Source: Pseudopedobacter saltans DSM 12145 (GTDB lineage Bacteria > Bacteroidota > Bacteroidia > Sphingobacteriales > Sphingobacteriaceae). Taken from it: a stretch of DNA of 64,000 nt. The position numbers and the translations under genes were made by a program. The stretch covers positions 1,736,001 through 1,800,000 of the forward strand of contig NC_015177.1 of the NCBI RefSeq assembly GCF_000190735.1, in the 5' to 3' direction. Shown here one piece after another: positions 1 through 64,000 of this stretch (position 1 is the first letter of the stretch; each line of letters starts with the position of its first letter). A model generated the notes under the pieces. It worked only from the letters and a program-made list of their open reading frames with translations, searched no databases and was not told the DNA's origin.

Positions 1-66
1 TTAGATTTTATTTCGCAGACCGAGAATTAAGTCTAATTTTGACGGAATAATCTATGTGCTGCAACA

Positions 67-456
67 ATGAAGAATTATAAAAAATATTACATTATTCCCG
101 CTCCACCCGAAGAAGTTTATTGGGCACTTACTAATCCTTTAAGTATAAAACTTTGGACTGGAGAGGAAGCTGAAATGAGTACTGAAGCCGGCTCTGAATT
201 TTCTATTTTCGACGGAAGTATAACCGGAAAAAACCTGGAATTTGAAGAAGGCAAAAAAATCGTTCAGCAATGGGATTTTGAAGGCGAAGCAGAAGATTCT
301 ATCGTTACCATCAAATTGCATGACCATAAGAAGGGAACTTCTGTAGAACTGGTACATACTAATATACCAGATGAAGTTTATAATGAATTTGTTGAAGGAT
401 GGAATGACAATTATTTCGCCAGCCTTTTGGAATTCTTTGAGGATGACGGTTTTTAA
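67..456 (+). CDS. AHSA1/START-like (SRPBCC fold) domain protein
   Basis: A 129-residue single-domain protein of the SRPBCC/START superfamily. The family resemblance is seen in the N-terminal strand followed by PAPPEEVYWALTNP, the LWTG segment, the KIVQQW strand in the middle and the C-terminal helix EGWNDNYFASLLEFF. Proteins of this type bind hydrophobic ligands in a cavity or, as AHSA1 homologues, assist chaperones; no substrate can be read from this sequence. It has no signal peptide and should be cytosolic. It is a lone plus-strand gene facing lysA and is closed by a shared terminator. The ATG is the first in frame, and its promoter lies in the little DNA before it at the window edge. Confidence 0.8.
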   Translation: MKNYKKYYIIPAPPEEVYWALTNPLSIKLWTGEEAEMSTEAGSEFSIFDGSITGKNLEFEEGKKIVQQWDFEGEAEDSIVTIKLHDHKKGTSVELVHTNIPDEVYNEFVEGWNDNYFASLLEFFEDDGF

Positions 457-460
457 AAGA

Positions 461-490
461 AAAAGCCTTTGATTAACTCAAAGGCTTTTT
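461..490. terminator. Bidirectional Rho-independent terminator between the AHSA1-like gene and lysA
   Basis: AAGCCTTT (463-470) pairs perfectly with AAAGGCTT (480-487) around a 9-nt loop. A T run follows on the plus strand and an A run precedes, so the same hairpin can end transcription of both convergent genes. Confidence 0.85.
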
Positions 491-516
491 TTTTATGATC
501 AATATTAATTTTATAG

Positions 517-1692
517 TTATAGCTCGTCAGAATAAACCGATCTGATTCCAGGTCTAAGATTGTAGAAAGAAGCCATTACCTCTCCGTAAGCGCCCGCGGT
601 ACGTAAAGCAATTAAATCTCCTCTGCTGGCTTCTACCAGTTCCACTTCTTTACCAAAACAATCTGATGATTCGCATATCGGACCTACTACATCATAAGGT
701 TTTGTCGCTTTTGTCTGATCATCCAGGTAAGAAATATTTTCTATTTTATGGTAAGCCTGATATAAAGCAGGGCGCATTAACTCTGTCATACCAGCATCTA
801 CTACTACAAAATCTTTCTTGATACCATGTTTCAGGTAAAGTACTTTTGTAATTAAACTGGCACTTTGTGCCACCAAAGCTCTACCTAACTCGAAATGAAC
901 TTCCTGATGAGGTTTCACTTCTAAAAAATCATTAAATATTTTGAAGTAGGTTTCGAAATCAGCAACACTATGTTCATCCGGATGATGGTAATCTACACCT
1001 AAACCGCCACCAACATTCAATACTTTAACAGTTACACCTCTTTCTTCGAACCATTGTTGAATCTCATTTACTTTCACACAAAGGCTCTTAAACACATTCA
1101 TGTCTGTAATCTGAGAACCAACATGAAAATGAACCCCAAGGAACTTAATATTTTCTGAAGCTTTTAAAGTATCTACTATCTTTGGTAAGTCCCATGAATT
1201 CACACCAAATTTATTCTCATCCAAACCTGTTGTGATGTAATGATGTGTATGTGCATCAACATTTGGATTAACCCTAATGGCAACAGAAGCTTTTTTTCCC
1301 TTTTTTCCGGCTAATTCGTTGATCACTTCCAGTTCGTGAACAGACTCTACATTGAAACAGAAAATATCGTTATCCAGAGCCAAATTGATTTCTGCATCGG
1401 ACTTACCTACTCCAGCAAATACGATATCATTGTTTGTAAAACCTGTTTCGATTGCCCTGCTTACCTCTCCGCCAGATACGCAATCTGCACCAAAGCCAAT
1501 TTCTTTAATTGCAGAAAGCACTCTTTTATTGAAATTAGATTTTACCGCGAAATGCACATGAAAACCATATTTCGAAGAAGCATCTTTACATGATTTTAAG
1601 GTTTGTTGAAGCAAGCCCATATCGTAGTAATAGAATGGAGTTTCCTTACCTACAAATTTCTCTACGATTGCACTATTAAACATTTTTCCCAT
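517..1692 (-). CDS. lysA: Diaminopimelate decarboxylase
   Basis: Decarboxylates meso-diaminopimelate to L-lysine, the last step of lysine synthesis; a PLP enzyme of the alanine-racemase fold type III. The PLP lysine is K51 in HFAVKSN. The glycine-rich phosphate loop VGGGLGVDY, the substrate-binding segment FHVGSQ, and the C-terminal CESSD motif with the reactive cysteine are all present. At 391 residues the length is normal. The gene starts 12 nt after the lysC stop, so the two form an operon supplying aspartate-family lysine. An alternative start at the fourth codon (ATG) would remove three residues; I kept the first because spacing to lysC is natural. A terminator lies just downstream. Confidence 0.95.
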   Translation of the reverse strand: MGKMFNSAIVEKFVGKETPFYYYDMGLLQQTLKSCKDASSKYGFHVHFAVKSNFNKRVLSAIKEIGFGADCVSGGEVSRAIETGFTNNDIVFAGVGKSDAEINLALDNDIFCFNVESVHELEVINELAGKKGKKASVAIRVNPNVDAHTHHYITTGLDENKFGVNSWDLPKIVDTLKASENIKFLGVHFHVGSQITDMNVFKSLCVKVNEIQQWFEERGVTVKVLNVGGGLGVDYHHPDEHSVADFETYFKIFNDFLEVKPHQEVHFELGRALVAQSASLITKVLYLKHGIKKDFVVVDAGMTELMRPALYQAYHKIENISYLDDQTKATKPYDVVGPICESSDCFGKEVELVEASRGDLIALRTAGAYGEVMASFYNLRPGIRSVYSDEL

Positions 1693-1704
1693 CGTCTTCT
1701 GCCA

Positions 1705-3018
1705 TTAATTAGTTTCAAACAAACCTTTATGTAAACTTCTCAAAGTCTCTATTTTATCCTCGCCTCTGATTAAAAGAGAAACGTTATGATTGCTACCTCC
1801 ATAAGAAATCATTCTTAAAGGAATATGCTTTAAAGCTTCGAATATTTTTGCTGCCCCACCATGAGTGCTTGCACCCAAATCGCCCACAATACAAATGATT
1901 GTCTGGTTAACATCAACTTCTACAATACCAAAATCATTCAGCTCACGAGTAATTTCTCCCAGATATTTAGTTTCATCGATTGTTAATGATACCGCAACCT
2001 CTGAAGTTGTAATCATATCAATCGGCGTTTTATAACGCTCGAAAACTTCAAAAACTCTTCTTAAGAAACCATAAGCTAACAGCATTCTGCTAGATTGAAT
2101 TTTGATAGCTGTAATACCATCTTTTGCAGCAATAGATTTGATAGGCTCTGCAGAGCTTTCGCTACTGATTAAAGTTCCGAATGCCTGAGGATCCATTGTA
2201 TTTAAAATCCTAACTGGTATTTTATAACGTTGCGCAGGGAATACACATTGCGGATGCAAAACTTTCGCACCAAAATAGGCCAGCTCCGCAGCTTCATCAA
2301 AAGTTAGATGAGAAATTGGTCGCGTACCTTTTACAATACGAGGGTCATTGTTGTGCATGCCGTCAATATCTGTCCAAATCTGAACTTCGTCTGCTTTAAT
2401 TCCAGCTCCAATTAAAGAAGCAGTGTAATCACTTCCTCCTCTTCTCAGATTGTCTATTTCTCCAAAAGAATTTCTACAAATGTAGCCTTGAGTAATAAAC
2501 AGATTGTTATCATCAACCAACAATGGTGTTAATTTTTCTGTAATATAATCTACAACAGGCTCATTGTCTTCATCAATTTTCATGAAGTCTAAAGCTGGTA
2601 GCAACACAGATTTAACACCTATTTCTTTTAAATAGATATGGTATAAAGTAGTAGAAATTAGCTCGCCTTGTGCTAAAACGGCTTTTTCTTCTACCGCAGT
2701 GAATAAATCATTTGAAAATGAAGATAACAGATCAAAATGATAATCTATTAATTCTTTTCCTTCAGCCAGAAATTCATCCTTAGCAAAAAGTTCTTTGATA
2801 AAAATCTCGTACTTATCCTTAAGCGCCTTAATTAACTCAGCAGCCTTGTCCTTATCATTAGCTAAATAAGCTTGCGAAATTTCGACAAGACTATTGGTTG
2901 TACCAGAAACAGCAGACAATACGATGATTTGTCTTTCAGATGGATTAACAATGTCTAAGAGTTTTTTCATCCTTTCAGGGCTTCCTACAGAAGTTCCCCC
3001 GAACTTTAGAACTTTCAT
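1705..3018 (-). CDS. lysC: Aspartate kinase (monofunctional)
   Basis: Phosphorylates L-aspartate as the committed step of lysine, threonine and methionine synthesis. The N-terminus MKVLKFGGTSVGS is the classic kinase signature; RRGGSDYTASL is the aspartate/ATP-binding segment. The C-terminal third (from about residue 295) has two ACT-type regulatory repeats, seen in the motifs ITAIKIQSSRML and TIICIVGDLG, so feedback inhibition by an end-product amino acid is expected. There is no fused homoserine dehydrogenase or lysA domain; 437 residues fits the monofunctional form. First gene of the lysC-lysA operon. Confidence 0.95.
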   Translation of the reverse strand: MKVLKFGGTSVGSPERMKKLLDIVNPSERQIIVLSAVSGTTNSLVEISQAYLANDKDKAAELIKALKDKYEIFIKELFAKDEFLAEGKELIDYHFDLLSSFSNDLFTAVEEKAVLAQGELISTTLYHIYLKEIGVKSVLLPALDFMKIDEDNEPVVDYITEKLTPLLVDDNNLFITQGYICRNSFGEIDNLRRGGSDYTASLIGAGIKADEVQIWTDIDGMHNNDPRIVKGTRPISHLTFDEAAELAYFGAKVLHPQCVFPAQRYKIPVRILNTMDPQAFGTLISSESSAEPIKSIAAKDGITAIKIQSSRMLLAYGFLRRVFEVFERYKTPIDMITTSEVAVSLTIDETKYLGEITRELNDFGIVEVDVNQTIICIVGDLGASTHGGAAKIFEALKHIPLRMISYGGSNHNVSLLIRGEDKIETLRSLHKGLFETN

Positions 3019-3331
3019 TTTTTCTTGTTTTTAATAAATTTCTATCAGAGGGCGCTAAAATAGACAAAAGCTTTCAAATAATCCGCTTTTTAAATGCTTA
3101 AAAACCAAAAAAAACACAATATTTTTCATGGATTTAAAAACGGTATATTTTCTTAAAATCATTCAAAAACAGGCTATTCGAAATTATTTCAATTGTAGGC
3201 ACACCTTCTTCCAATATTGTTGTTCTAAAAGCAAAAAATATCTATAAATTTATCAACCGATAGTTTGAGAGTGGCAAAGCCCTGTTCCAGACTTATCAGA
3301 CTATATTATTTAAAGCTTTAACATTTCACAT
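3019..3331. other. Intergenic region between divergent lysC and phosphohexomutase genes
   Basis: 313 bp, very AT-rich, separating two divergent genes, so it should hold promoters for both. I found no exact TAnnTTTG element with a TTG at the right distance on either strand, only near matches (for example TATTTTAG on the minus strand ahead of lysC). No long hairpin and no lysine-riboswitch-like structure is visible. Confidence 0.5.
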
Positions 3332-5068
3332 ATGCAAGAACTAGAATTTTTGGTCAAGGAAAAAATTGAAACCTGGTTAAACGGGAATTACGATGATGAG
3401 ACGAAACATCAAATTCGTGATTTGATAGAAAAAAATGCTTTAACAGAGCTTACCGATTCTTTTTATAAAGATTTGGAATTTGGTACCGGAGGTTTAAGAG
3501 GGATCATTGGAGCCGGATCAAATAGAATAAATAAATATACAATTGGTGTGGCCACGCAAGGCTTGGCCAATTATCTAAACAATAAGTATCCTAACGAAAA
3601 GATTAAAGTAGCGATTGCTCACGACAGTAGGAACAAATCTGATTATTTCGCCAGAATTACTGCAGAGGTCTTCTCTGCTAATAATATATATGTTTACTTT
3701 TTTAAAGAATTAAGACCAACTCCGTTATTGTCTTTTGCAGTACGCGAACTGGGTTGTAAAAGTGGAGTCATGATTACTGCTTCACATAATCCGAAAGAAT
3801 ACAACGGCTATAAAGCCTATGGTTCCGACGGTGGTCAGTTTGTCGCTCCGGATGACAAATTAGTTATGGATGAAGTTGCAAAAATCAGATCTATTGACGA
3901 AGTAAAATTTACTCCTAAACCCGAAAACATTGGATATCTTGGAGAAGAAATAGATAATCTTTATATCGAAAAAATTCTTTCTTTATCGGTTTCTTCTGAT
4001 GCTATAAAACGCCAGAAAGATTTGCAGATAGTATATTCTCCAATACACGGAACCGGAATCACTATGGTTCCAAAAGCGCTGGCTGCTTTCGGTTTTGAGA
4101 ATGTAACTTTAGTTGATGAACAAATCAAACCTGACGGGAACTTTCCTACCGTTATATACCCAAATCCGGAAGAAAAAGAGGCACTAACCTTGTCTTTACA
4201 AAAAGCAGAGGAAATTGATGCGGACCTTGTTTTGGCTACTGATCCGGATGCTGACAGGGTTGGGATTGCAGTAAAAAACAATGATGACGAGTTTATCCTC
4301 TTAAATGGTAATCAAACTGGTGCTTTATTGGTAAACTACATGCTTGAAGCCTGGGAAAATGCCAACAAGTTTAAAGGAAACGAATATATTACCAAAACAA
4401 TTGTAACTTCTTATATCATTGACAAAATTGCGGCAAGCAAGAACATTCCTTGCTATAATACACTTACCGGCTTTAAATATATTGGCCAATTAATGACACA
4501 GCACCAAAACGACAAGACGTTTATTGTTGGTGGTGAAGAAAGTTACGGTTATTTGATTGGCGATTTTGTGAGGGATAAAGATGCTGTGGTTTCCTGTGCT
4601 TTCATAGCAGAAATGACTGCTTATTACAAAGATAAAGGCAGTAGCTTATATAACGCTTTGATTGATATGTATGTTAAATATGGTTTTTATAAAGAAAAGC
4701 TGGTTTCTATTACAAAGAAAGGTAAAACAGGTGCAGAAGAAATTAAAGCGATGATGGAAAGGTTTAGAGAAAACCCTCCGGTAAGTTTAGGCGGATCCAA
4801 TGTTGTTTCTTTAAAAGATTATGAACTAAGAAAGGATCGCAATTTAATTACCGGAGAAGTTAAAGACATTGAATTACCTAAATCTGATGTTTTACAGTTT
4901 GTTACTGAGGATGGAAGTATTATTTCTGCGAGACCATCGGGAACAGAACCTAAGATAAAGTTCTATTGCAGTATCAATGAACCTTTGCCAAGCAGAGACG
5001 AATATGAGACTACGGATACAAAACTTGAAATGAAAATCAGTAATATTATGTCCGATTTAAATGTATAA
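3332..5068 (+). CDS. Phosphohexomutase (phosphoglucomutase/phosphomannomutase, PGM2-like)
   Basis: Interconverts hexose 1- and 6-phosphates, linking glycolysis to nucleotide-sugar synthesis. The four domains of the alpha-D-phosphohexomutase superfamily are in order: the phosphoserine loop TASHNPKEYNGYK (Ser151), the metal loop DPDADR (D304, D306, D308), the sugar-binding loop GGEESYGY (about 400-407), and the C-terminal phosphate-binding RPSGTEPK (about 540). At 578 residues with an N-terminal extension it resembles PgcA/PGM2-type enzymes rather than the 460-residue AlgC type. Which hexose phosphate is preferred cannot be told. The sodA gene begins 18 nt after its stop, so they are probably cotranscribed. 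Confidence 0.93.
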   Translation: MQELEFLVKEKIETWLNGNYDDETKHQIRDLIEKNALTELTDSFYKDLEFGTGGLRGIIGAGSNRINKYTIGVATQGLANYLNNKYPNEKIKVAIAHDSRNKSDYFARITAEVFSANNIYVYFFKELRPTPLLSFAVRELGCKSGVMITASHNPKEYNGYKAYGSDGGQFVAPDDKLVMDEVAKIRSIDEVKFTPKPENIGYLGEEIDNLYIEKILSLSVSSDAIKRQKDLQIVYSPIHGTGITMVPKALAAFGFENVTLVDEQIKPDGNFPTVIYPNPEEKEALTLSLQKAEEIDADLVLATDPDADRVGIAVKNNDDEFILLNGNQTGALLVNYMLEAWENANKFKGNEYITKTIVTSYIIDKIAASKNIPCYNTLTGFKYIGQLMTQHQNDKTFIVGGEESYGYLIGDFVRDKDAVVSCAFIAEMTAYYKDKGSSLYNALIDMYVKYGFYKEKLVSITKKGKTGAEEIKAMMERFRENPPVSLGGSNVVSLKDYELRKDRNLITGEVKDIELPKSDVLQFVTEDGSIISARPSGTEPKIKFYCSINEPLPSRDEYETTDTKLEMKISNIMSDLNV

Positions 5069-5086
5069 CGCAAATAAACAATCAAT

Positions 5087-5755
5087 ATGAAAATCAAATC
5101 ATTTATTCTAGGTGCTTTATTATTAGCTGGAAACAGCTTATTTGCTCAATTTACCCAAAAGCCGCTTCCGTATGCTTATAATGCGCTGGAACCATATATC
5201 GATGCACAGACAATGGAAATCCATTATTCTAAACATCATGCCGCTTATGTAAAGAATTTAAACGATGCAGTAAAGGGAACTCCGGCAGAAAAACAAAATA
5301 TCGAAGAAGTGTTGAAATCTTTAGACAAGGAAAATACAGCTGTTAGAAATAATGGTGGTGGTCATTACAATCACGAGTTATTCTGGTCTATCCTTACTCC
5401 GGAAAAAAACACAGCTCCTTCCGCGCAATTGGCACAGGCTATCAATACAAAATTCAAATCTTTAGATGCGTTAAAATCGAAATTAAACGATGCTGCTGTT
5501 AAAAGATTCGGCTCTGGTTGGGCATGGCTAATTGTTGATGAAAGCGGTGATTTACAAATTACATCCACTCCTAATCAAGACAATCCTTTAATGACTTTTG
5601 CCCCTAAACAAGGTATACCAATTTTAGGTATAGATGTTTGGGAACATGCATATTATTTAAAGTATCAGAACAAAAGAGCTGATTATTTAACTAATATCTG
5701 GAATGTGATTAACTGGAAAGAAGTAAGCAGAAGATACGCGGAAGCTAAAAAGTAA
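5087..5755 (+). CDS. sodA: Superoxide dismutase, Mn-type, with signal peptide
   Basis: Dismutates superoxide to oxygen and hydrogen peroxide. Residues 1-20 are a clear signal peptide ending LFA-Q, so the enzyme is exported to the periplasm or beyond, which is less common than the cytosolic form. The metal ligands are all present: H46 in EIHYSKHH, H96 in HYNHELFW, and D183 and H187 in DVWEHAYY. The NQDNPLM segment with glutamine, and the GGG before HYNH, match the manganese or cambialistic type rather than the iron type. It follows the phosphohexomutase by 18 nt and is closed by a strong hairpin terminator. Confidence 0.93.
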
Positions 5756-5778
5756 GAAAAAATTTTCTATATAAAATG

Positions 5779-5810
5779 AAGGCCTGTAGCAAAACTAACA
5801 GGCCTTTTTT
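5779..5810. terminator. Bidirectional terminator between sodA and araB
   Basis: AAGGCCTGT (5779-5787) pairs with ACAGGCCTT (5798-5806) and is followed by a T run on the plus strand. An A-rich stretch precedes it, so it can also serve the minus-strand araB gene, whose stop begins at 5814. Confidence 0.85.
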
Positions 5811-5811
5811 A

Positions 5812-7452
5812 TTATAGCTTTACCTTCCCCAAAGCCAAATATTCTTGGTACAACTTATTGTAAATAAGTACGCGATTAGCATTTGGCTTATACGTAGCAT
5901 CAAATCCTGACGACATAACCGACTGTGCTTCTTCTACATTAGTATAAATTCCGGCTACAGTTGCGGCAATCATGGCAGATCCTAAAGCACATGTTTGTTC
6001 GCTACTCACCACCTGAATTTCCATATTTAGAACATCGGCAAGAGTTTGCATTACATAATTGGATTTTTTAGAAATCCCCCCTATCGCAATTACTTTGCGA
6101 ATTGGAATACCTTCCTCTATAAATCTTTCGGAAATAGCTCTTGCACCAAAAGCCGTTGCTTCTACCAATGCTTTAAAAAGTTCTGCTGCTCCTGTACCTA
6201 AAGCTAGTCCGTAGAGTGCCGATTTTAAATTATGGTTCACATCAGGAGTCCGTCTTCCGTTAATCCAATCCAATGCAATAATATCGTTCTCTGTAACTTC
6301 TATCTTGGCTGCCTCTTCTGAAAGATATGGAAGAATTCCGTCTGCAATATTTTCTAATGTTTTCTGATTGATTTTGTCTTTAGCAAGTGACTCAAAAGGT
6401 TTAAGCAATAGCTGTTTAAACCATGCATACAAATCTCCAAAAGCTGATTGCCCTGCTTCCAAACCTAAATATCCCGGTACAATAGACCCATCTACCTGTC
6501 CACATATTCCCTTCACCAGATGGTCTTTATGTTTATCAAGTGGAGCTATAACCATATCACAGGTAGATGTCCCTATTACTTTTACTAAAGAATAAGGCTC
6601 TATACAGGCACCAACTGCTCCAAAATGTGCATCCAGTGCCCCTATTGCAATTTCTACGTTTTCAGGAAGCCCCAATTTTTTTGCCCACTCTTCTGTAATT
6701 TTTCCTGCGGATTGATCTGAAGTATAGGTATCTGTATATAATCTTACTCTTATTCCTTCCAGTTTGGGATCTAAAGTTGTCAAAAACTCCTGACTTGGAA
6801 GACCACCAAACTCTTCGTGCCACATCGCTTTATGTCCAGCTGTACAACGCCCTCTCTTAATGTGTTTTGCAGAGGAAACCCCAGTTAACAAAGCTGGCAT
6901 CCAGTCGCAATGTTCTACCCATGAATAAGCGTTTTTGAAAACGTCTTCATCTATTCTGATTGTCCGTAATATTTTAGACCAAAACCATTCTGAGGAATAT
7001 ATACCTCCCGAATATTTAGTAAAATCTATACTCCAGTTTCTGGCCAGCTGATTTATTTCATCTGCTTCGCGATTTGCAGTATGGTCTTTCCACAAAATAA
7101 ACATGGCGTTCGGATTTTCGGAAAATTCCGGAAGCATAGCTAGTGGAATACCTTTTTCGTTTACTGCTACTGGTGTAGATCCTGTGGTATCAATAGCCAG
7201 GGCTTTAATATTTATCAAAACAGATGATGGCACTTTAGAAACAACATCCTTTATCGTTTCTTCCATTCCTTCAATGTAATCCAGAGGATGTTGCCTGAAC
7301 TGCGAAATTGCCGGCTGACAATACTTACCTTCTTTCCATCTTCTGTAAGCATGCACTGAAGATGCTATTTCCTCTCCTGTAAGGGCATTAATCAATAAAG
7401 CCCTTACAGAATCGGTTCCATAGTCTAAACCAATGACATATTTTTCTCCCAT
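5812..7452 (-). CDS. araB: Ribulokinase (FGGY carbohydrate kinase, AraB type)
   Basis: Phosphorylates ribulose, feeding pentose into the pentose phosphate pathway. The N-terminal GLDYGTDSVRALL is the AraB form of the actin-like ATPase phosphate-1 motif; the substrate-contact segment EHCDWMPALLTG, the GALDAHFGAVGA loop, the GTSTCDMV strand and the C-terminal IAIGGISKKS all match FGGY kinases. Length (546) is as expected for AraB and longer than fuculokinase. It lies 32 nt downstream of a FucI-family isomerase and ends at a terminator, so the two form an operon opposite an AraC-type regulator. Substrate (L-ribulose or D-ribulose) is inferred from family only. Confidence 0.9.
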   Translation of the reverse strand: MGEKYVIGLDYGTDSVRALLINALTGEEIASSVHAYRRWKEGKYCQPAISQFRQHPLDYIEGMEETIKDVVSKVPSSVLINIKALAIDTTGSTPVAVNEKGIPLAMLPEFSENPNAMFILWKDHTANREADEINQLARNWSIDFTKYSGGIYSSEWFWSKILRTIRIDEDVFKNAYSWVEHCDWMPALLTGVSSAKHIKRGRCTAGHKAMWHEEFGGLPSQEFLTTLDPKLEGIRVRLYTDTYTSDQSAGKITEEWAKKLGLPENVEIAIGALDAHFGAVGACIEPYSLVKVIGTSTCDMVIAPLDKHKDHLVKGICGQVDGSIVPGYLGLEAGQSAFGDLYAWFKQLLLKPFESLAKDKINQKTLENIADGILPYLSEEAAKIEVTENDIIALDWINGRRTPDVNHNLKSALYGLALGTGAAELFKALVEATAFGARAISERFIEEGIPIRKVIAIGGISKKSNYVMQTLADVLNMEIQVVSSEQTCALGSAMIAATVAGIYTNVEEAQSVMSSGFDATYKPNANRVLIYNKLYQEYLALGKVKL

Positions 7453-7484
7453 AAAAATTTTCTACAATATAAATTTAAACGGGT

Positions 7485-9113
7485 TTATACAAATTTCACT
7501 CCTTCGGCATCTACGTTTCCACAGAAATGAACCTGTATACCAAGCTCTGCCAATGCAGCCGCTTTGATACGACATGCTTTATGCGCTGATACTTCGTCGT
7601 TTGCATAAACCACCTGAATGTGGTTTGCCTTATGTCTGGCCATCATCTGATCTCTGCTAACGCCATCTAAAGTAGCATGCATAATAGGCCACTGTGGGTT
7701 AGTCAAATTCCATCTTCTTTCGGTTTCTTCTTTTGGTAATTCTACCGCTTTACCCACGCCGATATCACAATGTAACTGGTTATCCTGAACGAACACCCTG
7801 CTCCAAACTAAATGTCCCGGTTTTGCAATTCCTCTTAATGTACCTCCGCCTTTTCTGAAAAACATAGCGGGTTGTCTGATACTGTCTGACCCTGCATAGC
7901 CTCCAATATGATGAGCCGGAGGTGCTGCTCCTGATATCAGGAATACCCAAACAAATTCATCAGCACCATTAACATTGAAGTTTTGCCCCCATCTTAAATC
8001 ATGCAAAGTATTCTCTCCTGCCATTCCTAGTTCTTTCCATAAATGATAAGTCAAAAGACCATCGATCCCTGCACACTCATCCACTTCATTAAAATGAGGT
8101 AGTGCTTCTCCGGCAAATAATTCTTTCCCTTTCTCATTGAAAACCGGCGGACGATCCTGATTATTTAAAATACCTTCGACAAGATCGCTGGCCGGCGCAA
8201 GGTCTTTAAGCCCTTGCTGATATTGAATACCTATGGTATCGCAACCGAATTCGTCTGCCAAACGCAAAGCAGCTATATACATTTTACACTGAATAAGTGT
8301 TTGATTTCTTGTCAATTCTGTAACTTCATCGGTCCCCCAGTCAAATTTCATTCCTTTGTTTAACAACCATGCCAACACTTTTTCAGCATCTTCGTCTGAA
8401 ACCTCGAGCATTTTGGCATACAATGTAGACTGACTTAATCTTTCTTTAAAAATACCGGTAGCATGCAATAAATCGTCGGGAACAATCGCATTAAACATTC
8501 CCATACAACCCTCGTCAAATACGCCCATGATTGCTTTATTAGCTTTCATCTGTGCACCAAATGCTCTACCTTTTTGTTCGTCTTCTTTTGGCAATGCTAT
8601 GGAAGTAAGAGATTTAACATGAGAATAATCATGGGTGATTTTTCCTGTTGTCAACCACTCGTTAAGTCCGTTTTTAAAGAATTCGTCGGTAAAGTCCTCA
8701 CTCCACAAAAAACTATAGTTTACTCCAGCTTTGGTTAAAGAACCTGTTAGATTCAGCGCTCCTACTAATCCAGGAAATTCACCACTCCAGTTTGCTACGA
8801 TAAGTATAGGTCCTTTATGTGTAGTCAGTCCGGCTAAAACGTGATGACTATATTGCCAAACGCTTTCTGCAACAACAAGCGGTGATTGCGGATCTATATT
8901 TTTAAATACTTCGATCCCCATGCGTTGCGAGTCTATAAAACCATGTTGTTTTTCTTCATCAAATCCATGTGCTCTTTCAACTGTCCAACCTTCGGCCTCA
9001 AATGCTTTTGCTAGCTGGCGTTCCATTTCCGATTGGGCTGCCCAACAACTTAAATTCGCCGATGGACGTAAATCGCCACTACAAACCAGACTGATTTTTT
9101 TCTGTGTGTTCAT
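7485..9113 (-). CDS. L-fucose/arabinose isomerase family protein
   Basis: An aldose-ketose isomerase of the L-fucose isomerase family (COG2407-like), 542 residues, somewhat shorter than the roughly 590 of E. coli FucI. Visible family features are the N-terminal sugar isomerase domain starting SLVCSGDLRPSANLSCW, the central metal-site region HFNEVDECAGIDG, and the C-terminal domain with AHHIGGYAG and the conserved histidine in KANHIQVVYA. It pairs with an AraB-type kinase, which suggests it makes a ribulose (from L- or D-arabinose) rather than fuculose. No aldolase or epimerase for the next step lies in the window. The start sits 274 nt from the divergent AraC gene. Cytosolic. Confidence 0.8.
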   Translation of the reverse strand: MNTQKKISLVCSGDLRPSANLSCWAAQSEMERQLAKAFEAEGWTVERAHGFDEEKQHGFIDSQRMGIEVFKNIDPQSPLVVAESVWQYSHHVLAGLTTHKGPILIVANWSGEFPGLVGALNLTGSLTKAGVNYSFLWSEDFTDEFFKNGLNEWLTTGKITHDYSHVKSLTSIALPKEDEQKGRAFGAQMKANKAIMGVFDEGCMGMFNAIVPDDLLHATGIFKERLSQSTLYAKMLEVSDEDAEKVLAWLLNKGMKFDWGTDEVTELTRNQTLIQCKMYIAALRLADEFGCDTIGIQYQQGLKDLAPASDLVEGILNNQDRPPVFNEKGKELFAGEALPHFNEVDECAGIDGLLTYHLWKELGMAGENTLHDLRWGQNFNVNGADEFVWVFLISGAAPPAHHIGGYAGSDSIRQPAMFFRKGGGTLRGIAKPGHLVWSRVFVQDNQLHCDIGVGKAVELPKEETERRWNLTNPQWPIMHATLDGVSRDQMMARHKANHIQVVYANDEVSAHKACRIKAAALAELGIQVHFCGNVDAEGVKFV

Positions 9114-9387
9114 TGCTATTATAGGTTTAAATCAAAACTTGCATAGTGCATGTTTAATAAGACAACATTTACTACACATCGGGCTTAAAACACTGCCTTA
9201 CACAAAGATGCCTAGCAAAAGGTTCAATTTCATACGACTTTTTGCCTTGCTTATCCAATATATTATCATGTTTATATTGTTTATCCAAAACAAGTATTAT
9301 ATTTATGTAAACGAATTAATAACCTTCTGCACACCTAGGTAGTAAAGGTATTGTAAGGCCTAAATTGAATATTTATTTGGTTGAATT

Positions 9388-10254
9388 ATGAAAGCGCAAT
9401 TCCATAAAGTGCCAACAAAACTGGAGACTTCATACAATATCAGAAATGATGTATCTCCGAATTTCGGAACTGTTTGGCATTACCATCCCGAACTTGAACT
9501 TCATTATGTAAAAAAAGGAGAAGGAGTTAGATTTATAGGAGATAATATCAATAACTTTTCTGCCGGTGAGATGATTTTATTGGGAGAAAATCTGCCACAT
9601 ACCTGGCGTTGTAAAGACGAATACTTCATACCTGAGTCTAACCTGAATGTTGAAGCTACAGTAATACAATTTCTTCCAAACTGTTTAGGCCAGGACTTTT
9701 TAAATATTCCAGAAACCTATCAGATTCCGAGATTATTTGAAAAAGCGAAACAAGGCTTAATAATTAAAGGAAAAACCAAGAAAAAACTGGAAGTTTTAAT
9801 GCATGATGCTTTAGGCGCACAAAGTTTACAAAGAATAACCGTTTTACTGAATATCTTAAGCACACTTGCAGATAGCGAAGAGTTTGAGGTAATTACTAAA
9901 TCTCATACTTTTTACAGAACGAACAACATAGATACAGAACGTATCAATAAAATTTGCACTTATACGCTTTCCAATTATAAAGAGGACATTTCACTGGAAC
10001 AGATAGCTTCTTTAAGCAACCTAAGCATAACGTCGTTTTGCCGTTATTTCAAACAGATAACGAAGAAAACTTATTATGATTTTCTAACCGAGATCAGGAT
10101 AAGTCATGCTTGTAGAATACTGGTTAACAACACTTTAACCGTGGAAGCTATTAGTATGGAATGTGGCTTTAATAATCCGTCTAATTTTTACAGGCATTTT
10201 AAGAAAGTTATGGGCTGCACTCCTATAGAATACAAGACTAAATTCTATAAATAA
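9388..10254 (+). CDS. AraC-family transcriptional regulator
   Basis: A one-component regulator with an N-terminal cupin sugar-sensing domain (about residues 20-150; note WHYHPELELHYVKKGEG and SAGEMILLGENLPHTW, typical of AraC ligand-binding cupins) and a C-terminal double helix-turn-helix (about 185-288; ISLEQIASLSNLSITSFCRYF and the second helix pair CGFNNPSNFYRHFKKVMGCTP). It is divergent from the isomerase-kinase operon, so the natural inference is that it controls that operon in response to a sugar. No clear operator repeat was found in the 274-bp gap. A bidirectional terminator follows the stop directly. Confidence 0.92.
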   Translation: MKAQFHKVPTKLETSYNIRNDVSPNFGTVWHYHPELELHYVKKGEGVRFIGDNINNFSAGEMILLGENLPHTWRCKDEYFIPESNLNVEATVIQFLPNCLGQDFLNIPETYQIPRLFEKAKQGLIIKGKTKKKLEVLMHDALGAQSLQRITVLLNILSTLADSEEFEVITKSHTFYRTNNIDTERINKICTYTLSNYKEDISLEQIASLSNLSITSFCRYFKQITKKTYYDFLTEIRISHACRILVNNTLTVEAISMECGFNNPSNFYRHFKKVMGCTPIEYKTKFYK

Positions 10255-10256
10255 AA

Positions 10257-10281
10257 AAAGGGCGTCTGAAAAACGCCCTTT
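10257..10281. terminator. Bidirectional terminator between the AraC gene and the DUF3748-like gene
   Basis: AAAGGGCGT (10257-10265) pairs perfectly with ACGCCCTTT (10273-10281). The A run on its left gives a T run for minus-strand transcription of the gene ending at 10298. The T run on the plus side is short, with further Ts a few bases later. Confidence 0.85.
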
Positions 10282-10297
10282 ACACTTTTTTTCCTGC

Positions 10298-11674
10298 TTA
10301 TAAAGTTAAACTAAATATCTGCATCCAGCCATCTACAAATCGATTGTAAAAAAGTCTGCTTCCTTCTTTTGACCATGACACAGCACTTACAGGCTTATCT
10401 TTTTCTAAAAATGATTGCGAAATCTGTGTTGATTTCCCCGTATTCAGATCTGTTATATACACAGCGTTATTGGCTACATAAGCCAGTAATCTATCATTTG
10501 GACTTAAGTTTATACCACTTTGGATGTCAAACTCATTAAACGTGACCTGATTAACTTCTCCCCCGTTTGGTGAAACATTAAACGCATTTATATACCCCTT
10601 TTTATCCTTGGAAAGAAAGAAAACTTTGCTGCCATCTTTGCTGGTCCTTAGCCAATGACGAGGTCCCTGCACACCCTGTTCCAAAAAAGTAATTCTACGT
10701 TGCATAACTCCCTTAGGTACATTGGGTCTGGTACTAGATGTCCCTTCCAATGGTTTAGCATCCTCTGCCTGAGTTAGATTCTCGGGTAAATCAACAACGA
10801 ACACTTCGGTTTTTGTATTACCTGCTTTGTCTCTTACATTTCCCTGGAAGGCTATCGCTTTTCTCTGCTTTTTTCCATCTGCTTTTATATAGCCACCTTT
10901 TCCTACCCAGCACTCATCAAAAGCCTTATCAATCTCATCTGTATCTGGCTTGGGATTTTCTTTCACTTTTGTCAGTATCACCGAAAACATTTGGCCATCA
11001 TTATTTTCGGCGGTACCATTATCATCCTGAACATGGACTTTTTCAGGAAACATAACACCGACAGTTCTTAAATCTTTTACAGATGAATTATGTTTACTTA
11101 ATTGCTCGAGCACATAGTCATTATAGGTAAAACTAATCATTTCACCATCGCCACTCCAGGAATGCGCATGTGTACCTCCTCTTAAGGCACCGGGCGTAAA
11201 AGGTGGCAGAATATCTCTGGCATCCATATAAATTGCTTTACCGGGATTTTCCAATGCTATGGCAACTCCTGTTCTTCTGGTAAATCCATAAGGATTGTTT
11301 TCAGAAGCATTTCTGATACCCTGGATAAAAATCACCTTTTCTTCTTTGGGCGAAAAAGTCGCTGCTCCAACTCCGGGTCCGAATTCTGTTTGATTTTGGG
11401 TTTTATATAACTCTTTAATTTCTCCGGTTTCAATGTTAACCATTTCAATAGTCGAAGTACTTCCTATTTTAGTATCATCGTTTCTGGTATCATAAACTAT
11501 CCACTTTCCATCAGGAGAAAAAATTTGAGTGTGATTAATTAAATGTCCTTTCTTATCAAAGGTCAGTTGCTTTTCTGTATGCATTTTTATTGTTCTGGAA
11601 TTACAGGCGATCACACCGAGAACCACACAAAATGTGAATACCCCTGAAAATCTCCTTTGTTTATTGCTATTCAT
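10298..11674 (-). CDS. DUF3748-like beta-propeller lipoprotein (TolB-type WD40-like repeats)
   Basis: An exported lipoprotein: hydrophobic leader with a lipobox ending VIAC, lipidation at C24. The rest consists of PD40/WD40-like blades, seen as repeated segments such as QIFSPDGKWIVYDTR, ATFSPKEEKVIFIQG, HSWSGDGEMISFTY and LSPNDRLLAYVAN. The N-terminal pattern (QLTFDKKGHLINHTQIFSPDGKWIVYDTR, then a VNIETGEI segment and a RRTGVAI segment) resembles the E. coli YidR family (DUF3748), whose function is not known. It stands alone between terminators. No catalytic residues can be identified; it may bind ligand or protein at the cell surface. Function is left open. Confidence 0.7.
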   Translation of the reverse strand: MNSNKQRRFSGVFTFCVVLGVIACNSRTIKMHTEKQLTFDKKGHLINHTQIFSPDGKWIVYDTRNDDTKIGSTSTIEMVNIETGEIKELYKTQNQTEFGPGVGAATFSPKEEKVIFIQGIRNASENNPYGFTRRTGVAIALENPGKAIYMDARDILPPFTPGALRGGTHAHSWSGDGEMISFTYNDYVLEQLSKHNSSVKDLRTVGVMFPEKVHVQDDNGTAENNDGQMFSVILTKVKENPKPDTDEIDKAFDECWVGKGGYIKADGKKQRKAIAFQGNVRDKAGNTKTEVFVVDLPENLTQAEDAKPLEGTSSTRPNVPKGVMQRRITFLEQGVQGPRHWLRTSKDGSKVFFLSKDKKGYINAFNVSPNGGEVNQVTFNEFDIQSGINLSPNDRLLAYVANNAVYITDLNTGKSTQISQSFLEKDKPVSAVSWSKEGSRLFYNRFVDGWMQIFSLTL

Positions 11675-11766
11675 TTTAGAAAACGTTTCTATAACGAATT
11701 TATAATTTCAATTGATCTTTGGCATTACGTTATTTAGCATAGTTCTAACAGAAATTATCTTATTGA

Positions 11767-11801
11767 ATAAAAAATCCCGGCTTCGTTACCAAAACCGGGA
11801 T
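11767..11801 (-). terminator. Terminator downstream of trxB
   Basis: On the minus strand ATCCCGG pairs with CCGGGAT (plus-strand arms 74-80 and 95-801 of 117xx-118xx, that is 11774-11780 and 11795-11801) and is followed by a T run. Confidence 0.85.
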
Positions 11802-11830
11802 CTGTATTATAATATTTCTTTCTGTAAATT

Positions 11831-12778
11831 TTATTGATATTCTTTAGCCGCCAAATATCTCTCTGCTTCTAAAGCTGCCATACAACCAGTTCCTGCGGCA
11901 GTAATAGCTTGTCTAAAAACTTTATCCTGTGCATCCCCAGATACAAACACACCCGGGACTTTAGTTGATGTACTATCCGGATTAGTAATCAGATAACCCG
12001 TATCATCCATATCCAACCAACCTGCAAAGATATCTGTATTTGGTTTGTGACCAATGGCTACGAAAAATCCGGTTACAGGTATGTCTTTTTCTTCGTTTGT
12101 TTGGTTATTAAAAACTCTAACTCCTGTTACAGCCTTTTCATCTCCCAATATTTCTTTTGCTTCTGTATTATAAAGGATTTCGATGTTTGGCGTGTTTAAA
12201 ACACGATGTACCATAGCTTTGGATGCCCTGAACTCATCTCTTCTTACTAACATGTAAACTTTATTACATAATTTAGCCAGGTAAGTAGCTTCTTCCGCCG
12301 CAGTATCACCAGCTCCTACGATGGCCACATCCTGATTTTTAAAGAAAAATCCGTCACAGACAGCACATGCTGATACACCAAATCCGTTATATTTTTGTTC
12401 AGATTCTAATCCTAAATATTTCGCAGATGCACCTGTAGAGATGATAACCGTATCTGCTAAAATTGTTTTGGTATCATCTACAATTACTTTATGTATCGGA
12501 CCGGAAAAATCTACAGCAGATACATATCCAAAACGTATATCAGTACCAAATCTTTCAGCTTGTTTACGGAAGTCTTCCATCATTTCGGGTCCCATCACTC
12601 CACCCGGATAACCCGGAAAGTTCTCTACATCGGTAGTCTGGGTCAATTGACCGCCCATTTGCATTCCTGTAATCATTACAGGTTTTAAGTCAGCTCTGGC
12701 AGCATAAATTGCGGCAGTATAACCTGCCGGCCCAGAACCTATAATTAAACATTTTACGTGTTCTAATTCTTCAGCCAT
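11831..12778 (-). CDS. trxB: Thioredoxin reductase (NADPH)
   Basis: A flavoprotein that reduces thioredoxin with NADPH. The FAD dinucleotide fold IIGSGPAGYTAA is at the N-terminus, the redox-active CAVC pair is at C138/C141, the NADPH fold is VAIVGAGDTAAEEA, and the C-terminal FAD motif is GVFVSGDAQD. I start the gene at the ATG at 12778 (315 residues), not at the upstream ATG at 12826. The 16-residue extension of the longer reading is unlike the family, and its DNA contains a promoter whose -7 element ends 15 nt before the chosen start. Cytosolic; pyrD lies upstream in the same direction but trxB has its own promoter. Confidence 0.95.
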   Translation of the reverse strand: MAEELEHVKCLIIGSGPAGYTAAIYAARADLKPVMITGMQMGGQLTQTTDVENFPGYPGGVMGPEMMEDFRKQAERFGTDIRFGYVSAVDFSGPIHKVIVDDTKTILADTVIISTGASAKYLGLESEQKYNGFGVSACAVCDGFFFKNQDVAIVGAGDTAAEEATYLAKLCNKVYMLVRRDEFRASKAMVHRVLNTPNIEILYNTEAKEILGDEKAVTGVRVFNNQTNEEKDIPVTGFFVAIGHKPNTDIFAGWLDMDDTGYLITNPDSTSTKVPGVFVSGDAQDKVFRQAITAAGTGCMAALEAERYLAAKEYQ

Positions 12779-12793
12779 GTTATTCGTTTGTGG

Positions 12794-12823
12794 CAAATAT
12801 AGTCTTCCCGCAGGAAAGCACAA
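12794..12823 (-). promoter_or_regulatory. Bacteroidota-type promoter for trxB
   Basis: Reading the minus strand: TTG (12821-12823), 19-nt spacer, TATATTTG (12794-12801). This fits the Bacteroidota sigma-A consensus TTG-N17/23-TAnnTTTG exactly and lies 15 nt from the trxB ATG at 12778. Confidence 0.7.
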
Positions 12824-12855
12824 CACTTGCCTTATTTTATTACAATTCTATTAAA

Positions 12856-13878
12856 CTATCTTTTCAGAGATTTATTGATCCGCTTGATTAAAGCTGGACC
12901 TTCGTAAATGAAACCCGTGTAAATCTGAACTAATGCAGCTCCTGCATCTAGCTTTTCCTTTGCATCTTTAGCGGAATGGATTCCACCTACACCAATAATA
13001 GGGAAAGCTTTATTTGATTTCTCAGAAAGATATCTGATAACTTCTGTGGATCTGTCTTTTACTGGTTTTCCACTTAAACCACCAGTTTCATTTTTCAGAT
13101 ATTCCGGAGAGTTTAAATTTTCTCTCGAAATGGTTGTGTTGGTAGCAATTACTCCGGCAATTTTTGTTTCCTGAACAATTTCGACAATATCATCAAGTTG
13201 AGAATCTGTTAAGTCTGGTGCTATCTTCAACAAGATAGGTTTTGATATTCCGTCTTTATTGTTTCTTTCCTGTAGCGTATTCAGTATATTTTTTAAAGGT
13301 TCTTTTTCCTGTAAAGCCCTAAGATTTGGAGTATTTGGTGAACTTACATTGACAACGAAATAATCTACTACATTAAACAAACGATCGAAACATTTGATGT
13401 AATCACTAACCGCTTCTTCGTTAGGAGTATTTTTATTCTTACCGATATTTCCTCCAATAATTAAGCCTTCTCTTTTTACAGATTCCAGCTTTCTCGCCAA
13501 AACATCAACGCCTTTATTATTAAATCCCATTCTATTAATCAGCGCTTCGTCTTTGGGCAAACGGAACATCCTTGGCTTATCATTACCCGGCTGAGGCAAT
13601 GGAGTTACTGTACCAACTTCTATAAAACCAAAACCAAAATTGGCTAGTTCTTCAATGTATTCGCCATTTTTATCGAAACCTGCCGCCAAACCCACAGGAT
13701 TCTTAAATTTTAAACCAAACACCTCTCTTTCCAGTGAAGGATGTTCGTATTTAAAACTGCCCTTGATAACTTTAGGCAATCCCCATATCTTTTGTACTGT
13801 TTGTAATGTTCCAGTAACGAAATGATGTATTTTTTCTGGATCGAATTGAAAAAAAATTGGCTTTAAAAACTGATACAT
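12856..13878 (-). CDS. pyrD: Dihydroorotate dehydrogenase (quinone), class 2
   Basis: Oxidises dihydroorotate to orotate in pyrimidine synthesis, passing electrons through FMN to the quinone pool at the inner membrane. The N-terminal amphipathic segment (about residues 1-40, [16 protein letters not shown]) is the membrane-binding extension that defines class 2. [18 protein letters not shown], the NRMGFNNKG segment, and the catalytic serine in [12 protein letters not shown] are present, as are the C-terminal FMN-phosphate motifs IIGVGGI and [10 protein letters not shown]. At 340 residues it is complete. It lies upstream of trxB, 78 nt away, with no functional link evident. Confidence 0.95.
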
Positions 13879-14009
13879 GGCGCAAATGTAAATATTAAAT
13901 TTCTGTTCTTTTAGAACGCGTTTAAAATTTATCTAATAATTAGCTTATATTGCCTACCATAGTTTTTTGACTATTACTTCAGGTTTCTTGAAGTTGAAAC
14001 ACATGTATA

Positions 14010-15176
14010 TTAAAAACCACGTTTGGATTTTAACATACTGGCGATCAGATATACTGTTATTCCCATTAAAGCCACGAATAAAAAAGATCCGCGCAAACTG
14101 GTTAACTGCGCTAAAAATCCAATGACGGGAGGTCCTAAAAGAAATCCAAAAAAGCCTATAGTTGAAACTGCGGTAAGTGCCAATCCCGGAGACATTACTT
14201 TAGATTTTCCCGCAGCACTATAGACCATTGGCACAACGGAAGAAACTCCAAATCCCACCAATAAAAATCCCAGCAGTGCAGAGATAAAAGTTGGAAATAT
14301 AACAGCTAAGAGTAAACCTGCTGCTATTAATATTCCACTACCCTGTATTATTTTAAGTACGCCATACTTCCCTGCAAAATAATCAGAAATAAAACGTCCA
14401 ATCGCCATGGACGCCATAAAGCCTGTATATCCCAAACCTACCAATGCTATGTCAGGTTGTATAATTTTCTTAAAATACACCACACTCCAGTCGAACATGG
14501 TCCCTTCGCATATCATGGAACAAAAAGCAATAGCTCCCAGAGTAAGCAGCTGCTTATCCGGCCAGACAAAGGTTTTGCTTCCCTCTTTTTTCTTTACCGC
14601 ATCATTTTTCAGGTATTTCCCTACCAAAATCAAAACGAGAACCATGATCGCCAGCACAATTAAAAAGTGATAAAAAGGTGAAATGTGCAAGGCTACCATT
14701 AACGTCCCTAAGCCTGCGCCACAAAAGCCTGCCAGACTCCATAATCCATGAAAGGTACCCATGATAGGTTTTTCAAAAAAACGCTCTGCTATAACTGCCT
14801 GGGTATTGATAGAAATATTTACTGCGTTGCTGCAGAATCCAAAAATCATTAAAACTAAAATTAGTTGTATAGGACTTTCTGCCAAACCAATACCGCAGAG
14901 TGCCAGACCATAACCAATACCTCCGACGATTGCTAATTTCTTACTTCCCAACCTGCTTAATGCCCAGCCCGAGACTAGTAATGAAATCATCAATCCAATG
15001 GGCAAAGCAAGTAATATTCCGCCTAAAGCGGCTTCGGACAAATTTAAATATTGCTGAATAGTTGCTATTCTGGATGCCCAACTTGCAAAACACAAACCGG
15101 TTAGCAAGAACATAGCCCCTATAGACAGCCTTAGAATCTCTCTGGATTTTCCGAACCTTCCCTTTCTTCCTTCCAT
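14010..15176 (-). CDS. MFS transporter (YbjJ-like)
   Basis: A major facilitator superfamily protein of 388 residues with about 12 predicted membrane helices in two halves. The motif between helices 2 and 3 is GWALSRLGSKKLAIVG, a variant of the MFS signature, and the second half repeats it as GRFISDYFAGKYGVLKI. The N-terminal helix with FASWASRIATIQQYLNLSEAALG resembles the YbjJ group, whose substrates are poorly known and may include sugars. It is a single gene with its 5' end facing the divergent polysaccharide deacetylase gene. A short basic N-terminal tail should be cytoplasmic. Substrate not assigned. Confidence 0.85.
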   Translation of the reverse strand: MEGRKGRFGKSREILRLSIGAMFLLTGLCFASWASRIATIQQYLNLSEAALGGILLALPIGLMISLLVSGWALSRLGSKKLAIVGGIGYGLALCGIGLAESPIQLILVLMIFGFCSNAVNISINTQAVIAERFFEKPIMGTFHGLWSLAGFCGAGLGTLMVALHISPFYHFLIVLAIMVLVLILVGKYLKNDAVKKKEGSKTFVWPDKQLLTLGAIAFCSMICEGTMFDWSVVYFKKIIQPDIALVGLGYTGFMASMAIGRFISDYFAGKYGVLKIIQGSGILIAAGLLLAVIFPTFISALLGFLLVGFGVSSVVPMVYSAAGKSKVMSPGLALTAVSTIGFFGFLLGPPVIGFLAQLTSLRGSFLFVALMGITVYLIASMLKSKRGF

Positions 15177-15285
15177 ATCCGCTTAGAAAACACAAAAATA
15201 CATTTCGAAGTGCTATTATTACGCATTAAAAAAATGAATAATTATAGATTTAATTTACATTTGAGTTGTTATCAAATTTATATCA

Positions 15286-16374
15286 ATGAAATTACCCAAA
15301 CAGATCTATCTTATAGCTTTGGCTACTTCTTTTTTGACTGCTTGCAATAATGGAAAACAGCCCGCCAACGCTTCGGACAGTACTTCATCAAATAGTTCTG
15401 TCGCAAGCAAGGAAATAACATCAACAGACAATACAGTTAAACCAAATACTGCCTTCAAAGATTTCACTCCAAATGAATTGGGAAAGGTTATGGTTCTTGA
15501 ATATCATTTGATTGGGGAACCTGAAGACAGGTGGAGGAGAACTCCTGAGAATTTCAGAAAGGATTTGCAAATGTTGTATGACAATAATTTTTACCCTGTG
15601 TCGGTTTTGGATCTGGCTTATGGTAAACTGGATATTCCGGCAGGGAAAACTCCGTTTGCCTTGACTTTTGACGATTCGAGTGCCGGACAGTTTAGGTTTA
15701 TTGAAAAAAATGGAAAATTAGAAGTTGATCCTAGCTGTGCTGTTGGTATAATGGAAGATTTTAAGAAAAAACATTCTGATTTTCCTCTGACCGCAAGCTT
15801 TTACGTTCTTCCTGCAATTAAACCCAATTTGCGACTTTTCGCCCAACCTGAATACAAAAAAGAAAAACTGGAATGGTTGATTAACAATGGTTATGAGATT
15901 GGGAATCATGGCTGGTATCATGTTCCATTGAATAAGTTAGATGACGCCGGCGTTCAGAAACATTTAGGCATGTTTGTAAAAGAGATTAAAGAATTTATTC
16001 CAAATTATGAGGTGAAGAGCCTGGCCCTACCTTTAGGCATGCGGGCTAAGAATTTAGCACTTGAAGCTAAAGGAAAATTTGAAGATGCAAGTTACAACCA
16101 CGAAGTGGTTCTTTTGGTTGGTTCTGCCACTTCGGTTTCTCCTTATCATAAAAACTTTAATCGACTGGGAATCGAACGGGTGCAAGCAGGCGATACCGAT
16201 TACGGACCCGCCCATTTTATGAAATTGCAAGACAAGAATAAAACCCGCTATTACAGTGATGGTGATCCTAAAACGATTACTGCCCCTGATAACTACAAGG
16301 ATCAGATAAATACACAGTTTTCCAAAAGTTATAAAATCAATTGGATTAAAGCTGATAGTTCTTCAACAAAATAA
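15286..16374 (+). CDS. Polysaccharide deacetylase-family lipoprotein (CE4/NodB-like)
   Basis: An exported lipoprotein with lipobox LTAC, lipidation at C20, then a serine/threonine/asparagine-rich linker (about 22-55) and a NodB-type deacetylase domain. LTFDDSS carries the catalytic aspartates, and NHGWYHVPLN provides the metal-binding histidines; LPLGM is in the place of the substrate-groove motif. It would remove N-acetyl groups from a glycan at the cell surface or in the periplasm; the family includes chitin, peptidoglycan and poly-GlcNAc deacetylases. The next gene is convergent, with a large stem-loop between. A TACATTTG box at 15256-15263 precedes it but lacks a -33 partner. Confidence 0.82.
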   Translation: MKLPKQIYLIALATSFLTACNNGKQPANASDSTSSNSSVASKEITSTDNTVKPNTAFKDFTPNELGKVMVLEYHLIGEPEDRWRRTPENFRKDLQMLYDNNFYPVSVLDLAYGKLDIPAGKTPFALTFDDSSAGQFRFIEKNGKLEVDPSCAVGIMEDFKKKHSDFPLTASFYVLPAIKPNLRLFAQPEYKKEKLEWLINNGYEIGNHGWYHVPLNKLDDAGVQKHLGMFVKEIKEFIPNYEVKSLALPLGMRAKNLALEAKGKFEDASYNHEVVLLVGSATSVSPYHKNFNRLGIERVQAGDTDYGPAHFMKLQDKNKTRYYSDGDPKTITAPDNYKDQINTQFSKSYKINWIKADSSSTK

Positions 16375-16388
16375 ACTTAAAGCATTTT

Positions 16389-16433
16389 ATCTCCCTGCTC
16401 CAATTCTTCATCCTTTGGATTGGAGCAGGAGAT
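16389..16433. terminator. Large stem-loop between convergent genes (probable terminator)
   Basis: ATCTCCCTGCTCCAAT (16389-16404) pairs with ATTGGAGCAGGAGAT (16419-16433) with a single bulged base, a stem of about 15 bp. There is no strong T run on either side, so it may stabilise mRNA ends as well as stop transcription. Confidence 0.6.
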
Positions 16434-16448
16434 TCTTAACCGCTATTT

Positions 16449-16916
16449 TTATAGGCCAACCTTTTCATTAGGCTTTCTGCGTTTCCCTTTGATTACGAGC
16501 TTTCTTAACTGCAACATACCTACTGTCAGTTTCCGTTTTGATTTGAAATAAGGTATACTCAATACTACCAATAACGAAATACATGAAGAGGTCCCCAACG
16601 CTCCGCCATAACCGGCAAAAAACTGGCTTGTATTCAGATAAATCAGGCTAAAAATAAGCCCCGAAAGTGCTATTCCTATATATGTTGACAATTGCTGACT
16701 GGAAACCATTCCAATAAACGACGATCCAATAAAAATATAAGGTATATTCTTAGTCAGATAGGGAGAAAGTAAATTGGGGAATAAATAAAGAAAAGCTACA
16801 ACGAACATGGTTAATAATGCAGAAGACTTCACCGGCCCCTGACTTAATCTCGTATTCACAAAAAATGTCAGCATTGCACCGCAGCATCCCATCAACACCA
16901 AAACAAAGACATTCAT
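16449..16916 (-). CDS. Small integral membrane protein, second of a paralogous pair
   Basis: A 155-residue protein with about five hydrophobic segments and a very basic C-terminal tail (KSKRKLTVG...KGKRRKPNEK) expected in the cytoplasm. I do not recognise a named family. It shares two motifs with the gene immediately upstream: GSSFIGMVSS here against GAFVGMSSAH there, and GGALGT here against GGKLGT there. The two are therefore probably ancient duplicates that work together, for instance as two halves of a transporter or channel. The ATG at 16916 lies three bases after the upstream stop; a TTG one codon earlier is a less likely start. Confidence 0.7.
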   Translation of the reverse strand: MNVFVLVLMGCCGAMLTFFVNTRLSQGPVKSSALLTMFVVAFLYLFPNLLSPYLTKNIPYIFIGSSFIGMVSSQQLSTYIGIALSGLIFSLIYLNTSQFFAGYGGALGTSSCISLLVVLSIPYFKSKRKLTVGMLQLRKLVIKGKRRKPNEKVGL

Positions 16917-16919
16917 CAA

Positions 16920-17477
16920 TTATCCTAATAAAAACACTAACAAGTACGTTAACGCAACTCCAAGAAAAGCCAGTGTACCAAGTTTACCTCCCACTCCGTG
17001 TAAAACGCTTTTTGAAACAATCAGAAAAACAGCAGTAAAAAATCCAGCGACCAGGACAAATGTAAAACCATTGGCCACGTGTGCGCTTGACATCCCAACA
17101 AAAGCTCCACAATAAATTGCAGCCGGAAGCTTTTTAAGGTATGTGGAATTTGAATTAATATCCGGAAGAAAAGAACCGATGCTTCCAACCAGAGCTGCTC
17201 CCATTACTGGCCCCATTTGCAAGGAATGATGTAAATAATAAGAAGCCACCGCGCCTACAGGAACCCAAGCAGCTACTTTTAATGATTCGTAACTATATTC
17301 TGTATGATGGATTGGTGATCGTAAATAAGTATACAAGGTTAAAATTGCTAAAGTCGCGATGAAAATCAACAATAAATAGGAATGGGTATTTTCTCTTAGA
17401 ATTGTTGTTAAAAATAGAATTTGAACAATGAATACCAGAAATATAATACCGTATCTAACTAATGTTTTTGCAACCAT
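16920..17477 (-). CDS. Small integral membrane protein, first of a paralogous pair
   Basis: A 185-residue membrane protein with about six hydrophobic segments: two N-terminal helices, a short hydrophilic stretch (about 52-66), then four more helices that include GAFVGMSSAH, GFTFVLVAGFFTAVF and HGVGGKLGTLAFLG. The GMSS and GGxLGT motifs recur in the downstream gene, which starts three bases past this stop; translation is probably coupled. Glycine-rich conserved patches inside membrane helices suggest a transport path, but no family assignment is made. A CAAATTTA box at 17492-17499 resembles the reverse of a -7 element but has no -33 partner. Confidence 0.7.
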   Translation of the reverse strand: MVAKTLVRYGIIFLVFIVQILFLTTILRENTHSYLLLIFIATLAILTLYTYLRSPIHHTEYSYESLKVAAWVPVGAVASYYLHHSLQMGPVMGAALVGSIGSFLPDINSNSTYLKKLPAAIYCGAFVGMSSAHVANGFTFVLVAGFFTAVFLIVSKSVLHGVGGKLGTLAFLGVALTYLLVFLLG

Positions 17478-17920
17478 TTTTGAAATCGCCGCAAATTTAG
17501 AAGTTTCAATCTAATATTCTACACGAATCTTAAAAAACCAATTCAGTAAAAAAAAGTAAAATTGCCGTTGGCTTAACTTTAACGTTTTCATCATAATACA
17601 TACAGTTTACCGAATACCTGCTGGGTTATGAAGCTCATCAATTTCATCTTAGAGGTAGACTGGCTGGCTCTGCATATTGGATTTATAAAATTGACACTCT
17701 GCAGCGCTTAGTGTATTTTATTTTAAAAAACACACTTTAACCTACCCGCTATACTGGCTTTAAACGCAGTTTTATATTTTTGATTTCAAGCGCATAGCTA
17801 TAGTATAGCTCCAATATAGCTATAGTGCAGCCACACCTAAGAGAACTTAGTGTATTTTACAATAGCTTCAGGATTAGGATCGCCGTGAACGTATCTTATG
17901 GTTGCTGGGCATCACACTGC
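17478..17920. other. 443-bp non-coding region with short direct repeats
   Basis: No supported gene. It contains two copies of a 14-nt sequence (17707-17720 and 17846-17859) and two copies of ATAGCTATAGT (17794-17804 and 17816-17826, spaced 22 nt, each with the palindrome ATAGCTAT). One 27-codon ORF (17628-17711, plus) has no support. The region is the leader or promoter side of the membrane-protein pair and the 3' side of nrdJ. No clear terminator for nrdJ was found. Confidence 0.5.
17794..17826. repeat. Direct repeat pair of a short palindrome
   Basis: ATAGCTATAGT occurs at 17794-17804 and again at 17816-17826, centre spacing 22 nt (two helix turns). Each copy contains the palindrome ATAGCTAT. 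The arrangement is that of a pair of dimer-binding operator sites, but no regulator is known. Confidence 0.45.
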
Positions 17921-20485
17921 TTAACCGCATTTGCTTGACCCGCAATCCTTACAAGTTAAACAACCTTCCTGATATTGTAAATTAGTAGAATTACAATTCG
18001 AACATTTCGAAGTACCAACAACTGTTCCCTCGGGAATATAGCGCTTAAGTGCTCTTGCAACACCATTTTTCCACGTATTGATATGTTCATCCAACTGCAA
18101 ACTACTAATCAAATCCACCACTTTTTCTATTGGCATTCCATGTCGCAATGTTCCCGAGATCAACTTAGCATAATTCCAGTATTCAGGGTTAAATTTATAA
18201 GAAAGTCCTTCTATGGTTGTTTTATATCCCCTTTGATTCTTATATTGAAAATCATAACGGGAAGTCCCATCTTCATCTTTACTTTTTATAATCAAGCCAT
18301 CGTTAACCCATCTCGGTAATAAAATACCAACTTCATCATCTGATAGTCCCGTAAAAATTTCATACGGTTTACCATCAATCAGTCCTATAAAAGCTATCCA
18401 TTTTTCTTTATTGTTCTGAAAACGAACAACATCAGCCTCTAATACCTGTGGCCTTACAGTAGGAAAAAGTGTATCTAAAACTGTTTCCTTGTTGTTCTCG
18501 TCATCATCTTTCTTATCATCATTAGCGATCAATACCCCAGAACGGGAACCATCTCTATACACAGTAACTCCTTTACATCCAGATTTCCATGCTTCCATAT
18601 ATAATGCCCCAACCAGTTCTTCCGATACATCATTGGGCATATTAATAGTCACACTGATTGAATGATCTACCCATTTTTGAATTGCTCCCTGCATATGAAC
18701 CTTTTTTAAGTAATCTACATCATTAGAGGTAGCCTTATAATAAGGTGATTGCTTTACCAATTCGTCTAATTCCTCGTTACTATAATTACGTTCAATATCA
18801 AAACCATTTGTTTCCATCCAGGTTTTAAATCCGTGATGAAAAACGACATATTCTTCCCAGGAATCACCAACTTCATCTACAAAATCTATTCTGACATTTT
18901 TATCATTAGGATTTACTTTTCTTCTGCGCTTATAAACTGGCATAAATACAGGCTCGATACCAGAAGTTGTCTGGGACATTAAACTTGTTGTTCCCGTTGG
19001 GGCAATAGTCAACAATGCAATATTACGACGCCCATATTCTAACATTTCGTAGTAAAGCTTAGAGTCTGCCTCTGCTAGTCTTTTAATAAAAGGATTGTTT
19101 TTTTCTCTTTCCGCATCAAAAATTGGAAATGCCCCTCTTTCTTTAGCAGCTGTCACAGAAGATCTATAAGCCTCTATTGCAATTAATTTATGGATGTCTA
19201 CTGAAAAACTGATACCTTCATCGCTTCCATATCTCAGACCCAATGCAGCCAGCATATCTCCTTCAGCAGTGATACCAATACCTGTTCTTCTTCCTTCTTC
19301 CGCCTTTCTACGGATATTTAACCAAAGATTTTTTTCGACTCTTTTCGTCTCATCTTCTTCAGGATCACTATCTATTTTTGCTAAAATGTCATTAACCTTT
19401 TCTAATTCAAGATCAATGATATCATCCATTATTCTTTGGGCAAAACCAATATGTTTTTTAAATAGTTCAAAGTTAAAAGAAGCTGCTTTTGTATATGGAT
19501 TCTCGACGTATGAATAAAGATTAATTGCCAAAAGACGGCAAGAGTCATATGGGCATAATGGAATTTCACCGCATGGATTTGTTGATACAGTTTTATATCC
19601 CAAATCCGCGTAGCAATCGGGAACAGACTCATTAATAATGGTATCCCAAAATAGAATTCCTGGTTCTGCAGAACGCCATGCATTATGCACTATTTTATCC
19701 CAAAGTTCTTTAGCTTTTATTTTGTTACTAAAAATTGGTTTTTCGGCTCCTATCGGATATCGTTGCACAAAATCAGAATCTTTTTCCACAGCCTGCATAA
19801 ACGCATCTGTAATTCTCACCGAAACATTGGCGCCGGTAACTTTTCCTTGTTCCATTTTTGCATCAATAAACCGCTCTGCGTCGGGATGCTCTATTGATAC
19901 CGACAGCATAAGAGCTCCTCGCCGTCCATCTTGCGCAACTTCTCTGGTAGAATTAGAATAACGCTCCATAAACGGAACTAAGCCCGTAGATGTTAAAGCT
20001 GAGTTTTTTACAGGTGATCCTTTGGGCCGGATATGAGACAAATCATGTCCTACTCCTCCGCGACGTTTCATCAATTGGATTTGCTCCTGATCAATTTTCA
20101 TGATACCACCATAAGAATCTGATTCCCCATCATTTCCTATCACAAAACAATTTGATAACGAAGCTATTTGAAACGGATTACCAATTCCCGTCATTGGACT
20201 CCCTTGAGGGATGATATATTTAAAATTCTTTATAAGTTCAAAAACATCAGACTCGGATAATGGATTCGGATATTTTGATTCGATCCTTGCAATCTCTGAA
20301 GCTATACGACGATGCATATCATCCGGCGTCTTTTCATATAAATTACCAGACGAATCTTTAAGCGCATATTTGTTTACCCAAACCCTTGCAGCTAAATCAT
20401 CTCCTTTAAAATATTCTAAACTCGCTTCAAAAGCTTCTTCTTGGGTATAGGTAACGTTAGACTCTTTTGTTTCAATAACTTTCAT
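17921..20485 (-). CDS. nrdJ: Ribonucleotide reductase, adenosylcobalamin-dependent (class II)
   Basis: Reduces ribonucleotides to deoxyribonucleotides using adenosylcobalamin, independent of oxygen. The 854-residue protein has the barrel with NPCGEIPLCPYDSCRLLAINL (active-site region with the radical cysteine), the nucleotide-binding loop segment LMKRRGGVGHDLS, the APTGTTSLMSQTTSGIEP segment near the phosphate site, and a C-terminal zinc-ribbon tail with four CxxC-like pairs ending GSSKCG. This architecture is that of NrdJ with the thioredoxin-reducible C-terminal cysteines. No cobalamin riboswitch is recognisable upstream; instead there is a perfect 8-bp inverted repeat at 20615-20633. It stands alone between two non-coding stretches. 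Confidence 0.95.
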   Translation of the reverse strand: MKVIETKESNVTYTQEEAFEASLEYFKGDDLAARVWVNKYALKDSSGNLYEKTPDDMHRRIASEIARIESKYPNPLSESDVFELIKNFKYIIPQGSPMTGIGNPFQIASLSNCFVIGNDGESDSYGGIMKIDQEQIQLMKRRGGVGHDLSHIRPKGSPVKNSALTSTGLVPFMERYSNSTREVAQDGRRGALMLSVSIEHPDAERFIDAKMEQGKVTGANVSVRITDAFMQAVEKDSDFVQRYPIGAEKPIFSNKIKAKELWDKIVHNAWRSAEPGILFWDTIINESVPDCYADLGYKTVSTNPCGEIPLCPYDSCRLLAINLYSYVENPYTKAASFNFELFKKHIGFAQRIMDDIIDLELEKVNDILAKIDSDPEEDETKRVEKNLWLNIRRKAEEGRRTGIGITAEGDMLAALGLRYGSDEGISFSVDIHKLIAIEAYRSSVTAAKERGAFPIFDAEREKNNPFIKRLAEADSKLYYEMLEYGRRNIALLTIAPTGTTSLMSQTTSGIEPVFMPVYKRRRKVNPNDKNVRIDFVDEVGDSWEEYVVFHHGFKTWMETNGFDIERNYSNEELDELVKQSPYYKATSNDVDYLKKVHMQGAIQKWVDHSISVTINMPNDVSEELVGALYMEAWKSGCKGVTVYRDGSRSGVLIANDDKKDDDENNKETVLDTLFPTVRPQVLEADVVRFQNNKEKWIAFIGLIDGKPYEIFTGLSDDEVGILLPRWVNDGLIIKSKDEDGTSRYDFQYKNQRGYKTTIEGLSYKFNPEYWNYAKLISGTLRHGMPIEKVVDLISSLQLDEHINTWKNGVARALKRYIPEGTVVGTSKCSNCNSTNLQYQEGCLTCKDCGSSKCG

Positions 20486-20614
20486 AATTTAAATTTTAAA
20501 TTATCAATGAGGACAAAACAAATTTAAAAAAAAATTCCTATAAGAATTAAAATTTAAAAGTTTACAAAATTTTAACATCAAATATTTATAAATCAGATAT
20601 TTACAAAAAATAAA

Positions 20615-20633
20615 ATTGTAAAAAGTTTACAAT
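20615..20633. promoter_or_regulatory. Perfect inverted repeat upstream of nrdJ (candidate operator)
   Basis: ATTGTAAA-AAG-TTTACAAT, two 8-bp arms with a 3-bp centre, lies about 130 bp before the nrdJ start in a very AT-rich leader. A related half, AAAGTTTACAA, recurs around 20567-20577. It does not match the NrdR box that I know. Confidence 0.45.
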
Positions 20634-20670
20634 TTTTAAAACAAATAAAAATATAACAATTATTTCATTT

Positions 20671-20702
20671 AAAAAAAATGTCAGTATGAAATCATACTGA
20701 CA
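20671..20702 (-). terminator. Terminator at the end of the PUL 1 operon
   Basis: On the minus strand TGTCAGTATG pairs perfectly with CATACTGACA (plus-strand arms 20693-20702 and 20679-20688), 4-nt loop, followed by an 8-T run. It lies 26 nt past the PL14-like gene stop. Confidence 0.9.
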
Positions 20703-20727
20703 CCACCTCAATCATATTGGTTAAAAT

Positions 20728-21576
20728 TTAGCTTGAAATTCGGGTGTAAGTCAAATCGTCGTAATAGATTAAACCATCTGTTGAAGATTGCCAATACTCG
20801 TCACTTCCACCTCTGAAAGTATGGAAAGTGATGGACTTGATTTTTGCGTATGAATCGTTGGTTGTCCATCTGATAGACTGGCTCAACAACGTCACCCCAT
20901 CTATTTGATAAAGCACTGATCCGTTTGTGCTGGATCCGGTATTACTCTTCACTCTGATTTTAACTGTATACCATGTATTTTTAGCAAGCGTTTTACTTTG
21001 TTTACCAAAAGTGTTTCCGCAGTTTTCCGGCATATCTTTGTAATAGACATAAGGTCTGAAATATGGCTGGTCGTTACTGTTGTTTGTTTTGGTTCCATTT
21101 GGATTATACCACATTAAACGGGCAGTTCCTCCCGTTCCGTCATCAGCTTTATTACAGCCCGTAAATCCATTTCCGATATGAAATCCAAATCCAACTTTAC
21201 CTCCCCTGCTCCAATCAAAATTTGGTCCGAAACGAACCTTGAAAGACAGTTCATATTCCGTTCCATCAGATACATCTATATTCACAATGTTACCATTCGA
21301 TAAGGAGTTCGCCGGAATACGAATTCTGGCCTGATTGCTGTAAATATCAGCATTTTTCCATGTACCACTTGCCAGTTGCCCCATATCGGCTTCGGCCTGA
21401 GCCTGGGTATAAGTACCGTCCGGCCTGGTAAAATTCGCGGTTCTACTGGAATAAATTGCCCTCGGTTGTGTAGCATCATTATCCACTAAAAACTCTGCTT
21501 CGTTCTTTTTACAAGCAGAAAAAAGTATAGGCAAAGCCATACCTATAGTCCAAACATAATTTGATCTTTTTTTCAT
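20728..21576 (-). CDS. Polysaccharide lyase, PL14-like lipoprotein
   Basis: A surface-type lipoprotein (lipobox FSAC, C22) whose body is a beta-jelly-roll lyase domain resembling family PL14 (alginate and glucuronate lyases). Family-like features are KVRFGPNFDWSRGGKVGFGFHIG, the ARLMWYNPNG strand, YFRPYVYYKDMP, the QIDGVTLLSQSIRWT strand and the C-terminal HTFRGGSDEYW and IYYDDLTYT strands. It would cleave a uronic-acid polysaccharide by beta-elimination outside the cell. It is the last gene of PUL 1, and an alginate-lyase-family enzyme two genes upstream fits the same substrate class. Exact substrate is not shown by the sequence. Confidence 0.75.
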   Translation of the reverse strand: MKKRSNYVWTIGMALPILFSACKKNEAEFLVDNDATQPRAIYSSRTANFTRPDGTYTQAQAEADMGQLASGTWKNADIYSNQARIRIPANSLSNGNIVNIDVSDGTEYELSFKVRFGPNFDWSRGGKVGFGFHIGNGFTGCNKADDGTGGTARLMWYNPNGTKTNNSNDQPYFRPYVYYKDMPENCGNTFGKQSKTLAKNTWYTVKIRVKSNTGSSTNGSVLYQIDGVTLLSQSIRWTTNDSYAKIKSITFHTFRGGSDEYWQSSTDGLIYYDDLTYTRISS

Positions 21577-21611
21577 TTGATATAGTTTTATATTGGTTGA
21601 TTGAGGTTCTA

Positions 21612-23126
21612 TCAGTTAGTAGAAAAATTCTGTTTTTTTTCGCGTATTACTTCTATTTTTTCTCTTAAATAAGCCAGAAAACTATCCCGAAATCCAGTGT
21701 CATCAGGATACTTCAAAGCCTCCCTTATTGCTTCTTCTGCTTTGGCGATCTGTTTATCTAAAACATAGGCTTCTGCTAAATTCAGGTAGATTCCGGAAGA
21801 CACCGGATGTTTCTGCAAACAAAATTTATAGTAATCTATTGCCTTTTGAAAATCGCCAACCTTATGCACTAAATTGATTCCCAGCTGTTCCAGATAAGCT
21901 ATTTTAAAATCATACTTTTCTTTATATAAACGATAGGCTTCCTCATAAAAGAGAATGGCTTTCTGCACATGACCTCCATTTTTGGCAATTATATCTCCCA
22001 TTGGAAGATGAATTGGTATTTTTAATTCAGAAGCTTTGGCATTGTCTCCATCTAAAAATGAAAGTAATCCATCAAGCTGACTCAAACAATTAAGATCATT
22101 ATCCAGATTAACCATAACACAGAGCCCAATCTTTTTAGAAGGAATTAATATCATTTTATTTGAAAAACCATTCATTCTGGTTTCCTTGACATAAATAGGT
22201 ATTGCATTTTTATAATAGATTTCCCATCCATACCCTATTCCATTTGTCGTAGATGTTTTGACAGGAATATCGAAAAAATGCAATTTTTCATTATTTAAGA
22301 CATATTGCATCCAGATTGCCATATCATCAGCTGTTGTATGTAAGCCTCCGCTACCTCCGTTCTCTCTATTATAGGGATATATACTTGCTGGCTTAAAATG
22401 GTAGGTTAAATAATTTGATACAACAAATGGCTGAGTAGCATTTTTCACTTTATAGAAATACGAGGAATTCATTTTTAACGGAATAAAAAGCTCCTTGCTC
22501 ACGTAATATTCGAAAGGCATTTTTGAAACTTTAGAAACCAGATCTGCAAGAATATCATAGTTATATACAGATCTGGAAACTCGTCTTTCCGAACCTTGCC
22601 ATTTCAATTGTTGATTAGATATACTTCGTGTAGTTATTTCGGGTGCGTTATCGTCAAAACTGGATTCCCCGTATGAAATGCCGTAAGAATCTATTCCCGA
22701 TGTATGCGTAAGAAGGTCTTTGATTGTGATATTCTTATATTCTTCACTCCCCATTCTAAAATAAGGCAGATACTTGACTATGGGATCATCCAGACTTAAA
22801 AGCCCCTGATTTGCCATTTTCAAAACTACACTTGCTAAAACAGGCTCTGAAAAAGCGCCGCCGGCAATAATTGAAGAGCTTGAAATTGGATCTTTATTTA
22901 CATTTTTTATACCGGTTGCTGTGGTGAATAGAGAATCTTTCGAAACAATGGCTATTTCGACGCTAGGCAATCGATAAATTTCTTTAAACTTCAATAGATA
23001 GTTTTCAAATATCTTCGTACTGTTTGCAGAAAAATCGGTAGCAATGGTATTGTGTTTCGGCTGGCAGGCCATAAAAGCGGCTAACATAACTACCCAAATG
23101 CAAGCTGTTATAGGTTTTAAATACAT
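21612..23126 (-). CDS. Serine hydrolase (beta-lactamase/class C) homologue with TPR tail, probably catalytically dead
   Basis: A lipoprotein (lipobox MAC, C21). Residues about 40-370 follow the class C beta-lactamase/PBP4* fold: VEIAIVSKDSLFTTATGIKN, then GLLSLDDPIVKYLP, then IKDLLTHTSGI. The active residues are changed. Where relatives have SxxK (as in SLSKPV), this protein has A91-F-S-E94 followed by PV. The Tyr-x-Asn motif is replaced in RSVYNYDILAD, and the final HxG/KTG strand reads ETRMNGFSNK. The C-terminal third (about 390-500) contains TPR helices (ILFYEEAYRLYKEKYD, KAIDYYKFCLQKHP, AEAYVLDKQIAKAEEA). It lies inside PUL 1, so a binding or scaffold role at the cell surface is more likely than hydrolysis. 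Confidence 0.8.
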   Translation of the reverse strand: MYLKPITACIWVVMLAAFMACQPKHNTIATDFSANSTKIFENYLLKFKEIYRLPSVEIAIVSKDSLFTTATGIKNVNKDPISSSSIIAGGAFSEPVLASVVLKMANQGLLSLDDPIVKYLPYFRMGSEEYKNITIKDLLTHTSGIDSYGISYGESSFDDNAPEITTRSISNQQLKWQGSERRVSRSVYNYDILADLVSKVSKMPFEYYVSKELFIPLKMNSSYFYKVKNATQPFVVSNYLTYHFKPASIYPYNRENGGSGGLHTTADDMAIWMQYVLNNEKLHFFDIPVKTSTTNGIGYGWEIYYKNAIPIYVKETRMNGFSNKMILIPSKKIGLCVMVNLDNDLNCLSQLDGLLSFLDGDNAKASELKIPIHLPMGDIIAKNGGHVQKAILFYEEAYRLYKEKYDFKIAYLEQLGINLVHKVGDFQKAIDYYKFCLQKHPVSSGIYLNLAEAYVLDKQIAKAEEAIREALKYPDDTGFRDSFLAYLREKIEVIREKKQNFSTN

Positions 23127-23192
23127 AGTAGATTGATTGAATTATATTTTGAGAACGTTAATTCAACACAACCTGACGACTCATCATTTAAT

Positions 23193-24368
23193 CTATTGTA
23201 ACCAAATAATAGGATTTCTGACAGGCAGGTTTCTGATTACTTCTTCATTAGTCGGATAACGTTCCAGTTTCTTCCACAAATCAAAATAAGAGCGATTTTT
23301 ATATGCAAACGCCCCAAAAAGAAGAAAAGGTTGGGCTACCGGCCAGAATTCATAAAACATAATATCTTCAGGATATGTCCAACTCGATTTATCTGCGATG
23401 TATGGATAAAGAAAAGAGATGCCCTTGGCTAACGATTTTCCATCATTAGTTTGATATTTCCATAAATTATCTTTTGGCGTAGACAGTATCTGACAAACAG
23501 TAGCCATTGCATCCAAATTAAAAATTGCATAGCCATAAGGCTTGGTTCTTCTTAATTCTAACGGAAAACTACCGTTTTCCGCCATTTGATTTGGTAATAA
23601 AACTTCTTTAAAGCGCTTTGTGCAGGAATCCAATAAAAGTTGATTTCCTGTAAGCTTGGCAAATGAAGCAACCTGCATTAACCAGCATGTGGAATGATTA
23701 TTCTTGATCTCCTTTTCTTTTAATCCCATCTCACTTGTAGTTAGCCACAAATTATACTGAGAGAACCACTTTTTTATTTTATCGGCTAATTTTTCATCAA
23801 AAAATTTTGATTTCTCCATCACCATCATTCCTTGCACCACTTCTAAAAAGTGTATGGTATCAATAATTCCATAATTACGTCCTGTCACCCCATTTCTAAT
23901 TGCCTGAGCATATTTTAAATGAGGGCTCATACGAGTATTTTCATCGACAAACCAAGCGTTTAGATGTTTAATAGCATGCTTTACATATTTGTCATCGCCG
24001 GTGATTTTATAAGCAGACGCTAATACTCCTATTATTTTGCTAAATCTGATCATCAACTTCCTATGTTCAACAAAATTACTGGGATTGGTTTTTCCATCAA
24101 TTTCTTTATAGGGACCTTCCGGATTTTCTGGATTAGGCCAAAAGTAATCAGACTCGGAAAAGAAATCATGTTTGTTACCGGCGCTACGTTCACAAAACTC
24201 AGCTGTCACTGTTAATGGCTCTTCTTTTAAGGCAAGTTCCGAATCTATTAAAACCCGATTTTTTAACAGATCTACAACCTCCCTGTAATAAGTTTTGGGT
24301 TGAGCAAAACCCTTGGTTGTGATACCAAGGAAAAATAAAAGCAATACCGAATAATATTTACGCTTCAT
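23193..24368 (-). CDS. Alginate lyase-family protein (PL5/PL38-like)
   Basis: An exported lyase of the alginate_lyase superfamily with an alpha/alpha toroid. Signal peptide MKRKYYSVLLLFFLGITTKGFAQ follows the ATG at 24368; an ATG ten codons earlier gives an unusual extension and is less likely. The substrate-binding stretch SESDYFWPNPENPEGPY and the catalytic-type NNHSTCW, followed by the conserved tyrosine region RTKPYGYAIFNLDAMA, match the family, which includes mannuronate- and glucuronan-degrading lyases (PL5 and PL38). About 391 residues, complete. Likely periplasmic, acting on oligosaccharides brought in by the PUL 1 SusCD pair. Confidence 0.8.
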   Translation of the reverse strand: MKRKYYSVLLLFFLGITTKGFAQPKTYYREVVDLLKNRVLIDSELALKEEPLTVTAEFCERSAGNKHDFFSESDYFWPNPENPEGPYKEIDGKTNPSNFVEHRKLMIRFSKIIGVLASAYKITGDDKYVKHAIKHLNAWFVDENTRMSPHLKYAQAIRNGVTGRNYGIIDTIHFLEVVQGMMVMEKSKFFDEKLADKIKKWFSQYNLWLTTSEMGLKEKEIKNNHSTCWLMQVASFAKLTGNQLLLDSCTKRFKEVLLPNQMAENGSFPLELRRTKPYGYAIFNLDAMATVCQILSTPKDNLWKYQTNDGKSLAKGISFLYPYIADKSSWTYPEDIMFYEFWPVAQPFLLFGAFAYKNRSYFDLWKKLERYPTNEEVIRNLPVRNPIIWLQ

Positions 24369-24427
24369 ATAATTTCTTTGTAAAAGCAAACCGTTCAATA
24401 TTAAAACGGTTTGCCTTATAATTTACA

Positions 24428-25240
24428 TTAATATCTGCTAGGATACACTGTTGTTGCACTTACATGAACTTTTCCATTTGTAGCAACTATTCCTGAAGTC
24501 GCAAGAGTTGTAAAACTATTAACCTGAAGTGGAGAATAATCACTATTCAACATTCTAAAGTTAATTTTACCTTCCTGATCAAATCCTTTTCCGGTACCTG
24601 TTAAATAATCATAAACTAACGTTCTGGAATTACCCGGTTGCTGTTCATTATTTACCACTAAATATCCCAACCTTGATTCTAATCCCGCTGTTTTTCCCGG
24701 GCCTAATAAGGTTTCAAAAGATGTGTTCTCAATTTTAGCACTTTCAAACCCCAAATCACCCAAAGCAATTAAATAAAGAAAATAATTCCTTACCGTTTCA
24801 ACAGAATAATCACTCCATTTGGTAGCAATTTTCGTTACGGGAGTCCCATTATTAAGTTTCAAGGAACCATCAGGATTTTTTTCCATTACGGGCAGATCAA
24901 ACCACATTCCAGCGGTTATTGCACCCGTATTTGCATTTCTAACACGAATTGCGTTATTACTAAGAAAGACGAAAGTTCTACCGGGCTTTTCATATTCTTC
25001 TAAATTGATTCCGGCATATTCTAATCCCAACTGCATCCATTTAAAAACAGTATCATTTGCAATCACTGGATTTTTGCCTCTATTAATTAGATATTCCTTT
25101 GCAGAAATGTTGATATGTGGATCTAAAATTGTTCCTTCATATTTATAATCTTTTTGTACATCTAGTCCAAACATAGAGCAAGATGAAGACACTATTCCTA
25201 TCAGAACAGTTCCTATAATATATTGATATATCTTTTTCAT
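24428..25240 (-). CDS. Fasciclin-like surface lipoprotein of PUL 1
   Basis: Lipoprotein with lipobox SSSC, C21. The body resembles a fasciclin (FAS1) domain: NDTVFKWMQLGLEYAGINL is like the first helix, RTFVFLSNNAIRV is like the conserved FTVFAPTNEAF strand, and NGKVHVSATTVYPSRY is like the closing NGVIHVIDKVLLP strand. The match is weak and should be treated as tentative. It starts 2 nt after susD and so takes the position usually held by a SusE/SusF-type surface glycan-binding protein. The probable role is capture of the polysaccharide on the outer membrane. No catalytic motif. Confidence 0.6.
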   Translation of the reverse strand: MKKIYQYIIGTVLIGIVSSSCSMFGLDVQKDYKYEGTILDPHINISAKEYLINRGKNPVIANDTVFKWMQLGLEYAGINLEEYEKPGRTFVFLSNNAIRVRNANTGAITAGMWFDLPVMEKNPDGSLKLNNGTPVTKIATKWSDYSVETVRNYFLYLIALGDLGFESAKIENTSFETLLGPGKTAGLESRLGYLVVNNEQQPGNSRTLVYDYLTGTGKGFDQEGKINFRMLNSDYSPLQVNSFTTLATSGIVATNGKVHVSATTVYPSRY

Positions 25241-25242
25241 AA

Positions 25243-26865
25243 CTAATTTTTATAGGGATCGTTTTGAACAAGCAAACGGTTTGAATTAAGAACATTTAGT
25301 GATAAAGGCCAATAATATCTCTTTTTATCAGTACCAAAACCTATTTGTGCATTTCCAATATTCGCTTGTCTTGTGATTAAAATAGGATCCATCACTTCTT
25401 TTACTCTATCTGTACGCACCAAGTCAAACCATCTTACTCCCTCGCCTATTAATTCGAATTGTCTTTCTTTAAGAATTTCTTTTTCTAAAGTATTTTCGTC
25501 GTAATTGGCTGCTACAACAGTTGGTACACCGGCTCTCGTTTTAATCAAGTTTAGATATTTAACAGCGTTATTCCTATCACCTATTTTATTAAGTGCTTCT
25601 GCATATAATAAATACATACCGCTTAATCTGTATATTGGTATAAAAACATCAGTTTCGGTAGTAGCAGGAAGATTGTTATCATATTTCTGTAATGTAAAAT
25701 TATACCCTGCCGTAGCTGTTGGCGCGACATAAGTACCTGCGTAAAATTTCCAGAAACTTCTATCTCTGATTGGTTGATTTGTCGCATTCGTCATATTATA
25801 TGTTTGCTTAACACGCAAATCAGTTGTTGCTGTTGTAGAACCATAAACTGCGGTAGAAACTGTAGGCCATGTAGTCCACAACTCAGTCCCCATTCTAATA
25901 GTATTTTCATTGGTAGTTCTCGAAACACCAGACATACAAGCACAGCCATTAGCAATGTAGTTCCAATGAATGCTGAAAATACTTTCTAAACTTCCCGCTG
26001 GATTAGTGAATTGTTGATTCCAGGTTAATCCTGCTTGTAAATCAGCTACTGCACCTCCTGCACCTGTTATATCTTTACCTACTGCATTATAAACTTTCCC
26101 TGTTGGAGCTTTAGCAGCGAATAACCTTTTAAACCAAATAACTGCATTTGGATAATCTTTTTTCCACATATAAATATCAGCCATAATAGAACAGATAGCT
26201 CCTTCTCCCAAATACCAAACTGTTGGAGTGGCATTTTTTACTGTTAATGCATAAGCTTCTTCTAGGTCTTTGATACATTGGTCTAAAATTTTTGCCTGCG
26301 GATCTCTTGCTTGTTCTGCTTTTTCATGAATACTTTCATAAGGCTCGGTCCTTAAAGGAGCATCTCCCCATATCCTTACAATCCAAAAGTAACATAAAGC
26401 TCTCATGGCCAAACTTTGTGCTCTATAACTGTCTTCTTGCGCTAAAGACAATGCTCCTATTGTGCCAACTGGAACATAGTTTTTTATTAATGGAAGGTTT
26501 TTAAGAATTAAGTTTGCCCTTCCAATGGTGCTATATAATGGACTCCAATCTGCGTAAGCATTGTTTTCTGTTAATCCATTTAAATGGATTTCATTAGTTG
26601 AACTTGTAGCATATGCTGAACGCGTCTCCCAATTATCCGATCTTGCTTCACCCCACCATGTAATCCTATTCTGGAACTGGCCTTCTCCGATCATGGTGTG
26701 TTGAAACTCGCCATACATCCCGGCAATAGCCGCATCGGCATCTAGCTTGCTTTTAAAAAAATCTTTTAACGTACCTTCTGAAATCGGTTGTTCATCTATA
26801 GCTTTATTACAACTTGTAAAAGAAATAATTAAGCTCAATATTGCTGTACTAAATATCTTTTTCAT
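25243..26865 (-). CDS. SusD/RagB-family outer-membrane glycan-binding lipoprotein (PUL 1)
   Basis: Lipoprotein (lipobox FTSC, C19) of the SusD family. It forms the lid over the partner SusC porin and binds glycan at the surface. SusD features seen are the N-terminal region with AIAGMYGEFQ, the TPR-like helices with YRAQSLAMRALCYFWIVRIWGDAPLRTEPYE, and the C-terminal block KYLNLIKTRAGVPT, ILKERQFELIGEGVRWFDLVRT. Length 540 is normal. It is separated from susC by 4 nt and from the following lipoprotein by 2 nt, so the three are translated as a unit. Confidence 0.95.
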   Translation of the reverse strand: MKKIFSTAILSLIISFTSCNKAIDEQPISEGTLKDFFKSKLDADAAIAGMYGEFQHTMIGEGQFQNRITWWGEARSDNWETRSAYATSSTNEIHLNGLTENNAYADWSPLYSTIGRANLILKNLPLIKNYVPVGTIGALSLAQEDSYRAQSLAMRALCYFWIVRIWGDAPLRTEPYESIHEKAEQARDPQAKILDQCIKDLEEAYALTVKNATPTVWYLGEGAICSIMADIYMWKKDYPNAVIWFKRLFAAKAPTGKVYNAVGKDITGAGGAVADLQAGLTWNQQFTNPAGSLESIFSIHWNYIANGCACMSGVSRTTNENTIRMGTELWTTWPTVSTAVYGSTTATTDLRVKQTYNMTNATNQPIRDRSFWKFYAGTYVAPTATAGYNFTLQKYDNNLPATTETDVFIPIYRLSGMYLLYAEALNKIGDRNNAVKYLNLIKTRAGVPTVVAANYDENTLEKEILKERQFELIGEGVRWFDLVRTDRVKEVMDPILITRQANIGNAQIGFGTDKKRYYWPLSLNVLNSNRLLVQNDPYKN

Positions 26866-26869
26866 TTTA

Positions 26870-29800
26870 TTAAAATCCCATAGTTAAACCAAAGCCCAAT
26901 TCTCTTCTTTTTGGATATTTACCGGTATCATCTCCAGGTGTTAAACCAGATGAAGGTGAAAACTCCGGATCATATCCAGTATAATTTGTATAGGTAAGCA
27001 GGTTCACGCCATACATATAAACCGAAAGATTTCTTGCAAAAACTTTTTTAGCTGCTTTAGGATCCAATCTATATGTAAATCTTGCGTTGGATAGTCTGAT
27101 AAAAGATCCATCTTCTAAGAAATAGCTATTGCCACCTGGCCTCTGACTTTTTCTTGTGTCTTTATCCGGGTAATAAGGGTAAGTCGCTATATCTCCTTGC
27201 TTTGTCCACGCACCATAAATAGCTTCGGGTAAAGAAGGATTCCCATTGTTTGCAAAGTTTGTTAAGTTTTGTTTGAACTGATTGTATACCTTTCCTCCAA
27301 CAGTAGAATTCACAATAAAGGAAAATGAAAATTGCTTATACGAAAATGAGTTTATGAAACCTAAATAAAAATCGGGTTGCGCATTACCTATTATGTGTCT
27401 GTCATTGTCATTGATAATACCATCATTATCCAGATCTAACCACTCTGTATCTCCTCCCAACAAAACAGCTCCATCACTATTTTTCTTTTTAATAATAGTG
27501 CCTGTATACTCTTGACCATTTAAAGTATAACCTTCAGCTGTTGAAGTACCTCTTCCTGAGCCACTAACTTTAACACCATATGGAATAAGTTTCTGTCCGT
27601 CTGGTGTATAGGCATTAGATACATCATATTGATAAACACCTAAATTTTTCCAGCCGTAAAAATCTCCTATTCGTCCGCCCTCTCTTATAAGATAGTTAGC
27701 ATTTCCACCACTAACACCTCCAGTCCCTATAGCTACAAATTCTTCCCCGTTATATAATTTTTTAATAGTTCCTCTTTGAATCGTAAAGTTTGCGTTAACT
27801 GTCCAATTGAATTTTTCATTGGCTATTGGAGTCCCCATTAAAGAGAATTCGAAACCTCTATTTTCAATATCTCCAACGTTTACTTTAATTGCATTGTATC
27901 CAGTTTCTTTAGGCATTTGTCTGTCATACAATAAATCTTTAGTATTTCTAACATAGGCGTCTAATGTGGCTGTTAATCTTCCTTTTAAGAAATTAAGATC
28001 CAAACCCACATTTTGAACAATTGTAGTTTCCCATTTTAATTGCGGATTATTTAAATTAGACATCGGCGCAGCTCCGGCAACTCCATTATAATTATTTCCT
28101 CCTAGCTCTACACGCGCAATAGATTCATAATTGCCGATAGCGTCATTTCCTAAACTACCGTAACTATACCTCAACTTTCCATCATCTAAAAATGATTTTG
28201 TAAATTTCAAGAAATCTTCATCAGTAAATCTCCAGGCAATAGATCCTGAACCAAAATTTCCTGAACGATTTTCTTCACCAAATCTCGATGATGCGTCATT
28301 TCTGTAAACTCCGCTTAAAAGATACCTTCCTTTATAACTGTAGTTTGCCCTAGCAAAATAAGATCCTGTAGAAACAGCACTTTGTACTACCCTCTGAGCT
28401 CCAAAATTGACTATGTTAGCTCCGGTAATCGTAGTAACATTTTCTAAAATAAAGTTCTCTCCGGCAAGATTAACATTACTGAATTTAGCTCTATCTCTTG
28501 TAGCCCCAATGGTAGCTACAAAATTATGGTGTACATTAAAAGTTTTGGAATAATTTAAATACGATTGAGCTTCATAATAAAATCTCTTATTAAACTGATT
28601 AGTAGCGTAGTTTTTATCCCCATTTTGGGTATACACATATCTTGGAGCAAAAAAGAATCTTTCTCCATCGTCTAGTTGTGTATTCAAAGCAACTGTCAAC
28701 TTTAAATCTTTAGTAAAATCATAATTTAAAGTATTTACAAATTGTACTTTATACTCCTCACGAGTATTCTTTTCATACAAGGCGTTAGCTACCGGATTTC
28801 TTTTGTTATTAATATAACTTGTAAGTTTTCCATCAGGATAATAAATCAAATAACTAGACGGTCTGTCAAATACAGGGCGGATTGAGTTCCCTATATTTGC
28901 AAAATTACCTGCTTGTCTATATACTGAAATGTTAGAACTGTACTTTAACTTCTTGGTCGCCTGGTAGTCAACATTAATTCTTGACTGAATTCTTTTCACG
29001 TAAGTGTTTAAGGCGATACCTTTATCGTCCAAATAATTTAAACTAGCCGCATAGGTAAGCCCTTTTTGTCCTCCGCTTAAAGAAAAACGAACATCATGTT
29101 TTTGAGCCAGATTCCCTAATAAAAGTTTTTGAAGATCGTTAGCTGAATTTAAACCCGGGTTAAGAGAATCTGTAAGCACCCCCAGCTGTCCTTGTAACTG
29201 GCGATAGTAACGAATATCCTTAGGGTTTGATTGTTGTATTTCATGGGCTATTCTCCCCATCGTATAAACGTACTGCACATCTAATTTAGGCTTACCTTCT
29301 ACACCTTTTTTTGTTGTTATCAATATAACGCCATTTGCTGCTCTGGAACCATAGATTGCTGATGAGGCAGCATCTTTTAATATTTCAAAACTTTGGATAT
29401 CTCCCGGATTTATTGAAGAAAAGTTTGGTGTAATCACTCCATCCACTACATATAGTGGATCCGTTCCCTGCCCTTCTGATGAAAATGTCGAGGGGCCACG
29501 TATGGTTATAGATCCTTCCGCTCCCGGTTCGCCATTGTCATTTACAACCAATACCCCAGTAGCTTGTCCCTGCAATGCATCAAAAATATTTAAAGGTTGG
29601 CGATCCTCTATCATTTTTGCAGTAACAGTAGACGTAGCACTTGTAAGATCTCTTTTCTTAACTGCTCCACCATATCCTGTAACTACTACTTCATCAAGGT
29701 CATTTGCATTTTCAACCATTACTACATTGATGTTTGTTTGATTGCCTACTTTAACACCTTGTGTTTTATAACCAACGTAAGTAAATTGAAGCTCCGAACT

Positions 29801-30061
29801 GGTGCCAGGAACATTTATAGTAAATGAGCCTGACGCATCAGTCATTGTTCCTGATTGTGTTCCTTTTAATTTCACACTTACCCCTGGTAGTGTTTCACCT
29901 GTCCCATCTTTAACCGTCCCAGTTATTTTAATATTTTGAGCTATTGCTATTGACTGGCAAAATAAAACTGCCAATAGTGCAAACACAAATTTAAAATCCA
30001 CCGAACAGCTTCTCTTGCTAGCTAACCTGAGCCTGGGAAATTGAGTAAAAATCTGTTTCAT
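26870..30061 (-). CDS. SusC/RagA-family TonB-dependent receptor (PUL 1)
   Basis: Outer-membrane importer for oligosaccharides, 1063 residues. In order: signal peptide (cleavage near IAIAQ, about residue 42), carboxypeptidase-regulatory-like domain (about 45-130; KITGTVKDGTGETLPGVSVKLKG), TonB box and plug (DEVVVTGYGGAVKKRDLTSA to VITPNFSSINPGDIQSFEILKDAASSAIYGSRAANGVILITTKKG), and a long beta-barrel ending RRELGFGLTMGF with C-terminal Phe. There is no N-terminal STN domain, so it is not expected to signal through a FecI/FecR pair, unlike the SusC of PUL 2. A consensus promoter lies about 125 nt upstream, leaving a long leader. Confidence 0.95.
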   Translation of the reverse strand: MKQIFTQFPRLRLASKRSCSVDFKFVFALLAVLFCQSIAIAQNIKITGTVKDGTGETLPGVSVKLKGTQSGTMTDASGSFTINVPGTSSELQFTYVGYKTQGVKVGNQTNINVVMVENANDLDEVVVTGYGGAVKKRDLTSATSTVTAKMIEDRQPLNIFDALQGQATGVLVVNDNGEPGAEGSITIRGPSTFSSEGQGTDPLYVVDGVITPNFSSINPGDIQSFEILKDAASSAIYGSRAANGVILITTKKGVEGKPKLDVQYVYTMGRIAHEIQQSNPKDIRYYRQLQGQLGVLTDSLNPGLNSANDLQKLLLGNLAQKHDVRFSLSGGQKGLTYAASLNYLDDKGIALNTYVKRIQSRINVDYQATKKLKYSSNISVYRQAGNFANIGNSIRPVFDRPSSYLIYYPDGKLTSYINNKRNPVANALYEKNTREEYKVQFVNTLNYDFTKDLKLTVALNTQLDDGERFFFAPRYVYTQNGDKNYATNQFNKRFYYEAQSYLNYSKTFNVHHNFVATIGATRDRAKFSNVNLAGENFILENVTTITGANIVNFGAQRVVQSAVSTGSYFARANYSYKGRYLLSGVYRNDASSRFGEENRSGNFGSGSIAWRFTDEDFLKFTKSFLDDGKLRYSYGSLGNDAIGNYESIARVELGGNNYNGVAGAAPMSNLNNPQLKWETTIVQNVGLDLNFLKGRLTATLDAYVRNTKDLLYDRQMPKETGYNAIKVNVGDIENRGFEFSLMGTPIANEKFNWTVNANFTIQRGTIKKLYNGEEFVAIGTGGVSGGNANYLIREGGRIGDFYGWKNLGVYQYDVSNAYTPDGQKLIPYGVKVSGSGRGTSTAEGYTLNGQEYTGTIIKKKNSDGAVLLGGDTEWLDLDNDGIINDNDRHIIGNAQPDFYLGFINSFSYKQFSFSFIVNSTVGGKVYNQFKQNLTNFANNGNPSLPEAIYGAWTKQGDIATYPYYPDKDTRKSQRPGGNSYFLEDGSFIRLSNARFTYRLDPKAAKKVFARNLSVYMYGVNLLTYTNYTGYDPEFSPSSGLTPGDDTGKYPKRRELGFGLTMGF

Positions 30062-30454
30062 TTGATTTGGATTAATAATTGTTTATTGTCCAATTATTTT
30101 ATTGACAGAACCACAGCTATCAAACAGCATAATTTGCTTTTGCTTTTCAGACTTTAAGATTCAGAGAATACTATAATTGGATAAGACAAAACTATACGAA
30201 ACAGAAAGTGGATACAATAGAATAACCGTTCGCTGAGCTGTAGACAAAAAATAACGAAAAAGAAGTAATACGGATTTAACGCTAAAAAAAATCGACCTGT
30301 ATGCACAAAATCACTATTAAAGCTATTTAACGCGAACGGCTAATACGCTTAAGGGACATAAAAATCATAAGATTTTACACCCTTTATTAAAGAATTCTTA
30401 CCGAATATTTAGAATTACAGATAGTTTAACTTATAAGTCTTTTAAGAGTGTAAC
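30062..30454. other. 393-bp region between PUL 1 susC and holA
   Basis: Non-coding. It holds the PUL 1 promoter (30187-30217) and about 120 nt of untranslated leader. A short AAAATC/GATTTT hairpin (about 30361-30376) could be a weak end signal for holA. Nothing else is supported. Confidence 0.5.
30187..30217 (-). promoter_or_regulatory. Promoter of the PUL 1 operon
   Basis: Minus strand: TTG (30215-30217), 20-nt spacer, TAGTTTTG (30187-30194), an exact match to the Bacteroidota form TTG-N17/23-TAnnTTTG. It would give a susC transcript with a leader of about 120 nt, as is common for susC genes. Confidence 0.6.
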
Positions 30455-31459
30455 CTAATGCACTATCTTCCAAACCAATTCTTTCATTAAATCCCCATCG
30501 GTGGTATTTCCCGTAGAATCAACCCCTTTAGATTTAATATCATATTCGCGTAATATGCTGATTATATCAAAAACTTTAGCCCACGAATAATTTCTTGCAG
30601 CCAGTTCGTAATCTTTAACGAAATAAGGATTTACTCCCAATACCCTGGCGGCTTCACTTTTATCCTGGAGATAATGGTACTTTAAAATTTTTGAAAAATA
30701 GGTATATAGATTTCCCATAACAAGAACCAAAGGGTTTGATTTGGGATTTGCTTCAAAATAATTTATGATCTGATTGGCCTTTAAAATGTCTTTTTTCCCT
30801 AATGCGCTCTGAAGTTCGAAAACATTAAATTCCTTGCTGATCCCTATATTATCCTGAATTTCTTTCGTTCCAATTTCCTGCCCCTGCGGAACGTTTAACA
30901 TCAGTTTCTCTACTTCATTAGAAATTTTACTCAGGTCATTTCCTAAATATTCTGCCAATAACTGAGAGGCTTTGGGATTAATATGATAACCTCTGGATTT
31001 TACAAAATCATCTATCCATGCTGGAATCTTATTTTCGTAAATGGTTGCTGATTCAAAAACAAGTCCTGTCTTCTCGATAACCTTGTATACTTTCTTCCTT
31101 TTGTCAAACTTTCCATGTTTGTGACAAAGGATTAAAATGGTACTCTGTAGAGGCTTTTCACAGTATGCCTGAAATGATTCTGCTATTTTGTCAAATTTTA
31201 AATCCTGCGCCTCTTTTACCAGAATAACCTGATAATCGCTCATCATGGGGAAACGCTTAGCTGCATTCAAAACATTAACCGGGTCTGTATCTTTACCATA
31301 AAAGATACTCATATTAAAACCTCGTTCTGCTTCGGATAATACAGTATTTTCCAATGCCTCGGCTATTAAATCTATATAATAACTTTCTTCCCCATGAAGC
31401 AGATAAATTGGTTTAAACTTTCTGTTCTTTATGTCTTTTAGAATATCAGCAGCTGTCAT
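30455..31459 (-). CDS. holA: DNA polymerase III subunit delta
   Basis: The clamp-loader delta subunit, which opens the sliding clamp during replication. The N-terminal YLLHGEESYYIDLIAEAL and FPMMSDYQVILVKEAQ segments, the middle YLGNDLSKISNEVEKLML helix, and the C-terminal collar domain with ELQSALGKKDILKANQIINYF are typical. At 334 residues it is complete. It is divergent from a small HsdR-N-type gene with a 72-bp gap, an arrangement common in Bacteroidota genomes. Confidence 0.93.
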   Translation of the reverse strand: MTAADILKDIKNRKFKPIYLLHGEESYYIDLIAEALENTVLSEAERGFNMSIFYGKDTDPVNVLNAAKRFPMMSDYQVILVKEAQDLKFDKIAESFQAYCEKPLQSTILILCHKHGKFDKRKKVYKVIEKTGLVFESATIYENKIPAWIDDFVKSRGYHINPKASQLLAEYLGNDLSKISNEVEKLMLNVPQGQEIGTKEIQDNIGISKEFNVFELQSALGKKDILKANQIINYFEANPKSNPLVLVMGNLYTYFSKILKYHYLQDKSEAARVLGVNPYFVKDYELAARNYSWAKVFDIISILREYDIKSKGVDSTGNTTDGDLMKELVWKIVH

Positions 31460-31531
31460 AACGAAGCTAAATTAAAAGAATATTAGCAAAATAAATTGCA
31501 ATGTTGGTAATTACAACCTTATTTTAGCGCT

Positions 31532-31984
31532 ATGTTTGAGCCTATCCCGTTAAATTTGCCTCCTTATCCTTTTAGGTTAACTAAAAAAGAAAATCAACTT
31601 TTCATTTTTGACGAGCTACGTAAGAAAAACTTAGTCCTTACACCCGAAGAATGGGTCAGACAACATTTTACCCAATATCTTATTCAGCATAAGCATTATC
31701 CAAAATCTTTAATAAAGCTTGAAGGAGGATTAACTTTAAATAAACTTCAAAAAAGAACAGATATTGTAATTTTTGATATTCACGGTAAACCGAATATTCT
31801 TGTCGAATGCAAAGCTTCTCATGTCAAGATTGATCAAAAAGTTTTTGATCAGGTTGCAAGATATAACTTCGTTCATAAAGTGAATTACCTTATAACTACA
31901 AATGGTTTGCAACATTACCATTGTAAAATGGATTATAAGGAGGAAAGCTATACCTTCATCCCCGACATACCAACTTACATATAA
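31532..31984 (+). CDS. HsdR N-terminal-type nuclease-fold protein (HSDR_N_2)
   Basis: A 150-residue protein with the PD-(D/E)xK-like fold found at the N-terminus of type I restriction HsdR subunits. The fold signature is D in KRTDIVIFD followed by ILVECKA, giving D-x(n)-ExK-type residues. There is no helicase domain and no hsdM or hsdS nearby, so this is a stand-alone domain and not part of a restriction system. It is divergent from holA, a conserved neighbour relation in this phylum, which hints at a DNA-repair or housekeeping role. Function unknown. Confidence 0.8.
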   Translation: MFEPIPLNLPPYPFRLTKKENQLFIFDELRKKNLVLTPEEWVRQHFTQYLIQHKHYPKSLIKLEGGLTLNKLQKRTDIVIFDIHGKPNILVECKASHVKIDQKVFDQVARYNFVHKVNYLITTNGLQHYHCKMDYKEESYTFIPDIPTYI

Positions 31985-32058
31985 TTTTCTCTTGTAAAAC
32001 ACACATCGCGAAACTTTACATTAAATACTTTCGTAAAAGAGAAAAAAACATTACCATA

Positions 32059-32508
32059 ATGGACCAGAAACAAATTCTTATTACGCGGGAAAGTGTTGTT
32101 TCGACTAAGATCTGTATGTTATTAACTAGTATCCAGTTAATTTTATTAGCTTATTTCTATTCAAAGAATGATTTATTTGACCAACGGTATCTTTTCATTT
32201 TGCTTTCTTGTATCACGCTAATTTTCATTGTAATCAATATTATAAAAAACAAAAAAACCTGTTTTTTAAAGATTGAAGATGACTATGTAAAAATATCCAG
32301 AAAGAGGGAAAAACTAGAGGATATCTCCATTAAAACCAATGAAATTGCCTATTTGGAAACTAAATTTAATAGGATTATTATTCACGACACTCATTCAAAT
32401 ATTCATAGCGTAAATCTGGACCATATCAAATCGGAAAAAAAACGTTGGGAAATTAAAGAGATATTAAGGCAATTATCTCACTATCAACAACAAGAAAAGG
32501 CTTCATAA
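32059..32508 (+). CDS. Small membrane protein with two N-terminal helices and a cytosolic PH-like tail
   Basis: Unknown 149-residue protein. Two hydrophobic helices (about 20-35 and 44-61) are followed by a soluble part with a strand pattern (CFLKIEDDYVKISRKRE, NEIAYLETKFNRIIIHD, NIHSVNLDHI) and a C-terminal helix. The pattern resembles the bacterial PH-like or YcxB-type tails of small membrane proteins, but I cannot assign it firmly. It is 74 nt downstream of the nuclease-fold gene in the same direction and is closed by a strong terminator. Confidence 0.65.
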   Translation: MDQKQILITRESVVSTKICMLLTSIQLILLAYFYSKNDLFDQRYLFILLSCITLIFIVINIIKNKKTCFLKIEDDYVKISRKREKLEDISIKTNEIAYLETKFNRIIIHDTHSNIHSVNLDHIKSEKKRWEIKEILRQLSHYQQQEKAS

Positions 32509-32509
32509 A

Positions 32510-32540
32510 AAAGGCATATTATTAAAAATAATATGCCTTT
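32510..32540. terminator. Bidirectional terminator between the small membrane protein gene and valS
   Basis: AAGGCATATTATT (32511-32523) pairs perfectly over 13 bp with AATAATATGCCTT (32527-32539), with A-rich and T-rich flanks, between two convergent genes. Confidence 0.88.
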
Positions 32541-32562
32541 CAATATAATTGACTTTTTCCTT

Positions 32563-35205
32563 TTACAAACCAGCCAAAGTTTCCTCTAAAATCTTAATCT
32601 TAGCCTCTGCGTCCGCTTGCTTATTTTTTTCGTTTTCTACTATTTCTGGTTTAGCATTTTGAACAAAACGTTCGTTGCTTAGCTTTGCATTAACTGATTT
32701 CAGGAACCCTTTCAAATACTCAATTTCTTTTACGATTTTCTCCTTTTCAGCTTCAACGTCTATATTTCCCTCTAATGGAATGTAAAATTCATCTCTGCCG
32801 GCCAAAAAAGAAGAGGCGCCAGCCAATTTTTCTTCTACTTGTCCAAATTCGCTAATGTTTGCCAATTTGAAAATAATATTCTTGCAGGTATCATAATCGA
32901 TATCAGAACCTTTTTTCACAAAAAGTGTCAGCGCTTCTTTTGGAGAAATTTGTTTAGTATTTCTAACATTTCTGATTTCCGAAACAATCTGTTTTACTAC
33001 CTCAACATCTTTTAAGATATTACTATCAAAAGCTTGCGAAGCTTCCATCTGGGCAACAATACAGCAATCTTTCGAATTCCTTTCACCAAATACTTCATCA
33101 TGCCACAACTCTTCTGTTAGGAAAGGCATAAACGGATGTAAGAGCTTTAAAATCCGCTCAAAGAAATTTACTGTTGCTTTGTAAGTAACCTCATCTATTG
33201 GCTGTTGATAAGCCGGTTTCACCATTTCCAGGTACCAGGCACAGAAATCGTCCCAAACCAGTTTATACGAATCCATTAAAGCTTCATTCAAACGGTACTG
33301 ATCGAAATTGGATTCTATTTCCTTCAATGCTTCATTAAATCTGGCTTCAAACCAGGCAATAGATTTCTCATTTTGACAAGCTAAAGAACTATCAACCTCC
33401 CAACCTTTTACCAAACGGAAAGCATTCCATACTTTATTCCCAAAGTTCCTTCCCTGCTCGCAAGACGCTTCGTCGAACATAATATCGTTTCCTGCCGGCG
33501 AACTCAACAACATGCCTACCCGAACACCATCCGCACTATATTTATCTATTAAATCTAAAGGATCCGGAGAGTTCCCTAAAGATTTTGACATTTTACGTCC
33601 AATTTTATCGCGAACAATACCGGTCAAATAAACATTTCTAAAAGGAATTTCACCAGTAAATTCATGACCTGCCATAATCATACGAGCTACCCAAAAGAAA
33701 AGAATCTCGGGTGCTGTAACTAAATCATTTGTCGGATAGTAATATTGAAAATCGGCATTTCCTTTATTTTCCGGATGTCCACAAACCGACGGATCGAAAA
33801 CCGACATCGGCCATAACCAGGAAGAAAACCAGGTATCTACCACGTCTTCGTCTTGTTTGATATCTTCTAATTTTAAATCGGCATATTTCGCATCTTTTGC
33901 TTTAAGAACGCTCAACGCTTCTTCTGCCGTTTTAGCAACTGCTACATCACCATTTGGAGCATAAAAAGCCGGGATTTGTTGTCCCCACCATAACTGGCGA
34001 GATATACACCAATCCTTTACATTCTCCATCCAATGACGATAAGTATTAATAAACTTATCCGGAATAAGTTTAATATCGCCGTTATTTACATAATCCAAAG
34101 CAGGCTTTGCCATCTCTCCCATTTTACAAAACCATTGTAAAGACAGTTTAGGCTCTATTACAGCATCAGTTCTTTCGGAAAAACCAACTTGCGACTTATA
34201 CTCCTCAACTTTTTCCAAAGCTCCGGCTTCTTCCAATAAAATAGCTATTTTCTTTCTGGCGATAAAACGATCTTCACCTACTAAAATCTGTGCTTTTTCG
34301 TTTAAAGTTCCATCATCATTTAAAATATCTATTACTTCTAAATGATGCTTTACGCCAAGCTCGTAGTCATTTAAATCATGGGCTGGCGTAACTTTTAAAC
34401 ATCCGGTACCAAAATCAGATTCAACGTATTCATCCGGAATAATAGTAATTGCCTTATCAATTAAAGGAATCAGAACTTTTTTACCATGTAGATGAATATA
34501 ACGTTCGTCGTTAGGATTAACACAAACAGCAGCATCTGCCATAATGGTTTCTGGCCGGGTTGTAGCAATAGTTACAAAACCGTCTCTTTCAACCAATTTA
34601 TATTTGATATAATATAATTTTTGATTTACTTCTTTACGGATAACCTCTTCGTCAGAAACTGCAGTCAAACCTTTCGGATCCCAGTTTACCATCCTTATAC
34701 CACGATAAATCAATCCTTTTTTATGAAGGTGGATAAAAGTATCGATTACTGCAGCCGAAAGTTCAGGATCCATTGTAAAAGCTGTACGATCCCAATCACA
34801 TGAAGCTCCTAGTTTTTTTAATTGCTCTAAAATAATACCACCATATTTCTCTTTCCATTCATAAGCATATTTTAAGAATTCGGATCTTGTTAAATCCTTT
34901 TTATTGATTCCTTTTTCCTTTAACATAGCCACAACTTTTGCTTCGGTAGCAATGGAAGCATGGTCTGTTCCCGGAACCCAACAAGCGTTCTTTCCTTTCA
35001 TTCTGGCCCTGCGAATCAAGACATCCTGAATGGTATTATTCAACATGTGTCCCATATGTAAAACTCCGGTGACATTTGGCGGAGGTATTACAATTGTATA
35101 AGGTTCACGCTCGTCTGGAACTGATTTAAAAAACTTGTTTTCTAACCAATAAGAATACCATTTGCTCTCTGATTCTTTAGGATTATATGTCTTGGAAATG
35201 CTCAT
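32563..35205 (-). CDS. valS: Valyl-tRNA synthetase
   Basis: Class Ia aminoacyl-tRNA synthetase charging tRNA-Val. The HIGH-type motif is HMGH at residues 50-53 (NVTGVLHMGHMLN), the KMSKS motif is GRKMSKSLGN, and the editing domain is recognisable from ATTRPETIMADAAVCV. The anticodon-binding domain and the C-terminal coiled coil (from about residue 810: KEKIVKEIEYLKGFLKSVN) that is typical of ValRS are present. 880 residues, complete. It has its own consensus promoter 24 nt upstream. Confidence 0.97.
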   Translation of the reverse strand: MSISKTYNPKESESKWYSYWLENKFFKSVPDEREPYTIVIPPPNVTGVLHMGHMLNNTIQDVLIRRARMKGKNACWVPGTDHASIATEAKVVAMLKEKGINKKDLTRSEFLKYAYEWKEKYGGIILEQLKKLGASCDWDRTAFTMDPELSAAVIDTFIHLHKKGLIYRGIRMVNWDPKGLTAVSDEEVIRKEVNQKLYYIKYKLVERDGFVTIATTRPETIMADAAVCVNPNDERYIHLHGKKVLIPLIDKAITIIPDEYVESDFGTGCLKVTPAHDLNDYELGVKHHLEVIDILNDDGTLNEKAQILVGEDRFIARKKIAILLEEAGALEKVEEYKSQVGFSERTDAVIEPKLSLQWFCKMGEMAKPALDYVNNGDIKLIPDKFINTYRHWMENVKDWCISRQLWWGQQIPAFYAPNGDVAVAKTAEEALSVLKAKDAKYADLKLEDIKQDEDVVDTWFSSWLWPMSVFDPSVCGHPENKGNADFQYYYPTNDLVTAPEILFFWVARMIMAGHEFTGEIPFRNVYLTGIVRDKIGRKMSKSLGNSPDPLDLIDKYSADGVRVGMLLSSPAGNDIMFDEASCEQGRNFGNKVWNAFRLVKGWEVDSSLACQNEKSIAWFEARFNEALKEIESNFDQYRLNEALMDSYKLVWDDFCAWYLEMVKPAYQQPIDEVTYKATVNFFERILKLLHPFMPFLTEELWHDEVFGERNSKDCCIVAQMEASQAFDSNILKDVEVVKQIVSEIRNVRNTKQISPKEALTLFVKKGSDIDYDTCKNIIFKLANISEFGQVEEKLAGASSFLAGRDEFYIPLEGNIDVEAEKEKIVKEIEYLKGFLKSVNAKLSNERFVQNAKPEIVENEKNKQADAEAKIKILEETLAGL

Positions 35206-35612
35206 ACAGTATTAAATTCTAACAATCCGCAAAAATACACTTTCAAAGTGAAACGAACAATCTGATTTTAACCCTGAAAAGGAGGATATGAGACGTGAGG
35301 CATTAAATATGAGAGAGAAAACGACTAAAGTTTATTCATGATTGACAGTTTATTTTTAATAGTCTATATAAAATCTACAGTGATTAATCCATTTAAGATA
35401 CTAAAAATCCCATTGCAGTGTGTGTACCGGCTATGATACCATACAAATTTAAAGAGTAAGCCCAAACAACCCCAATAAACTAATAACCAATGACTATTGA
35501 ACTAATGAATTAAAATAAAGACAATAATAAAACTATCAAGTAACAAGCTTGTTTAATTAAAACAAAAATCCAATAGATAATGTATTTTAGTAGATATTAT
35601 CATTAAGAAAAT
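35206..35612. other. 407-bp region between divergent valS and the M13 peptidase gene
   Basis: Non-coding. It contains the valS promoter (35230-35260). On the plus strand, TATTTTAG near the M13 peptidase start is only a near match to a -7 element. No repeat, RNA or gene is supported in the rest. Confidence 0.5.
35230..35260 (-). promoter_or_regulatory. Promoter of valS
   Basis: Minus strand: TTG (35258-35260), 20-nt spacer, TATTTTTG (35230-35237), exact to TTG-N17/23-TAnnTTTG and about 24 nt before the valS ATG. Confidence 0.65.
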
Positions 35613-37658
35613 ATGAATCTTAGATCGAAACTAATACTTTCTTTGTGCGCAGTCCCATGTTATTTAAGCACTTATGCGGACAAACCCACCAGCAAAATTC
35701 AGGATAAATTTATCGACCCAGCAAATATGGACCTTTCGGTAAAGCCTGGAGATGACTTTTACACTTACGCAAGTGGAACCTGGTTAAAAAACAATCCGGT
35801 TCCTGAGAAAGAAACTCAATGGGGCGCATTCAACGTACTCATGGATTTCAATATAAATGCTGTTAAAGATATTTTGAATAAAGCCGCAGCTGACAAAAAT
35901 GCTCCCGCAGGATCTATAGAGAAACGTGTCGGTGATTTTTATGCAGCCGGGATGGATACCCTTACTATTGAAAAACTAGGATATACACCTATTAAAGCTG
36001 ATTTAGCTAAAATATCGGCAATCGCATCCAAAGCTCAGTTTATTGATGCAATAGCTTCTTTACAGGTATCCGGATTAACTTCTCCCCTGTTCCATATGAA
36101 TGTAGAACAAGACAGTAAAAATCCGGAAGTCATGATCACTAATTTTTCTCAAGGAGGAATTTCACTTTCCGATAGAGATTATTATTTAAAAGATGATAGC
36201 AGAAGCAAGCAGATTCGTGAAGCTTTTGTAAAATATATCAATAGACTATTTGTATTAACGGGTTCCACAAAAGAACAAGCCGAAGCTTATGCTAAAACTA
36301 TTCTTTCTATAGAAACGGAACTGGCTAAAGCACAAATGAGCCGTGTTGAGTTAAGAGATCCACAGCGCACTTACAATAAACTTTCTGTTCAGCAATTAAC
36401 TAAAGACGCACCAACATTAAACTTCGAGAAGCTTTTACCTAAAATGCTTATAAACAACGAAAAATATGTTTTAGTAAATAACCCTTCTTTTTTTACTGCG
36501 GCGAATAAATTAGTTGAGCAAAGACCATTAAATGATTTAAAAATATATTTAAGATGGAATATCCTTAAAAGTTCGGCACCTTACCTAAGTTCCGACTTTG
36601 TAAATGCTAATTTCCAATTTACACAGACTTTAACCGGACAAAAAGTTCCTACTCCGAGATGGAAGAAAATTTCTTATCAAACAGATAGAAACATAGGCGA
36701 TTTATTAGGCCAATTATATGTTGCAGAATATTTCAAACCCGAAGCTAAAGCCCGAATGGATGATATGATCCAAAATTTGTCCAAAGCTTTTGAGATCAGG
36801 ATAAATAACCTTGACTGGATGTCTGCAGAAACCAAAGTGAAAGCCCTGGAAAAATTAAAAGCTTTTATTCCAAAAATTGGTTATCCTAGTAAATGGAAAA
36901 AATACAATGGTTTGGTTATCGATAGAAAAACGTATTTCCAAAACTTAGTCAACGCCGATAAATGGTCTTATAAGGACATGATAAGCCAGCTTGGAAAACC
37001 AGTCGACAGGACAAAATGGGAAATGACTCCACCAACAGTAAATGCTTACTATGACCCGGTAATGAACGAAATTGTTTTTCCTGCTGGTATTTTACAATTC
37101 CCTTTTTTTGACCCTAATGCCGATGATGCGGTTAATTATGGAGGCATAGGTGCAGTTATTGGACACGAAATGTCGCATGGATTTGATGACTCCGGCAGCC
37201 AATACGATGCTAAAGGAGCTTTAAATAACTGGTGGACCAAAGAAGACAGAGAAAAGTTTGAGGCAAAAACCAAACAATTGGTGGAGCAATTTAACAACTA
37301 TAAGGTGTTAGATACAATTGCTGTTAACGGAGAGCTGACTTTAGGAGAAAACATTGGCGATTTAGGAGGATTAAATGCAGCTTATACGGCTTTTAAAATG
37401 ACTAAAGAGGGCCAAAGTAACGAGAAAATTGATGGTTTCACTCCGGACCAAAGGTTTTTCCTATCCTGGGCTCAGGTCTGGAGAGGTAATATTTTACCTG
37501 AAACAGCAGCACAATACATACTAATAGATCCCCATTCTCCTGAAAAATACAGAACCATTGGCCCGCTTGTAAATATGGACGAATGGTACAAGGCTTTTGA
37601 TATCAAACCCGGAGACAAACTGTATAAAAAACCAGAAGACAGAATAAAAATCTGGTAA
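35613..37658 (+). CDS. M13-family metalloendopeptidase (neprilysin/PepO-like)
   Basis: A zinc endopeptidase of 681 residues with a signal peptide (about 1-22), so periplasmic or surface. The zinc site is HEMSHGFD (HExxH, near residue 513), with the third ligand in GENIGDLGGL (ExxxD); the substrate-binding NAYYDP segment and the C-terminal PDQRFFLSWAQVW block are characteristic of the family. N-terminal DDFYTYASGTWLKNNPVP is the usual M13 opening. Such enzymes cut short peptides. It is a single gene with its own terminator. Confidence 0.93.
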   Translation: MNLRSKLILSLCAVPCYLSTYADKPTSKIQDKFIDPANMDLSVKPGDDFYTYASGTWLKNNPVPEKETQWGAFNVLMDFNINAVKDILNKAAADKNAPAGSIEKRVGDFYAAGMDTLTIEKLGYTPIKADLAKISAIASKAQFIDAIASLQVSGLTSPLFHMNVEQDSKNPEVMITNFSQGGISLSDRDYYLKDDSRSKQIREAFVKYINRLFVLTGSTKEQAEAYAKTILSIETELAKAQMSRVELRDPQRTYNKLSVQQLTKDAPTLNFEKLLPKMLINNEKYVLVNNPSFFTAANKLVEQRPLNDLKIYLRWNILKSSAPYLSSDFVNANFQFTQTLTGQKVPTPRWKKISYQTDRNIGDLLGQLYVAEYFKPEAKARMDDMIQNLSKAFEIRINNLDWMSAETKVKALEKLKAFIPKIGYPSKWKKYNGLVIDRKTYFQNLVNADKWSYKDMISQLGKPVDRTKWEMTPPTVNAYYDPVMNEIVFPAGILQFPFFDPNADDAVNYGGIGAVIGHEMSHGFDDSGSQYDAKGALNNWWTKEDREKFEAKTKQLVEQFNNYKVLDTIAVNGELTLGENIGDLGGLNAAYTAFKMTKEGQSNEKIDGFTPDQRFFLSWAQVWRGNILPETAAQYILIDPHSPEKYRTIGPLVNMDEWYKAFDIKPGDKLYKKPEDRIKIW

Positions 37659-37682
37659 ATTGATTTAAACATTTTTCTTGGT

Positions 37683-37711
37683 AAAGGCTGATTTCTATTA
37701 AATCAGCCTTT
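37683..37711. terminator. Terminator between the M13 peptidase gene and dodecin
   Basis: AAAGGCTGATTT (37683-37694) and AAATCAGCCTTT (37700-37711) form a perfect 12-bp stem with a 5-nt loop, followed by TATTTG on the plus strand, between convergent genes. Confidence 0.8.
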
Positions 37712-37735
37712 ATTTGTTCCAAGCTCCTAAGATTA

Positions 37736-37939
37736 TCACTTATCCACTCTAAAAGACACCTTACAAATAACGCCGTAAGTTGTTATTTTACCATCCTTAA
37801 CATGCGCCTTTTGTTCCTTTACCCAAACAGAATCCACGTTGTGAATGGTTTTAGAAACCTCGTTAACTGCCTGCTGAACGGCATCGTCAAAACTCTTTTC
37901 TGAAGAAGCAATCACTTCAATAACTTTTACAACTGCCAT
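37736..37939 (-). CDS. Dodecin (flavin-binding protein)
   Basis: A 67-residue dodecin, which forms a hollow dodecamer that stores flavins. The sequence from MAVVKVIEVIASSEKSF through SVWVKEQKAHVKDGKITTYGVICKVSFRVD follows the one-helix, three-strand family pattern, including the tryptophan of the flavin pocket (VDSVWVKEQ). I start at the ATG at 37939; the ATG at 37993 would add 18 residues unlike any dodecin. Cytosolic, single gene, convergent with the M13 peptidase. Confidence 0.92.
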   Translation of the reverse strand: MAVVKVIEVIASSEKSFDDAVQQAVNEVSKTIHNVDSVWVKEQKAHVKDGKITTYGVICKVSFRVDK

Positions 37940-38127
37940 AATAATAAAGTTTAGAATTCTACACTTGGGGAGTACAGTGCTTCCCACCCACATAAGTAAC
38001 TGAAAACCAGAAACAATGTTTTTTTATTTTTAAAAAATTCACAGGCATATCATATCAACAATGATAAATAGACGGCAATCATATTCAACCAATTTAAATA
38101 ACAGAGTGTATATTATTTTTTCAATTT

Positions 38128-38156
38128 TTGACGTTTTCATTTTATTTCTATCTTTA
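38128..38156 (+). promoter_or_regulatory. Probable promoter of the rhodanese-mnmD pair
   Basis: TTG (38128-38130), 18-nt spacer, TATCTTTA (38149-38156). The last base of the -7 element differs from TAnnTTTG. The ATG follows 4 nt later, so the message would be leaderless or nearly so. Confidence 0.4.
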
Positions 38157-38160
38157 AAAT

Positions 38161-38655
38161 ATGGCGCATCTTATTCTATCTATTTTCTTTGCTTTTTCCG
38201 CATATATATCGCCTCAGAATAATGAAGAAGAGGATTATGATGTTTTCTTAAAAGAAAACATCAAGGGAGACGCACCTTTCGTAAGCGTAGACTCGCTGAA
38301 AACCACGAACTCAACTGTATTTTTAGATGCAAGAGAAAAGCAGGAATTTGATATCAGTCACATACGTGGTGCCAGAAATATTGGCTATATCTGGTTCGAC
38401 ATGAGAAACATATATGACATACCTAAATCTGCACACATAGTTATTTATTGCACCATAGGCAACAGAAGCGAAAAAATAGGCAGTAAGCTTATAAAAGCAG
38501 GTTATCAAAATGTACATGTACTTTACGGAGGTTTAATTAAATGGATAAATGAAGGTTTGGCACTTTATAGAAATGATGGTGCTCAAACAACCGAAATTCA
38601 CACCTATAACGAGCAATGGGCCAAATGGACCAGAAGAGGGGCAATAGTTTTTTAA
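38161..38655 (+). CDS. Rhodanese-domain protein with an N-terminal signal-like helix
   Basis: A single rhodanese domain (about residues 38-135) preceded by a short hydrophobic leader (MAHLILSIFFAFSAYIS) that looks like a signal peptide or anchor. The persulfide-forming cysteine is C97 in YCTIGNRSEKIG; the family segments LDAREKQEFDISHIRGARNI and GYQNVHVLYGGLIKWI are clear. It would transfer sulfur or sense redox state in the periplasm. The mnmD gene follows after a single base, so the two are translated together. A link to tRNA thiolation is tempting but conflicts with an exported location. Confidence 0.85.
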   Translation: MAHLILSIFFAFSAYISPQNNEEEDYDVFLKENIKGDAPFVSVDSLKTTNSTVFLDAREKQEFDISHIRGARNIGYIWFDMRNIYDIPKSAHIVIYCTIGNRSEKIGSKLIKAGYQNVHVLYGGLIKWINEGLALYRNDGAQTTEIHTYNEQWAKWTRRGAIVF

Positions 38656-38656
38656 T

Positions 38657-39340
38657 ATGGAAAAGGAAAGTAAACTAAGTATAATAACAACGGCCGATAA
38701 TTCAAAAACCGTTTATAATCCTATTATTGGTGAAAACTATCATAGCACACATGGTGCTGTCGAAGAAAGTAATCATGTATTTCTGAATTCGGGACTCCGA
38801 TATTTTCTCGCAGATAAAAATATTAGGGATGTTTCTGTACTGGAAGTCGGTTTTGGAACCGGTCTTAACTTTTTGCTGACAGCAGACTTTTGTACCGGAA
38901 CACAAATTAATCTGGATTATGTAGGAATAGAAGCATTTCCGCTGGAATTCGATTTTCTGGAACAAACGAACTACGATGAATTAGTTTCGCAAAATACATG
39001 GAGCGCTTATAAAAAAACATATAATCATGCATTAGAACGAAGCATAGAACTTAATGATTATTGTAATTATCACATAGCCTATACAGAACTCATTAATTTC
39101 AAATCCGAGCAGCTTTTCGACATCATTTATTTTGATGCTTTTGCATCAAAAAAACAACCTGAAATGTGGACTGTTGATGCTATAAAACATACAGTGAACT
39201 TTTTAAAACCTCAGGGTATATTTGTGACTTATGCCATTACCGGCGATCTAAAAAGAATAATGAAGTCGCTCGGTATGAAAGTAGAAAAGGCTCCCGGTTC
39301 GGCCGGAAAACGCGAGATGTTAAGAGCTATAAAAGTTTAA
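38657..39340 (+). CDS. mnmD: tRNA mnm5s2U34 methyltransferase (stand-alone MnmD)
   Basis: S-adenosylmethionine-dependent methyltransferase that finishes the mnm5s2U modification at wobble position 34, in the form without the MnmC oxidase domain (DUF752). The opening TVYNPIIGENYHSTHGAVEESNHVFL is the family's signature, the SAM loop is VLEVGFGTGLNFLL, and the catalytic DIIYFDAFASKKQPEMW and GIFVTYAITGDLKR, PGSAGKREM segments follow. 227 residues, complete. Cytosolic. Confidence 0.92.
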   Translation: MEKESKLSIITTADNSKTVYNPIIGENYHSTHGAVEESNHVFLNSGLRYFLADKNIRDVSVLEVGFGTGLNFLLTADFCTGTQINLDYVGIEAFPLEFDFLEQTNYDELVSQNTWSAYKKTYNHALERSIELNDYCNYHIAYTELINFKSEQLFDIIYFDAFASKKQPEMWTVDAIKHTVNFLKPQGIFVTYAITGDLKRIMKSLGMKVEKAPGSAGKREMLRAIKV

Positions 39341-39379
39341 TAATATATCGAGACAGTTAAGCTATTAGATTCAGCATAA

Positions 39380-39404
39380 AAAAAGCCGGTATTAAAACCG
39401 GCTT
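39380..39404 (-). terminator. Terminator overlapping the stop of the 86-residue gene
   Basis: On the minus strand AAGCCGGT pairs with ACCGGCTT (plus arms 39397-39404 and 39383-39390), followed by a run of seven Ts. The stop codon of the gene ending at 39392 lies in the loop. Confidence 0.75.
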
Positions 39405-39652
39405 GAGTCATGCATTTCTATTGCTTTTCCTATGTTATTTATAGTTCTCGTATCTAAATCACCCCAAATCTGCTCCCACTGATTTTTTTCGTCTTTCCTT
39501 AATCTGGAAATTTCAACACCATTGGTTTCACATATATAAAAAGGAACTCCGTCCGTTGTATCTTCAGGTTGGATTTGCAAATCAAATACTTTATAGGGTT
39601 TATCTCCTATATTTATACTTATATTGAATTTTTGATATTTGGTATCTTTCAT
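39392..39652 (-). CDS. Hypothetical protein, 86 residues
   Basis: Small soluble protein without a recognised family. It is rich in charged residues, has a beta-strand-like first half (FNISINIGDKPYKVFDLQI) and ends with a helix (TINNIGKAIEMHDSSRF). No signal peptide or membrane helix. It is supported as a gene by its good codon pattern and by a terminator that overlaps its stop. It is single, convergent with mnmD. Function unknown. Confidence 0.6.
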   Translation of the reverse strand: MKDTKYQKFNISINIGDKPYKVFDLQIQPEDTTDGVPFYICETNGVEISRLRKDEKNQWEQIWGDLDTRTINNIGKAIEMHDSSRF

Positions 39653-39727
39653 AACAAAAAGAATTACATGTAAATCAATCTTATTACCTCTTTATCAAAA
39701 ATCAATATTTATGCCACAAACAGAAGT

Positions 39728-40132
39728 TTACTGTTCTGAAGGAATTAAAACAATCTTAAAATAAACGCGACCCGGGCCTCCTCCTGTTATTTGCGTATAA
39801 TCAGAATATTGCATTCTCACCTGAATATCCGAATTAGAGGTATCAAAACTATAAGCAATGCCTAAATATGTATGCGGAATCTGCTCCCATACTTTATTAT
39901 CATAACTTATATAGACTAGGATCCCATCATAATCATTATAGAAATTATCAGTTTCATAAAGTGGAATAGAGGATACAAAAGTCTTTCCGCCATCAACTAA
40001 TGTCCATTGTGAACCGGATCTTTCGGCGTAAATCGTCTTATTAGTAACCGTATAGTAGTTGTTGACATCTTTCTGGCATGAAGTAAAACCTAGTATAATC
40101 ACACCCGCAATTAAGAATAATAATCTTTTCAT
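39728..40132 (-). CDS. Hypothetical lipoprotein, 134 residues
   Basis: Lipoprotein with lipobox FTSC (C19) and a beta-rich body (IYAERSGSQWTLVD, GILVYISYDNKVWEQIP, RVYFKIVLIP). The general look is that of the short lipoproteins found widely in Sphingobacteriaceae, of unknown role; no catalytic motif is seen. It is a lone gene between mnmD's neighbour and the alkaline phosphatase, on the minus strand. Surface or periplasmic. Confidence 0.65.
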   Translation of the reverse strand: MKRLLFLIAGVIILGFTSCQKDVNNYYTVTNKTIYAERSGSQWTLVDGGKTFVSSIPLYETDNFYNDYDGILVYISYDNKVWEQIPHTYLGIAYSFDTSNSDIQVRMQYSDYTQITGGGPGRVYFKIVLIPSEQ

Positions 40133-40194
40133 CTCTGTTATCTTTTAATGTTAGACGATACTTTCTTGTCTATAGTTTCAAGCTATAACAAAAA

Positions 40195-40217
40195 AAGCAC
40201 CACATTTTGTGATGCTT
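40195..40217 (-). terminator. Terminator at the end of the PUL 2 operon
   Basis: On the minus strand AAGCATCAC pairs with GTGGTGCTT (one G-U pair) and is followed by a run of Ts, 35 nt past the alkaline phosphatase stop. Confidence 0.8.
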
Positions 40218-40251
40218 ATTTATAAGACCTTAATGTATCAGAAAAGTTTAA

Positions 40252-41661
40252 TTACAATGTTTTTAAATCTGCTACTCCTGCTGCTATCAGCATTAGGTTA
40301 TGAAGCTCATAATTTTTCACAAAGGGTTTTAACAGTTCACTTCCCGGGCCATACATTGCCAGTTCAACGTAATCTCCCGAGTGATCCATTGCCCCCCAAC
40401 CTACTGATGTAAATCGTTCCTGAATGATTGCCAACTCTTTAAACGGAAGCTTCCTGGGATTATACAAGCCCTTTTCATCCAATTTATCGTAATGGGAAAG
40501 GATCTTTTTTGCATCATCATTAGTAATCGCAATGCCTTGTGCCGATTCTATTTTCTCTATCAATGTATTCGGCGAGGTATTTTTGTCTATCCCATTCAGT
40601 ATCCAATTATTGGACTGTTTGAAATTGAAAATACGATCAAAGTTCTTATCTGCATTGCTGCCATAAAATAAGCCGGGGTTCGAATTACCGTGGTCGGTAG
40701 TTATTACCACCAGCGTATCGCCATCTTTCTCTGCAAAGTCCATAGCTATTCCAACTGCTTCATCAAATGCTATCTGATCATAAAGAAGCGCTGCTACATC
40801 ATTTCCATGGGCTGCCCAATCCACTTTCCCACCTTCCACCTGCAATACAAATCCTTTTTTATTTTGCTTTAATGTATTGATCGCTTTTTGTGTCATCTCC
40901 GCCAGGGTGGGGATTTTTTCTAATAGCTCTTTGTCGGAAGACCTGTCTACAGAATAAGGCAATGCATCCTGATAAAAGACCCCAAGCATTGGCTTATTGG
41001 TTCCTGCATAGCTATTCATCGATTTCCTATCCCGAAACACCTCATATCCTTTTTTAGTGTATTCGTCAAACACGTTTCGTTTGTCCTTCCTTATCTCGGA
41101 GCTGAAATTTTCCAAACCTCCGCCCATTACCACATCAATACCATGCTGAAGGTATTTCAAAGCAATTCCAGGTTCGTCACTTCTCTTATTGCTGGTTACA
41201 CAAAATCCAGCCGGAGTTGCATGCGTAGCCATAACCGTAGTTACAACTCCAGCTGATTTACCAGCCTTTTTAAATTTTTGCCATATCGGAGTATTTTCTG
41301 TCCCATCGGAGTTAACGTTTATAGCGCCATTTTGAACCCGTTTCCCTCCACCCCATGAGGAACTGGCGGCCGCCGAATCCGTTACCAGGGAATTTGCCGA
41401 AGCAGTATCCATTAATGCCCGTGCCACTTTATTTTGTTCATATAGCGACAGCCAATTCGACATTTTTCCTTCCTTTCTATGCAATAACATATTGGCCATG
41501 TTGAGGGTTCCGGTACTCATCCCGTCACTAACCAGAAAAATTATGTTTTTCGCTAATTTGCCTTTCTTTTGTACCGGTGCTGCTAAAGTTTCGAGTGGAG
41601 ATAATAAAGTGCTGCCTAAAAAAGCCAGCACACCACCTTTAAAGAGGTCTCTTCTTTTCAT
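40252..41661 (-). CDS. Alkaline phosphatase (PhoA type) with Tat signal
   Basis: Phosphomonoesterase of the alkaline phosphatase superfamily. The N-terminus MKRRDLFKGG followed by a hydrophobic stretch is a twin-arginine signal, so the folded enzyme is exported. D46 (FLVSDGMS) is the first zinc/magnesium ligand, S96 in VTDSAAASSSW is the nucleophile, and VITTDHGNSN and DHSGDYV carry further metal ligands. 469 residues. It is the last gene of PUL 2 after the glycerophosphodiesterase, so it may take phosphate from the monoesters produced upstream. It stands 42 nt past the GDPD gene. Confidence 0.93.
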   Translation of the reverse strand: MKRRDLFKGGVLAFLGSTLLSPLETLAAPVQKKGKLAKNIIFLVSDGMSTGTLNMANMLLHRKEGKMSNWLSLYEQNKVARALMDTASANSLVTDSAAASSSWGGGKRVQNGAINVNSDGTENTPIWQKFKKAGKSAGVVTTVMATHATPAGFCVTSNKRSDEPGIALKYLQHGIDVVMGGGLENFSSEIRKDKRNVFDEYTKKGYEVFRDRKSMNSYAGTNKPMLGVFYQDALPYSVDRSSDKELLEKIPTLAEMTQKAINTLKQNKKGFVLQVEGGKVDWAAHGNDVAALLYDQIAFDEAVGIAMDFAEKDGDTLVVITTDHGNSNPGLFYGSNADKNFDRIFNFKQSNNWILNGIDKNTSPNTLIEKIESAQGIAITNDDAKKILSHYDKLDEKGLYNPRKLPFKELAIIQERFTSVGWGAMDHSGDYVELAMYGPGSELLKPFVKNYELHNLMLIAAGVADLKTL

Positions 41662-41703
41662 GCTTTAAAGTTATGATTAGAATATTAAGTAAATGCTAAT
41701 TAT

Positions 41704-42621
41704 TTAATAAAAATGGCGGTTTTTACTTTTAAGATAGTCTATTAAGTACTGGGGACGATCAGTTTGTATGATTCTTGCTCCCAAATCATTTATCAAATAT
41801 CCGTAACCTTTATCCGGGTCCTTCAAAGACATATCATCATCATGTCCTCCCGCCATAGTATCCCACAAAGTGTTATACCATATCAATGATTTTCCTTGTA
41901 AGGTTTTTGAGAGCTGTTTGGGCAAAGGATTAGCATCCTTAACATACAATAGCTCAAAAGCGACCGGATTTAATTCCTTAATAAAATCGTCTATCATCTT
42001 CTGTGCGTTCGGCTTGTCCAGATTCACAATAGGCATATAGATTACTTTGTCCAGATATTTACCAAACTGTTCTTTTACTTTTTGTGAAGTTGCAGTACCT
42101 TTCATTATGATATGATCTACTGTACCGGTTTTCTCCAACAAAACATAAACTTCATCGAAAACATCGTAAGCTTTATCTAAGTTCAGCATTATCTTTCCTT
42201 TAGACAGTAGTAAGGTTTCTTCCAATGTAGGTACTTTATGTATAGTCTTTATTGCCGCGCCATTACGCAAATTCAAATTTCGTATAGAGTCTAATGTCCA
42301 GGTACTAACAGCTCCTTTGCCCGTAGTAGTTCTGTCTAAAGTTTTGTCATGCATCAAAATCAACTGTCCGTCTTTGGTTTTCTGGATATCTATTTCAACA
42401 ACATCAACTCCCATTTTTATTGCGTTCTCTATGGCAGCTAAAGAATTTTCAGGGGCATAGCGCCAATCGCCGCGATGTGCCACCACCAATACATCTTTCC
42501 CATTTTTATCGAACAACTTTCGCCTTGTTTCGTCAACGCGGGTTTGGGCCACTAAAGCAAAAGTGCCATGTAAAAAGAGTATAAAAATGATTATTTGTTT
42601 CAATGCTGATGATCTACTCAT
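41704..42621 (-). CDS. Glycerophosphodiester phosphodiesterase, PUL 2 copy
   Basis: Cleaves glycerol-3-phosphate diesters. The catalytic AHRGDWRYAPENS, VEIDIQKTKDGQLILMHD and DRTTTGKG are complete GDPD motifs. The ATG at 42621 gives MSRSSALKQIIIFILFLHGTFALVAQ, a normal signal peptide; an upstream ATG at 42702 adds 27 residues and is less likely. It is about 90% identical by eye to the GDPD at 55052-55957, with most DNA differences silent. It sits between GH20 and alkaline phosphatase genes. Periplasmic or surface; substrate may be glycerol-phosphate units of a glycan or glycerophosphodiester headgroups. Confidence 0.92.
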   Translation of the reverse strand: MSRSSALKQIIIFILFLHGTFALVAQTRVDETRRKLFDKNGKDVLVVAHRGDWRYAPENSLAAIENAIKMGVDVVEIDIQKTKDGQLILMHDKTLDRTTTGKGAVSTWTLDSIRNLNLRNGAAIKTIHKVPTLEETLLLSKGKIMLNLDKAYDVFDEVYVLLEKTGTVDHIIMKGTATSQKVKEQFGKYLDKVIYMPIVNLDKPNAQKMIDDFIKELNPVAFELLYVKDANPLPKQLSKTLQGKSLIWYNTLWDTMAGGHDDDMSLKDPDKGYGYLINDLGARIIQTDRPQYLIDYLKSKNRHFY

Positions 42622-42770
42622 ATTATTTATTTCTTCTTCCTGTTTTTTTCTAAATCCACTAAAAGTAAAAAGGATCTGTCTGCCATGATAATATTCGCTC
42701 ATTTAGACAAAATCCATATGTAGCTTTTTTCTAAGTCTTGCAACGCAAACACTTCATCATTTATTTACCC

Positions 42771-44345
42771 CTAAAGATCGGGTATATTGTAACCTTTAGA
42801 TTTCCAATAGTTGATCAGTGTTTTGATATTCTTATCAAATCTTACAAAATCCTTATTCTGCTGCTTCGTCCAGCCAGATTCTGCATACGCTGCTATGCGG
42901 GGAAAAGTTTGATAAGATATTTCTTTAAATGTGGGCGTCCATTCGCTCCACATTTGTGCTCCTAAACCAATGACTAATTTCCGTTGCTTATTATCCAGAC
43001 CATCCGGAACCGGATTAAATCCATAAGCCTTCTTTATATCAATTTGCTGATAAGTATAATCCAAATATGTAAATCTGTGATCTGAATTGATGATTTCATA
43101 ACCTTTGTCAATACCGAACAACAAGTCTTTAGCATCTCCCTTCCAGAATTGTACTATCGCATTTTTAGATAAGGAAGTATTCGCATTCTCTTCATTTGCC
43201 CATTCGTGAACATTTTTTCCCAATATCTCATTCCATCCTATTACTCTTTTTCCTAACGAATCCTCAACAAATTTCGATACCTCATTGGTGAAGTGAACAT
43301 GAAGATCATAATAATTTTTAATACCATGGCTATCCATATATTTCTGAACGGATATAGAATTTTTCCATTGATCAAACTTTACTTCGTCACCTCCAATATG
43401 AATATACGGAGATGGAAAAAGCGCGGATACCTCTCTTAAAACCTGGTACATAAAAAGTTTTGCTCTTTCATCAGAAACATCCAGAACTGCACTTTCAACT
43501 CCAAATCGGGTTGGTATTTTCATCTGTTTTTTTGTTGTACCTAAAAAGGAATAACTAGCAATTGCTGCTGAAGTATGTCCAGGCATACTAATTTCAGGTA
43601 TGATGGTAATCTGACGTTCACTGGCATAAGCTATGATTTCCTTTATATCGTTCTGAGTATAAAAACCGCTATGCGCTTTATGGTCTGAAATTTCGCTTTT
43701 CCATTTCTTCCCATTATCATTTATTTGTGTACTATCTCTTTTCGAACCTATCTGCGTCAATAATGGAAATGCCTTAATCTCTATTCTCCAGCCAGCATCA
43801 TTGGTTAAGTGCCAATGAAACCTGTTCATTTTTAACAAAGCCATTTCGTCCAACAGTTTCTTTACCGTTTCTTTGCCATGGAAATATCGGGCATCATCCA
43901 ACATAAATGATCTCCATTTAAAAGCAGGTTCGTCTTTAATGATCAGCTCAGGAATTTCAAAAGATTTTAGCAATAACTGATTTAAGCTCTGAATACCATA
44001 GAAAATTCCCTTTTCCGTCGCAGCTTTAATAGCTATCTTATTTTTAGAAGCCTGGAGTTCGTAAGCTTCTGAAATATCAGACGGTTTAGATGTCAGTAAC
44101 AGATTTATCTGGATTCCTTTCTTTATATTAATATTGGAAATACCTCTTTCTATAAGGATTTTTTGCAAATACGCTGTTTGATTGGAATTACCTGTAATAT
44201 GCACACCTTTAGACAAATCGGCCTTTCCTTTTTTTATAATTATCTCGTTTGGATAGGGTATAATATTAAAGTCTTGCTGAGCCAAAACGGTGCTGCCAAC
44301 AAATAACCCTAGAAAACATATAATAATACTTAAGTATTTTTTCAT
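42771..44345 (-). CDS. GH20 beta-N-acetylhexosaminidase, PUL 2 copy
   Basis: Removes terminal beta-linked GlcNAc or GalNAc by substrate-assisted catalysis. Signal peptide (about 1-22), GH20b-like N-terminal domain (about 25-135), then the catalytic barrel with the motifs FMLDDARYFHG, FHWHLTNDAGWRIEIK and the catalytic pair D320-E321 in HIGGDEVKF; GWNEILG and WSEWTP follow. 524 residues, shorter than the paralogue in PUL 3 because it lacks that copy's C-terminal domain. Between it and the beta-helix gene upstream is 190 bp with a large stem-loop. Exported. Confidence 0.94.
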   Translation of the reverse strand: MKKYLSIIICFLGLFVGSTVLAQQDFNIIPYPNEIIIKKGKADLSKGVHITGNSNQTAYLQKILIERGISNINIKKGIQINLLLTSKPSDISEAYELQASKNKIAIKAATEKGIFYGIQSLNQLLLKSFEIPELIIKDEPAFKWRSFMLDDARYFHGKETVKKLLDEMALLKMNRFHWHLTNDAGWRIEIKAFPLLTQIGSKRDSTQINDNGKKWKSEISDHKAHSGFYTQNDIKEIIAYASERQITIIPEISMPGHTSAAIASYSFLGTTKKQMKIPTRFGVESAVLDVSDERAKLFMYQVLREVSALFPSPYIHIGGDEVKFDQWKNSISVQKYMDSHGIKNYYDLHVHFTNEVSKFVEDSLGKRVIGWNEILGKNVHEWANEENANTSLSKNAIVQFWKGDAKDLLFGIDKGYEIINSDHRFTYLDYTYQQIDIKKAYGFNPVPDGLDNKQRKLVIGLGAQMWSEWTPTFKEISYQTFPRIAAYAESGWTKQQNKDFVRFDKNIKTLINYWKSKGYNIPDL

Positions 44346-44457
44346 AAAAAAGGTTTATAAAAGGATGTCTCAAAACTAAGATCTTTATCATTTAGAAGAA
44401 TTTAAATAAGCTTTTTCAAATTCATCGGAGAGAAATCTCATTTTTATTCCTAAAGAG

Positions 44458-44498
44458 ATCCTTCACCGTCCCAAACTCAATTGAGACAGGTGAAGGAT
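44458..44498 (-). other. Strong intra-operon stem-loop between the beta-helix gene and GH20
   Basis: As RNA from the minus strand, ATCCTTCACC pairs with GGTGAAGGAT, and the helix continues inward as GTCTCAA against TTGGGAC with one bulged U and one G-U pair, about 17 bp in all around a 6-nt loop. No T run follows, so it is not a classic terminator. It could set relative transcript levels or mark an mRNA end inside PUL 2. Confidence 0.6.
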
Positions 44499-44535
44499 GG
44501 AAAAAAATTTTGGAACACCTTTATTAATTTCAAAC

Positions 44536-46299
44536 TTATTGAGGAATTGCAGCTCCCATAATTGTTTTACCAGTCCGGCTTTTTCCATTTTGGTCAGCGC
44601 CTAACAGATGGCTTTCCAAAGCTAAATTAGAAGCTAGAATCTGCAGTTGCAAAGTCGTCATTCCTGATTTAGCTGCTGCACTTCCACTATTTAGTAAAGG
44701 GAGAGTTTGTCCAAAGCCTCCATATCGCCCGAAAGGACTAAATCCAGTAGCAAAATCAAAACTTTGCCCGGCATCTAAAATACCGTCGTAATTAAATACG
44801 TTCGTTCCTATAATAGATGATTTTGAAATATAGGTACCTCCTACTTCTGTCGCGGCACCTATATTTCCGGATACGATTGAATTGTAAATATTTAAAATAT
44901 TAGCATGAGCCGGATTGTTGTATATCCCCGATCCTGCCGGAACTGCCGTATTTCCCTCACCTCCGCTATTGTTAGATACTGTTGAATTAACCAGGTCTAC
45001 GGTACAAACTCCATACAGGGATATTCCTGCTCCATATGCATTACCATTATTTTTATTTCCATAAATGGTACTGTTTACAATTACAAATTTGGACTTTTCA
45101 CGGGCATATATTCCTCCTCCTGTTCTTGTGGTTCCCATTGTTCCAACTTCATTATTCGCTATGGTAACATTAAACAAATAGTTATATGATGTCCTTCCGG
45201 TATTTAACGCGTAAATTCCTCCACCGACACCACCTATTCTGTTACCAGTCACTTCGCTGTCAAACATATAAAGAGTTGATCCGTCATTCCAGATTCCGCC
45301 TCCATTGGTGGTAAGAGCCAGTCCCGAATTATTAGAAATTGATGCATTTCTAAAAGTTACATATGAATTACCCGTTAAGAATACACCCGCACAATGGGTT
45401 GCTGTTTCATTATTGGAAATCACACTATTTTTAATCTCCACCTTACTTCCCGCTACAATTAAGCCTCCTGCATAAGCTCTGTTAACTGCTATTCCGTTAA
45501 CAGTAATAGCACTGCTGGTAGAATGAGCACTTCCGTCTCTTATAGTAATTCCATCTAACTCAACTTGCTTGTCTTGTTCCTGAAGTGCGGTTATCACCAT
45601 TACGTGATAAACCTTTCCCGTACTTAACTGACCACTTAAAATAGTTTTATTTGTTTCTGCATTAGCTGCTGCGCCGTCTGTAGCTTGTTCAGGATATCCA
45701 CCAATAAGTTTAACATTTTCCGATATTTGGAACGTTTTGTCCTTTTCCGTATTCCCCCCCGTTAGCATAATTGTTGGCTTATACGTTCCGGCTCCTATAT
45801 GTATAACATCTCCACTAACGGCTCTGTCCAATGCTGCGTCCAAAGTGGTGGACTTACTCCAGGAAAGTCCATCATTCGCTTCGGTACCATTAATTTTCAC
45901 ATAAAAATGTCTGGTAAAATCAGGTGCAGGATCGCCCGCATTTTGAATAATCGTTAGTTCCGTTTTATCCTCTCCGGTGATATAAGCCTCTATTTTAGTG
46001 CTTCGTTCCGTTGTCGTTCTGTTCTTTTGAATAGCAATCTTAAACTTGTCATCAGAAGGACCATTTGCTGTCAACAACGATAACCAATTGGCTGTGCTTT
46101 TAACACGCCAGGGCAAATTAGATTTAAGCTCAACTTCTATAGTATCTACGTCATTTCCTACTCTAACTTCCTTTTGCACAAAACTGATTTCAGGCTGCCC
46201 GGGAGTAAAGCTTTCGCGATCTATTTTACGACAGGAAACAAAACTTGTAAAAAATAGCATCACTGCCAATATTTGGAATATTATCGACTTTCTGTTCAT
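44536..46299 (-). CDS. BACON plus right-handed beta-helix lipoprotein (PUL 2)
   Basis: Lipoprotein (lipobox FVSC, C23) with a BACON domain (about 35-115; PWRVKSTANWLSLLTANG is the characteristic tryptophan-containing strand), a TRHFYVKINGTEANDGLSWSKST segment opening a right-handed parallel beta-helix, and repeated short turns such as NSVISNNETATHCAGV, NASISNNSGLALTTNGGGI and NSTIYGNKNNGNA. BACON domains occur in surface glycan proteins of Bacteroidota, and beta-helices in polysaccharide lyases and binders. No lyase residue set can be named. It is in the third position after susD, where a surface glycan-binding protein is usual; it starts 11 nt after the phosphodiester glycosidase stop. Confidence 0.8.
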   Translation of the reverse strand: MNRKSIIFQILAVMLFFTSFVSCRKIDRESFTPGQPEISFVQKEVRVGNDVDTIEVELKSNLPWRVKSTANWLSLLTANGPSDDKFKIAIQKNRTTTERSTKIEAYITGEDKTELTIIQNAGDPAPDFTRHFYVKINGTEANDGLSWSKSTTLDAALDRAVSGDVIHIGAGTYKPTIMLTGGNTEKDKTFQISENVKLIGGYPEQATDGAAANAETNKTILSGQLSTGKVYHVMVITALQEQDKQVELDGITIRDGSAHSTSSAITVNGIAVNRAYAGGLIVAGSKVEIKNSVISNNETATHCAGVFLTGNSYVTFRNASISNNSGLALTTNGGGIWNDGSTLYMFDSEVTGNRIGGVGGGIYALNTGRTSYNYLFNVTIANNEVGTMGTTRTGGGIYAREKSKFVIVNSTIYGNKNNGNAYGAGISLYGVCTVDLVNSTVSNNSGGEGNTAVPAGSGIYNNPAHANILNIYNSIVSGNIGAATEVGGTYISKSSIIGTNVFNYDGILDAGQSFDFATGFSPFGRYGGFGQTLPLLNSGSAAAKSGMTTLQLQILASNLALESHLLGADQNGKSRTGKTIMGAAIPQ

Positions 46300-46310
46300 G
46301 ATTACAAGTA

Positions 46311-47261
46311 TTAATTAGTTACAGAAACTACAATTAAACCATTAGCCACGGATCGCTCTTGTCCGCCATTATCTGTTGGCCAGTTCTTCACTACAAATCT
46401 GCCTGCATCAGAAGCTAGAGTGTTTCTAATAAAGAAGGTACTGGAACCACCGCCATCCAGATTAATAGCCTGATACGCTCCTATCGCTTTCATAAACTTG
46501 GCCAAATCATCATAATTCATCCCATTCGAATAATGGAAATTACGACCATCTACTACTAGCATATAAACCTTCTTTCCTTCTTTGTCTACACCTATACATG
46601 TTCTTGGCTCCAACTTCTTGTCTGTTTGCTGAACAGCAACTCCATCTTTCAATAAAGTCACTCTTCCACCAACCGCTTCCTGAATATTATTTTTTATATC
46701 CGGATACATTTGCTGATTGCCTATAACAGCCTTACCATCTTTGGTGATTGCAAAAAATGTATTCACGGCGTCAGTAACAGTGGTTTTAATAGGCAGTCCT
46801 TCTTTATAAACAATTCCTTGCGGAACACCGGTATCCATATTATAAAAATCCGCATTGATACCTGCCCACACCTTATGCCCTTCAAAATCTTCATAAGTTG
46901 CCTGTTTGGTCATCGGTTGCATACCAAAAGTAGGCGAATTGCTAGGTGTAGAAGCTTCTATCCTTACCTGCGGATTTGTCAAATCAATTTCGAAAACAAA
47001 TGCTTTCATCGACAGACCAGTACCCGACAAATAACGCACTTCCGTAGCATCAACACCGCTGGTAACGCTATAAGTCGTATCCGAGGTAATGCTAGCGATT
47101 AAATCACTGTTATTTACAACTTTAGTTGTAACTGGCGTTTTTGGATGCGCAACAAATTGATCGTAAGGTTTTATCAGGCCTTCATCATTGCTGCAACCTA
47201 CCGCCATCAGCATCGAGAAAGTAAGCCCTAATGGTAATAATATATATTTTATATTTTTCAT
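46311..47261 (-). CDS. Phosphodiester glycosidase lipoprotein (DUF2233/NAGPA-like), PUL 2 copy
   Basis: Lipoprotein (lipobox AVGC, C23) with the NAGPA/DUF2233 domain found in the human mannose 6-phosphate uncovering enzyme, which hydrolyses the GlcNAc-1-phosphodiester bond. Family landmarks are WAGINADFYNMDTGVPQG, RTCIGVDKEG, VYMLVVDGRN, the central GMNYDDLAKFMKAIGAYQAINLDGGGSSTFF (with the conserved DGGGSS loop) and the C-terminal SVANGLIVV. 316 residues, complete. It follows susD after 21 nt. A matching paralogue lies at 61793. Substrate: a sugar-1-phosphate diester on a surface or imported glycan is inferred. Confidence 0.88.
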   Translation of the reverse strand: MKNIKYILLPLGLTFSMLMAVGCSNDEGLIKPYDQFVAHPKTPVTTKVVNNSDLIASITSDTTYSVTSGVDATEVRYLSGTGLSMKAFVFEIDLTNPQVRIEASTPSNSPTFGMQPMTKQATYEDFEGHKVWAGINADFYNMDTGVPQGIVYKEGLPIKTTVTDAVNTFFAITKDGKAVIGNQQMYPDIKNNIQEAVGGRVTLLKDGVAVQQTDKKLEPRTCIGVDKEGKKVYMLVVDGRNFHYSNGMNYDDLAKFMKAIGAYQAINLDGGGSSTFFIRNTLASDAGRFVVKNWPTDNGGQERSVANGLIVVSVTN

Positions 47262-47282
47262 TTTTGAATTCTCCTTTTAAAA

Positions 47283-48557
47283 TTAATAGTGCGGATTAGG
47301 TTCAAGATTAGGATTATATTGCAATTCACGGCCCGGAATAGGAAGTACAGTCTGATAATCTAAAATACCAAGCTTTTGTACCGCTGTATTGGTACGCACT
47401 AAGTCGTAATACCTAAAATTTTCTCCAAACAGCTCCAGATTTCGTTCATTCAAAATTGCTTCCTGATATTGTCCATCCGAATTAACGGCTATATCCTGCA
47501 ATCCTCTGAAACGACGTAACTCGTTTAATCTGGAAATGCCTTCTGCTCTTCCTTGTGCTTCTGCACTGATTAAATATAATTCTGAAATTCTGGAGATAAT
47601 TACCGGATCTCTTCCAGTTTGTCCGCTTGGATATTTATTTACACAATAAGTACCTGCGATATTTACAAGAGAGATATCCCTTCGTTTATCAGTACTTACA
47701 AAGGCGTCAACCATTTGCTGAGAAACTCTGTAATTTCCCTGACCTTTATTAGGATGGGCGTAAGAATAAAAAAGATCGGAAATATTAATACTGGATTCTT
47801 CGGTTCTGTTTTCGAAAGCAAAAATGATTTCGGTATTAGATAATTTTCTGAATATTTTTTCAAAACTATCCAGTTTGTATTTGCCAGAGGTTACAAGCTT
47901 TTCTGCTGTTGCAGCCGCGGCAGACTTGTTTCCCCTGTATAAATATACTCTTGCTTTCAATGCAGAAACGGCATCTTTAGAAACGTAGTAATAGTTTGTA
48001 GATTCTCCTAATAGTTGCTCCGCTTCAGTTAGATTTTCCTCTATAAATGCCCAAACCTCGTCTTTGGTATTTCTAGCTAATTTTTCCAGCGAGTTTTTAC
48101 GATAAATAGGAACTCCTCCCCATCTGGTTAACAAACTAAAATAAATATAGGCTCTAAAATAATAGGCCTCACCTAACGCCGTATTTCTAATACTGTTTGG
48201 CTCAAGCCCTTCGCATATCGAAATCACATTATTTACCTGATAAAGCGCTCCGTAATAACCATTCCAACCGTTAGACACAACACCTGCAAGAGGGCTTAAT
48301 TGAGAGTTGATTAAATCAAGGGGCGAGCCGGCGGCTGTATGCAAGTTTCCGCCTAAAATATCAAAAAGGATAAAAGCATGTACTCCGGGGTCATTCTGCA
48401 TATCGTTGTACATTCCTATCCGCAATGCGGGCAAATCCTTTTCAGTGATTGCATCTGGCGATACAGAGGAATAAGGATAAAGATCTAGCTTGTTGGCACA
48501 GGAACTTCCCAAAATCGTACTCACCAGCATCATTATATATAAATATTTCTTTTTCAT
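47283..48557 (-). CDS. SusD/RagB-family glycan-binding lipoprotein (PUL 2)
   Basis: Lipoprotein (lipobox GSSC, C20) of the SusD family, 424 residues, short for the group. Opening KLDLYPYSSVSPDAITEKDL, the helix region YYFRAYIYFSLLTRWGGVPIYRKN, and the C-terminal ISRLNELRRFRGLQ and AILNERNLELFGENFRYYDLVRT blocks are typical. It is clearly homologous along its length to the SusD at the right edge of the window. Translated 18 nt after susC and followed after 21 nt by the phosphodiester glycosidase. Surface glycan capture with the SusC porin. Confidence 0.94.
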   Translation of the reverse strand: MKKKYLYIMMLVSTILGSSCANKLDLYPYSSVSPDAITEKDLPALRIGMYNDMQNDPGVHAFILFDILGGNLHTAAGSPLDLINSQLSPLAGVVSNGWNGYYGALYQVNNVISICEGLEPNSIRNTALGEAYYFRAYIYFSLLTRWGGVPIYRKNSLEKLARNTKDEVWAFIEENLTEAEQLLGESTNYYYVSKDAVSALKARVYLYRGNKSAAAATAEKLVTSGKYKLDSFEKIFRKLSNTEIIFAFENRTEESSINISDLFYSYAHPNKGQGNYRVSQQMVDAFVSTDKRRDISLVNIAGTYCVNKYPSGQTGRDPVIISRISELYLISAEAQGRAEGISRLNELRRFRGLQDIAVNSDGQYQEAILNERNLELFGENFRYYDLVRTNTAVQKLGILDYQTVLPIPGRELQYNPNLEPNPHY

Positions 48558-48575
48558 GTTTGTACAGCTTAATTT

Positions 48576-51500
48576 TTAAAAACTGATGTTTGCTCCAATG
48601 CTATAGGTTCTTGGCTGTGGATTGTTTAGGTTATCGATACCTGAAAATCTTGGGTCCAGATTTGTATTAACTTCCGGATCCCAACCTGAGTATTTTGTCC
48701 ATAAAAACAGGTTGTCTACTTGTGCAAAAAGTCGGATCTGACTTACTTTAAATTTTTTCACTGTCAGCTCCGGCAAGAGATATCCCAACGTAAGTGCCCG
48801 CAACCTGATAAATGAGGCATCTTCCAGAAATCTTGTAGAATTACGCGTATTGAATGTTTCACTGGCTATTGCCCGTGGATAAACATTAGTCGTACCCGGT
48901 CCGGTCCAACGATTGTCTACATACTCTTCCAACTGGGCAAATCTGTAACCTATACGACCCAATCCGTTTGGTTTCCATGCAGCATAAATATTTGCGCCAT
49001 AGCTGTAAGTAGTCAATACATCCAACTGCAGCTTTTTATATTTGAAACTGTTGCTCCAACCTCCAGAAAATTTGGGATTCGACGATCCTACAACAACACG
49101 ATCGTTATCATTGATAATATTATTACCATCTAAATCCGTCCATCTAACATCTCCTGCCCTCACACCTAAATCAAACTGAGCTTGTGGAACTTCTCCGTCG
49201 TATTGATAAATTCCTCGCGATTCGAACAAATAATAAGAACCAATATCTCTGCCTACTACAAGCGCCCTATTGTCGCCAATAGAAATCGGCTTATTATCAT
49301 TATCTATAAGAGATAAGATTTTATTCTTGTTGTGCGCAATATTGAAATTAGAATTCCAGGCTACAGGCCCTAATTTAAAATGTGTATTCGCAGAAAACTC
49401 TATACCTCTGTTTTCCATCGACCCGATATTCGATATGATACTTGTCATACCACTGGTTGCCTGGATAGGCATACTATATAACAAGTCTGTAGTTTTCTTA
49501 TAATAGGCATCAACAGACAAATTAACCCTTCTTTTAAACAAAGAAATATCAAAGCCAAAGTCATACTGATCTGCCTTTTCCCAGGTCAGGTCTTCGTTAC
49601 CAAAAGTAGAAACAGATATTCCGCTAAGGCCACCATAATTTTGCCCGCCAGCGATTAAGGGCTGATATGCATAATTTCCAATTCCTTCCTGATTTCCTGT
49701 TTTCCCGTAACTCGTTCTTAGTTTTAAATCCAGATTTGTTCCATCCATAAAATCTTCCTTCGAAACATTCCAACCAAAAGATAATGAAGGAAATATGCCC
49801 CATCTGTGATCAGCCCTGAATTTAGAAGAACCGTCTGCCCGCAATGTTCCGGTAAATATATATTTATCATCGTAAGACATTGTTGCCCGACCAAAATAGG
49901 ACTCTAAAGCGTACTCGCTTGGTGCTCCACTTGCGCTGGTTATTTCAGATGCAACAGACACTACTCCTAAAGAAGGCGTTGGAAATCCACGGGCATCTAT
50001 ATTTGAATTCCTGCTATGTAATTTCTGAAAAGAATGCCCTAACAAACCGCTTACGGTGTATTTTCCGAAAGTGTTGGTATAATTAAGGATATTCTCCGTC
50101 AGGTAATTCTGTATCATACGATTATCATCCAGTAATCTACCCACTCCGGTACCGTAAGGATGTCTTTCATTATAGTAAGTGTAATCGTAGGTATAACCAA
50201 TATCAGCACTAAATGATGATTTGAAAGATATATTCTCGTTAAAATTTATCTTACCATAATAAGTTCCCAAATACCTGAAATTGTCTACGTAAGCTATCTG
50301 CTCATTTAGAATCTGAACTGGATTATGACGCATCAATTCGTCTGTTCCGCCAACATAATAATCTCCGTTAGGTTTATAAGGCCTGTCAAAAGGTCTTTGT
50401 TCAATAGCCCTTGCCAGAATAGTAGAACCCAGATTCGCTCCCGGAACCTGATTGTTTCGGATATAATTTCCCATATTATTGAAACCTATCTCTAACCAAT
50501 CATTAAACTTGTGACTGAATTTGGTATTCAGATTATACTTTTTAATAGAATTGTTATGCACAACCCCTTCCTGATCCGTAAAGCCTAAGCCTACATAATA
50601 TTGAGTTTTTGTGGTGCCTCCTGAGAAATTGGTATTGATATTCTTAAAGTAACCTTTTTGCAGAATTAAACCCAACCAATCGGTATCAGGCATATTTCCA
50701 AACGGATTGGAAATAGGAATTTTATAGTTGGCGTCTCCGGGTTTTAAACCATATTGTTTATTATAGTTTTCCTGCCCTTCGTTAAATTGTAATATATAAA
50801 GATTCGAATTGGCTATTTTCAGTTTTTCTTTATCAGCGAATTCAGAAAAGCCGGTAGTTACATCTACTTTTACAATGTTTTTTCCATTCTTTCCAGATTT
50901 TGTGGTAATTAAGATAACACCATTACTGGCTCTGGAACCGTATATTGCAGCAGAAGCAGCATCTTTTAATACTTCTATAGATTCTATGTCGGCATGATTG
51001 AACGCAGCAAGCGGACTATAAGTTTCTCCAAAATCATAAATAGACATATTGGAATTATTAATAGGCACACCATCTACCACATACAAAGGATTGTTACCAG
51101 CACTGATAGAAGAACTTCCTCTTATAGAAATTCGTTCCCCTGAGGCAAGATTACCCGAACCGATCGATAAGTTTACCCCTGCAATCCGTCCTTCCAGCAT
51201 CCTGGCAGGAGACGAAACTTGTCTTACATCCTCATCCTTAAACTTTACACTACCAATAGCACTTGTAACCAATTCCCTTCTTTGGCTTCCATAACCAACA
51301 ACAACAATCTCATTCAGCTCAGATTGAGCGGTTTTCAACGATATGCGTAAGTCTGTATTGCTCTTAGCTTCTACTTCTTTAGTTTCGAAACCGGTGAAAG
51401 TTACCGATAACACCGTTCCCTCAACAATATTTCTAATTATAAAAATACCGTCAACATCAGTTATTGTCCCCATGTTTCCAGCCTTCGTTCTGACAGTAGC

Positions 51501-51953
51501 TCCCGGTAATGGTTCACCTTTTTCGTCTACCACTACACCTTTTACATTAATTAATGTTTGCTGTAATGGAGTTTCGGCGGGCTTTGTATTTGTCTTTTTA
51601 TTGATAATAATTGTATTTTCTTTTAAAAAATACTCGAAAGGCTGGTCCTTAAAGATTTCAGACAAGGCCTGTTTCAATTCTACATTTTTTAAGTCAAGAT
51701 TATTGATAATTTTTGCATCCCTAATCTCGTTGTACTTATAGAAAAGATAGTAGCCTGTTTGTTTTTCTATTGCCTTCAGAACTTTCTCTACGCGTATACT
51801 CTCGCCCGAAAAACTGACTTTCTGCGAGTAGCTTTTAGCACTTACCTGAAGTATGCCTAGCGTGATTAAAAAAGCGGTGAGTTTCATTACCAAAAAAAAA
51901 TTTGATGGGTCCACTTTACGGATTGGTATTTTCCCGCAAAAGATTAATTTCAT
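48576..51953 (-). CDS. SusC-family TonB-dependent transducer with STN domain (PUL 2)
   Basis: Outer-membrane importer of 1125 residues. After a signal peptide (about 20-45, ending KSYSQ) comes an STN domain (about 46-120; VEKVLKAIEKQTGYYLFYKYNEI), the part that contacts FecR to signal occupancy. Next are the carboxypeptidase-regulatory-like domain (INVKGVVVDEKGEPLPGATV), the plug (NEIVVVGYGSQRRELVTSAIG to VLKDAASAAIYGSRASNGVILITTKSG) and a barrel ending RTYSIGANISF. STN plus the FecR and ECF sigma genes upstream means this operon should be switched on by its own substrate. It is the transport core for the phosphodiester-glycan locus. Confidence 0.95.
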   Translation of the reverse strand: MKLIFCGKIPIRKVDPSNFFLVMKLTAFLITLGILQVSAKSYSQKVSFSGESIRVEKVLKAIEKQTGYYLFYKYNEIRDAKIINNLDLKNVELKQALSEIFKDQPFEYFLKENTIIINKKTNTKPAETPLQQTLINVKGVVVDEKGEPLPGATVRTKAGNMGTITDVDGIFIIRNIVEGTVLSVTFTGFETKEVEAKSNTDLRISLKTAQSELNEIVVVGYGSQRRELVTSAIGSVKFKDEDVRQVSSPARMLEGRIAGVNLSIGSGNLASGERISIRGSSSISAGNNPLYVVDGVPINNSNMSIYDFGETYSPLAAFNHADIESIEVLKDAASAAIYGSRASNGVILITTKSGKNGKNIVKVDVTTGFSEFADKEKLKIANSNLYILQFNEGQENYNKQYGLKPGDANYKIPISNPFGNMPDTDWLGLILQKGYFKNINTNFSGGTTKTQYYVGLGFTDQEGVVHNNSIKKYNLNTKFSHKFNDWLEIGFNNMGNYIRNNQVPGANLGSTILARAIEQRPFDRPYKPNGDYYVGGTDELMRHNPVQILNEQIAYVDNFRYLGTYYGKINFNENISFKSSFSADIGYTYDYTYYNERHPYGTGVGRLLDDNRMIQNYLTENILNYTNTFGKYTVSGLLGHSFQKLHSRNSNIDARGFPTPSLGVVSVASEITSASGAPSEYALESYFGRATMSYDDKYIFTGTLRADGSSKFRADHRWGIFPSLSFGWNVSKEDFMDGTNLDLKLRTSYGKTGNQEGIGNYAYQPLIAGGQNYGGLSGISVSTFGNEDLTWEKADQYDFGFDISLFKRRVNLSVDAYYKKTTDLLYSMPIQATSGMTSIISNIGSMENRGIEFSANTHFKLGPVAWNSNFNIAHNKNKILSLIDNDNKPISIGDNRALVVGRDIGSYYLFESRGIYQYDGEVPQAQFDLGVRAGDVRWTDLDGNNIINDNDRVVVGSSNPKFSGGWSNSFKYKKLQLDVLTTYSYGANIYAAWKPNGLGRIGYRFAQLEEYVDNRWTGPGTTNVYPRAIASETFNTRNSTRFLEDASFIRLRALTLGYLLPELTVKKFKVSQIRLFAQVDNLFLWTKYSGWDPEVNTNLDPRFSGIDNLNNPQPRTYSIGANISF

Positions 51954-52019
51954 ACTTTTGTAATGTTTAAATTAAAGGTTATTGATTCGCAATTAATAAT
52001 TCTTTTCAAGATTTGAACG

Positions 52020-52066
52020 AGCCTTCTTAAGGCTTTTAAACGGGAGTGTTGGTAGCACTTCCGTTT
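52020..52066 (-). promoter_or_regulatory. Double hairpin in the fecR-susC leader (PUL 2)
   Basis: On the minus strand an 11-bp hairpin (plus arms 52038-52048 and 52056-52066, AAACGGGAGTG and CACTTCCGTTT, one A-C mismatch in the minus RNA) is followed at once by AGCCTT-AAG-AAGGCT (52020-52034). Neither is followed by a T run. The position, upstream of an ECF-controlled susC, suggests a leader element or RNA-processing site. No exact sigma-A-type promoter was seen in this gap. Confidence 0.45.
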
Positions 52067-52114
52067 GTTCTTTTAGACTGCTAGTTTATACCCATAAGCA
52101 TGCGTGTGTTTATG

Positions 52115-53227
52115 TTATCCAATAATTAGTTTTCTTCCTATCAACTGAAACTTTACATTTCCGTATCTTAAAACTTCCAGCACATTGTCAATGTCAGCAC
52201 TGCGCTTAATCTTGCCAACAAATTCGTCTTTCGGAATTTCTCCTTTGTATTGCACCTCAATATCATACCATCTGGAAAGCTGACGCATTAATGTTTGAAT
52301 GTCTACCCTGTCGAACTGAAAGAAACCATCTTTCCATGCCATAACCGACTCCAGGTCTGCCGGTGTGATATCAAGATGTTTGGTATCCCTCATTTGAGCC
52401 TGATAACCGGGCTTCAATAATTGAGATATTTCAGCTGTGCTCACCTTTACGCTCCCTTCAAGCAGAGTTGTTCTGGTAATCAGCTCATCTTTATATGCGT
52501 TCACATTAAATTTCGTTCCCAGCACCATTATTTCCTGATTGTCGCTTAATACCTTAAATGGTTGCTTTTTATTGTGTGATACCTCAAAATAGGCTTCTCC
52601 TTTAATAGAAACTTTACGCTCGTTTTTGGCAAATCGAGCAGGAAAAGTAATGCTTGAAGCACTATTTAACCAAACATGCGAACCATCGGGCAGAATAACC
52701 TGATAAATTCCTCCTCGGGGTGTTTCTATTTTATTTACTCCTGTATTTTTCTCTTTCGAAACGAGATTCTGAGTATTAAATACTAAGAGCCCATCTTTTT
52801 GCTTTTCTACAGAAAAATTCCCGTTTTGCTCAAGGGTACCATTGGCCACCTCATTAAGTATAATTTGCCTTCCATTACTCAATGTAAGAACAGCATTATT
52901 ACCTCCTGGAACTACTGGTTGCGAAAGCTCGTTTAAAGCAATTTCATTATCCACAGATTCTTTATACGAATAAAAATAAAATGAAAACGCAAGTCCAATA
53001 ATCGCCAGAACAGCCGCAATCCTGTATATATATTTTAGATACCTGTATTTAGGTAAGGATGGTTCTTCTTCGACTGAATTATCGTGTAAATCGTCATCCA
53101 TAGATTCCATCAGATATGTTTCAAGCTTACCTTCATTTAATAAATGAAAAAACACCTGTAGTTCGTCTTCATTCAGTTTCTTTTTCAGATACCTATCTAC
53201 TAATTCTTTATAGAATTTCTCTTCCAT
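52115..53227 (-). CDS. FecR-family anti-sigma factor
   Basis: Inner-membrane protein that holds an ECF sigma factor and releases it when the STN domain of the outer-membrane receptor signals. Cytosolic N-terminal part (about 1-68), single membrane helix (about 70-87, IAAVLAIIGLAFSFYFY), periplasmic FecR domain (about 125-250; TPRGGIYQVILPDGSHVWLNSASSITFPARF and GEAYFEVSHNKKQPFKV) and a C-terminal DUF4974-type domain that contacts STN (about 290-370; QFDRVDIQTLMRQLSRWYDIEV). 370 residues. It precedes susC by 161 bp; the sigma gene lies upstream with an unrelated gene between. Confidence 0.95.
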   Translation of the reverse strand: MEEKFYKELVDRYLKKKLNEDELQVFFHLLNEGKLETYLMESMDDDLHDNSVEEEPSLPKYRYLKYIYRIAAVLAIIGLAFSFYFYSYKESVDNEIALNELSQPVVPGGNNAVLTLSNGRQIILNEVANGTLEQNGNFSVEKQKDGLLVFNTQNLVSKEKNTGVNKIETPRGGIYQVILPDGSHVWLNSASSITFPARFAKNERKVSIKGEAYFEVSHNKKQPFKVLSDNQEIMVLGTKFNVNAYKDELITRTTLLEGSVKVSTAEISQLLKPGYQAQMRDTKHLDITPADLESVMAWKDGFFQFDRVDIQTLMRQLSRWYDIEVQYKGEIPKDEFVGKIKRSADIDNVLEVLRYGNVKFQLIGRKLIIG

Positions 53228-53529
53228 TCAATAGTTGCACTTTATAGCTAAGACAATATAAAAGGGAGATAGGGTAGCAGGTTTTTTACTTTTTTTCAAA
53301 AAAGATAAAAATAACCACAAAATCAGTTCAGTAAGGTTATCTGTTGGCTCAGGAATAAAGGAAGACCTATATCTTCATTAGCTCAGGCTGCTAAAGATCA
53401 GACGAAAATCGATCTGTTGATCTTTACAGTTTCGTCACTACCGTTTTATAAGCAAACAGTTTGGAATTACAGGATATTGCGAAATGCTTATCATCCTATT
53501 TTGTTCAAACTGCTTGTTGGCATTTGTAA
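53228..53529. other. 302-bp gap between fecR and the reductase-like gene
   Basis: Non-coding; lies upstream of fecR. No exact promoter consensus, hairpin or repeat that I can support. The gap breaks the usual tight sigma-fecR arrangement and may be part of an inserted segment together with the neighbouring reductase-like gene. Confidence 0.4.
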
Positions 53530-54150
53530 TTATTTCCTATTCAGTTTGTATCTCAAATGTGTTGTTAGATTTGAAGGTATAACTTCCATAATTTGGATAT
53601 CATATTTGTCTTTGTCAATACCATCAAATAGTCTGATGCCACTTCCCAAAAAAACAGGAGCAATATGAATGAAAAACTCATCAACAAGTCCTGCATTGAG
53701 AAATTGTTGAATAGTGTTGGCACCACCTTGTATCCGGATGTCTTTACCTTTAGCCGATTGCCTGGCTTTTTCCAATGCGCTTTGTATTCCGTCGTTAATG
53801 AAGTAAAAAGTTGTTGTACCTTTTTGAACCCATGGTTCTCTTTTTTCATGTGTCAGCACATAAACATCCGCTTTATACAGATCTTCTGCCCAATGAACTT
53901 CTCCTTCTTCAAACATTCGTTTTCCCATGATGTAAGCACCAGTTCTTGCAAACACATCATCAATTAATTTACTGTCTGCGCCATATTCTTCGCCACCTTC
54001 CATATTGATATGTTTCCAAAATGCCTTTTGCTTAAGCATCCAATTATGAATTTTTCCCGAAACGCCGCCCATTGGATTTTCCGGACTTCTGTTATCGCCT
54101 GCAAAAAAGCCATCAAGTGATATACCGCTGTCAAAGATAATTTTGCTCAT
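53530..54150 (-). CDS. RibD C-terminal/dihydrofolate reductase-like protein
   Basis: A 206-residue protein of the RibD C-terminal (DHFR-like) superfamily of NADPH reductases. Family features are the opening SKIIFDSGISLDGFFAGDN, GAYIMGKRMFEEGEVHW, YVLTHEKREPW, IRIQGGANTIQQFLNAGLVDEFFIHIAPVFLGSGIRLF and the closing TTHLRYKL. Stand-alone members are mostly of unknown substrate. It is cytosolic. Its place between the ECF sigma gene and fecR is unexpected, since nothing links it to glycan use, and it probably arrived by insertion. Confidence 0.88.
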   Translation of the reverse strand: MSKIIFDSGISLDGFFAGDNRSPENPMGGVSGKIHNWMLKQKAFWKHINMEGGEEYGADSKLIDDVFARTGAYIMGKRMFEEGEVHWAEDLYKADVYVLTHEKREPWVQKGTTTFYFINDGIQSALEKARQSAKGKDIRIQGGANTIQQFLNAGLVDEFFIHIAPVFLGSGIRLFDGIDKDKYDIQIMEVIPSNLTTHLRYKLNRK

Positions 54151-54325
54151 AATTTTTATCTATTATTTGTATATTGATTGTTAACGCTGTCGTACCATAA
54201 TTACCGTAAAGGGTTATCACTCAGATAGTCGCTTTAAAAAATAAAATTACAGGAATATTTAATTTTTAGAGATAACTTGCAGAAATTCACGCAATGGGTG
54301 TTTTGCCTCTTCTAAATAATTTGAG

Positions 54326-54916
54326 TTAATTAAAGAAAATGGCTACTAAAATACTCAGAGACATTCCCAATTCTCCTTCAATATTTTTTCTTAAGTGCTT
54401 CATAGAGAAAACCATATGGTTTTTAACAGCATTTTTAGAGATTCCCATAATAGAAGCAACCTCTTCATATGTTTTCTTTTGCTCCCGGCAAAGTCTGAAG
54501 ATCTCCTTACTCCTTTCCGGCAACTCTTCCAATGCCTTATTTAAATAGTAAAGATATTCCTTATCAAGCAACCTTTCTTCGGTAGTATTATTTCCTACAA
54601 AATAAGCTTCTACTATTTCTCCCATTACTTCCTGAGACCGCGATGCTTTCTTTAAGGTATTAAGCGTATGGTTTTTCGCAATAGTATATAAATAAGACCT
54701 AAAAGATTTAACTTCCGCCAGCTTTTCCCTTTTCTCCCAAATTTTAACAAAAACTTCTTGAGTCAGGTCTTTTGCCAGATCGCTTGAATGAACATATTTC
54801 TTTATAAACGATAAGATAGTATTATGATAGAAATTAAAAACATGCAAGAATGCCTCTTCATCATTCCTTGAAATCCTTTCGATGAGTTCTTTCTCGTTTA
54901 TTTCCTTTTCTTTCAT
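54326..54916 (-). CDS. ECF sigma-70 factor (FecI-like)
   Basis: An extracytoplasmic-function sigma factor of 196 residues. Region 2 (about 20-90) includes FIKKYVHSSDLAKDLTQEVFVKIWEKRE and SFRSYLYTIAKNHTLN; region 4 (about 128-180) includes LPERSKEIFRLCREQKKTYEEVASIMGISKNAVKNHM. The order sigma, fecR, STN-type susC is the standard control unit for PULs of this phylum, here interrupted by the reductase-like gene. It most likely activates PUL 2 and possibly PUL 3. The short hydrophobic C-terminus (SILVAIFFN) is unusual but minor. Confidence 0.94.
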   Translation of the reverse strand: MKEKEINEKELIERISRNDEEAFLHVFNFYHNTILSFIKKYVHSSDLAKDLTQEVFVKIWEKREKLAEVKSFRSYLYTIAKNHTLNTLKKASRSQEVMGEIVEAYFVGNNTTEERLLDKEYLYYLNKALEELPERSKEIFRLCREQKKTYEEVASIMGISKNAVKNHMVFSMKHLRKNIEGELGMSLSILVAIFFN

Positions 54917-54990
54917 ATTCGCTGCAGCGAAATTAGGTTTACAATATTACCAAGTTATTAAATTAAAATGAATTGGTAAGAAAATTAATA

Positions 54991-55030
54991 AAGAAAGGGC
55001 TTTACAAATACTATTGAAAAGCCCTTTCTT
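54991..55030. terminator. Terminator at the end of the PUL 3 operon
   Basis: AAGAAAGGGCTTT (54991-55003) pairs perfectly over 13 bp with AAAGCCCTTTCTT (55018-55030), loop of 14 nt, just past the GDPD stop at 55052. It separates PUL 3 from the ECF sigma gene. Confidence 0.85.
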
Positions 55031-55051
55031 GTTCCATTTCAACATAGAGTA

Positions 55052-55957
55052 TTATTTCCGTCGTATTTTTTTCAGATAATCAATCAAATATTGTGGCCTG
55101 TCAGTTTGTATAATTCTTGCTCCTAAATCATTTATCAAATATCCATAGCCTTTATCAGGGTCCTTCAGCGACATATCGTCATCATGTCCCCCTGCCATTG
55201 TATCCCACAAAGTGTTGTACCATATCAGGCTTTTTCCTTTTAAGCTTTTTGCCAACTTTTTCGGCAAAGGATTACTGTCCTTAACAAATAAAAGTTCAAA
55301 AGCTACAGGATTCAGTTCCGTTACAAAATCCTCTATAGTTATTTGTGCATTAGGCTTGTCTAAATTCACAATAGGCATATAAATCACTTTGTCTAAATAT
55401 TTTCCAAACTGCTCTTTTACTTTTTGTGAAGACGCAGTACCTTTCATTATGATATGATCTACCGTACCTGTTTTTTCCAACAATGCATAAACTTCATCAA
55501 AAACATCGTAGGCTTTGTCTAAATTCAGCATTATTTTACCCTTAGATAATAAAAGTACTTCTTCCAATGTGGGCACTTTATGAATGGTTTTTATGGCAAT
55601 TCCATTTTTTAAATTCAAATTCTTTATAGAATCCAATGTCCAGGTACTTATCAATCCCTTTCCAGTTGTTGTTCTATCCAAAGTTTTATCGTGCATTAGA
55701 ATTAACTGTCCATCTTTTGTTTTCTGAATATCTATTTCTACAACATCCACTCCCATTTCTATTGCGTTCTCTATAGCAGCCAAAGAATTTTCAGGAGCAT
55801 AACGCCAGTCTCCACGATGCGCTACAACTAATACTTCTTTACTGTTTTTATCAAACAACTTTCGCCTTGTTTCATCAATATGGGTTTGTGCGGAAAGTGC
55901 TATCGGAATGGAGCACAGAAAAAGTATTACAATCTTAAGGTTTAATCTTTTTAACAT
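55052..55957 (-). CDS. Glycerophosphodiester phosphodiesterase, PUL 3 copy
   Basis: Same enzyme type as the PUL 2 copy: signal peptide (about 1-23, ending LSAQ), AHRGDWRYAPENS, VEIDIQKTKDGQLILMHD and DRTTTGKG motifs. By eye about 22 of roughly 270 aligned residues differ from the gene at 41704-42621, with only the leaders and last residues unlike. It is the last gene of the PUL 3 operon, 34 nt after the NHL gene, whereas in PUL 2 the copy is followed by an alkaline phosphatase. Exported. Cleaves glycerol-phosphate diesters; whether free headgroups or a polymer is not known. Confidence 0.92.
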   Translation of the reverse strand: MLKRLNLKIVILFLCSIPIALSAQTHIDETRRKLFDKNSKEVLVVAHRGDWRYAPENSLAAIENAIEMGVDVVEIDIQKTKDGQLILMHDKTLDRTTTGKGLISTWTLDSIKNLNLKNGIAIKTIHKVPTLEEVLLLSKGKIMLNLDKAYDVFDEVYALLEKTGTVDHIIMKGTASSQKVKEQFGKYLDKVIYMPIVNLDKPNAQITIEDFVTELNPVAFELLFVKDSNPLPKKLAKSLKGKSLIWYNTLWDTMAGGHDDDMSLKDPDKGYGYLINDLGARIIQTDRPQYLIDYLKKIRRK

Positions 55958-55991
55958 AACTTTTTATTACTGACCAATTATAAATACAATA

Positions 55992-57590
55992 TTATTCTAC
56001 AATAAATTTCACCGAATCATTACTTCCCTGACTATTTAAAGCAACCACATATATTCCTTTTTGCAAGGAAATGGGTAATGATATTTTAACTGTTTCCTGA
56101 TTGATTGAAGTTGACAACATCTCTTTACCTGTTATTGTAAATACTTTCACAAATCCTTTTTCAAACAGTTTTTCATCCAACTCCAATACAAGCTTTTTAT
56201 CAGCACTGTAGTAAGCGTTCAATTTGCTTTTTGCCTGGATATTAAAATTCACGGTAGCAATATTGGACAATGATATTTTTCCATCAAAATCAACCTGCTC
56301 CAATTGATAGTAATTGATGCCTTTTAATGGATTGTAGTCTGTAAAATGATAATCCATCTCTTGGGTTGAATTCCCATTTCCAATTACCACGCCCAATGTT
56401 GTAAAATCCTGAGCATTTGATGACCTTAAAATTCTAAAATGAGAGTTATTTGATTCTGATGCGGTTTGCCATTGAATTTTGACCTGACTATTGTTAGCTG
56501 TTGCCGTAAATGAGCTTAGCTGCACAGGTAATGGAGAAGGAACAAGTTTACGAATGCTATGGTTAACATTGTCCGCCACATATATATTTCCATTTTCATC
56601 TGTAACTACATCATAAGGCTGATTAAAAGTTGCTACATTTCCCAAACCATCTATTCTTCCTGTACTACCGGTTCCTGCAATGGTTGTTACTGTAGCTGTT
56701 GTCCAATCACCATTTTCACCCGGAGTTATTTTTCTGATACGGTTAAAGCTTGCATCTGCAAAAATAATATTGCCATCATTATCGAAATTCAAACCAAACA
56801 CATCACCTAAACGAGCGGTTAAAGGCTTACCAGATTCTCCGTCTGTAAAATTAGTACTGGCTTGAAGACCTACAATAGTAGAAATTGTTCCTGTTTTTGT
56901 AATCATTCTAATGGTACGCGAGTCGGAAACAAATAAATTGTCTGCCGCATCTATTGCCAAAGATATTGGCCAAACCACAGTTCCAGAAGTAGTTCCGTCG
57001 CCAGCAACGGTACTTACCGTTGCTGTTGTCCAGTTTCCTCCAGCACCTGGAGTTATCTTTCTTACTCTCCTGTTGTTTCTGTCAGCAATAAAGATGTTTC
57101 CATCGCTATCTACTACAGCATCCAAAGCATTATCAAATCTTGCTACAGAAACAGCACCATCTGAGTATCCTGCAGACCCCGTCCCTGCAATGGTGCTTAC
57201 TGTACCGTCTAAAGCTATCTTTCTTATTCTTGCACCGTCTTTCTCAACAACAATAATATTTCCTGCAGCATCCACAGTACTTTGCCAAGGAGTATTAAAT
57301 TGCCCAGGCTTTCCATTAGCATAACCAGAAACACCTGTTCCTGCAAGAGTGCTCACAACTCCTGCCGTAGTCATTTTGCGAATGCTGTGATTGGTTCTGT
57401 CTGTGATAATGATATCCCCGTTCATATCTACCAATATCCCATCCGGATTTCTAAATCTGGCATCCAAACCATTGCCATCTACAAAACCAAATGTGGTAGA
57501 TCCTGCAACAGTTGTTACCGTATAATTTTGCGACTTGGTTACCATATAGGTACCCAGCATAAGTATTAAAGTCAAATAAATTCTTTTCAT
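55992..57590 (-). CDS. NHL-repeat beta-propeller protein with type IX secretion sorting domain
   Basis: Signal peptide (about 1-20), NHL repeats from about 22 to 350 (repeating RNPDGILVDMNGDIIITDRTNHSIRKM-type units, several with VSTLAGTG or IAGTGSTG), then a fibronectin-like segment (about 357-440; LSSFTATANNSQVKIQWQTASE) and a C-terminal domain of the type A sorting kind (KVFTITGKEML, LQKGIYVVALNSQG, SVKFIVE). It would be secreted across the outer membrane by the type IX system, unlike the lipoprotein relative at 60457. Part of the coding sequence (57251-57503) is nearly identical to that gene. Probably a binding propeller for glycan or peptide. Confidence 0.85.
   Translation of the reverse strand: MKRIYLTLILMLGTYMVTKSQNYTVTTVAGSTTFGFVDGNGLDARFRNPDGILVDMNGDIIITDRTNHSIRKMTTAGVVSTLAGTGVSGYANGKPGQFNTPWQSTVDAAGNIIVVEKDGARIRKIALDGTVSTIAGTGSAGYSDGAVSVARFDNALDAVVDSDGNIFIADRNNRRVRKITPGAGGNWTTATVSTVAGDGTTSGTVVWPISLAIDAADNLFVSDSRTIRMITKTGTISTIVGLQASTNFTDGESGKPLTARLGDVFGLNFDNDGNIIFADASFNRIRKITPGENGDWTTATVTTIAGTGSTGRIDGLGNVATFNQPYDVVTDENGNIYVADNVNHSIRKLVPSPLPVQLSSFTATANNSQVKIQWQTASESNNSHFRILRSSNAQDFTTLGVVIGNGNSTQEMDYHFTDYNPLKGINYYQLEQVDFDGKISLSNIATVNFNIQAKSKLNAYYSADKKLVLELDEKLFEKGFVKVFTITGKEMLSTSINQETVKISLPISLQKGIYVVALNSQGSNDSVKFIVE
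57251..57503. repeat. 253-bp near-identical tract, copy A (with 61146-61398)
   Basis: This stretch aligns without gaps to 61146-61398 with 3 mismatches in 253 bp, including an uninterrupted identical run of roughly 175 bp. Flanking NHL coding sequence is clearly less alike. Both lie in the same frame and strand of the two NHL genes, offset 3895 bp. Confidence 0.85.
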
Positions 57591-57614
57591 ATTATCTTTT
57601 AGAAATAATGATTG

Positions 57615-59423
57615 TTAATTTTTTAAAACCGTAGTTATTACTAGACTTCTTCTTCCTGATGATGTAAAGACCACACTTTTCAATATTCTTTCTTCTCCTT
57701 TTGGCACATGTACTTTAACAGCATCTGTATATTTAAAATCAAAGTCATAAGGAGTCTTACCATTAATGGTATAATAGATAGCTGCCCCCTTCACTGGCAC
57801 TTTATATTTCAGTTCAAAATTCTCACCTGTCAACGTGGTATCTTTTGCTCCTATAGGTTCGGGCACACGGTATATTAAACCTTTCTGATCTAAATTACCC
57901 AGATGCAACGCAACTCTGTTTTCAGAAAAATCTTTCCAATCTTTATTTGCCAGCGGTGTCCAGGCAATTTCCGACAAGGCGAAAATTCGTGGATAAATCA
58001 TATACCTTACTTTTTCAGGAGTTTTGATATACTCTGTCCAAAGATTAGCCTGTACGCCAATGATGTATTTTTGTTCTTCTTTTGTCAATTCCTCCGGAAC
58101 GGGATTGTAAGCATATACTTTAGACAATGGGACGTGACCACCAATGGTTAGAGGTTCTTCGCTTGATTTACTTTCTTGTTTATCAAAATAGAGATATGGA
58201 CCGGGAGTCATAATCACTTTATGCGAAAGTTTTGCCGCAGCGATTCCTCCTTTGGTTCCTCTCCAGCTCATCACGGTTGCATTAGGGGCTAATCCACCTT
58301 CTAAAATCTCATCCCACCCAATAATCTGTCTGCCTTTTTTATTGAGATATTTCTCTATCCTGTGAATAAAATAGGACTGTAATTCATGCTCATCTTTCAG
58401 CTTTTCTTTTAGGATTCTTTTTTGGCAGAATTCACAAGTTTTCCATTTGGTTTTCGGACATTCATCGCCTCCTATATGGATATATTCCGATGGAAACAAA
58501 AGCAACACTTCATCCAAAACATCTTGTAAAAACTTGAAGGTTTGTTCTTTTCCTGCACAAAAAACATCATCAAAAACACCCCATTCATAAGCTGCTTTAA
58601 AGGAAGTCGGATTTTTACCACAAGCCAATTCAGGATAGGCAGAAAGTGCTGCTAAAGCATGTCCCGGCATTTCTATTTCAGGTACAACGGTAATATATTT
58701 AGATGCAGCATAAGCGACAACTTCCTTTACCTCTTCCTGTGTATAAAATCCACCATACCTCTCGTTATCATATTGTTTAGGATTATCACGCAGATAACCA
58801 ATTAAGGTCTGATCTCTGAAACCACCAATAGAGGTAAGTTTAGGATACTTTTTAATTTCTATTCTCCAGCCTTGGTCTTCGGTCAAATGCCAATGAAAGG
58901 TATTTAGCTTGTAATAAGCCAACATATCTATGTATTCCTTTATGAAACTTACCGGAAACAGGTGTCTCGCAACGTCCAAATGCATCCCCCTATAAGCGAA
59001 CCTTGGATAATCTTCAATCTCAAGAAATGGAATTCCAGTTTGGTTTGTATTTAGAATTTGTAAAAGCGTTTGCAATCCATAAAAAACACCACGTTCTGTT
59101 GTTGAGCGTATACTTATTTCATCCTTTTTAACACTTAGCAGATATCCCTCTTCTTTAATAGCTAAAGATTTATCCAGTATCAATTTCAGACCCGGCCTTT
59201 GCTGTAGATCTATAAAGGAAAGCTGACCGACAAATTTTGCAAGACTGTTAGTGTTATTGAACCCGACAAACTTAACACCAATCTTACTAGATAAAGGATA
59301 ACTTCCATCTCCAATTATTACTTTTACAGGAGCTGGGATAATTCCTAACGAAGTATTATTTTGAGCTGTTAACTGAGTTAAAGATGTCAGCAATAGCCAA
59401 ATCAAAACACTAATTTTCTTCAT
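57615..59423 (-). CDS. GH20 beta-N-acetylhexosaminidase, PUL 3 copy, with C-terminal domain
   Basis: Exported hexosaminidase: signal peptide (about 1-20), GH20b-type N-terminal domain, catalytic barrel with MHLDVARHLFPVSFIKEYIDM, FHWHLTEDQGWRIEIKKYP and catalytic D320-E321 in HIGGDECPKTKW, then GWDEILEGG. Beyond the barrel (from about residue 515) is a chitobiase-like C-terminal beta domain with YYTINGKTPYDFDFKYTDAVKV. At 602 residues it is longer than the PUL 2 copy, which ends after the barrel. The two are well diverged. Acts on terminal beta-GlcNAc or GalNAc in PUL 3. Confidence 0.94.
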   Translation of the reverse strand: MKKISVLIWLLLTSLTQLTAQNNTSLGIIPAPVKVIIGDGSYPLSSKIGVKFVGFNNTNSLAKFVGQLSFIDLQQRPGLKLILDKSLAIKEEGYLLSVKKDEISIRSTTERGVFYGLQTLLQILNTNQTGIPFLEIEDYPRFAYRGMHLDVARHLFPVSFIKEYIDMLAYYKLNTFHWHLTEDQGWRIEIKKYPKLTSIGGFRDQTLIGYLRDNPKQYDNERYGGFYTQEEVKEVVAYAASKYITVVPEIEMPGHALAALSAYPELACGKNPTSFKAAYEWGVFDDVFCAGKEQTFKFLQDVLDEVLLLFPSEYIHIGGDECPKTKWKTCEFCQKRILKEKLKDEHELQSYFIHRIEKYLNKKGRQIIGWDEILEGGLAPNATVMSWRGTKGGIAAAKLSHKVIMTPGPYLYFDKQESKSSEEPLTIGGHVPLSKVYAYNPVPEELTKEEQKYIIGVQANLWTEYIKTPEKVRYMIYPRIFALSEIAWTPLANKDWKDFSENRVALHLGNLDQKGLIYRVPEPIGAKDTTLTGENFELKYKVPVKGAAIYYTINGKTPYDFDFKYTDAVKVHVPKGEERILKSVVFTSSGRRSLVITTVLKN

Positions 59424-59429
59424 ATTTTT

Positions 59430-60326
59430 TTACTTTTTTAGAACCAGTACTAGCGGATAGTGATCCGAGATGATATCCGTATGCTTATTTTTAATCATAA
59501 AGACGGATTTGATTTTTGATTTTAACGGAGTACTAACCCATATATAATCTATACGTACATCATTGTCTGGATCATGTTTTACAACTGGGCTTGGCGCACT
59601 TTTTTCAAATCTGCTTTTGTTTTTGTATTTCCAGGCATCGGTATAACCTTTATTGATTAACTGACTGATGACCGAGTAATCAAAACCTCCATTGTTTACA
59701 TTCTGGATATGTGCTCTTGTGGCTTCATGAGCAATTAGTTTATCCAACTTTTGTTTGTTAGGATTATAATAGCTACTGTCTTGAGGAGAAAGACTATTAA
59801 AATCTCCCATAATAATGGTCTTACTATTTTTTGGAAGTTGATCTAAATGTCGAATGACTGCCTCCATCTCTGCATTTCTTTTGACATACATAAAAGGATT
59901 CAGGTGTAGATTTACAAATTGATAACCAGCTATTTCTGCAGAAATATATCCATGTAAAAAGCCCTCGGTTATACGTTGTACATTTTCTATAGGATATTTA
60001 GAAATAATTCCTGGGGGGTAACCTTTTTCCTTAAGCAATACGGCATAAGGATAAGAAAGTTCCTGAGCAAATTTCAGAAATGTTTCGTGAGTAAAATGGT
60101 TACATTCTTGTAATGTAAGTACATCCGCTTGTAAAGAATCTACCAATCTTACAAACAAAGCTCGTTTTTCTTTATCTTTTAATCCTTCCAAAATATTATA
60201 GGAAAGTATTTTTAAGCTCCTGCTTTTTTTGAGATCAGGTTTTCCTGAAGCATACACCATCGAAAAACTGAAACAAAGAAGTAAGCATACGCTTTTCTTG
60301 AAGGTAATTATCTGTTGAAAAAACAT
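59430..60326 (-). CDS. Endonuclease/exonuclease/phosphatase-family phosphodiesterase, exported
   Basis: An EEP-fold metal-dependent phosphodiesterase with an N-terminal signal sequence. Catalytic motifs are present in order: SYNILEG (Asn), LTLQECNHF (Glu), GDFNSLSP (Asp, Asn), RIDYIWV and SDHYPLVL (Asp, His). The fold covers DNases, sphingomyelinases and inositol-phosphate phosphatases; the sequence does not name a substrate. I chose the ATG at 60326 because it gives a cleaner signal peptide; the ATG at 60344 is possible. It is within PUL 3, 6 nt upstream of GH20, so the target is likely a phosphodiester in the glycan or its products. Confidence 0.85.
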   Translation of the reverse strand: MFFQQIITFKKSVCLLLCFSFSMVYASGKPDLKKSRSLKILSYNILEGLKDKEKRALFVRLVDSLQADVLTLQECNHFTHETFLKFAQELSYPYAVLLKEKGYPPGIISKYPIENVQRITEGFLHGYISAEIAGYQFVNLHLNPFMYVKRNAEMEAVIRHLDQLPKNSKTIIMGDFNSLSPQDSSYYNPNKQKLDKLIAHEATRAHIQNVNNGGFDYSVISQLINKGYTDAWKYKNKSRFEKSAPSPVVKHDPDNDVRIDYIWVSTPLKSKIKSVFMIKNKHTDIISDHYPLVLVLKK

Positions 60327-60350
60327 AAAATAATGGGATTGCAAATATTA

Positions 60351-60442
60351 AGTCAATCGTCATTTTGAATACAGGAAGAATCTTGCTCGAGAAATATTTC
60401 CAGCTCAGATGATCCTCCTTAAATTACTCATGACGATTGACT
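60351..60442. repeat. REP-like element with 13-bp perfect terminal inverted repeats
   Basis: AGTCAATCGTCAT (60351-60363) and ATGACGATTGACT (60430-60442) are exact reverse complements flanking 66 bp that include CTCGAG and the palindrome GAAATATTTC. It is intergenic between two PUL 3 genes, 92 bp in all, without coding potential. The shape is that of a small mobile intergenic repeat (REP or MITE type) that folds as RNA. Confidence 0.6.
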
Positions 60443-60456
60443 AATAAACAGATTGA

Positions 60457-61776
60457 CTACTTATAAATAATCTTACGGATGCTGTGGTTTACATTATCTG
60501 CCACATAGATATCTCCCTTAGCATCCATGACCACATCATAAGGTTGATTGAAAGTTGCAGCATGGCCTAAACCATCACCTCTCCCAGCGGTTCCGTTTCC
60601 TGCAATGGTACTTACCGTTGCTTTTGTCCAGTCATTCCCTACACCCGGAGTTATTTTTCTTATCCTATTGTTAGAAGCATCTGCCAATAAAATATTGCCT
60701 TCATTATCGAAATTGAGTCCGAAAATATCTCCCAATTTCACAGTCAAAGGATTTCCCGGAGTTCCATCATCATAACCTTTTGTACTTCCTACAATGGTTG
60801 TCATCACTCCAGATTTAGTGATCATCTTAATACGGTTTCCGTCCGAAACAAACAGATTATCTTGCTTATCTATTGTCAATGCTATGGGAAAGGTTAAAAT
60901 AGAAGTAGTTCCATCTCCCATAAATGTACTTACCATACCAGCTGGAGTAATTTTTCTGATTCTATAGTTATTTCTATCTGCAACAAAAATATTTCCCTCA
61001 CTATCTACCACACCATCCAAAGCATGGTTAAATCTGGCGACAGATACATTTCCATCAGTAAAACCTAAAGAACCTGTTCCTGCAATTAAGCTTACTGCGC
61101 CATCAGGAGCAATTTTTCTGATTCTACCACCATCTTTTTCTATCACAATAATATTTCCTGCAGCATCCATAGTACTTTGCCAAGGAGTATTAAATTGTCC
61201 AGGCTTTCCATTAGCATAACCAGAAACACCTGTTCCTGCAAGAGTGCTCACAACTCCTGCCGTAGTCATTTTGCGAATGCTGTGATTGGTTCTGTCTGTG
61301 ATAATGATATCCCCGTTCATATCTACCAATATCCCATCCGGATTTCTAAATCTGGCATCCAAACCATTGCCATCTATAAAACCAAATGTGGTAGATCCCG
61401 CTATAGTGCTTACAATATAATTGGACTCCTTTTTTATTACTGTAAATCTAGGACCGTATATTTGTTGCCCTTTTACAGCAATGGTCACATTACCTGTAGT
61501 TGCATTATCTGGGACAATAACTTCTAATCTGTTTGGTGCAGCTTCCAAAACAACAGCCTGTACACCATTAAAAGAGACCATATTCTCGGTCTTCACTTTA
61601 GAAAAGTTTCTTCCAGTAATTATAATAATATCTTTGTTTAAGCCCGAAGAAGGATAAACAGAGGTTACCAATACATCTGTTACAGATGCTACATAACCCG
61701 ATTCTTTTTTATCACAAGCACCTGCCGTTAACAATAATCCTGCTAAGGCAAAGTGAAAAAATCTCATTTTCATCAT
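60457..61776 (-). CDS. IPT/TIG plus NHL-repeat lipoprotein (PUL 3)
   Basis: Lipoprotein (lipobox AGAC, C21), an IPT/TIG immunoglobulin-like domain (about 32-112; VTSVYPSSGLNKDIIIITGRNFS and NRLEVIVPDNATTGNVTIAVKG), then an NHL beta-propeller to the end (about 118-439, with repeated NGLDARFRNPDGILVDMNGD, IRKITP and ADNVNHSIRKI units). It occupies the slot held by the BACON/beta-helix lipoprotein in PUL 2, third after susD, so a surface glycan-binding role is likely. It shares a 253-bp near-identical tract with the NHL gene at 55992. It starts 16 nt after the phosphodiester glycosidase. Confidence 0.85.
   Translation of the reverse strand: MMKMRFFHFALAGLLLTAGACDKKESGYVASVTDVLVTSVYPSSGLNKDIIIITGRNFSKVKTENMVSFNGVQAVVLEAAPNRLEVIVPDNATTGNVTIAVKGQQIYGPRFTVIKKESNYIVSTIAGSTTFGFIDGNGLDARFRNPDGILVDMNGDIIITDRTNHSIRKMTTAGVVSTLAGTGVSGYANGKPGQFNTPWQSTMDAAGNIIVIEKDGGRIRKIAPDGAVSLIAGTGSLGFTDGNVSVARFNHALDGVVDSEGNIFVADRNNYRIRKITPAGMVSTFMGDGTTSILTFPIALTIDKQDNLFVSDGNRIKMITKSGVMTTIVGSTKGYDDGTPGNPLTVKLGDIFGLNFDNEGNILLADASNNRIRKITPGVGNDWTKATVSTIAGNGTAGRGDGLGHAATFNQPYDVVMDAKGDIYVADNVNHSIRKIIYK
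61146..61398. repeat. 253-bp near-identical tract, copy B (with 57251-57503)
   Basis: See copy A: 250 of 253 positions match, no gaps, same strand and reading frame. It codes for the first complete NHL units after the TIG domain. Confidence 0.85.
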
Positions 61777-61792
61777 GCTAATTTTTTAGGAA

Positions 61793-62731
61793 TTAATTTT
61801 CTGAAACAATCATCCATGCATGTGCAACCGCCCTTGGTCTTCCATCTGATGGCCTATTTCTAACCTGTAAAATATCTGCTTCCGGATTTCGGATCATCAT
61901 AGTTGCCGAACCACCTCCATCTAAATTGATAGAAGAATGCGTTCCCAACGCATAGAAAATACCTGAAAGATCTGAATAGGTTGCTCCATTGGAATTGTAG
62001 AAATTACGACCATCAACAACAATGAAATACATAATATCGTCTTCGGTATAACCTATGGCAATTCTTGGATCCAATGCTACTGCAAAACGTGAGTTGTCTA
62101 CTTTCTCTCCGTTTCTGGTCAACAAGGCCCCACCTCCCGTGGCTTCCTTCAAATCGGATTTTACTGCATCATATTCATTGGCATATCCAATAATAGGTTT
62201 GCCATCTTTCTTAATCCCAATAAAACTTAAGGCTTGTTGTGGCAAACTTACAGATGGTGTAAAGTTCCCTTTAATAACCACACCATTTTTATGCAATGGA
62301 CCTCTTGGTAAAAAATTGGCAATATCATAGAAGTCACCGTTTACACCACCCAAAACTTTAGTATTGGCATTTTCTATATATTTTGCCATATCGGGAACAG
62401 TTTGTCCGGTATAACCGGGAGAATCATAAGGCGTAGCTACTTTCACTTTTATACCCGGCACTTTTAAATCTACTTTAAGGATAAAAACACGGGTAGTCAG
62501 TCCATCTTTTTTGAGAAAATGAATTTCCGTTTCTTCTATTCCATTGGCTACAACAATGGTAGTATCGGTGTAAACTTCGCTTACAATACCAGATTTTTCC
62601 AACAATAGTTTACTTATCTCGGATAGGTTATTGTCTAAAACCTTTTTTGTTGCTTCTTCATCTTTACAGGCTGTTAAAAAAACAGCGTTTAATACCAATA
62701 GATAAAGCAATCTTTTCATCGTCTTTTTCAT
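61793..62731 (-). CDS. Phosphodiester glycosidase lipoprotein (DUF2233/NAGPA-like), PUL 3 copy
   Basis: Second NAGPA-like lipoprotein of the window (lipobox LTAC, C22 from the chosen start). GGVNGDFYDIANFLPRG, RIAIGYTEDD, YFIVVDGRNFYNSNGATYSDL and the conserved loop INLDGGGSATMM are all present, as is the closing RAVAHAWMIV. I start at the ATG at 62731, 16 nt past the susD stop; the ATG at 62761 would overlap susD and precede the signal peptide by ten residues. It would hydrolyse sugar-1-phosphodiesters outside the cytosol. Same position after susD as in PUL 2. Confidence 0.87.
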   Translation of the reverse strand: MKKTMKRLLYLLVLNAVFLTACKDEEATKKVLDNNLSEISKLLLEKSGIVSEVYTDTTIVVANGIEETEIHFLKKDGLTTRVFILKVDLKVPGIKVKVATPYDSPGYTGQTVPDMAKYIENANTKVLGGVNGDFYDIANFLPRGPLHKNGVVIKGNFTPSVSLPQQALSFIGIKKDGKPIIGYANEYDAVKSDLKEATGGGALLTRNGEKVDNSRFAVALDPRIAIGYTEDDIMYFIVVDGRNFYNSNGATYSDLSGIFYALGTHSSINLDGGGSATMMIRNPEADILQVRNRPSDGRPRAVAHAWMIVSEN

Positions 62732-62747
62732 AATATTACCTGTTTTC

Positions 62748-64000
62748 TTAATATCCATCATTAGGTTCTAAAAGTGTATTCAGCAATAACTCTCTTGCCG
62801 GAATTGGCAATTTCGTTTGTGCAGCTCTTAAACCAATATCTTGTTGTGCTCTGCCTAATCTCACCAAATCGTACCATCTGAAACCTTCGCCTAACAGTTC
62901 TCTTCTGCGTTCCAAAAGCACTGCTTCCAGATATTGGTTATCATTGGTTACACTAATACTGCTTAATCCTCTTTTGTTTCGCAATTCGTTTAACCGGCTA
63001 ATTCCTGCCATACCTTGTCCTTCTGCACTTATCAGGTACATTTCTGCCAATCGGGTAACAATGATAGGATCTGAGCCTGTTTGTCCGCTTGGGTACTTAT
63101 TGATGACATCTAAACTGGAATAGGTATCTACAGAGATTGCCCTGCGTTTATCTGTAGACTCAAATAGATTCATTACCTCTGTTGTAGGCTTATAGTTGTA
63201 GCTTCCGCTAACGGGATGCGCATAAGTATAAAATAAAACACTTAGGTTAATGCTTGATTCTATCGTTTGGTTCAGGAAAGAAAAGATTACTTCTGTATTC
63301 TGTTGAGACCTGAAGATCTTCTCAAATTCATCCAGCTGGAATCTGCCGGAAGTAATAACTTCTTCAGCAAGTAAGGCTGCTTCCCTCTTTTTACCTTGAG
63401 CCAGTTTTGCTCTGGCCAATAAAGCTTTTGCTGCATCTTTAGAAACATAGTAGTAACCACCAAAAGTTGGTGCTTTATCTATAGCCAATTGCAGTTCGGT
63501 TTCTATGAAACTCCAAACTTCTGCTTCTGTATTTCTTGGAAGTTTTTGCGTAGCTGTGCTATTGATAATAGGTACTCCGCCCCATCTGGTTACCAAATTA
63601 TAATAGGTGTAACCCCTAAAGAAATGTGCTATGCCTAAAATCTCTTCTCTTCTGCTTTCATTTTGCATATTGGCAGTAGAAGCAATTAAATTATTAACCT
63701 GATAAATGGCAGCATAGTAACCGTTCCATTGCGCTGCAATATTCCCATTTTCTGGTTGCAGAATATCATTTATCATTTCCAGATAACCGCCTAAACCAGA
63801 AGCACCACCTCTTACTAAATTACCGCCAATAATATCAAACATCACATAAGAAGAATTGGTTGGCGTATTTTGTACCCTATTGTAAACCCCGTTCACAAAA
63901 GCTTCTATATCTTTTTCACTTAAGCTTTCGGTTGCCACCTGCGAGTGCGGATATAAGTTAAGACTGTCTTCACATGATGAACAGATCATCAGCGCAAGCA
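62748..64000 (-). CDS. SusD/RagB-family lipoprotein (PUL 3), 5' end outside the window
   Basis: SusD homologue whose reading frame is still open at the right edge: codons before the first in-window ATG (63989) read LAL, followed by MICSSCEDS, which is the end of a lipoprotein signal with the lipidated cysteine. The true start is therefore beyond 64000. DSLNLYPHSQVATESLSEKDIEAF, HFFRGYTYYNLVTRWGGVPI and AVLLERRRELLGEGFRWYDLVRL are typical SusD blocks, and it aligns along its length with the PUL 2 SusD. Its SusC partner should lie immediately to the right. Confidence 0.92.
   Translation of the reverse strand, partial: LALMICSSCEDSLNLYPHSQVATESLSEKDIEAFVNGVYNRVQNTPTNSSYVMFDIIGGNLVRGGASGLGGYLEMINDILQPENGNIAAQWNGYYAAIYQVNNLIASTANMQNESRREEILGIAHFFRGYTYYNLVTRWGGVPIINSTATQKLPRNTEAEVWSFIETELQLAIDKAPTFGGYYYVSKDAAKALLARAKLAQGKKREAALLAEEVITSGRFQLDEFEKIFRSQQNTEVIFSFLNQTIESSINLSVLFYTYAHPVSGSYNYKPTTEVMNLFESTDKRRAISVDTYSSLDVINKYPSGQTGSDPIIVTRLAEMYLISAEGQGMAGISRLNELRNKRGLSSISVTNDNQYLEAVLLERRRELLGEGFRWYDLVRLGRAQQDIGLRAAQTKLPIPARELLLNTLLEPNDGY

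Follow-up and report, generated by a model that had tools for sequence, protein, structure and literature searches.

Two paralogous SusC/D loci of Pseudopedobacter saltans combine predicted phosphodiester-cleaving enzymes with a hexosaminidase

The window, a 64,000-nucleotide stretch of the genome of the soil bacterium P. saltans DSM 12145, ends in two neighboring SusC/D loci, PUL2 and PUL3, both on the minus strand and with Pfam matches above the curated cut-offs (Table 1). In agreement with the sequence-only reading, Pfam finds in both a SusD, a NAGPA-family protein straight after it, a variable surface lipoprotein, a GH20 hexosaminidase and a GDPD, with an alkaline phosphatase as the extra gene of PUL2 and an EEP-fold protein as that of PUL3. 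SusC adjoins SusD in each locus and a carbohydrate-active enzyme, GH20, lies within the gene run. From SusC through the final enzyme gene, all genes of a locus share a strand; they are spaced by 4-190 bp, apart from a single overlap of 14 bp. This content supports PUL2 and PUL3 as two predicted substrate-uptake loci that join enzymes of phosphodiester- and phosphomonoester-cleaving families to a hexosaminidase.

Table 1. Genes of PUL2 and PUL3, in window positions (genes beyond the window are given in window-equivalent positions)
Feature	Position	Strand	Evidence
PUL2 alkaline phosphatase, PF00245	40252-41661	-	240.6 bits, cut-off 24.4; last gene of the run
PUL2 GDPD, PF03009 + DUF4996 (PF16387)	41704-42702	-	Pfam; 3i10 E 7e-108
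PUL2 GH20 hexosaminidase, PF00728	42771-44345	-	Pfam E 1e-97
PUL2 surface lipoprotein, BACON + right-handed beta-helix	44536-46299	-	Pfam; lipobox-like FVSC
PUL2 NAGPA, PF09992, lipobox	46311-47261	-	Pfam E 3e-43, 148.4 bits, cut-off 25
PUL2 SusD	47283-48557	-	PF14322/PF07980
PUL2 SusC (TonB-dependent receptor)	48576-51953	-	Pfam
PUL2 FecR-type anti-sigma factor	52115-53227	-	PF04773/PF16344
PUL2 ECF sigma factor	54326-54916	-	PF04542/PF08281
PUL3 GDPD + DUF4996	55052-55957	-	Pfam; 88% identity to PUL2 copy
PUL3 NHL beta-propeller protein, type IX secretion tail	55992-57590	-	Pfam; TIGR04183 above cut-off
PUL3 GH20 hexosaminidase	57615-59423	-	Pfam E 1e-124; 6q63 beta-hexosaminidase E 1.5e-158
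PUL3 EEP-fold phosphodiesterase/phosphatase (predicted)	59430-60344	-	PF03372 E 3e-16
PUL3 TIG-NHL surface lipoprotein	60457-61776	-	Pfam; lipobox AGAC
PUL3 NAGPA, lipobox	61793-62761	-	Pfam E 5e-32, 111.9 bits, cut-off 25; 3ohg E 3e-21
PUL3 SusD	62748-64000, continues past window end	-	Pfam; complete in L006:8748-10031
PUL3 SusC, outside window	64036-67539	-	Flanking sequence L006
PUL3 FecR, outside window	67558-68685		Flanking sequence L006
PUL3 ECF sigma, outside window	68841-69428		Flanking sequence L006

The family signatures are present (GGDE in GH20, HRG in GDPD, NLDGGGS in NAGPA, DSAA in the alkaline phosphatase, and N, E, H, GDFN, D and SDH in the EEP protein), and we take these motifs to be the catalytic residues. 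Both NAGPA proteins exceed the PF09992 cut-off and are predicted to hydrolyze GlcNAc-1-phosphodiesters; the PUL2 copy matches 3ohg (E 1e-30), presumably a Bacteroides DUF2233/NAGPA structure, and the solved NAGPA 6pky (E 7e-12). Each GDPD starts with HRG, and PF03009 matches over the N-terminal half alone (1-103 and 1-112 of 244). Pfam detects no canonical GDPD C-terminal half in either protein and places DUF4996 there, and the solved structure 3i10, a putative glycerophosphoryl diester phosphodiesterase, spans both parts (PUL2 query 63-330). The alkaline phosphatase has 7kwd as its closest solved structure (E 4e-57) and, by eye, a Tat-like N-terminus, while the PUL2 GH20 matches the beta-N-acetylhexosaminidase 8pxu (E 2e-118) and has a signal-peptide-like N-terminus. 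A structure model of the EEP protein (pLDDT 67.5) takes the general EEP fold, with AP endonucleases and exonuclease III as best matches; it points to no subfamily and to no substrate class. The fold model of the PUL2 beta-helix lipoprotein, built from two sequences, was discarded as too poor (pLDDT 52); relatives of this protein occur in loci L027 and L109.

The proposal that the two loci are paralogous holds well above chance, with amino-acid identities of 45% for SusC, 50% for SusD, 33% for NAGPA and 36% for GH20; FecR reaches 40% and sigma 27%. The GDPDs reach 88% and form a recent block common to both loci, with 82% DNA identity limited to 825 bp, so that GDPD is possibly a late addition. 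Searching for the same gene set elsewhere, as the sequence-only reading had suggested, recovered the PUL3 set in near order in Maribellus luteus (L045), which carries SusC-SusD-NAGPA-NHL-GH20-EEP-GDPD at 58, 49, 46, 37, 49, 38 and 67% identity to PUL3, with the order of EEP and GH20 swapped and the second NHL gene missing. Because the arrangement is kept in this distant genus, the combination is no accident. The core of SusC, SusD, NAGPA and an NHL or beta-helix protein was found again in other genomes: L107 carries SusC-SusD-NAGPA-NHL (58, 62, 48 and 46% identity), followed by one NAGPA and NHL-repeat fusion protein and a type I phosphodiesterase, and L109 carries the PUL2 core SusD-NAGPA-beta-helix (59, 51 and 42.5%).

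The full set is rare. Clean profiles placed NAGPA in 2/55, GH20 in 3/55, EEP in 1/55 and alkaline phosphatase in 1/55 GDPD loci, 54 of them with a clean GDPD match and many ending at contig ends. Around those 54 genes of this GDPD subfamily, SusD lies just upstream in 24, an OPA-family (organophosphate) transporter, an assignment tested on five proteins, just downstream in 25, and both in 20, with SusD, two GDPDs and OPA together in 15. NAGPA occurs in 67 of 113 other genomes of the order with GDPD (these belong to a set of 129 such genomes that match DUF4996) and lies within about 12 kb of GDPD in four, positions being paired by eye; in three of these NAGPA is part of its own convergent operon, and in the remaining one the match is only partial. 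In a phylum sample NAGPA was mostly outside PULs (SusC/D cluster in 3/20 NAGPA-centred loci), and clean profiles found neither GDPD nor EEP in 11 further NAGPA PULs (L007, L082, L083, L089, L099, L100, L105, L106, L107, L109 and L111), chosen from the NAGPA matches and leaving out PUL2 and PUL3 themselves, L016, L045 and also L110, where NAGPA lies upstream of FecR. Since GDPD and NAGPA co-occur so rarely, GDPD, GH20, alkaline phosphatase and EEP look interchangeable, like swappable add-ons to a core of SusC, SusD, NAGPA and surface protein. The third NAGPA PUL of P. saltans itself (L007) carries PF01663.

Relatives of the EEP protein sit mostly behind SusD, with NAGPA in 2/48, GDPD in 2/48 and GDSL in 16/48 loci by clean, non-iterated profiles; the loci were taken down the score list except L139 and L140, picked for a nearby DUF4996 gene, and L139 is one of the two GDPD matches. 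EEP therefore need not signal this substrate. A GDPD count of 17/48 was voided, as the iterated profile had absorbed GDSL/SGNH esterases by way of GDPD-GDSL fusions (Pfam). A control set of 20 SusD loci from the same family contained no GDPD, EEP, alkaline phosphatase or OPA gene, and GH20 in one locus. These loci span about 13 kb (4 kb in one case), mainly downstream of SusD, against mostly 11-20 kb for the test loci, and two of them (L123 and L132) have no same-strand gene downstream. As controls we took every third non-G613 row of the SusD matches and replaced an own-genome row that lay close to a NAGPA gene, so that their NAGPA count of 0/20 is partly by construction. The NHL matches in 8/48 EEP loci and 4/11 NAGPA PULs do not speak for an enrichment, the same profile matching 5/20 controls. 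Of 57 proteins encoded behind SusD in NAGPA PULs, Pfam assigned 5 to NHL and 4 to PLDc_2; neither family is among the best 25 of 82 families in 82 control proteins, where each thus has at most one member.

We propose, with a probability of about 0.5, that the two loci import a phosphodiester-joined amino-sugar glycan and cut it to HexNAc, glycerol 3-phosphate and phosphate. In the scheme that we infer, each locus would be a SusC/SusD uptake system under its own ECF-sigma/FecR pair, whose surface module (SusC, SusD, lipoprotein NAGPA and the beta-helix or TIG-NHL lipoprotein) would bind the glycan. At the surface or close to it, NAGPA would free HexNAc from the sugar-1-phosphodiester, and SusC/D would be the entry route of the fragments. 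In the periplasm, GH20 would remove beta-HexNAc, GDPD would cut glycerophosphodiester bonds to glycerol 3-phosphate, and phosphate would be released by the alkaline phosphatase in PUL2 and by EEP in PUL3. Glycerol 3-phosphate or glycerol would be consumed via a separate glp cluster, present in the genome as a GDPD, an OPA-type transporter, a DeoR-type regulator and a GlpD-like dehydrogenase. The SusC/D-GDPD-transporter loci elsewhere and this cluster fit a glycerophosphate product, which lends indirect support, and glycerol use is described as setting P. saltans apart from other Pedobacter (PMC3236043).

The target put forward by the sequence-only reading, a phosphodiester-containing amino-sugar glycan, is plausible and partly supported: the enzyme families and the Maribellus conservation speak for it, the rare co-occurrence of GDPD and NAGPA against it. 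Its narrower suggestion of teichoic acid or a GlcNAc-1-phosphate polymer did not gain in the same way, as nothing in the sequence separates candidate glycans; a glycerol teichoic-acid-like polymer would be our best single guess. Only tentatively might this be a PUL family devoted to feeding on soil neighbors: it would draw carbon, nitrogen and phosphate from the glycerol teichoic acids of Gram-positive bacteria, or from wall polymers of poly-GlcNAc-1-phosphate, and lipoprotein NAGPA would make the first cut at the surface.

The loci could instead scavenge glycerophosphodiesters, with SusC/D importing those of lipid head groups or glycolipids and NAGPA and GH20 merely trimming amino-sugar-bearing variants. 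The frequent company of SusC/D and OPA in GDPD loci and the scarcity there of NAGPA and GH20 favor this view, and the GDPD-GDSL esterase fusions of L013, L015 and L043 would fit deacylation of acylated glycerophosphates. Yet Pfam finds no OPA gene in PUL2 or PUL3, and the core beside SusD, NAGPA with a beta-helix or NHL lipoprotein, is shared with the GDPD-less L107 and L109, so that we consider it unlikely. A phosphorylated eukaryotic glycan, such as GlcNAc-1-phosphate capping sugars or proteins in fungi or in protists, amoebae among them, where GH20 would act on N-glycan antennae, is improbable: neither locus has a mannosidase or endo-hexosaminidase family (Pfam) and GDPD would have no obvious role, although, among solved structures, the PUL3 GH20 comes closest to 6q63, which we take to be a Bacteroides N-glycan enzyme. 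The known substrate of animal NAGPA, GlcNAc-1-phosphodiester on mannose (PMC12024695), also points that way.

Ordinary amino-sugar PULs for chitin oligosaccharides or mucin-type glycans, with phosphate enzymes gained by chance, would account for the GH20 in a control locus, for alkaline phosphatase being confined to PUL2 and EEP to PUL3, and for a chitobiase-type C-terminal domain match in the PUL3 GH20 slightly below cut-off. We hold this to be quite improbable, given that Pfam shows no GH18 or chitin-binding family in the loci and that the NAGPA-GH20-EEP-GDPD set is kept in Maribellus. There is a slim chance of nucleic-acid or nucleotide-sugar uptake, a reading suggested by the EEP model's top fold matches, by the cleavage of UDP-GlcNAc by animal NAGPA (PMC12024695), and by 576 SusC/D loci with PF00149/PF01663 phosphodiesterases for which nucleic acids were proposed (PMC6499787). 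However, neither GH20 nor GDPD would have an obvious use in handling nucleic acids, and those 576 loci are described as lacking known CAZymes, whereas PUL2 and PUL3 carry GH20.

PUL2 and PUL3 resemble ECF-sigma/FecR-controlled SusC/D PULs in their SusC-SusD pair, lipoprotein by SusD, glycoside hydrolase and own sigma/anti-sigma pair; unlike ordinary ones, they fill the slot after SusD with a phosphodiester-glycosidase-family protein, and their enzymes belong mostly to phosphate-ester-cleaving families. With the CAZyme-less loci of PMC6499787 they share SusC/D and phosphodiester-cleaving enzymes, but these are GDPD, NAGPA, EEP and alkaline phosphatase instead of PF00149/PF01663. Their NAGPA proteins are of the same family as 3ohg and the uncovering enzyme (6pkg-6pky), with the NLDGGGS motif, but differ in being lipoproteins adjoining SusD. 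In Bacillus subtilis, GlpQ and PhoD are teichoic-acid hydrolases, and a phosphodiesterase and alkaline phosphatase were suggested to act jointly on lipoteichoic acid (PMC11188070); that system serves turnover of the cell's own wall, without SusC/D or NAGPA, and Pfam scans found no PhoD domain in PUL2 or PUL3. The literature searched, in which few subscription papers were covered, yielded no bacterial NAGPA with measured activity, and its listed matches (including PMC11188070, PMC8211771, PMC6499787, PMC12024695 and PMC3236043) included no PUL for teichoic acid and no NAGPA PUL.

As the SusC-SusD-NAGPA core recurs, substrate identification is directly testable in the cultured type strain. If true, uptake of a phosphodiester-joined amino-sugar glycan would explain what the NAGPA/DUF2233, GDPD-DUF4996, NHL and beta-helix proteins adjoining SusD are for, and would be a way for some Bacteroidota to draw carbon, nitrogen and phosphate from phosphodiester-linked glycans.

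Pfam scans bore out the genes that the sequence-only reading had named in PUL2 and PUL3, and the two loci are paralogous as it claimed, with pairwise amino-acid identities of 27-88% (SusC 45%, SusD 50%, NAGPA 33%, GH20 36%, FecR 40%, sigma factor 27% and GDPD 88%). The two GDPD genes share 82% DNA identity across a sharp-edged block of 825 bp, outside which DNA matches between the loci are short and weaker and the flanking genes far more diverged. This suggests that GDPD alone was recently copied or converted. In PUL3, the two NHL proteins reflect an internal duplication (76% DNA identity, 988 bp). PUL3 continues past the window end with SusC, FecR and an ECF sigma factor, followed by a transposase gene. 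The single chromosome of 4,635,236 bases carries the window at 1,736,001-1,800,000, and PUL2 and PUL3 are not distinguished by G+C (0.375 and 0.366, versus 0.360 in window bases 1-40,000).

Coordinates of the features discussed. L-numbers are stretches of DNA read; L006 and L007 come from the P. saltans genome.
Feature	Position	Context
Lipoprotein-like ORF, 134 aa	window 39728-40132	same strand as PUL2 alkaline phosphatase, after it
Block of 82% DNA identity in GDPD gene, PUL2	window 41727-42549	
RibD_C (dihydrofolate-reductase-like) gene	window 53530-54150	between PUL2 ECF sigma factor and FecR; Pfam scan
Block of 82% DNA identity in GDPD gene, PUL3	window 55069-55891	
NHL protein, PUL3	window 55992-57590	
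NHL protein, PUL3	window 60457-61776	
ISL3-type transposase gene	L006:15858-16706	directly upstream of PUL3 sigma factor
Third NAGPA PUL	L007:219-14824 (genome 100,219-114,824)	SusD, DUF5689, TIG-NHL, PLD, NAGPA, GFO/IDH/MocA, NAGPA, PF01663, DUF4886
glp-like cluster	genome 3,438,919-3,443,708	GDPD, OPA-type MFS, DeoR-type regulator, GlpD-like oxidoreductase
NAGPA domain + NHL repeats, single protein	L107:9213-11156	fusion joining two PUL3 neighbours

The search for the same gene set elsewhere, which the sequence-only reading had proposed, recovered that set in Maribellus luteus (L045), but NAGPA occurs in just 2 of 55 GDPD loci (L016 and L045), with GH20 in three and EEP and alkaline phosphatase in one each. 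L045 reads SusC-SusD-NAGPA-NHL-GH20-EEP-GDPD, and each protein is closest to PUL3 (SusC, cut by the locus end, 58%; SusD 49%; NAGPA 46%; NHL 37%; GH20, here fused to a GDSL esterase, 49%; EEP 38%; GDPD 67%). At locus L107, SusC (58% identical to PUL3), SusD (62%), NAGPA (48%) and NHL (46%) are followed by one NAGPA+NHL-repeat protein and a PF01663 phosphodiesterase. Locus L109 resembles PUL2 (SusD 59%, NAGPA 51%, beta-helix 42.5%), and L141, from a congener, holds a SusD-like gene, beta-helix, DUF218, NAGPA, NHL, NAGPA, EEP and GDSL. The recurring unit is thus SusC-SusD-NAGPA plus an NHL or beta-helix protein, and the hydrolytic payload (GDPD, GH20, alkaline phosphatase, EEP, PLD, PF01663, GDSL) changes from locus to locus. 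The genome itself carries a third NAGPA PUL, and similar sets are present in L099 and L100.

The GDPD survey covered 55 loci from named genomes, 54 with a GDPD match by clean (non-iterated) profiles. SusD lies directly upstream in 24 of the 54 and a transporter of the organophosphate-antiporter (OPA) family directly downstream in 25, the family being called from five proteins scoring below curated cut-offs; both occur together in 20, and SusD, two GDPDs and the transporter in 15. DUF4996, which marks this GDPD subfamily, is found in 9/296 genomes of the phylum sample and 130/400 of the order sample, counting P. saltans itself; NAGPA is found in 109/296 of the phylum sample. NAGPA is encoded by 67 of 113 other DUF4996-bearing genomes of the order (36/58 + 31/55), but in only 4 of the 113 does it lie within about 12 kb of DUF4996: three times in a separate, convergently oriented NAGPA-GDPD-EEP operon that lacks SusC/D (L096-L098), and once as a partial NAGPA match. 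Such small separate gene groups occur in five genomes of one genus (L072, L096-L098, L108). GDPD-GDSL esterase fusions were seen in L013, L015 and L043. Two records titled Clostridium sp. (L044, L054) hold Bacteroidota-type SusC/SusD-GDPD loci and probably come from a mislabelled genome bin.

A SusC/D cluster surrounds NAGPA in 3 of 20 NAGPA-centred loci from the phylum sample (L082, L083, L089). By clean profiles, 11 further NAGPA PULs contain neither GDPD nor EEP, with GH20 and alkaline phosphatase in one each; their 57 downstream proteins include four PLDc_2 and five NHL members (Pfam). EEP relatives (E 1e-20 or better) are present in 89/400 order genomes. In the 48 EEP loci read (L139-L186), a same-strand SusD lies no more than 8 kb away in 38, with GDSL esterase in 16, GH20 in four, and NAGPA and GDPD in two each. 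EEP genes shortly after SusD, often with a GDSL esterase, are recurrent in Sphingobacteriaceae. GDPD, EEP, alkaline phosphatase and OPA genes were all absent from 20 same-family control SusD loci (GH20 in one, GDSL in one, NHL-profile matches in five), as was NAGPA, partly by construction of the set.

N-terminal signals, assigned by eye, are lipobox-like in both NAGPA proteins and in the next-slot proteins (beta-helix in PUL2, TIG-NHL in PUL3). In the two GDPDs, the two GH20s and EEP the N-terminus is signal-like and lacks a lipobox, the PUL2 alkaline phosphatase is Tat-like, and the second NHL protein of PUL3 has a T9SS tail. By these signals, NAGPA and its next-slot neighbour (beta-helix or TIG-NHL) would be surface proteins alongside SusD, and the remaining enzymes would be largely periplasmic. 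Read most economically, surface NAGPA would open a sugar-1-phosphodiester, after which GH20, GDPD and a phosphatase would act in the periplasm. Some wall polymers alternate GlcNAc-1-phosphate and glycerol phosphate, and wall teichoic acid has a GlcNAc-1-phosphate linkage unit; a glycerol teichoic-acid-like polymer would be a candidate substrate calling on all predicted activities. The glp-like cluster, whose transporter matches TIGR00881 at 512 bits, over the cut-off, may serve to import glycerol 3-phosphate and oxidise it; PMC3236043 notes glycerol use by P. saltans.

Among the matches listed in a literature search, no paper described a PUL combining NAGPA, GDPD and GH20 or addressed teichoic-acid PULs; a 2013 DUF2233-structure paper, outside its scope, may treat genomic context. 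For the proposal that PUL2 and PUL3 dismantle a phosphodiester-containing aminosugar glycan, the gene observation is confirmed and the interpretation partly supported. This reading of PUL2 and PUL3 merits a bench test.
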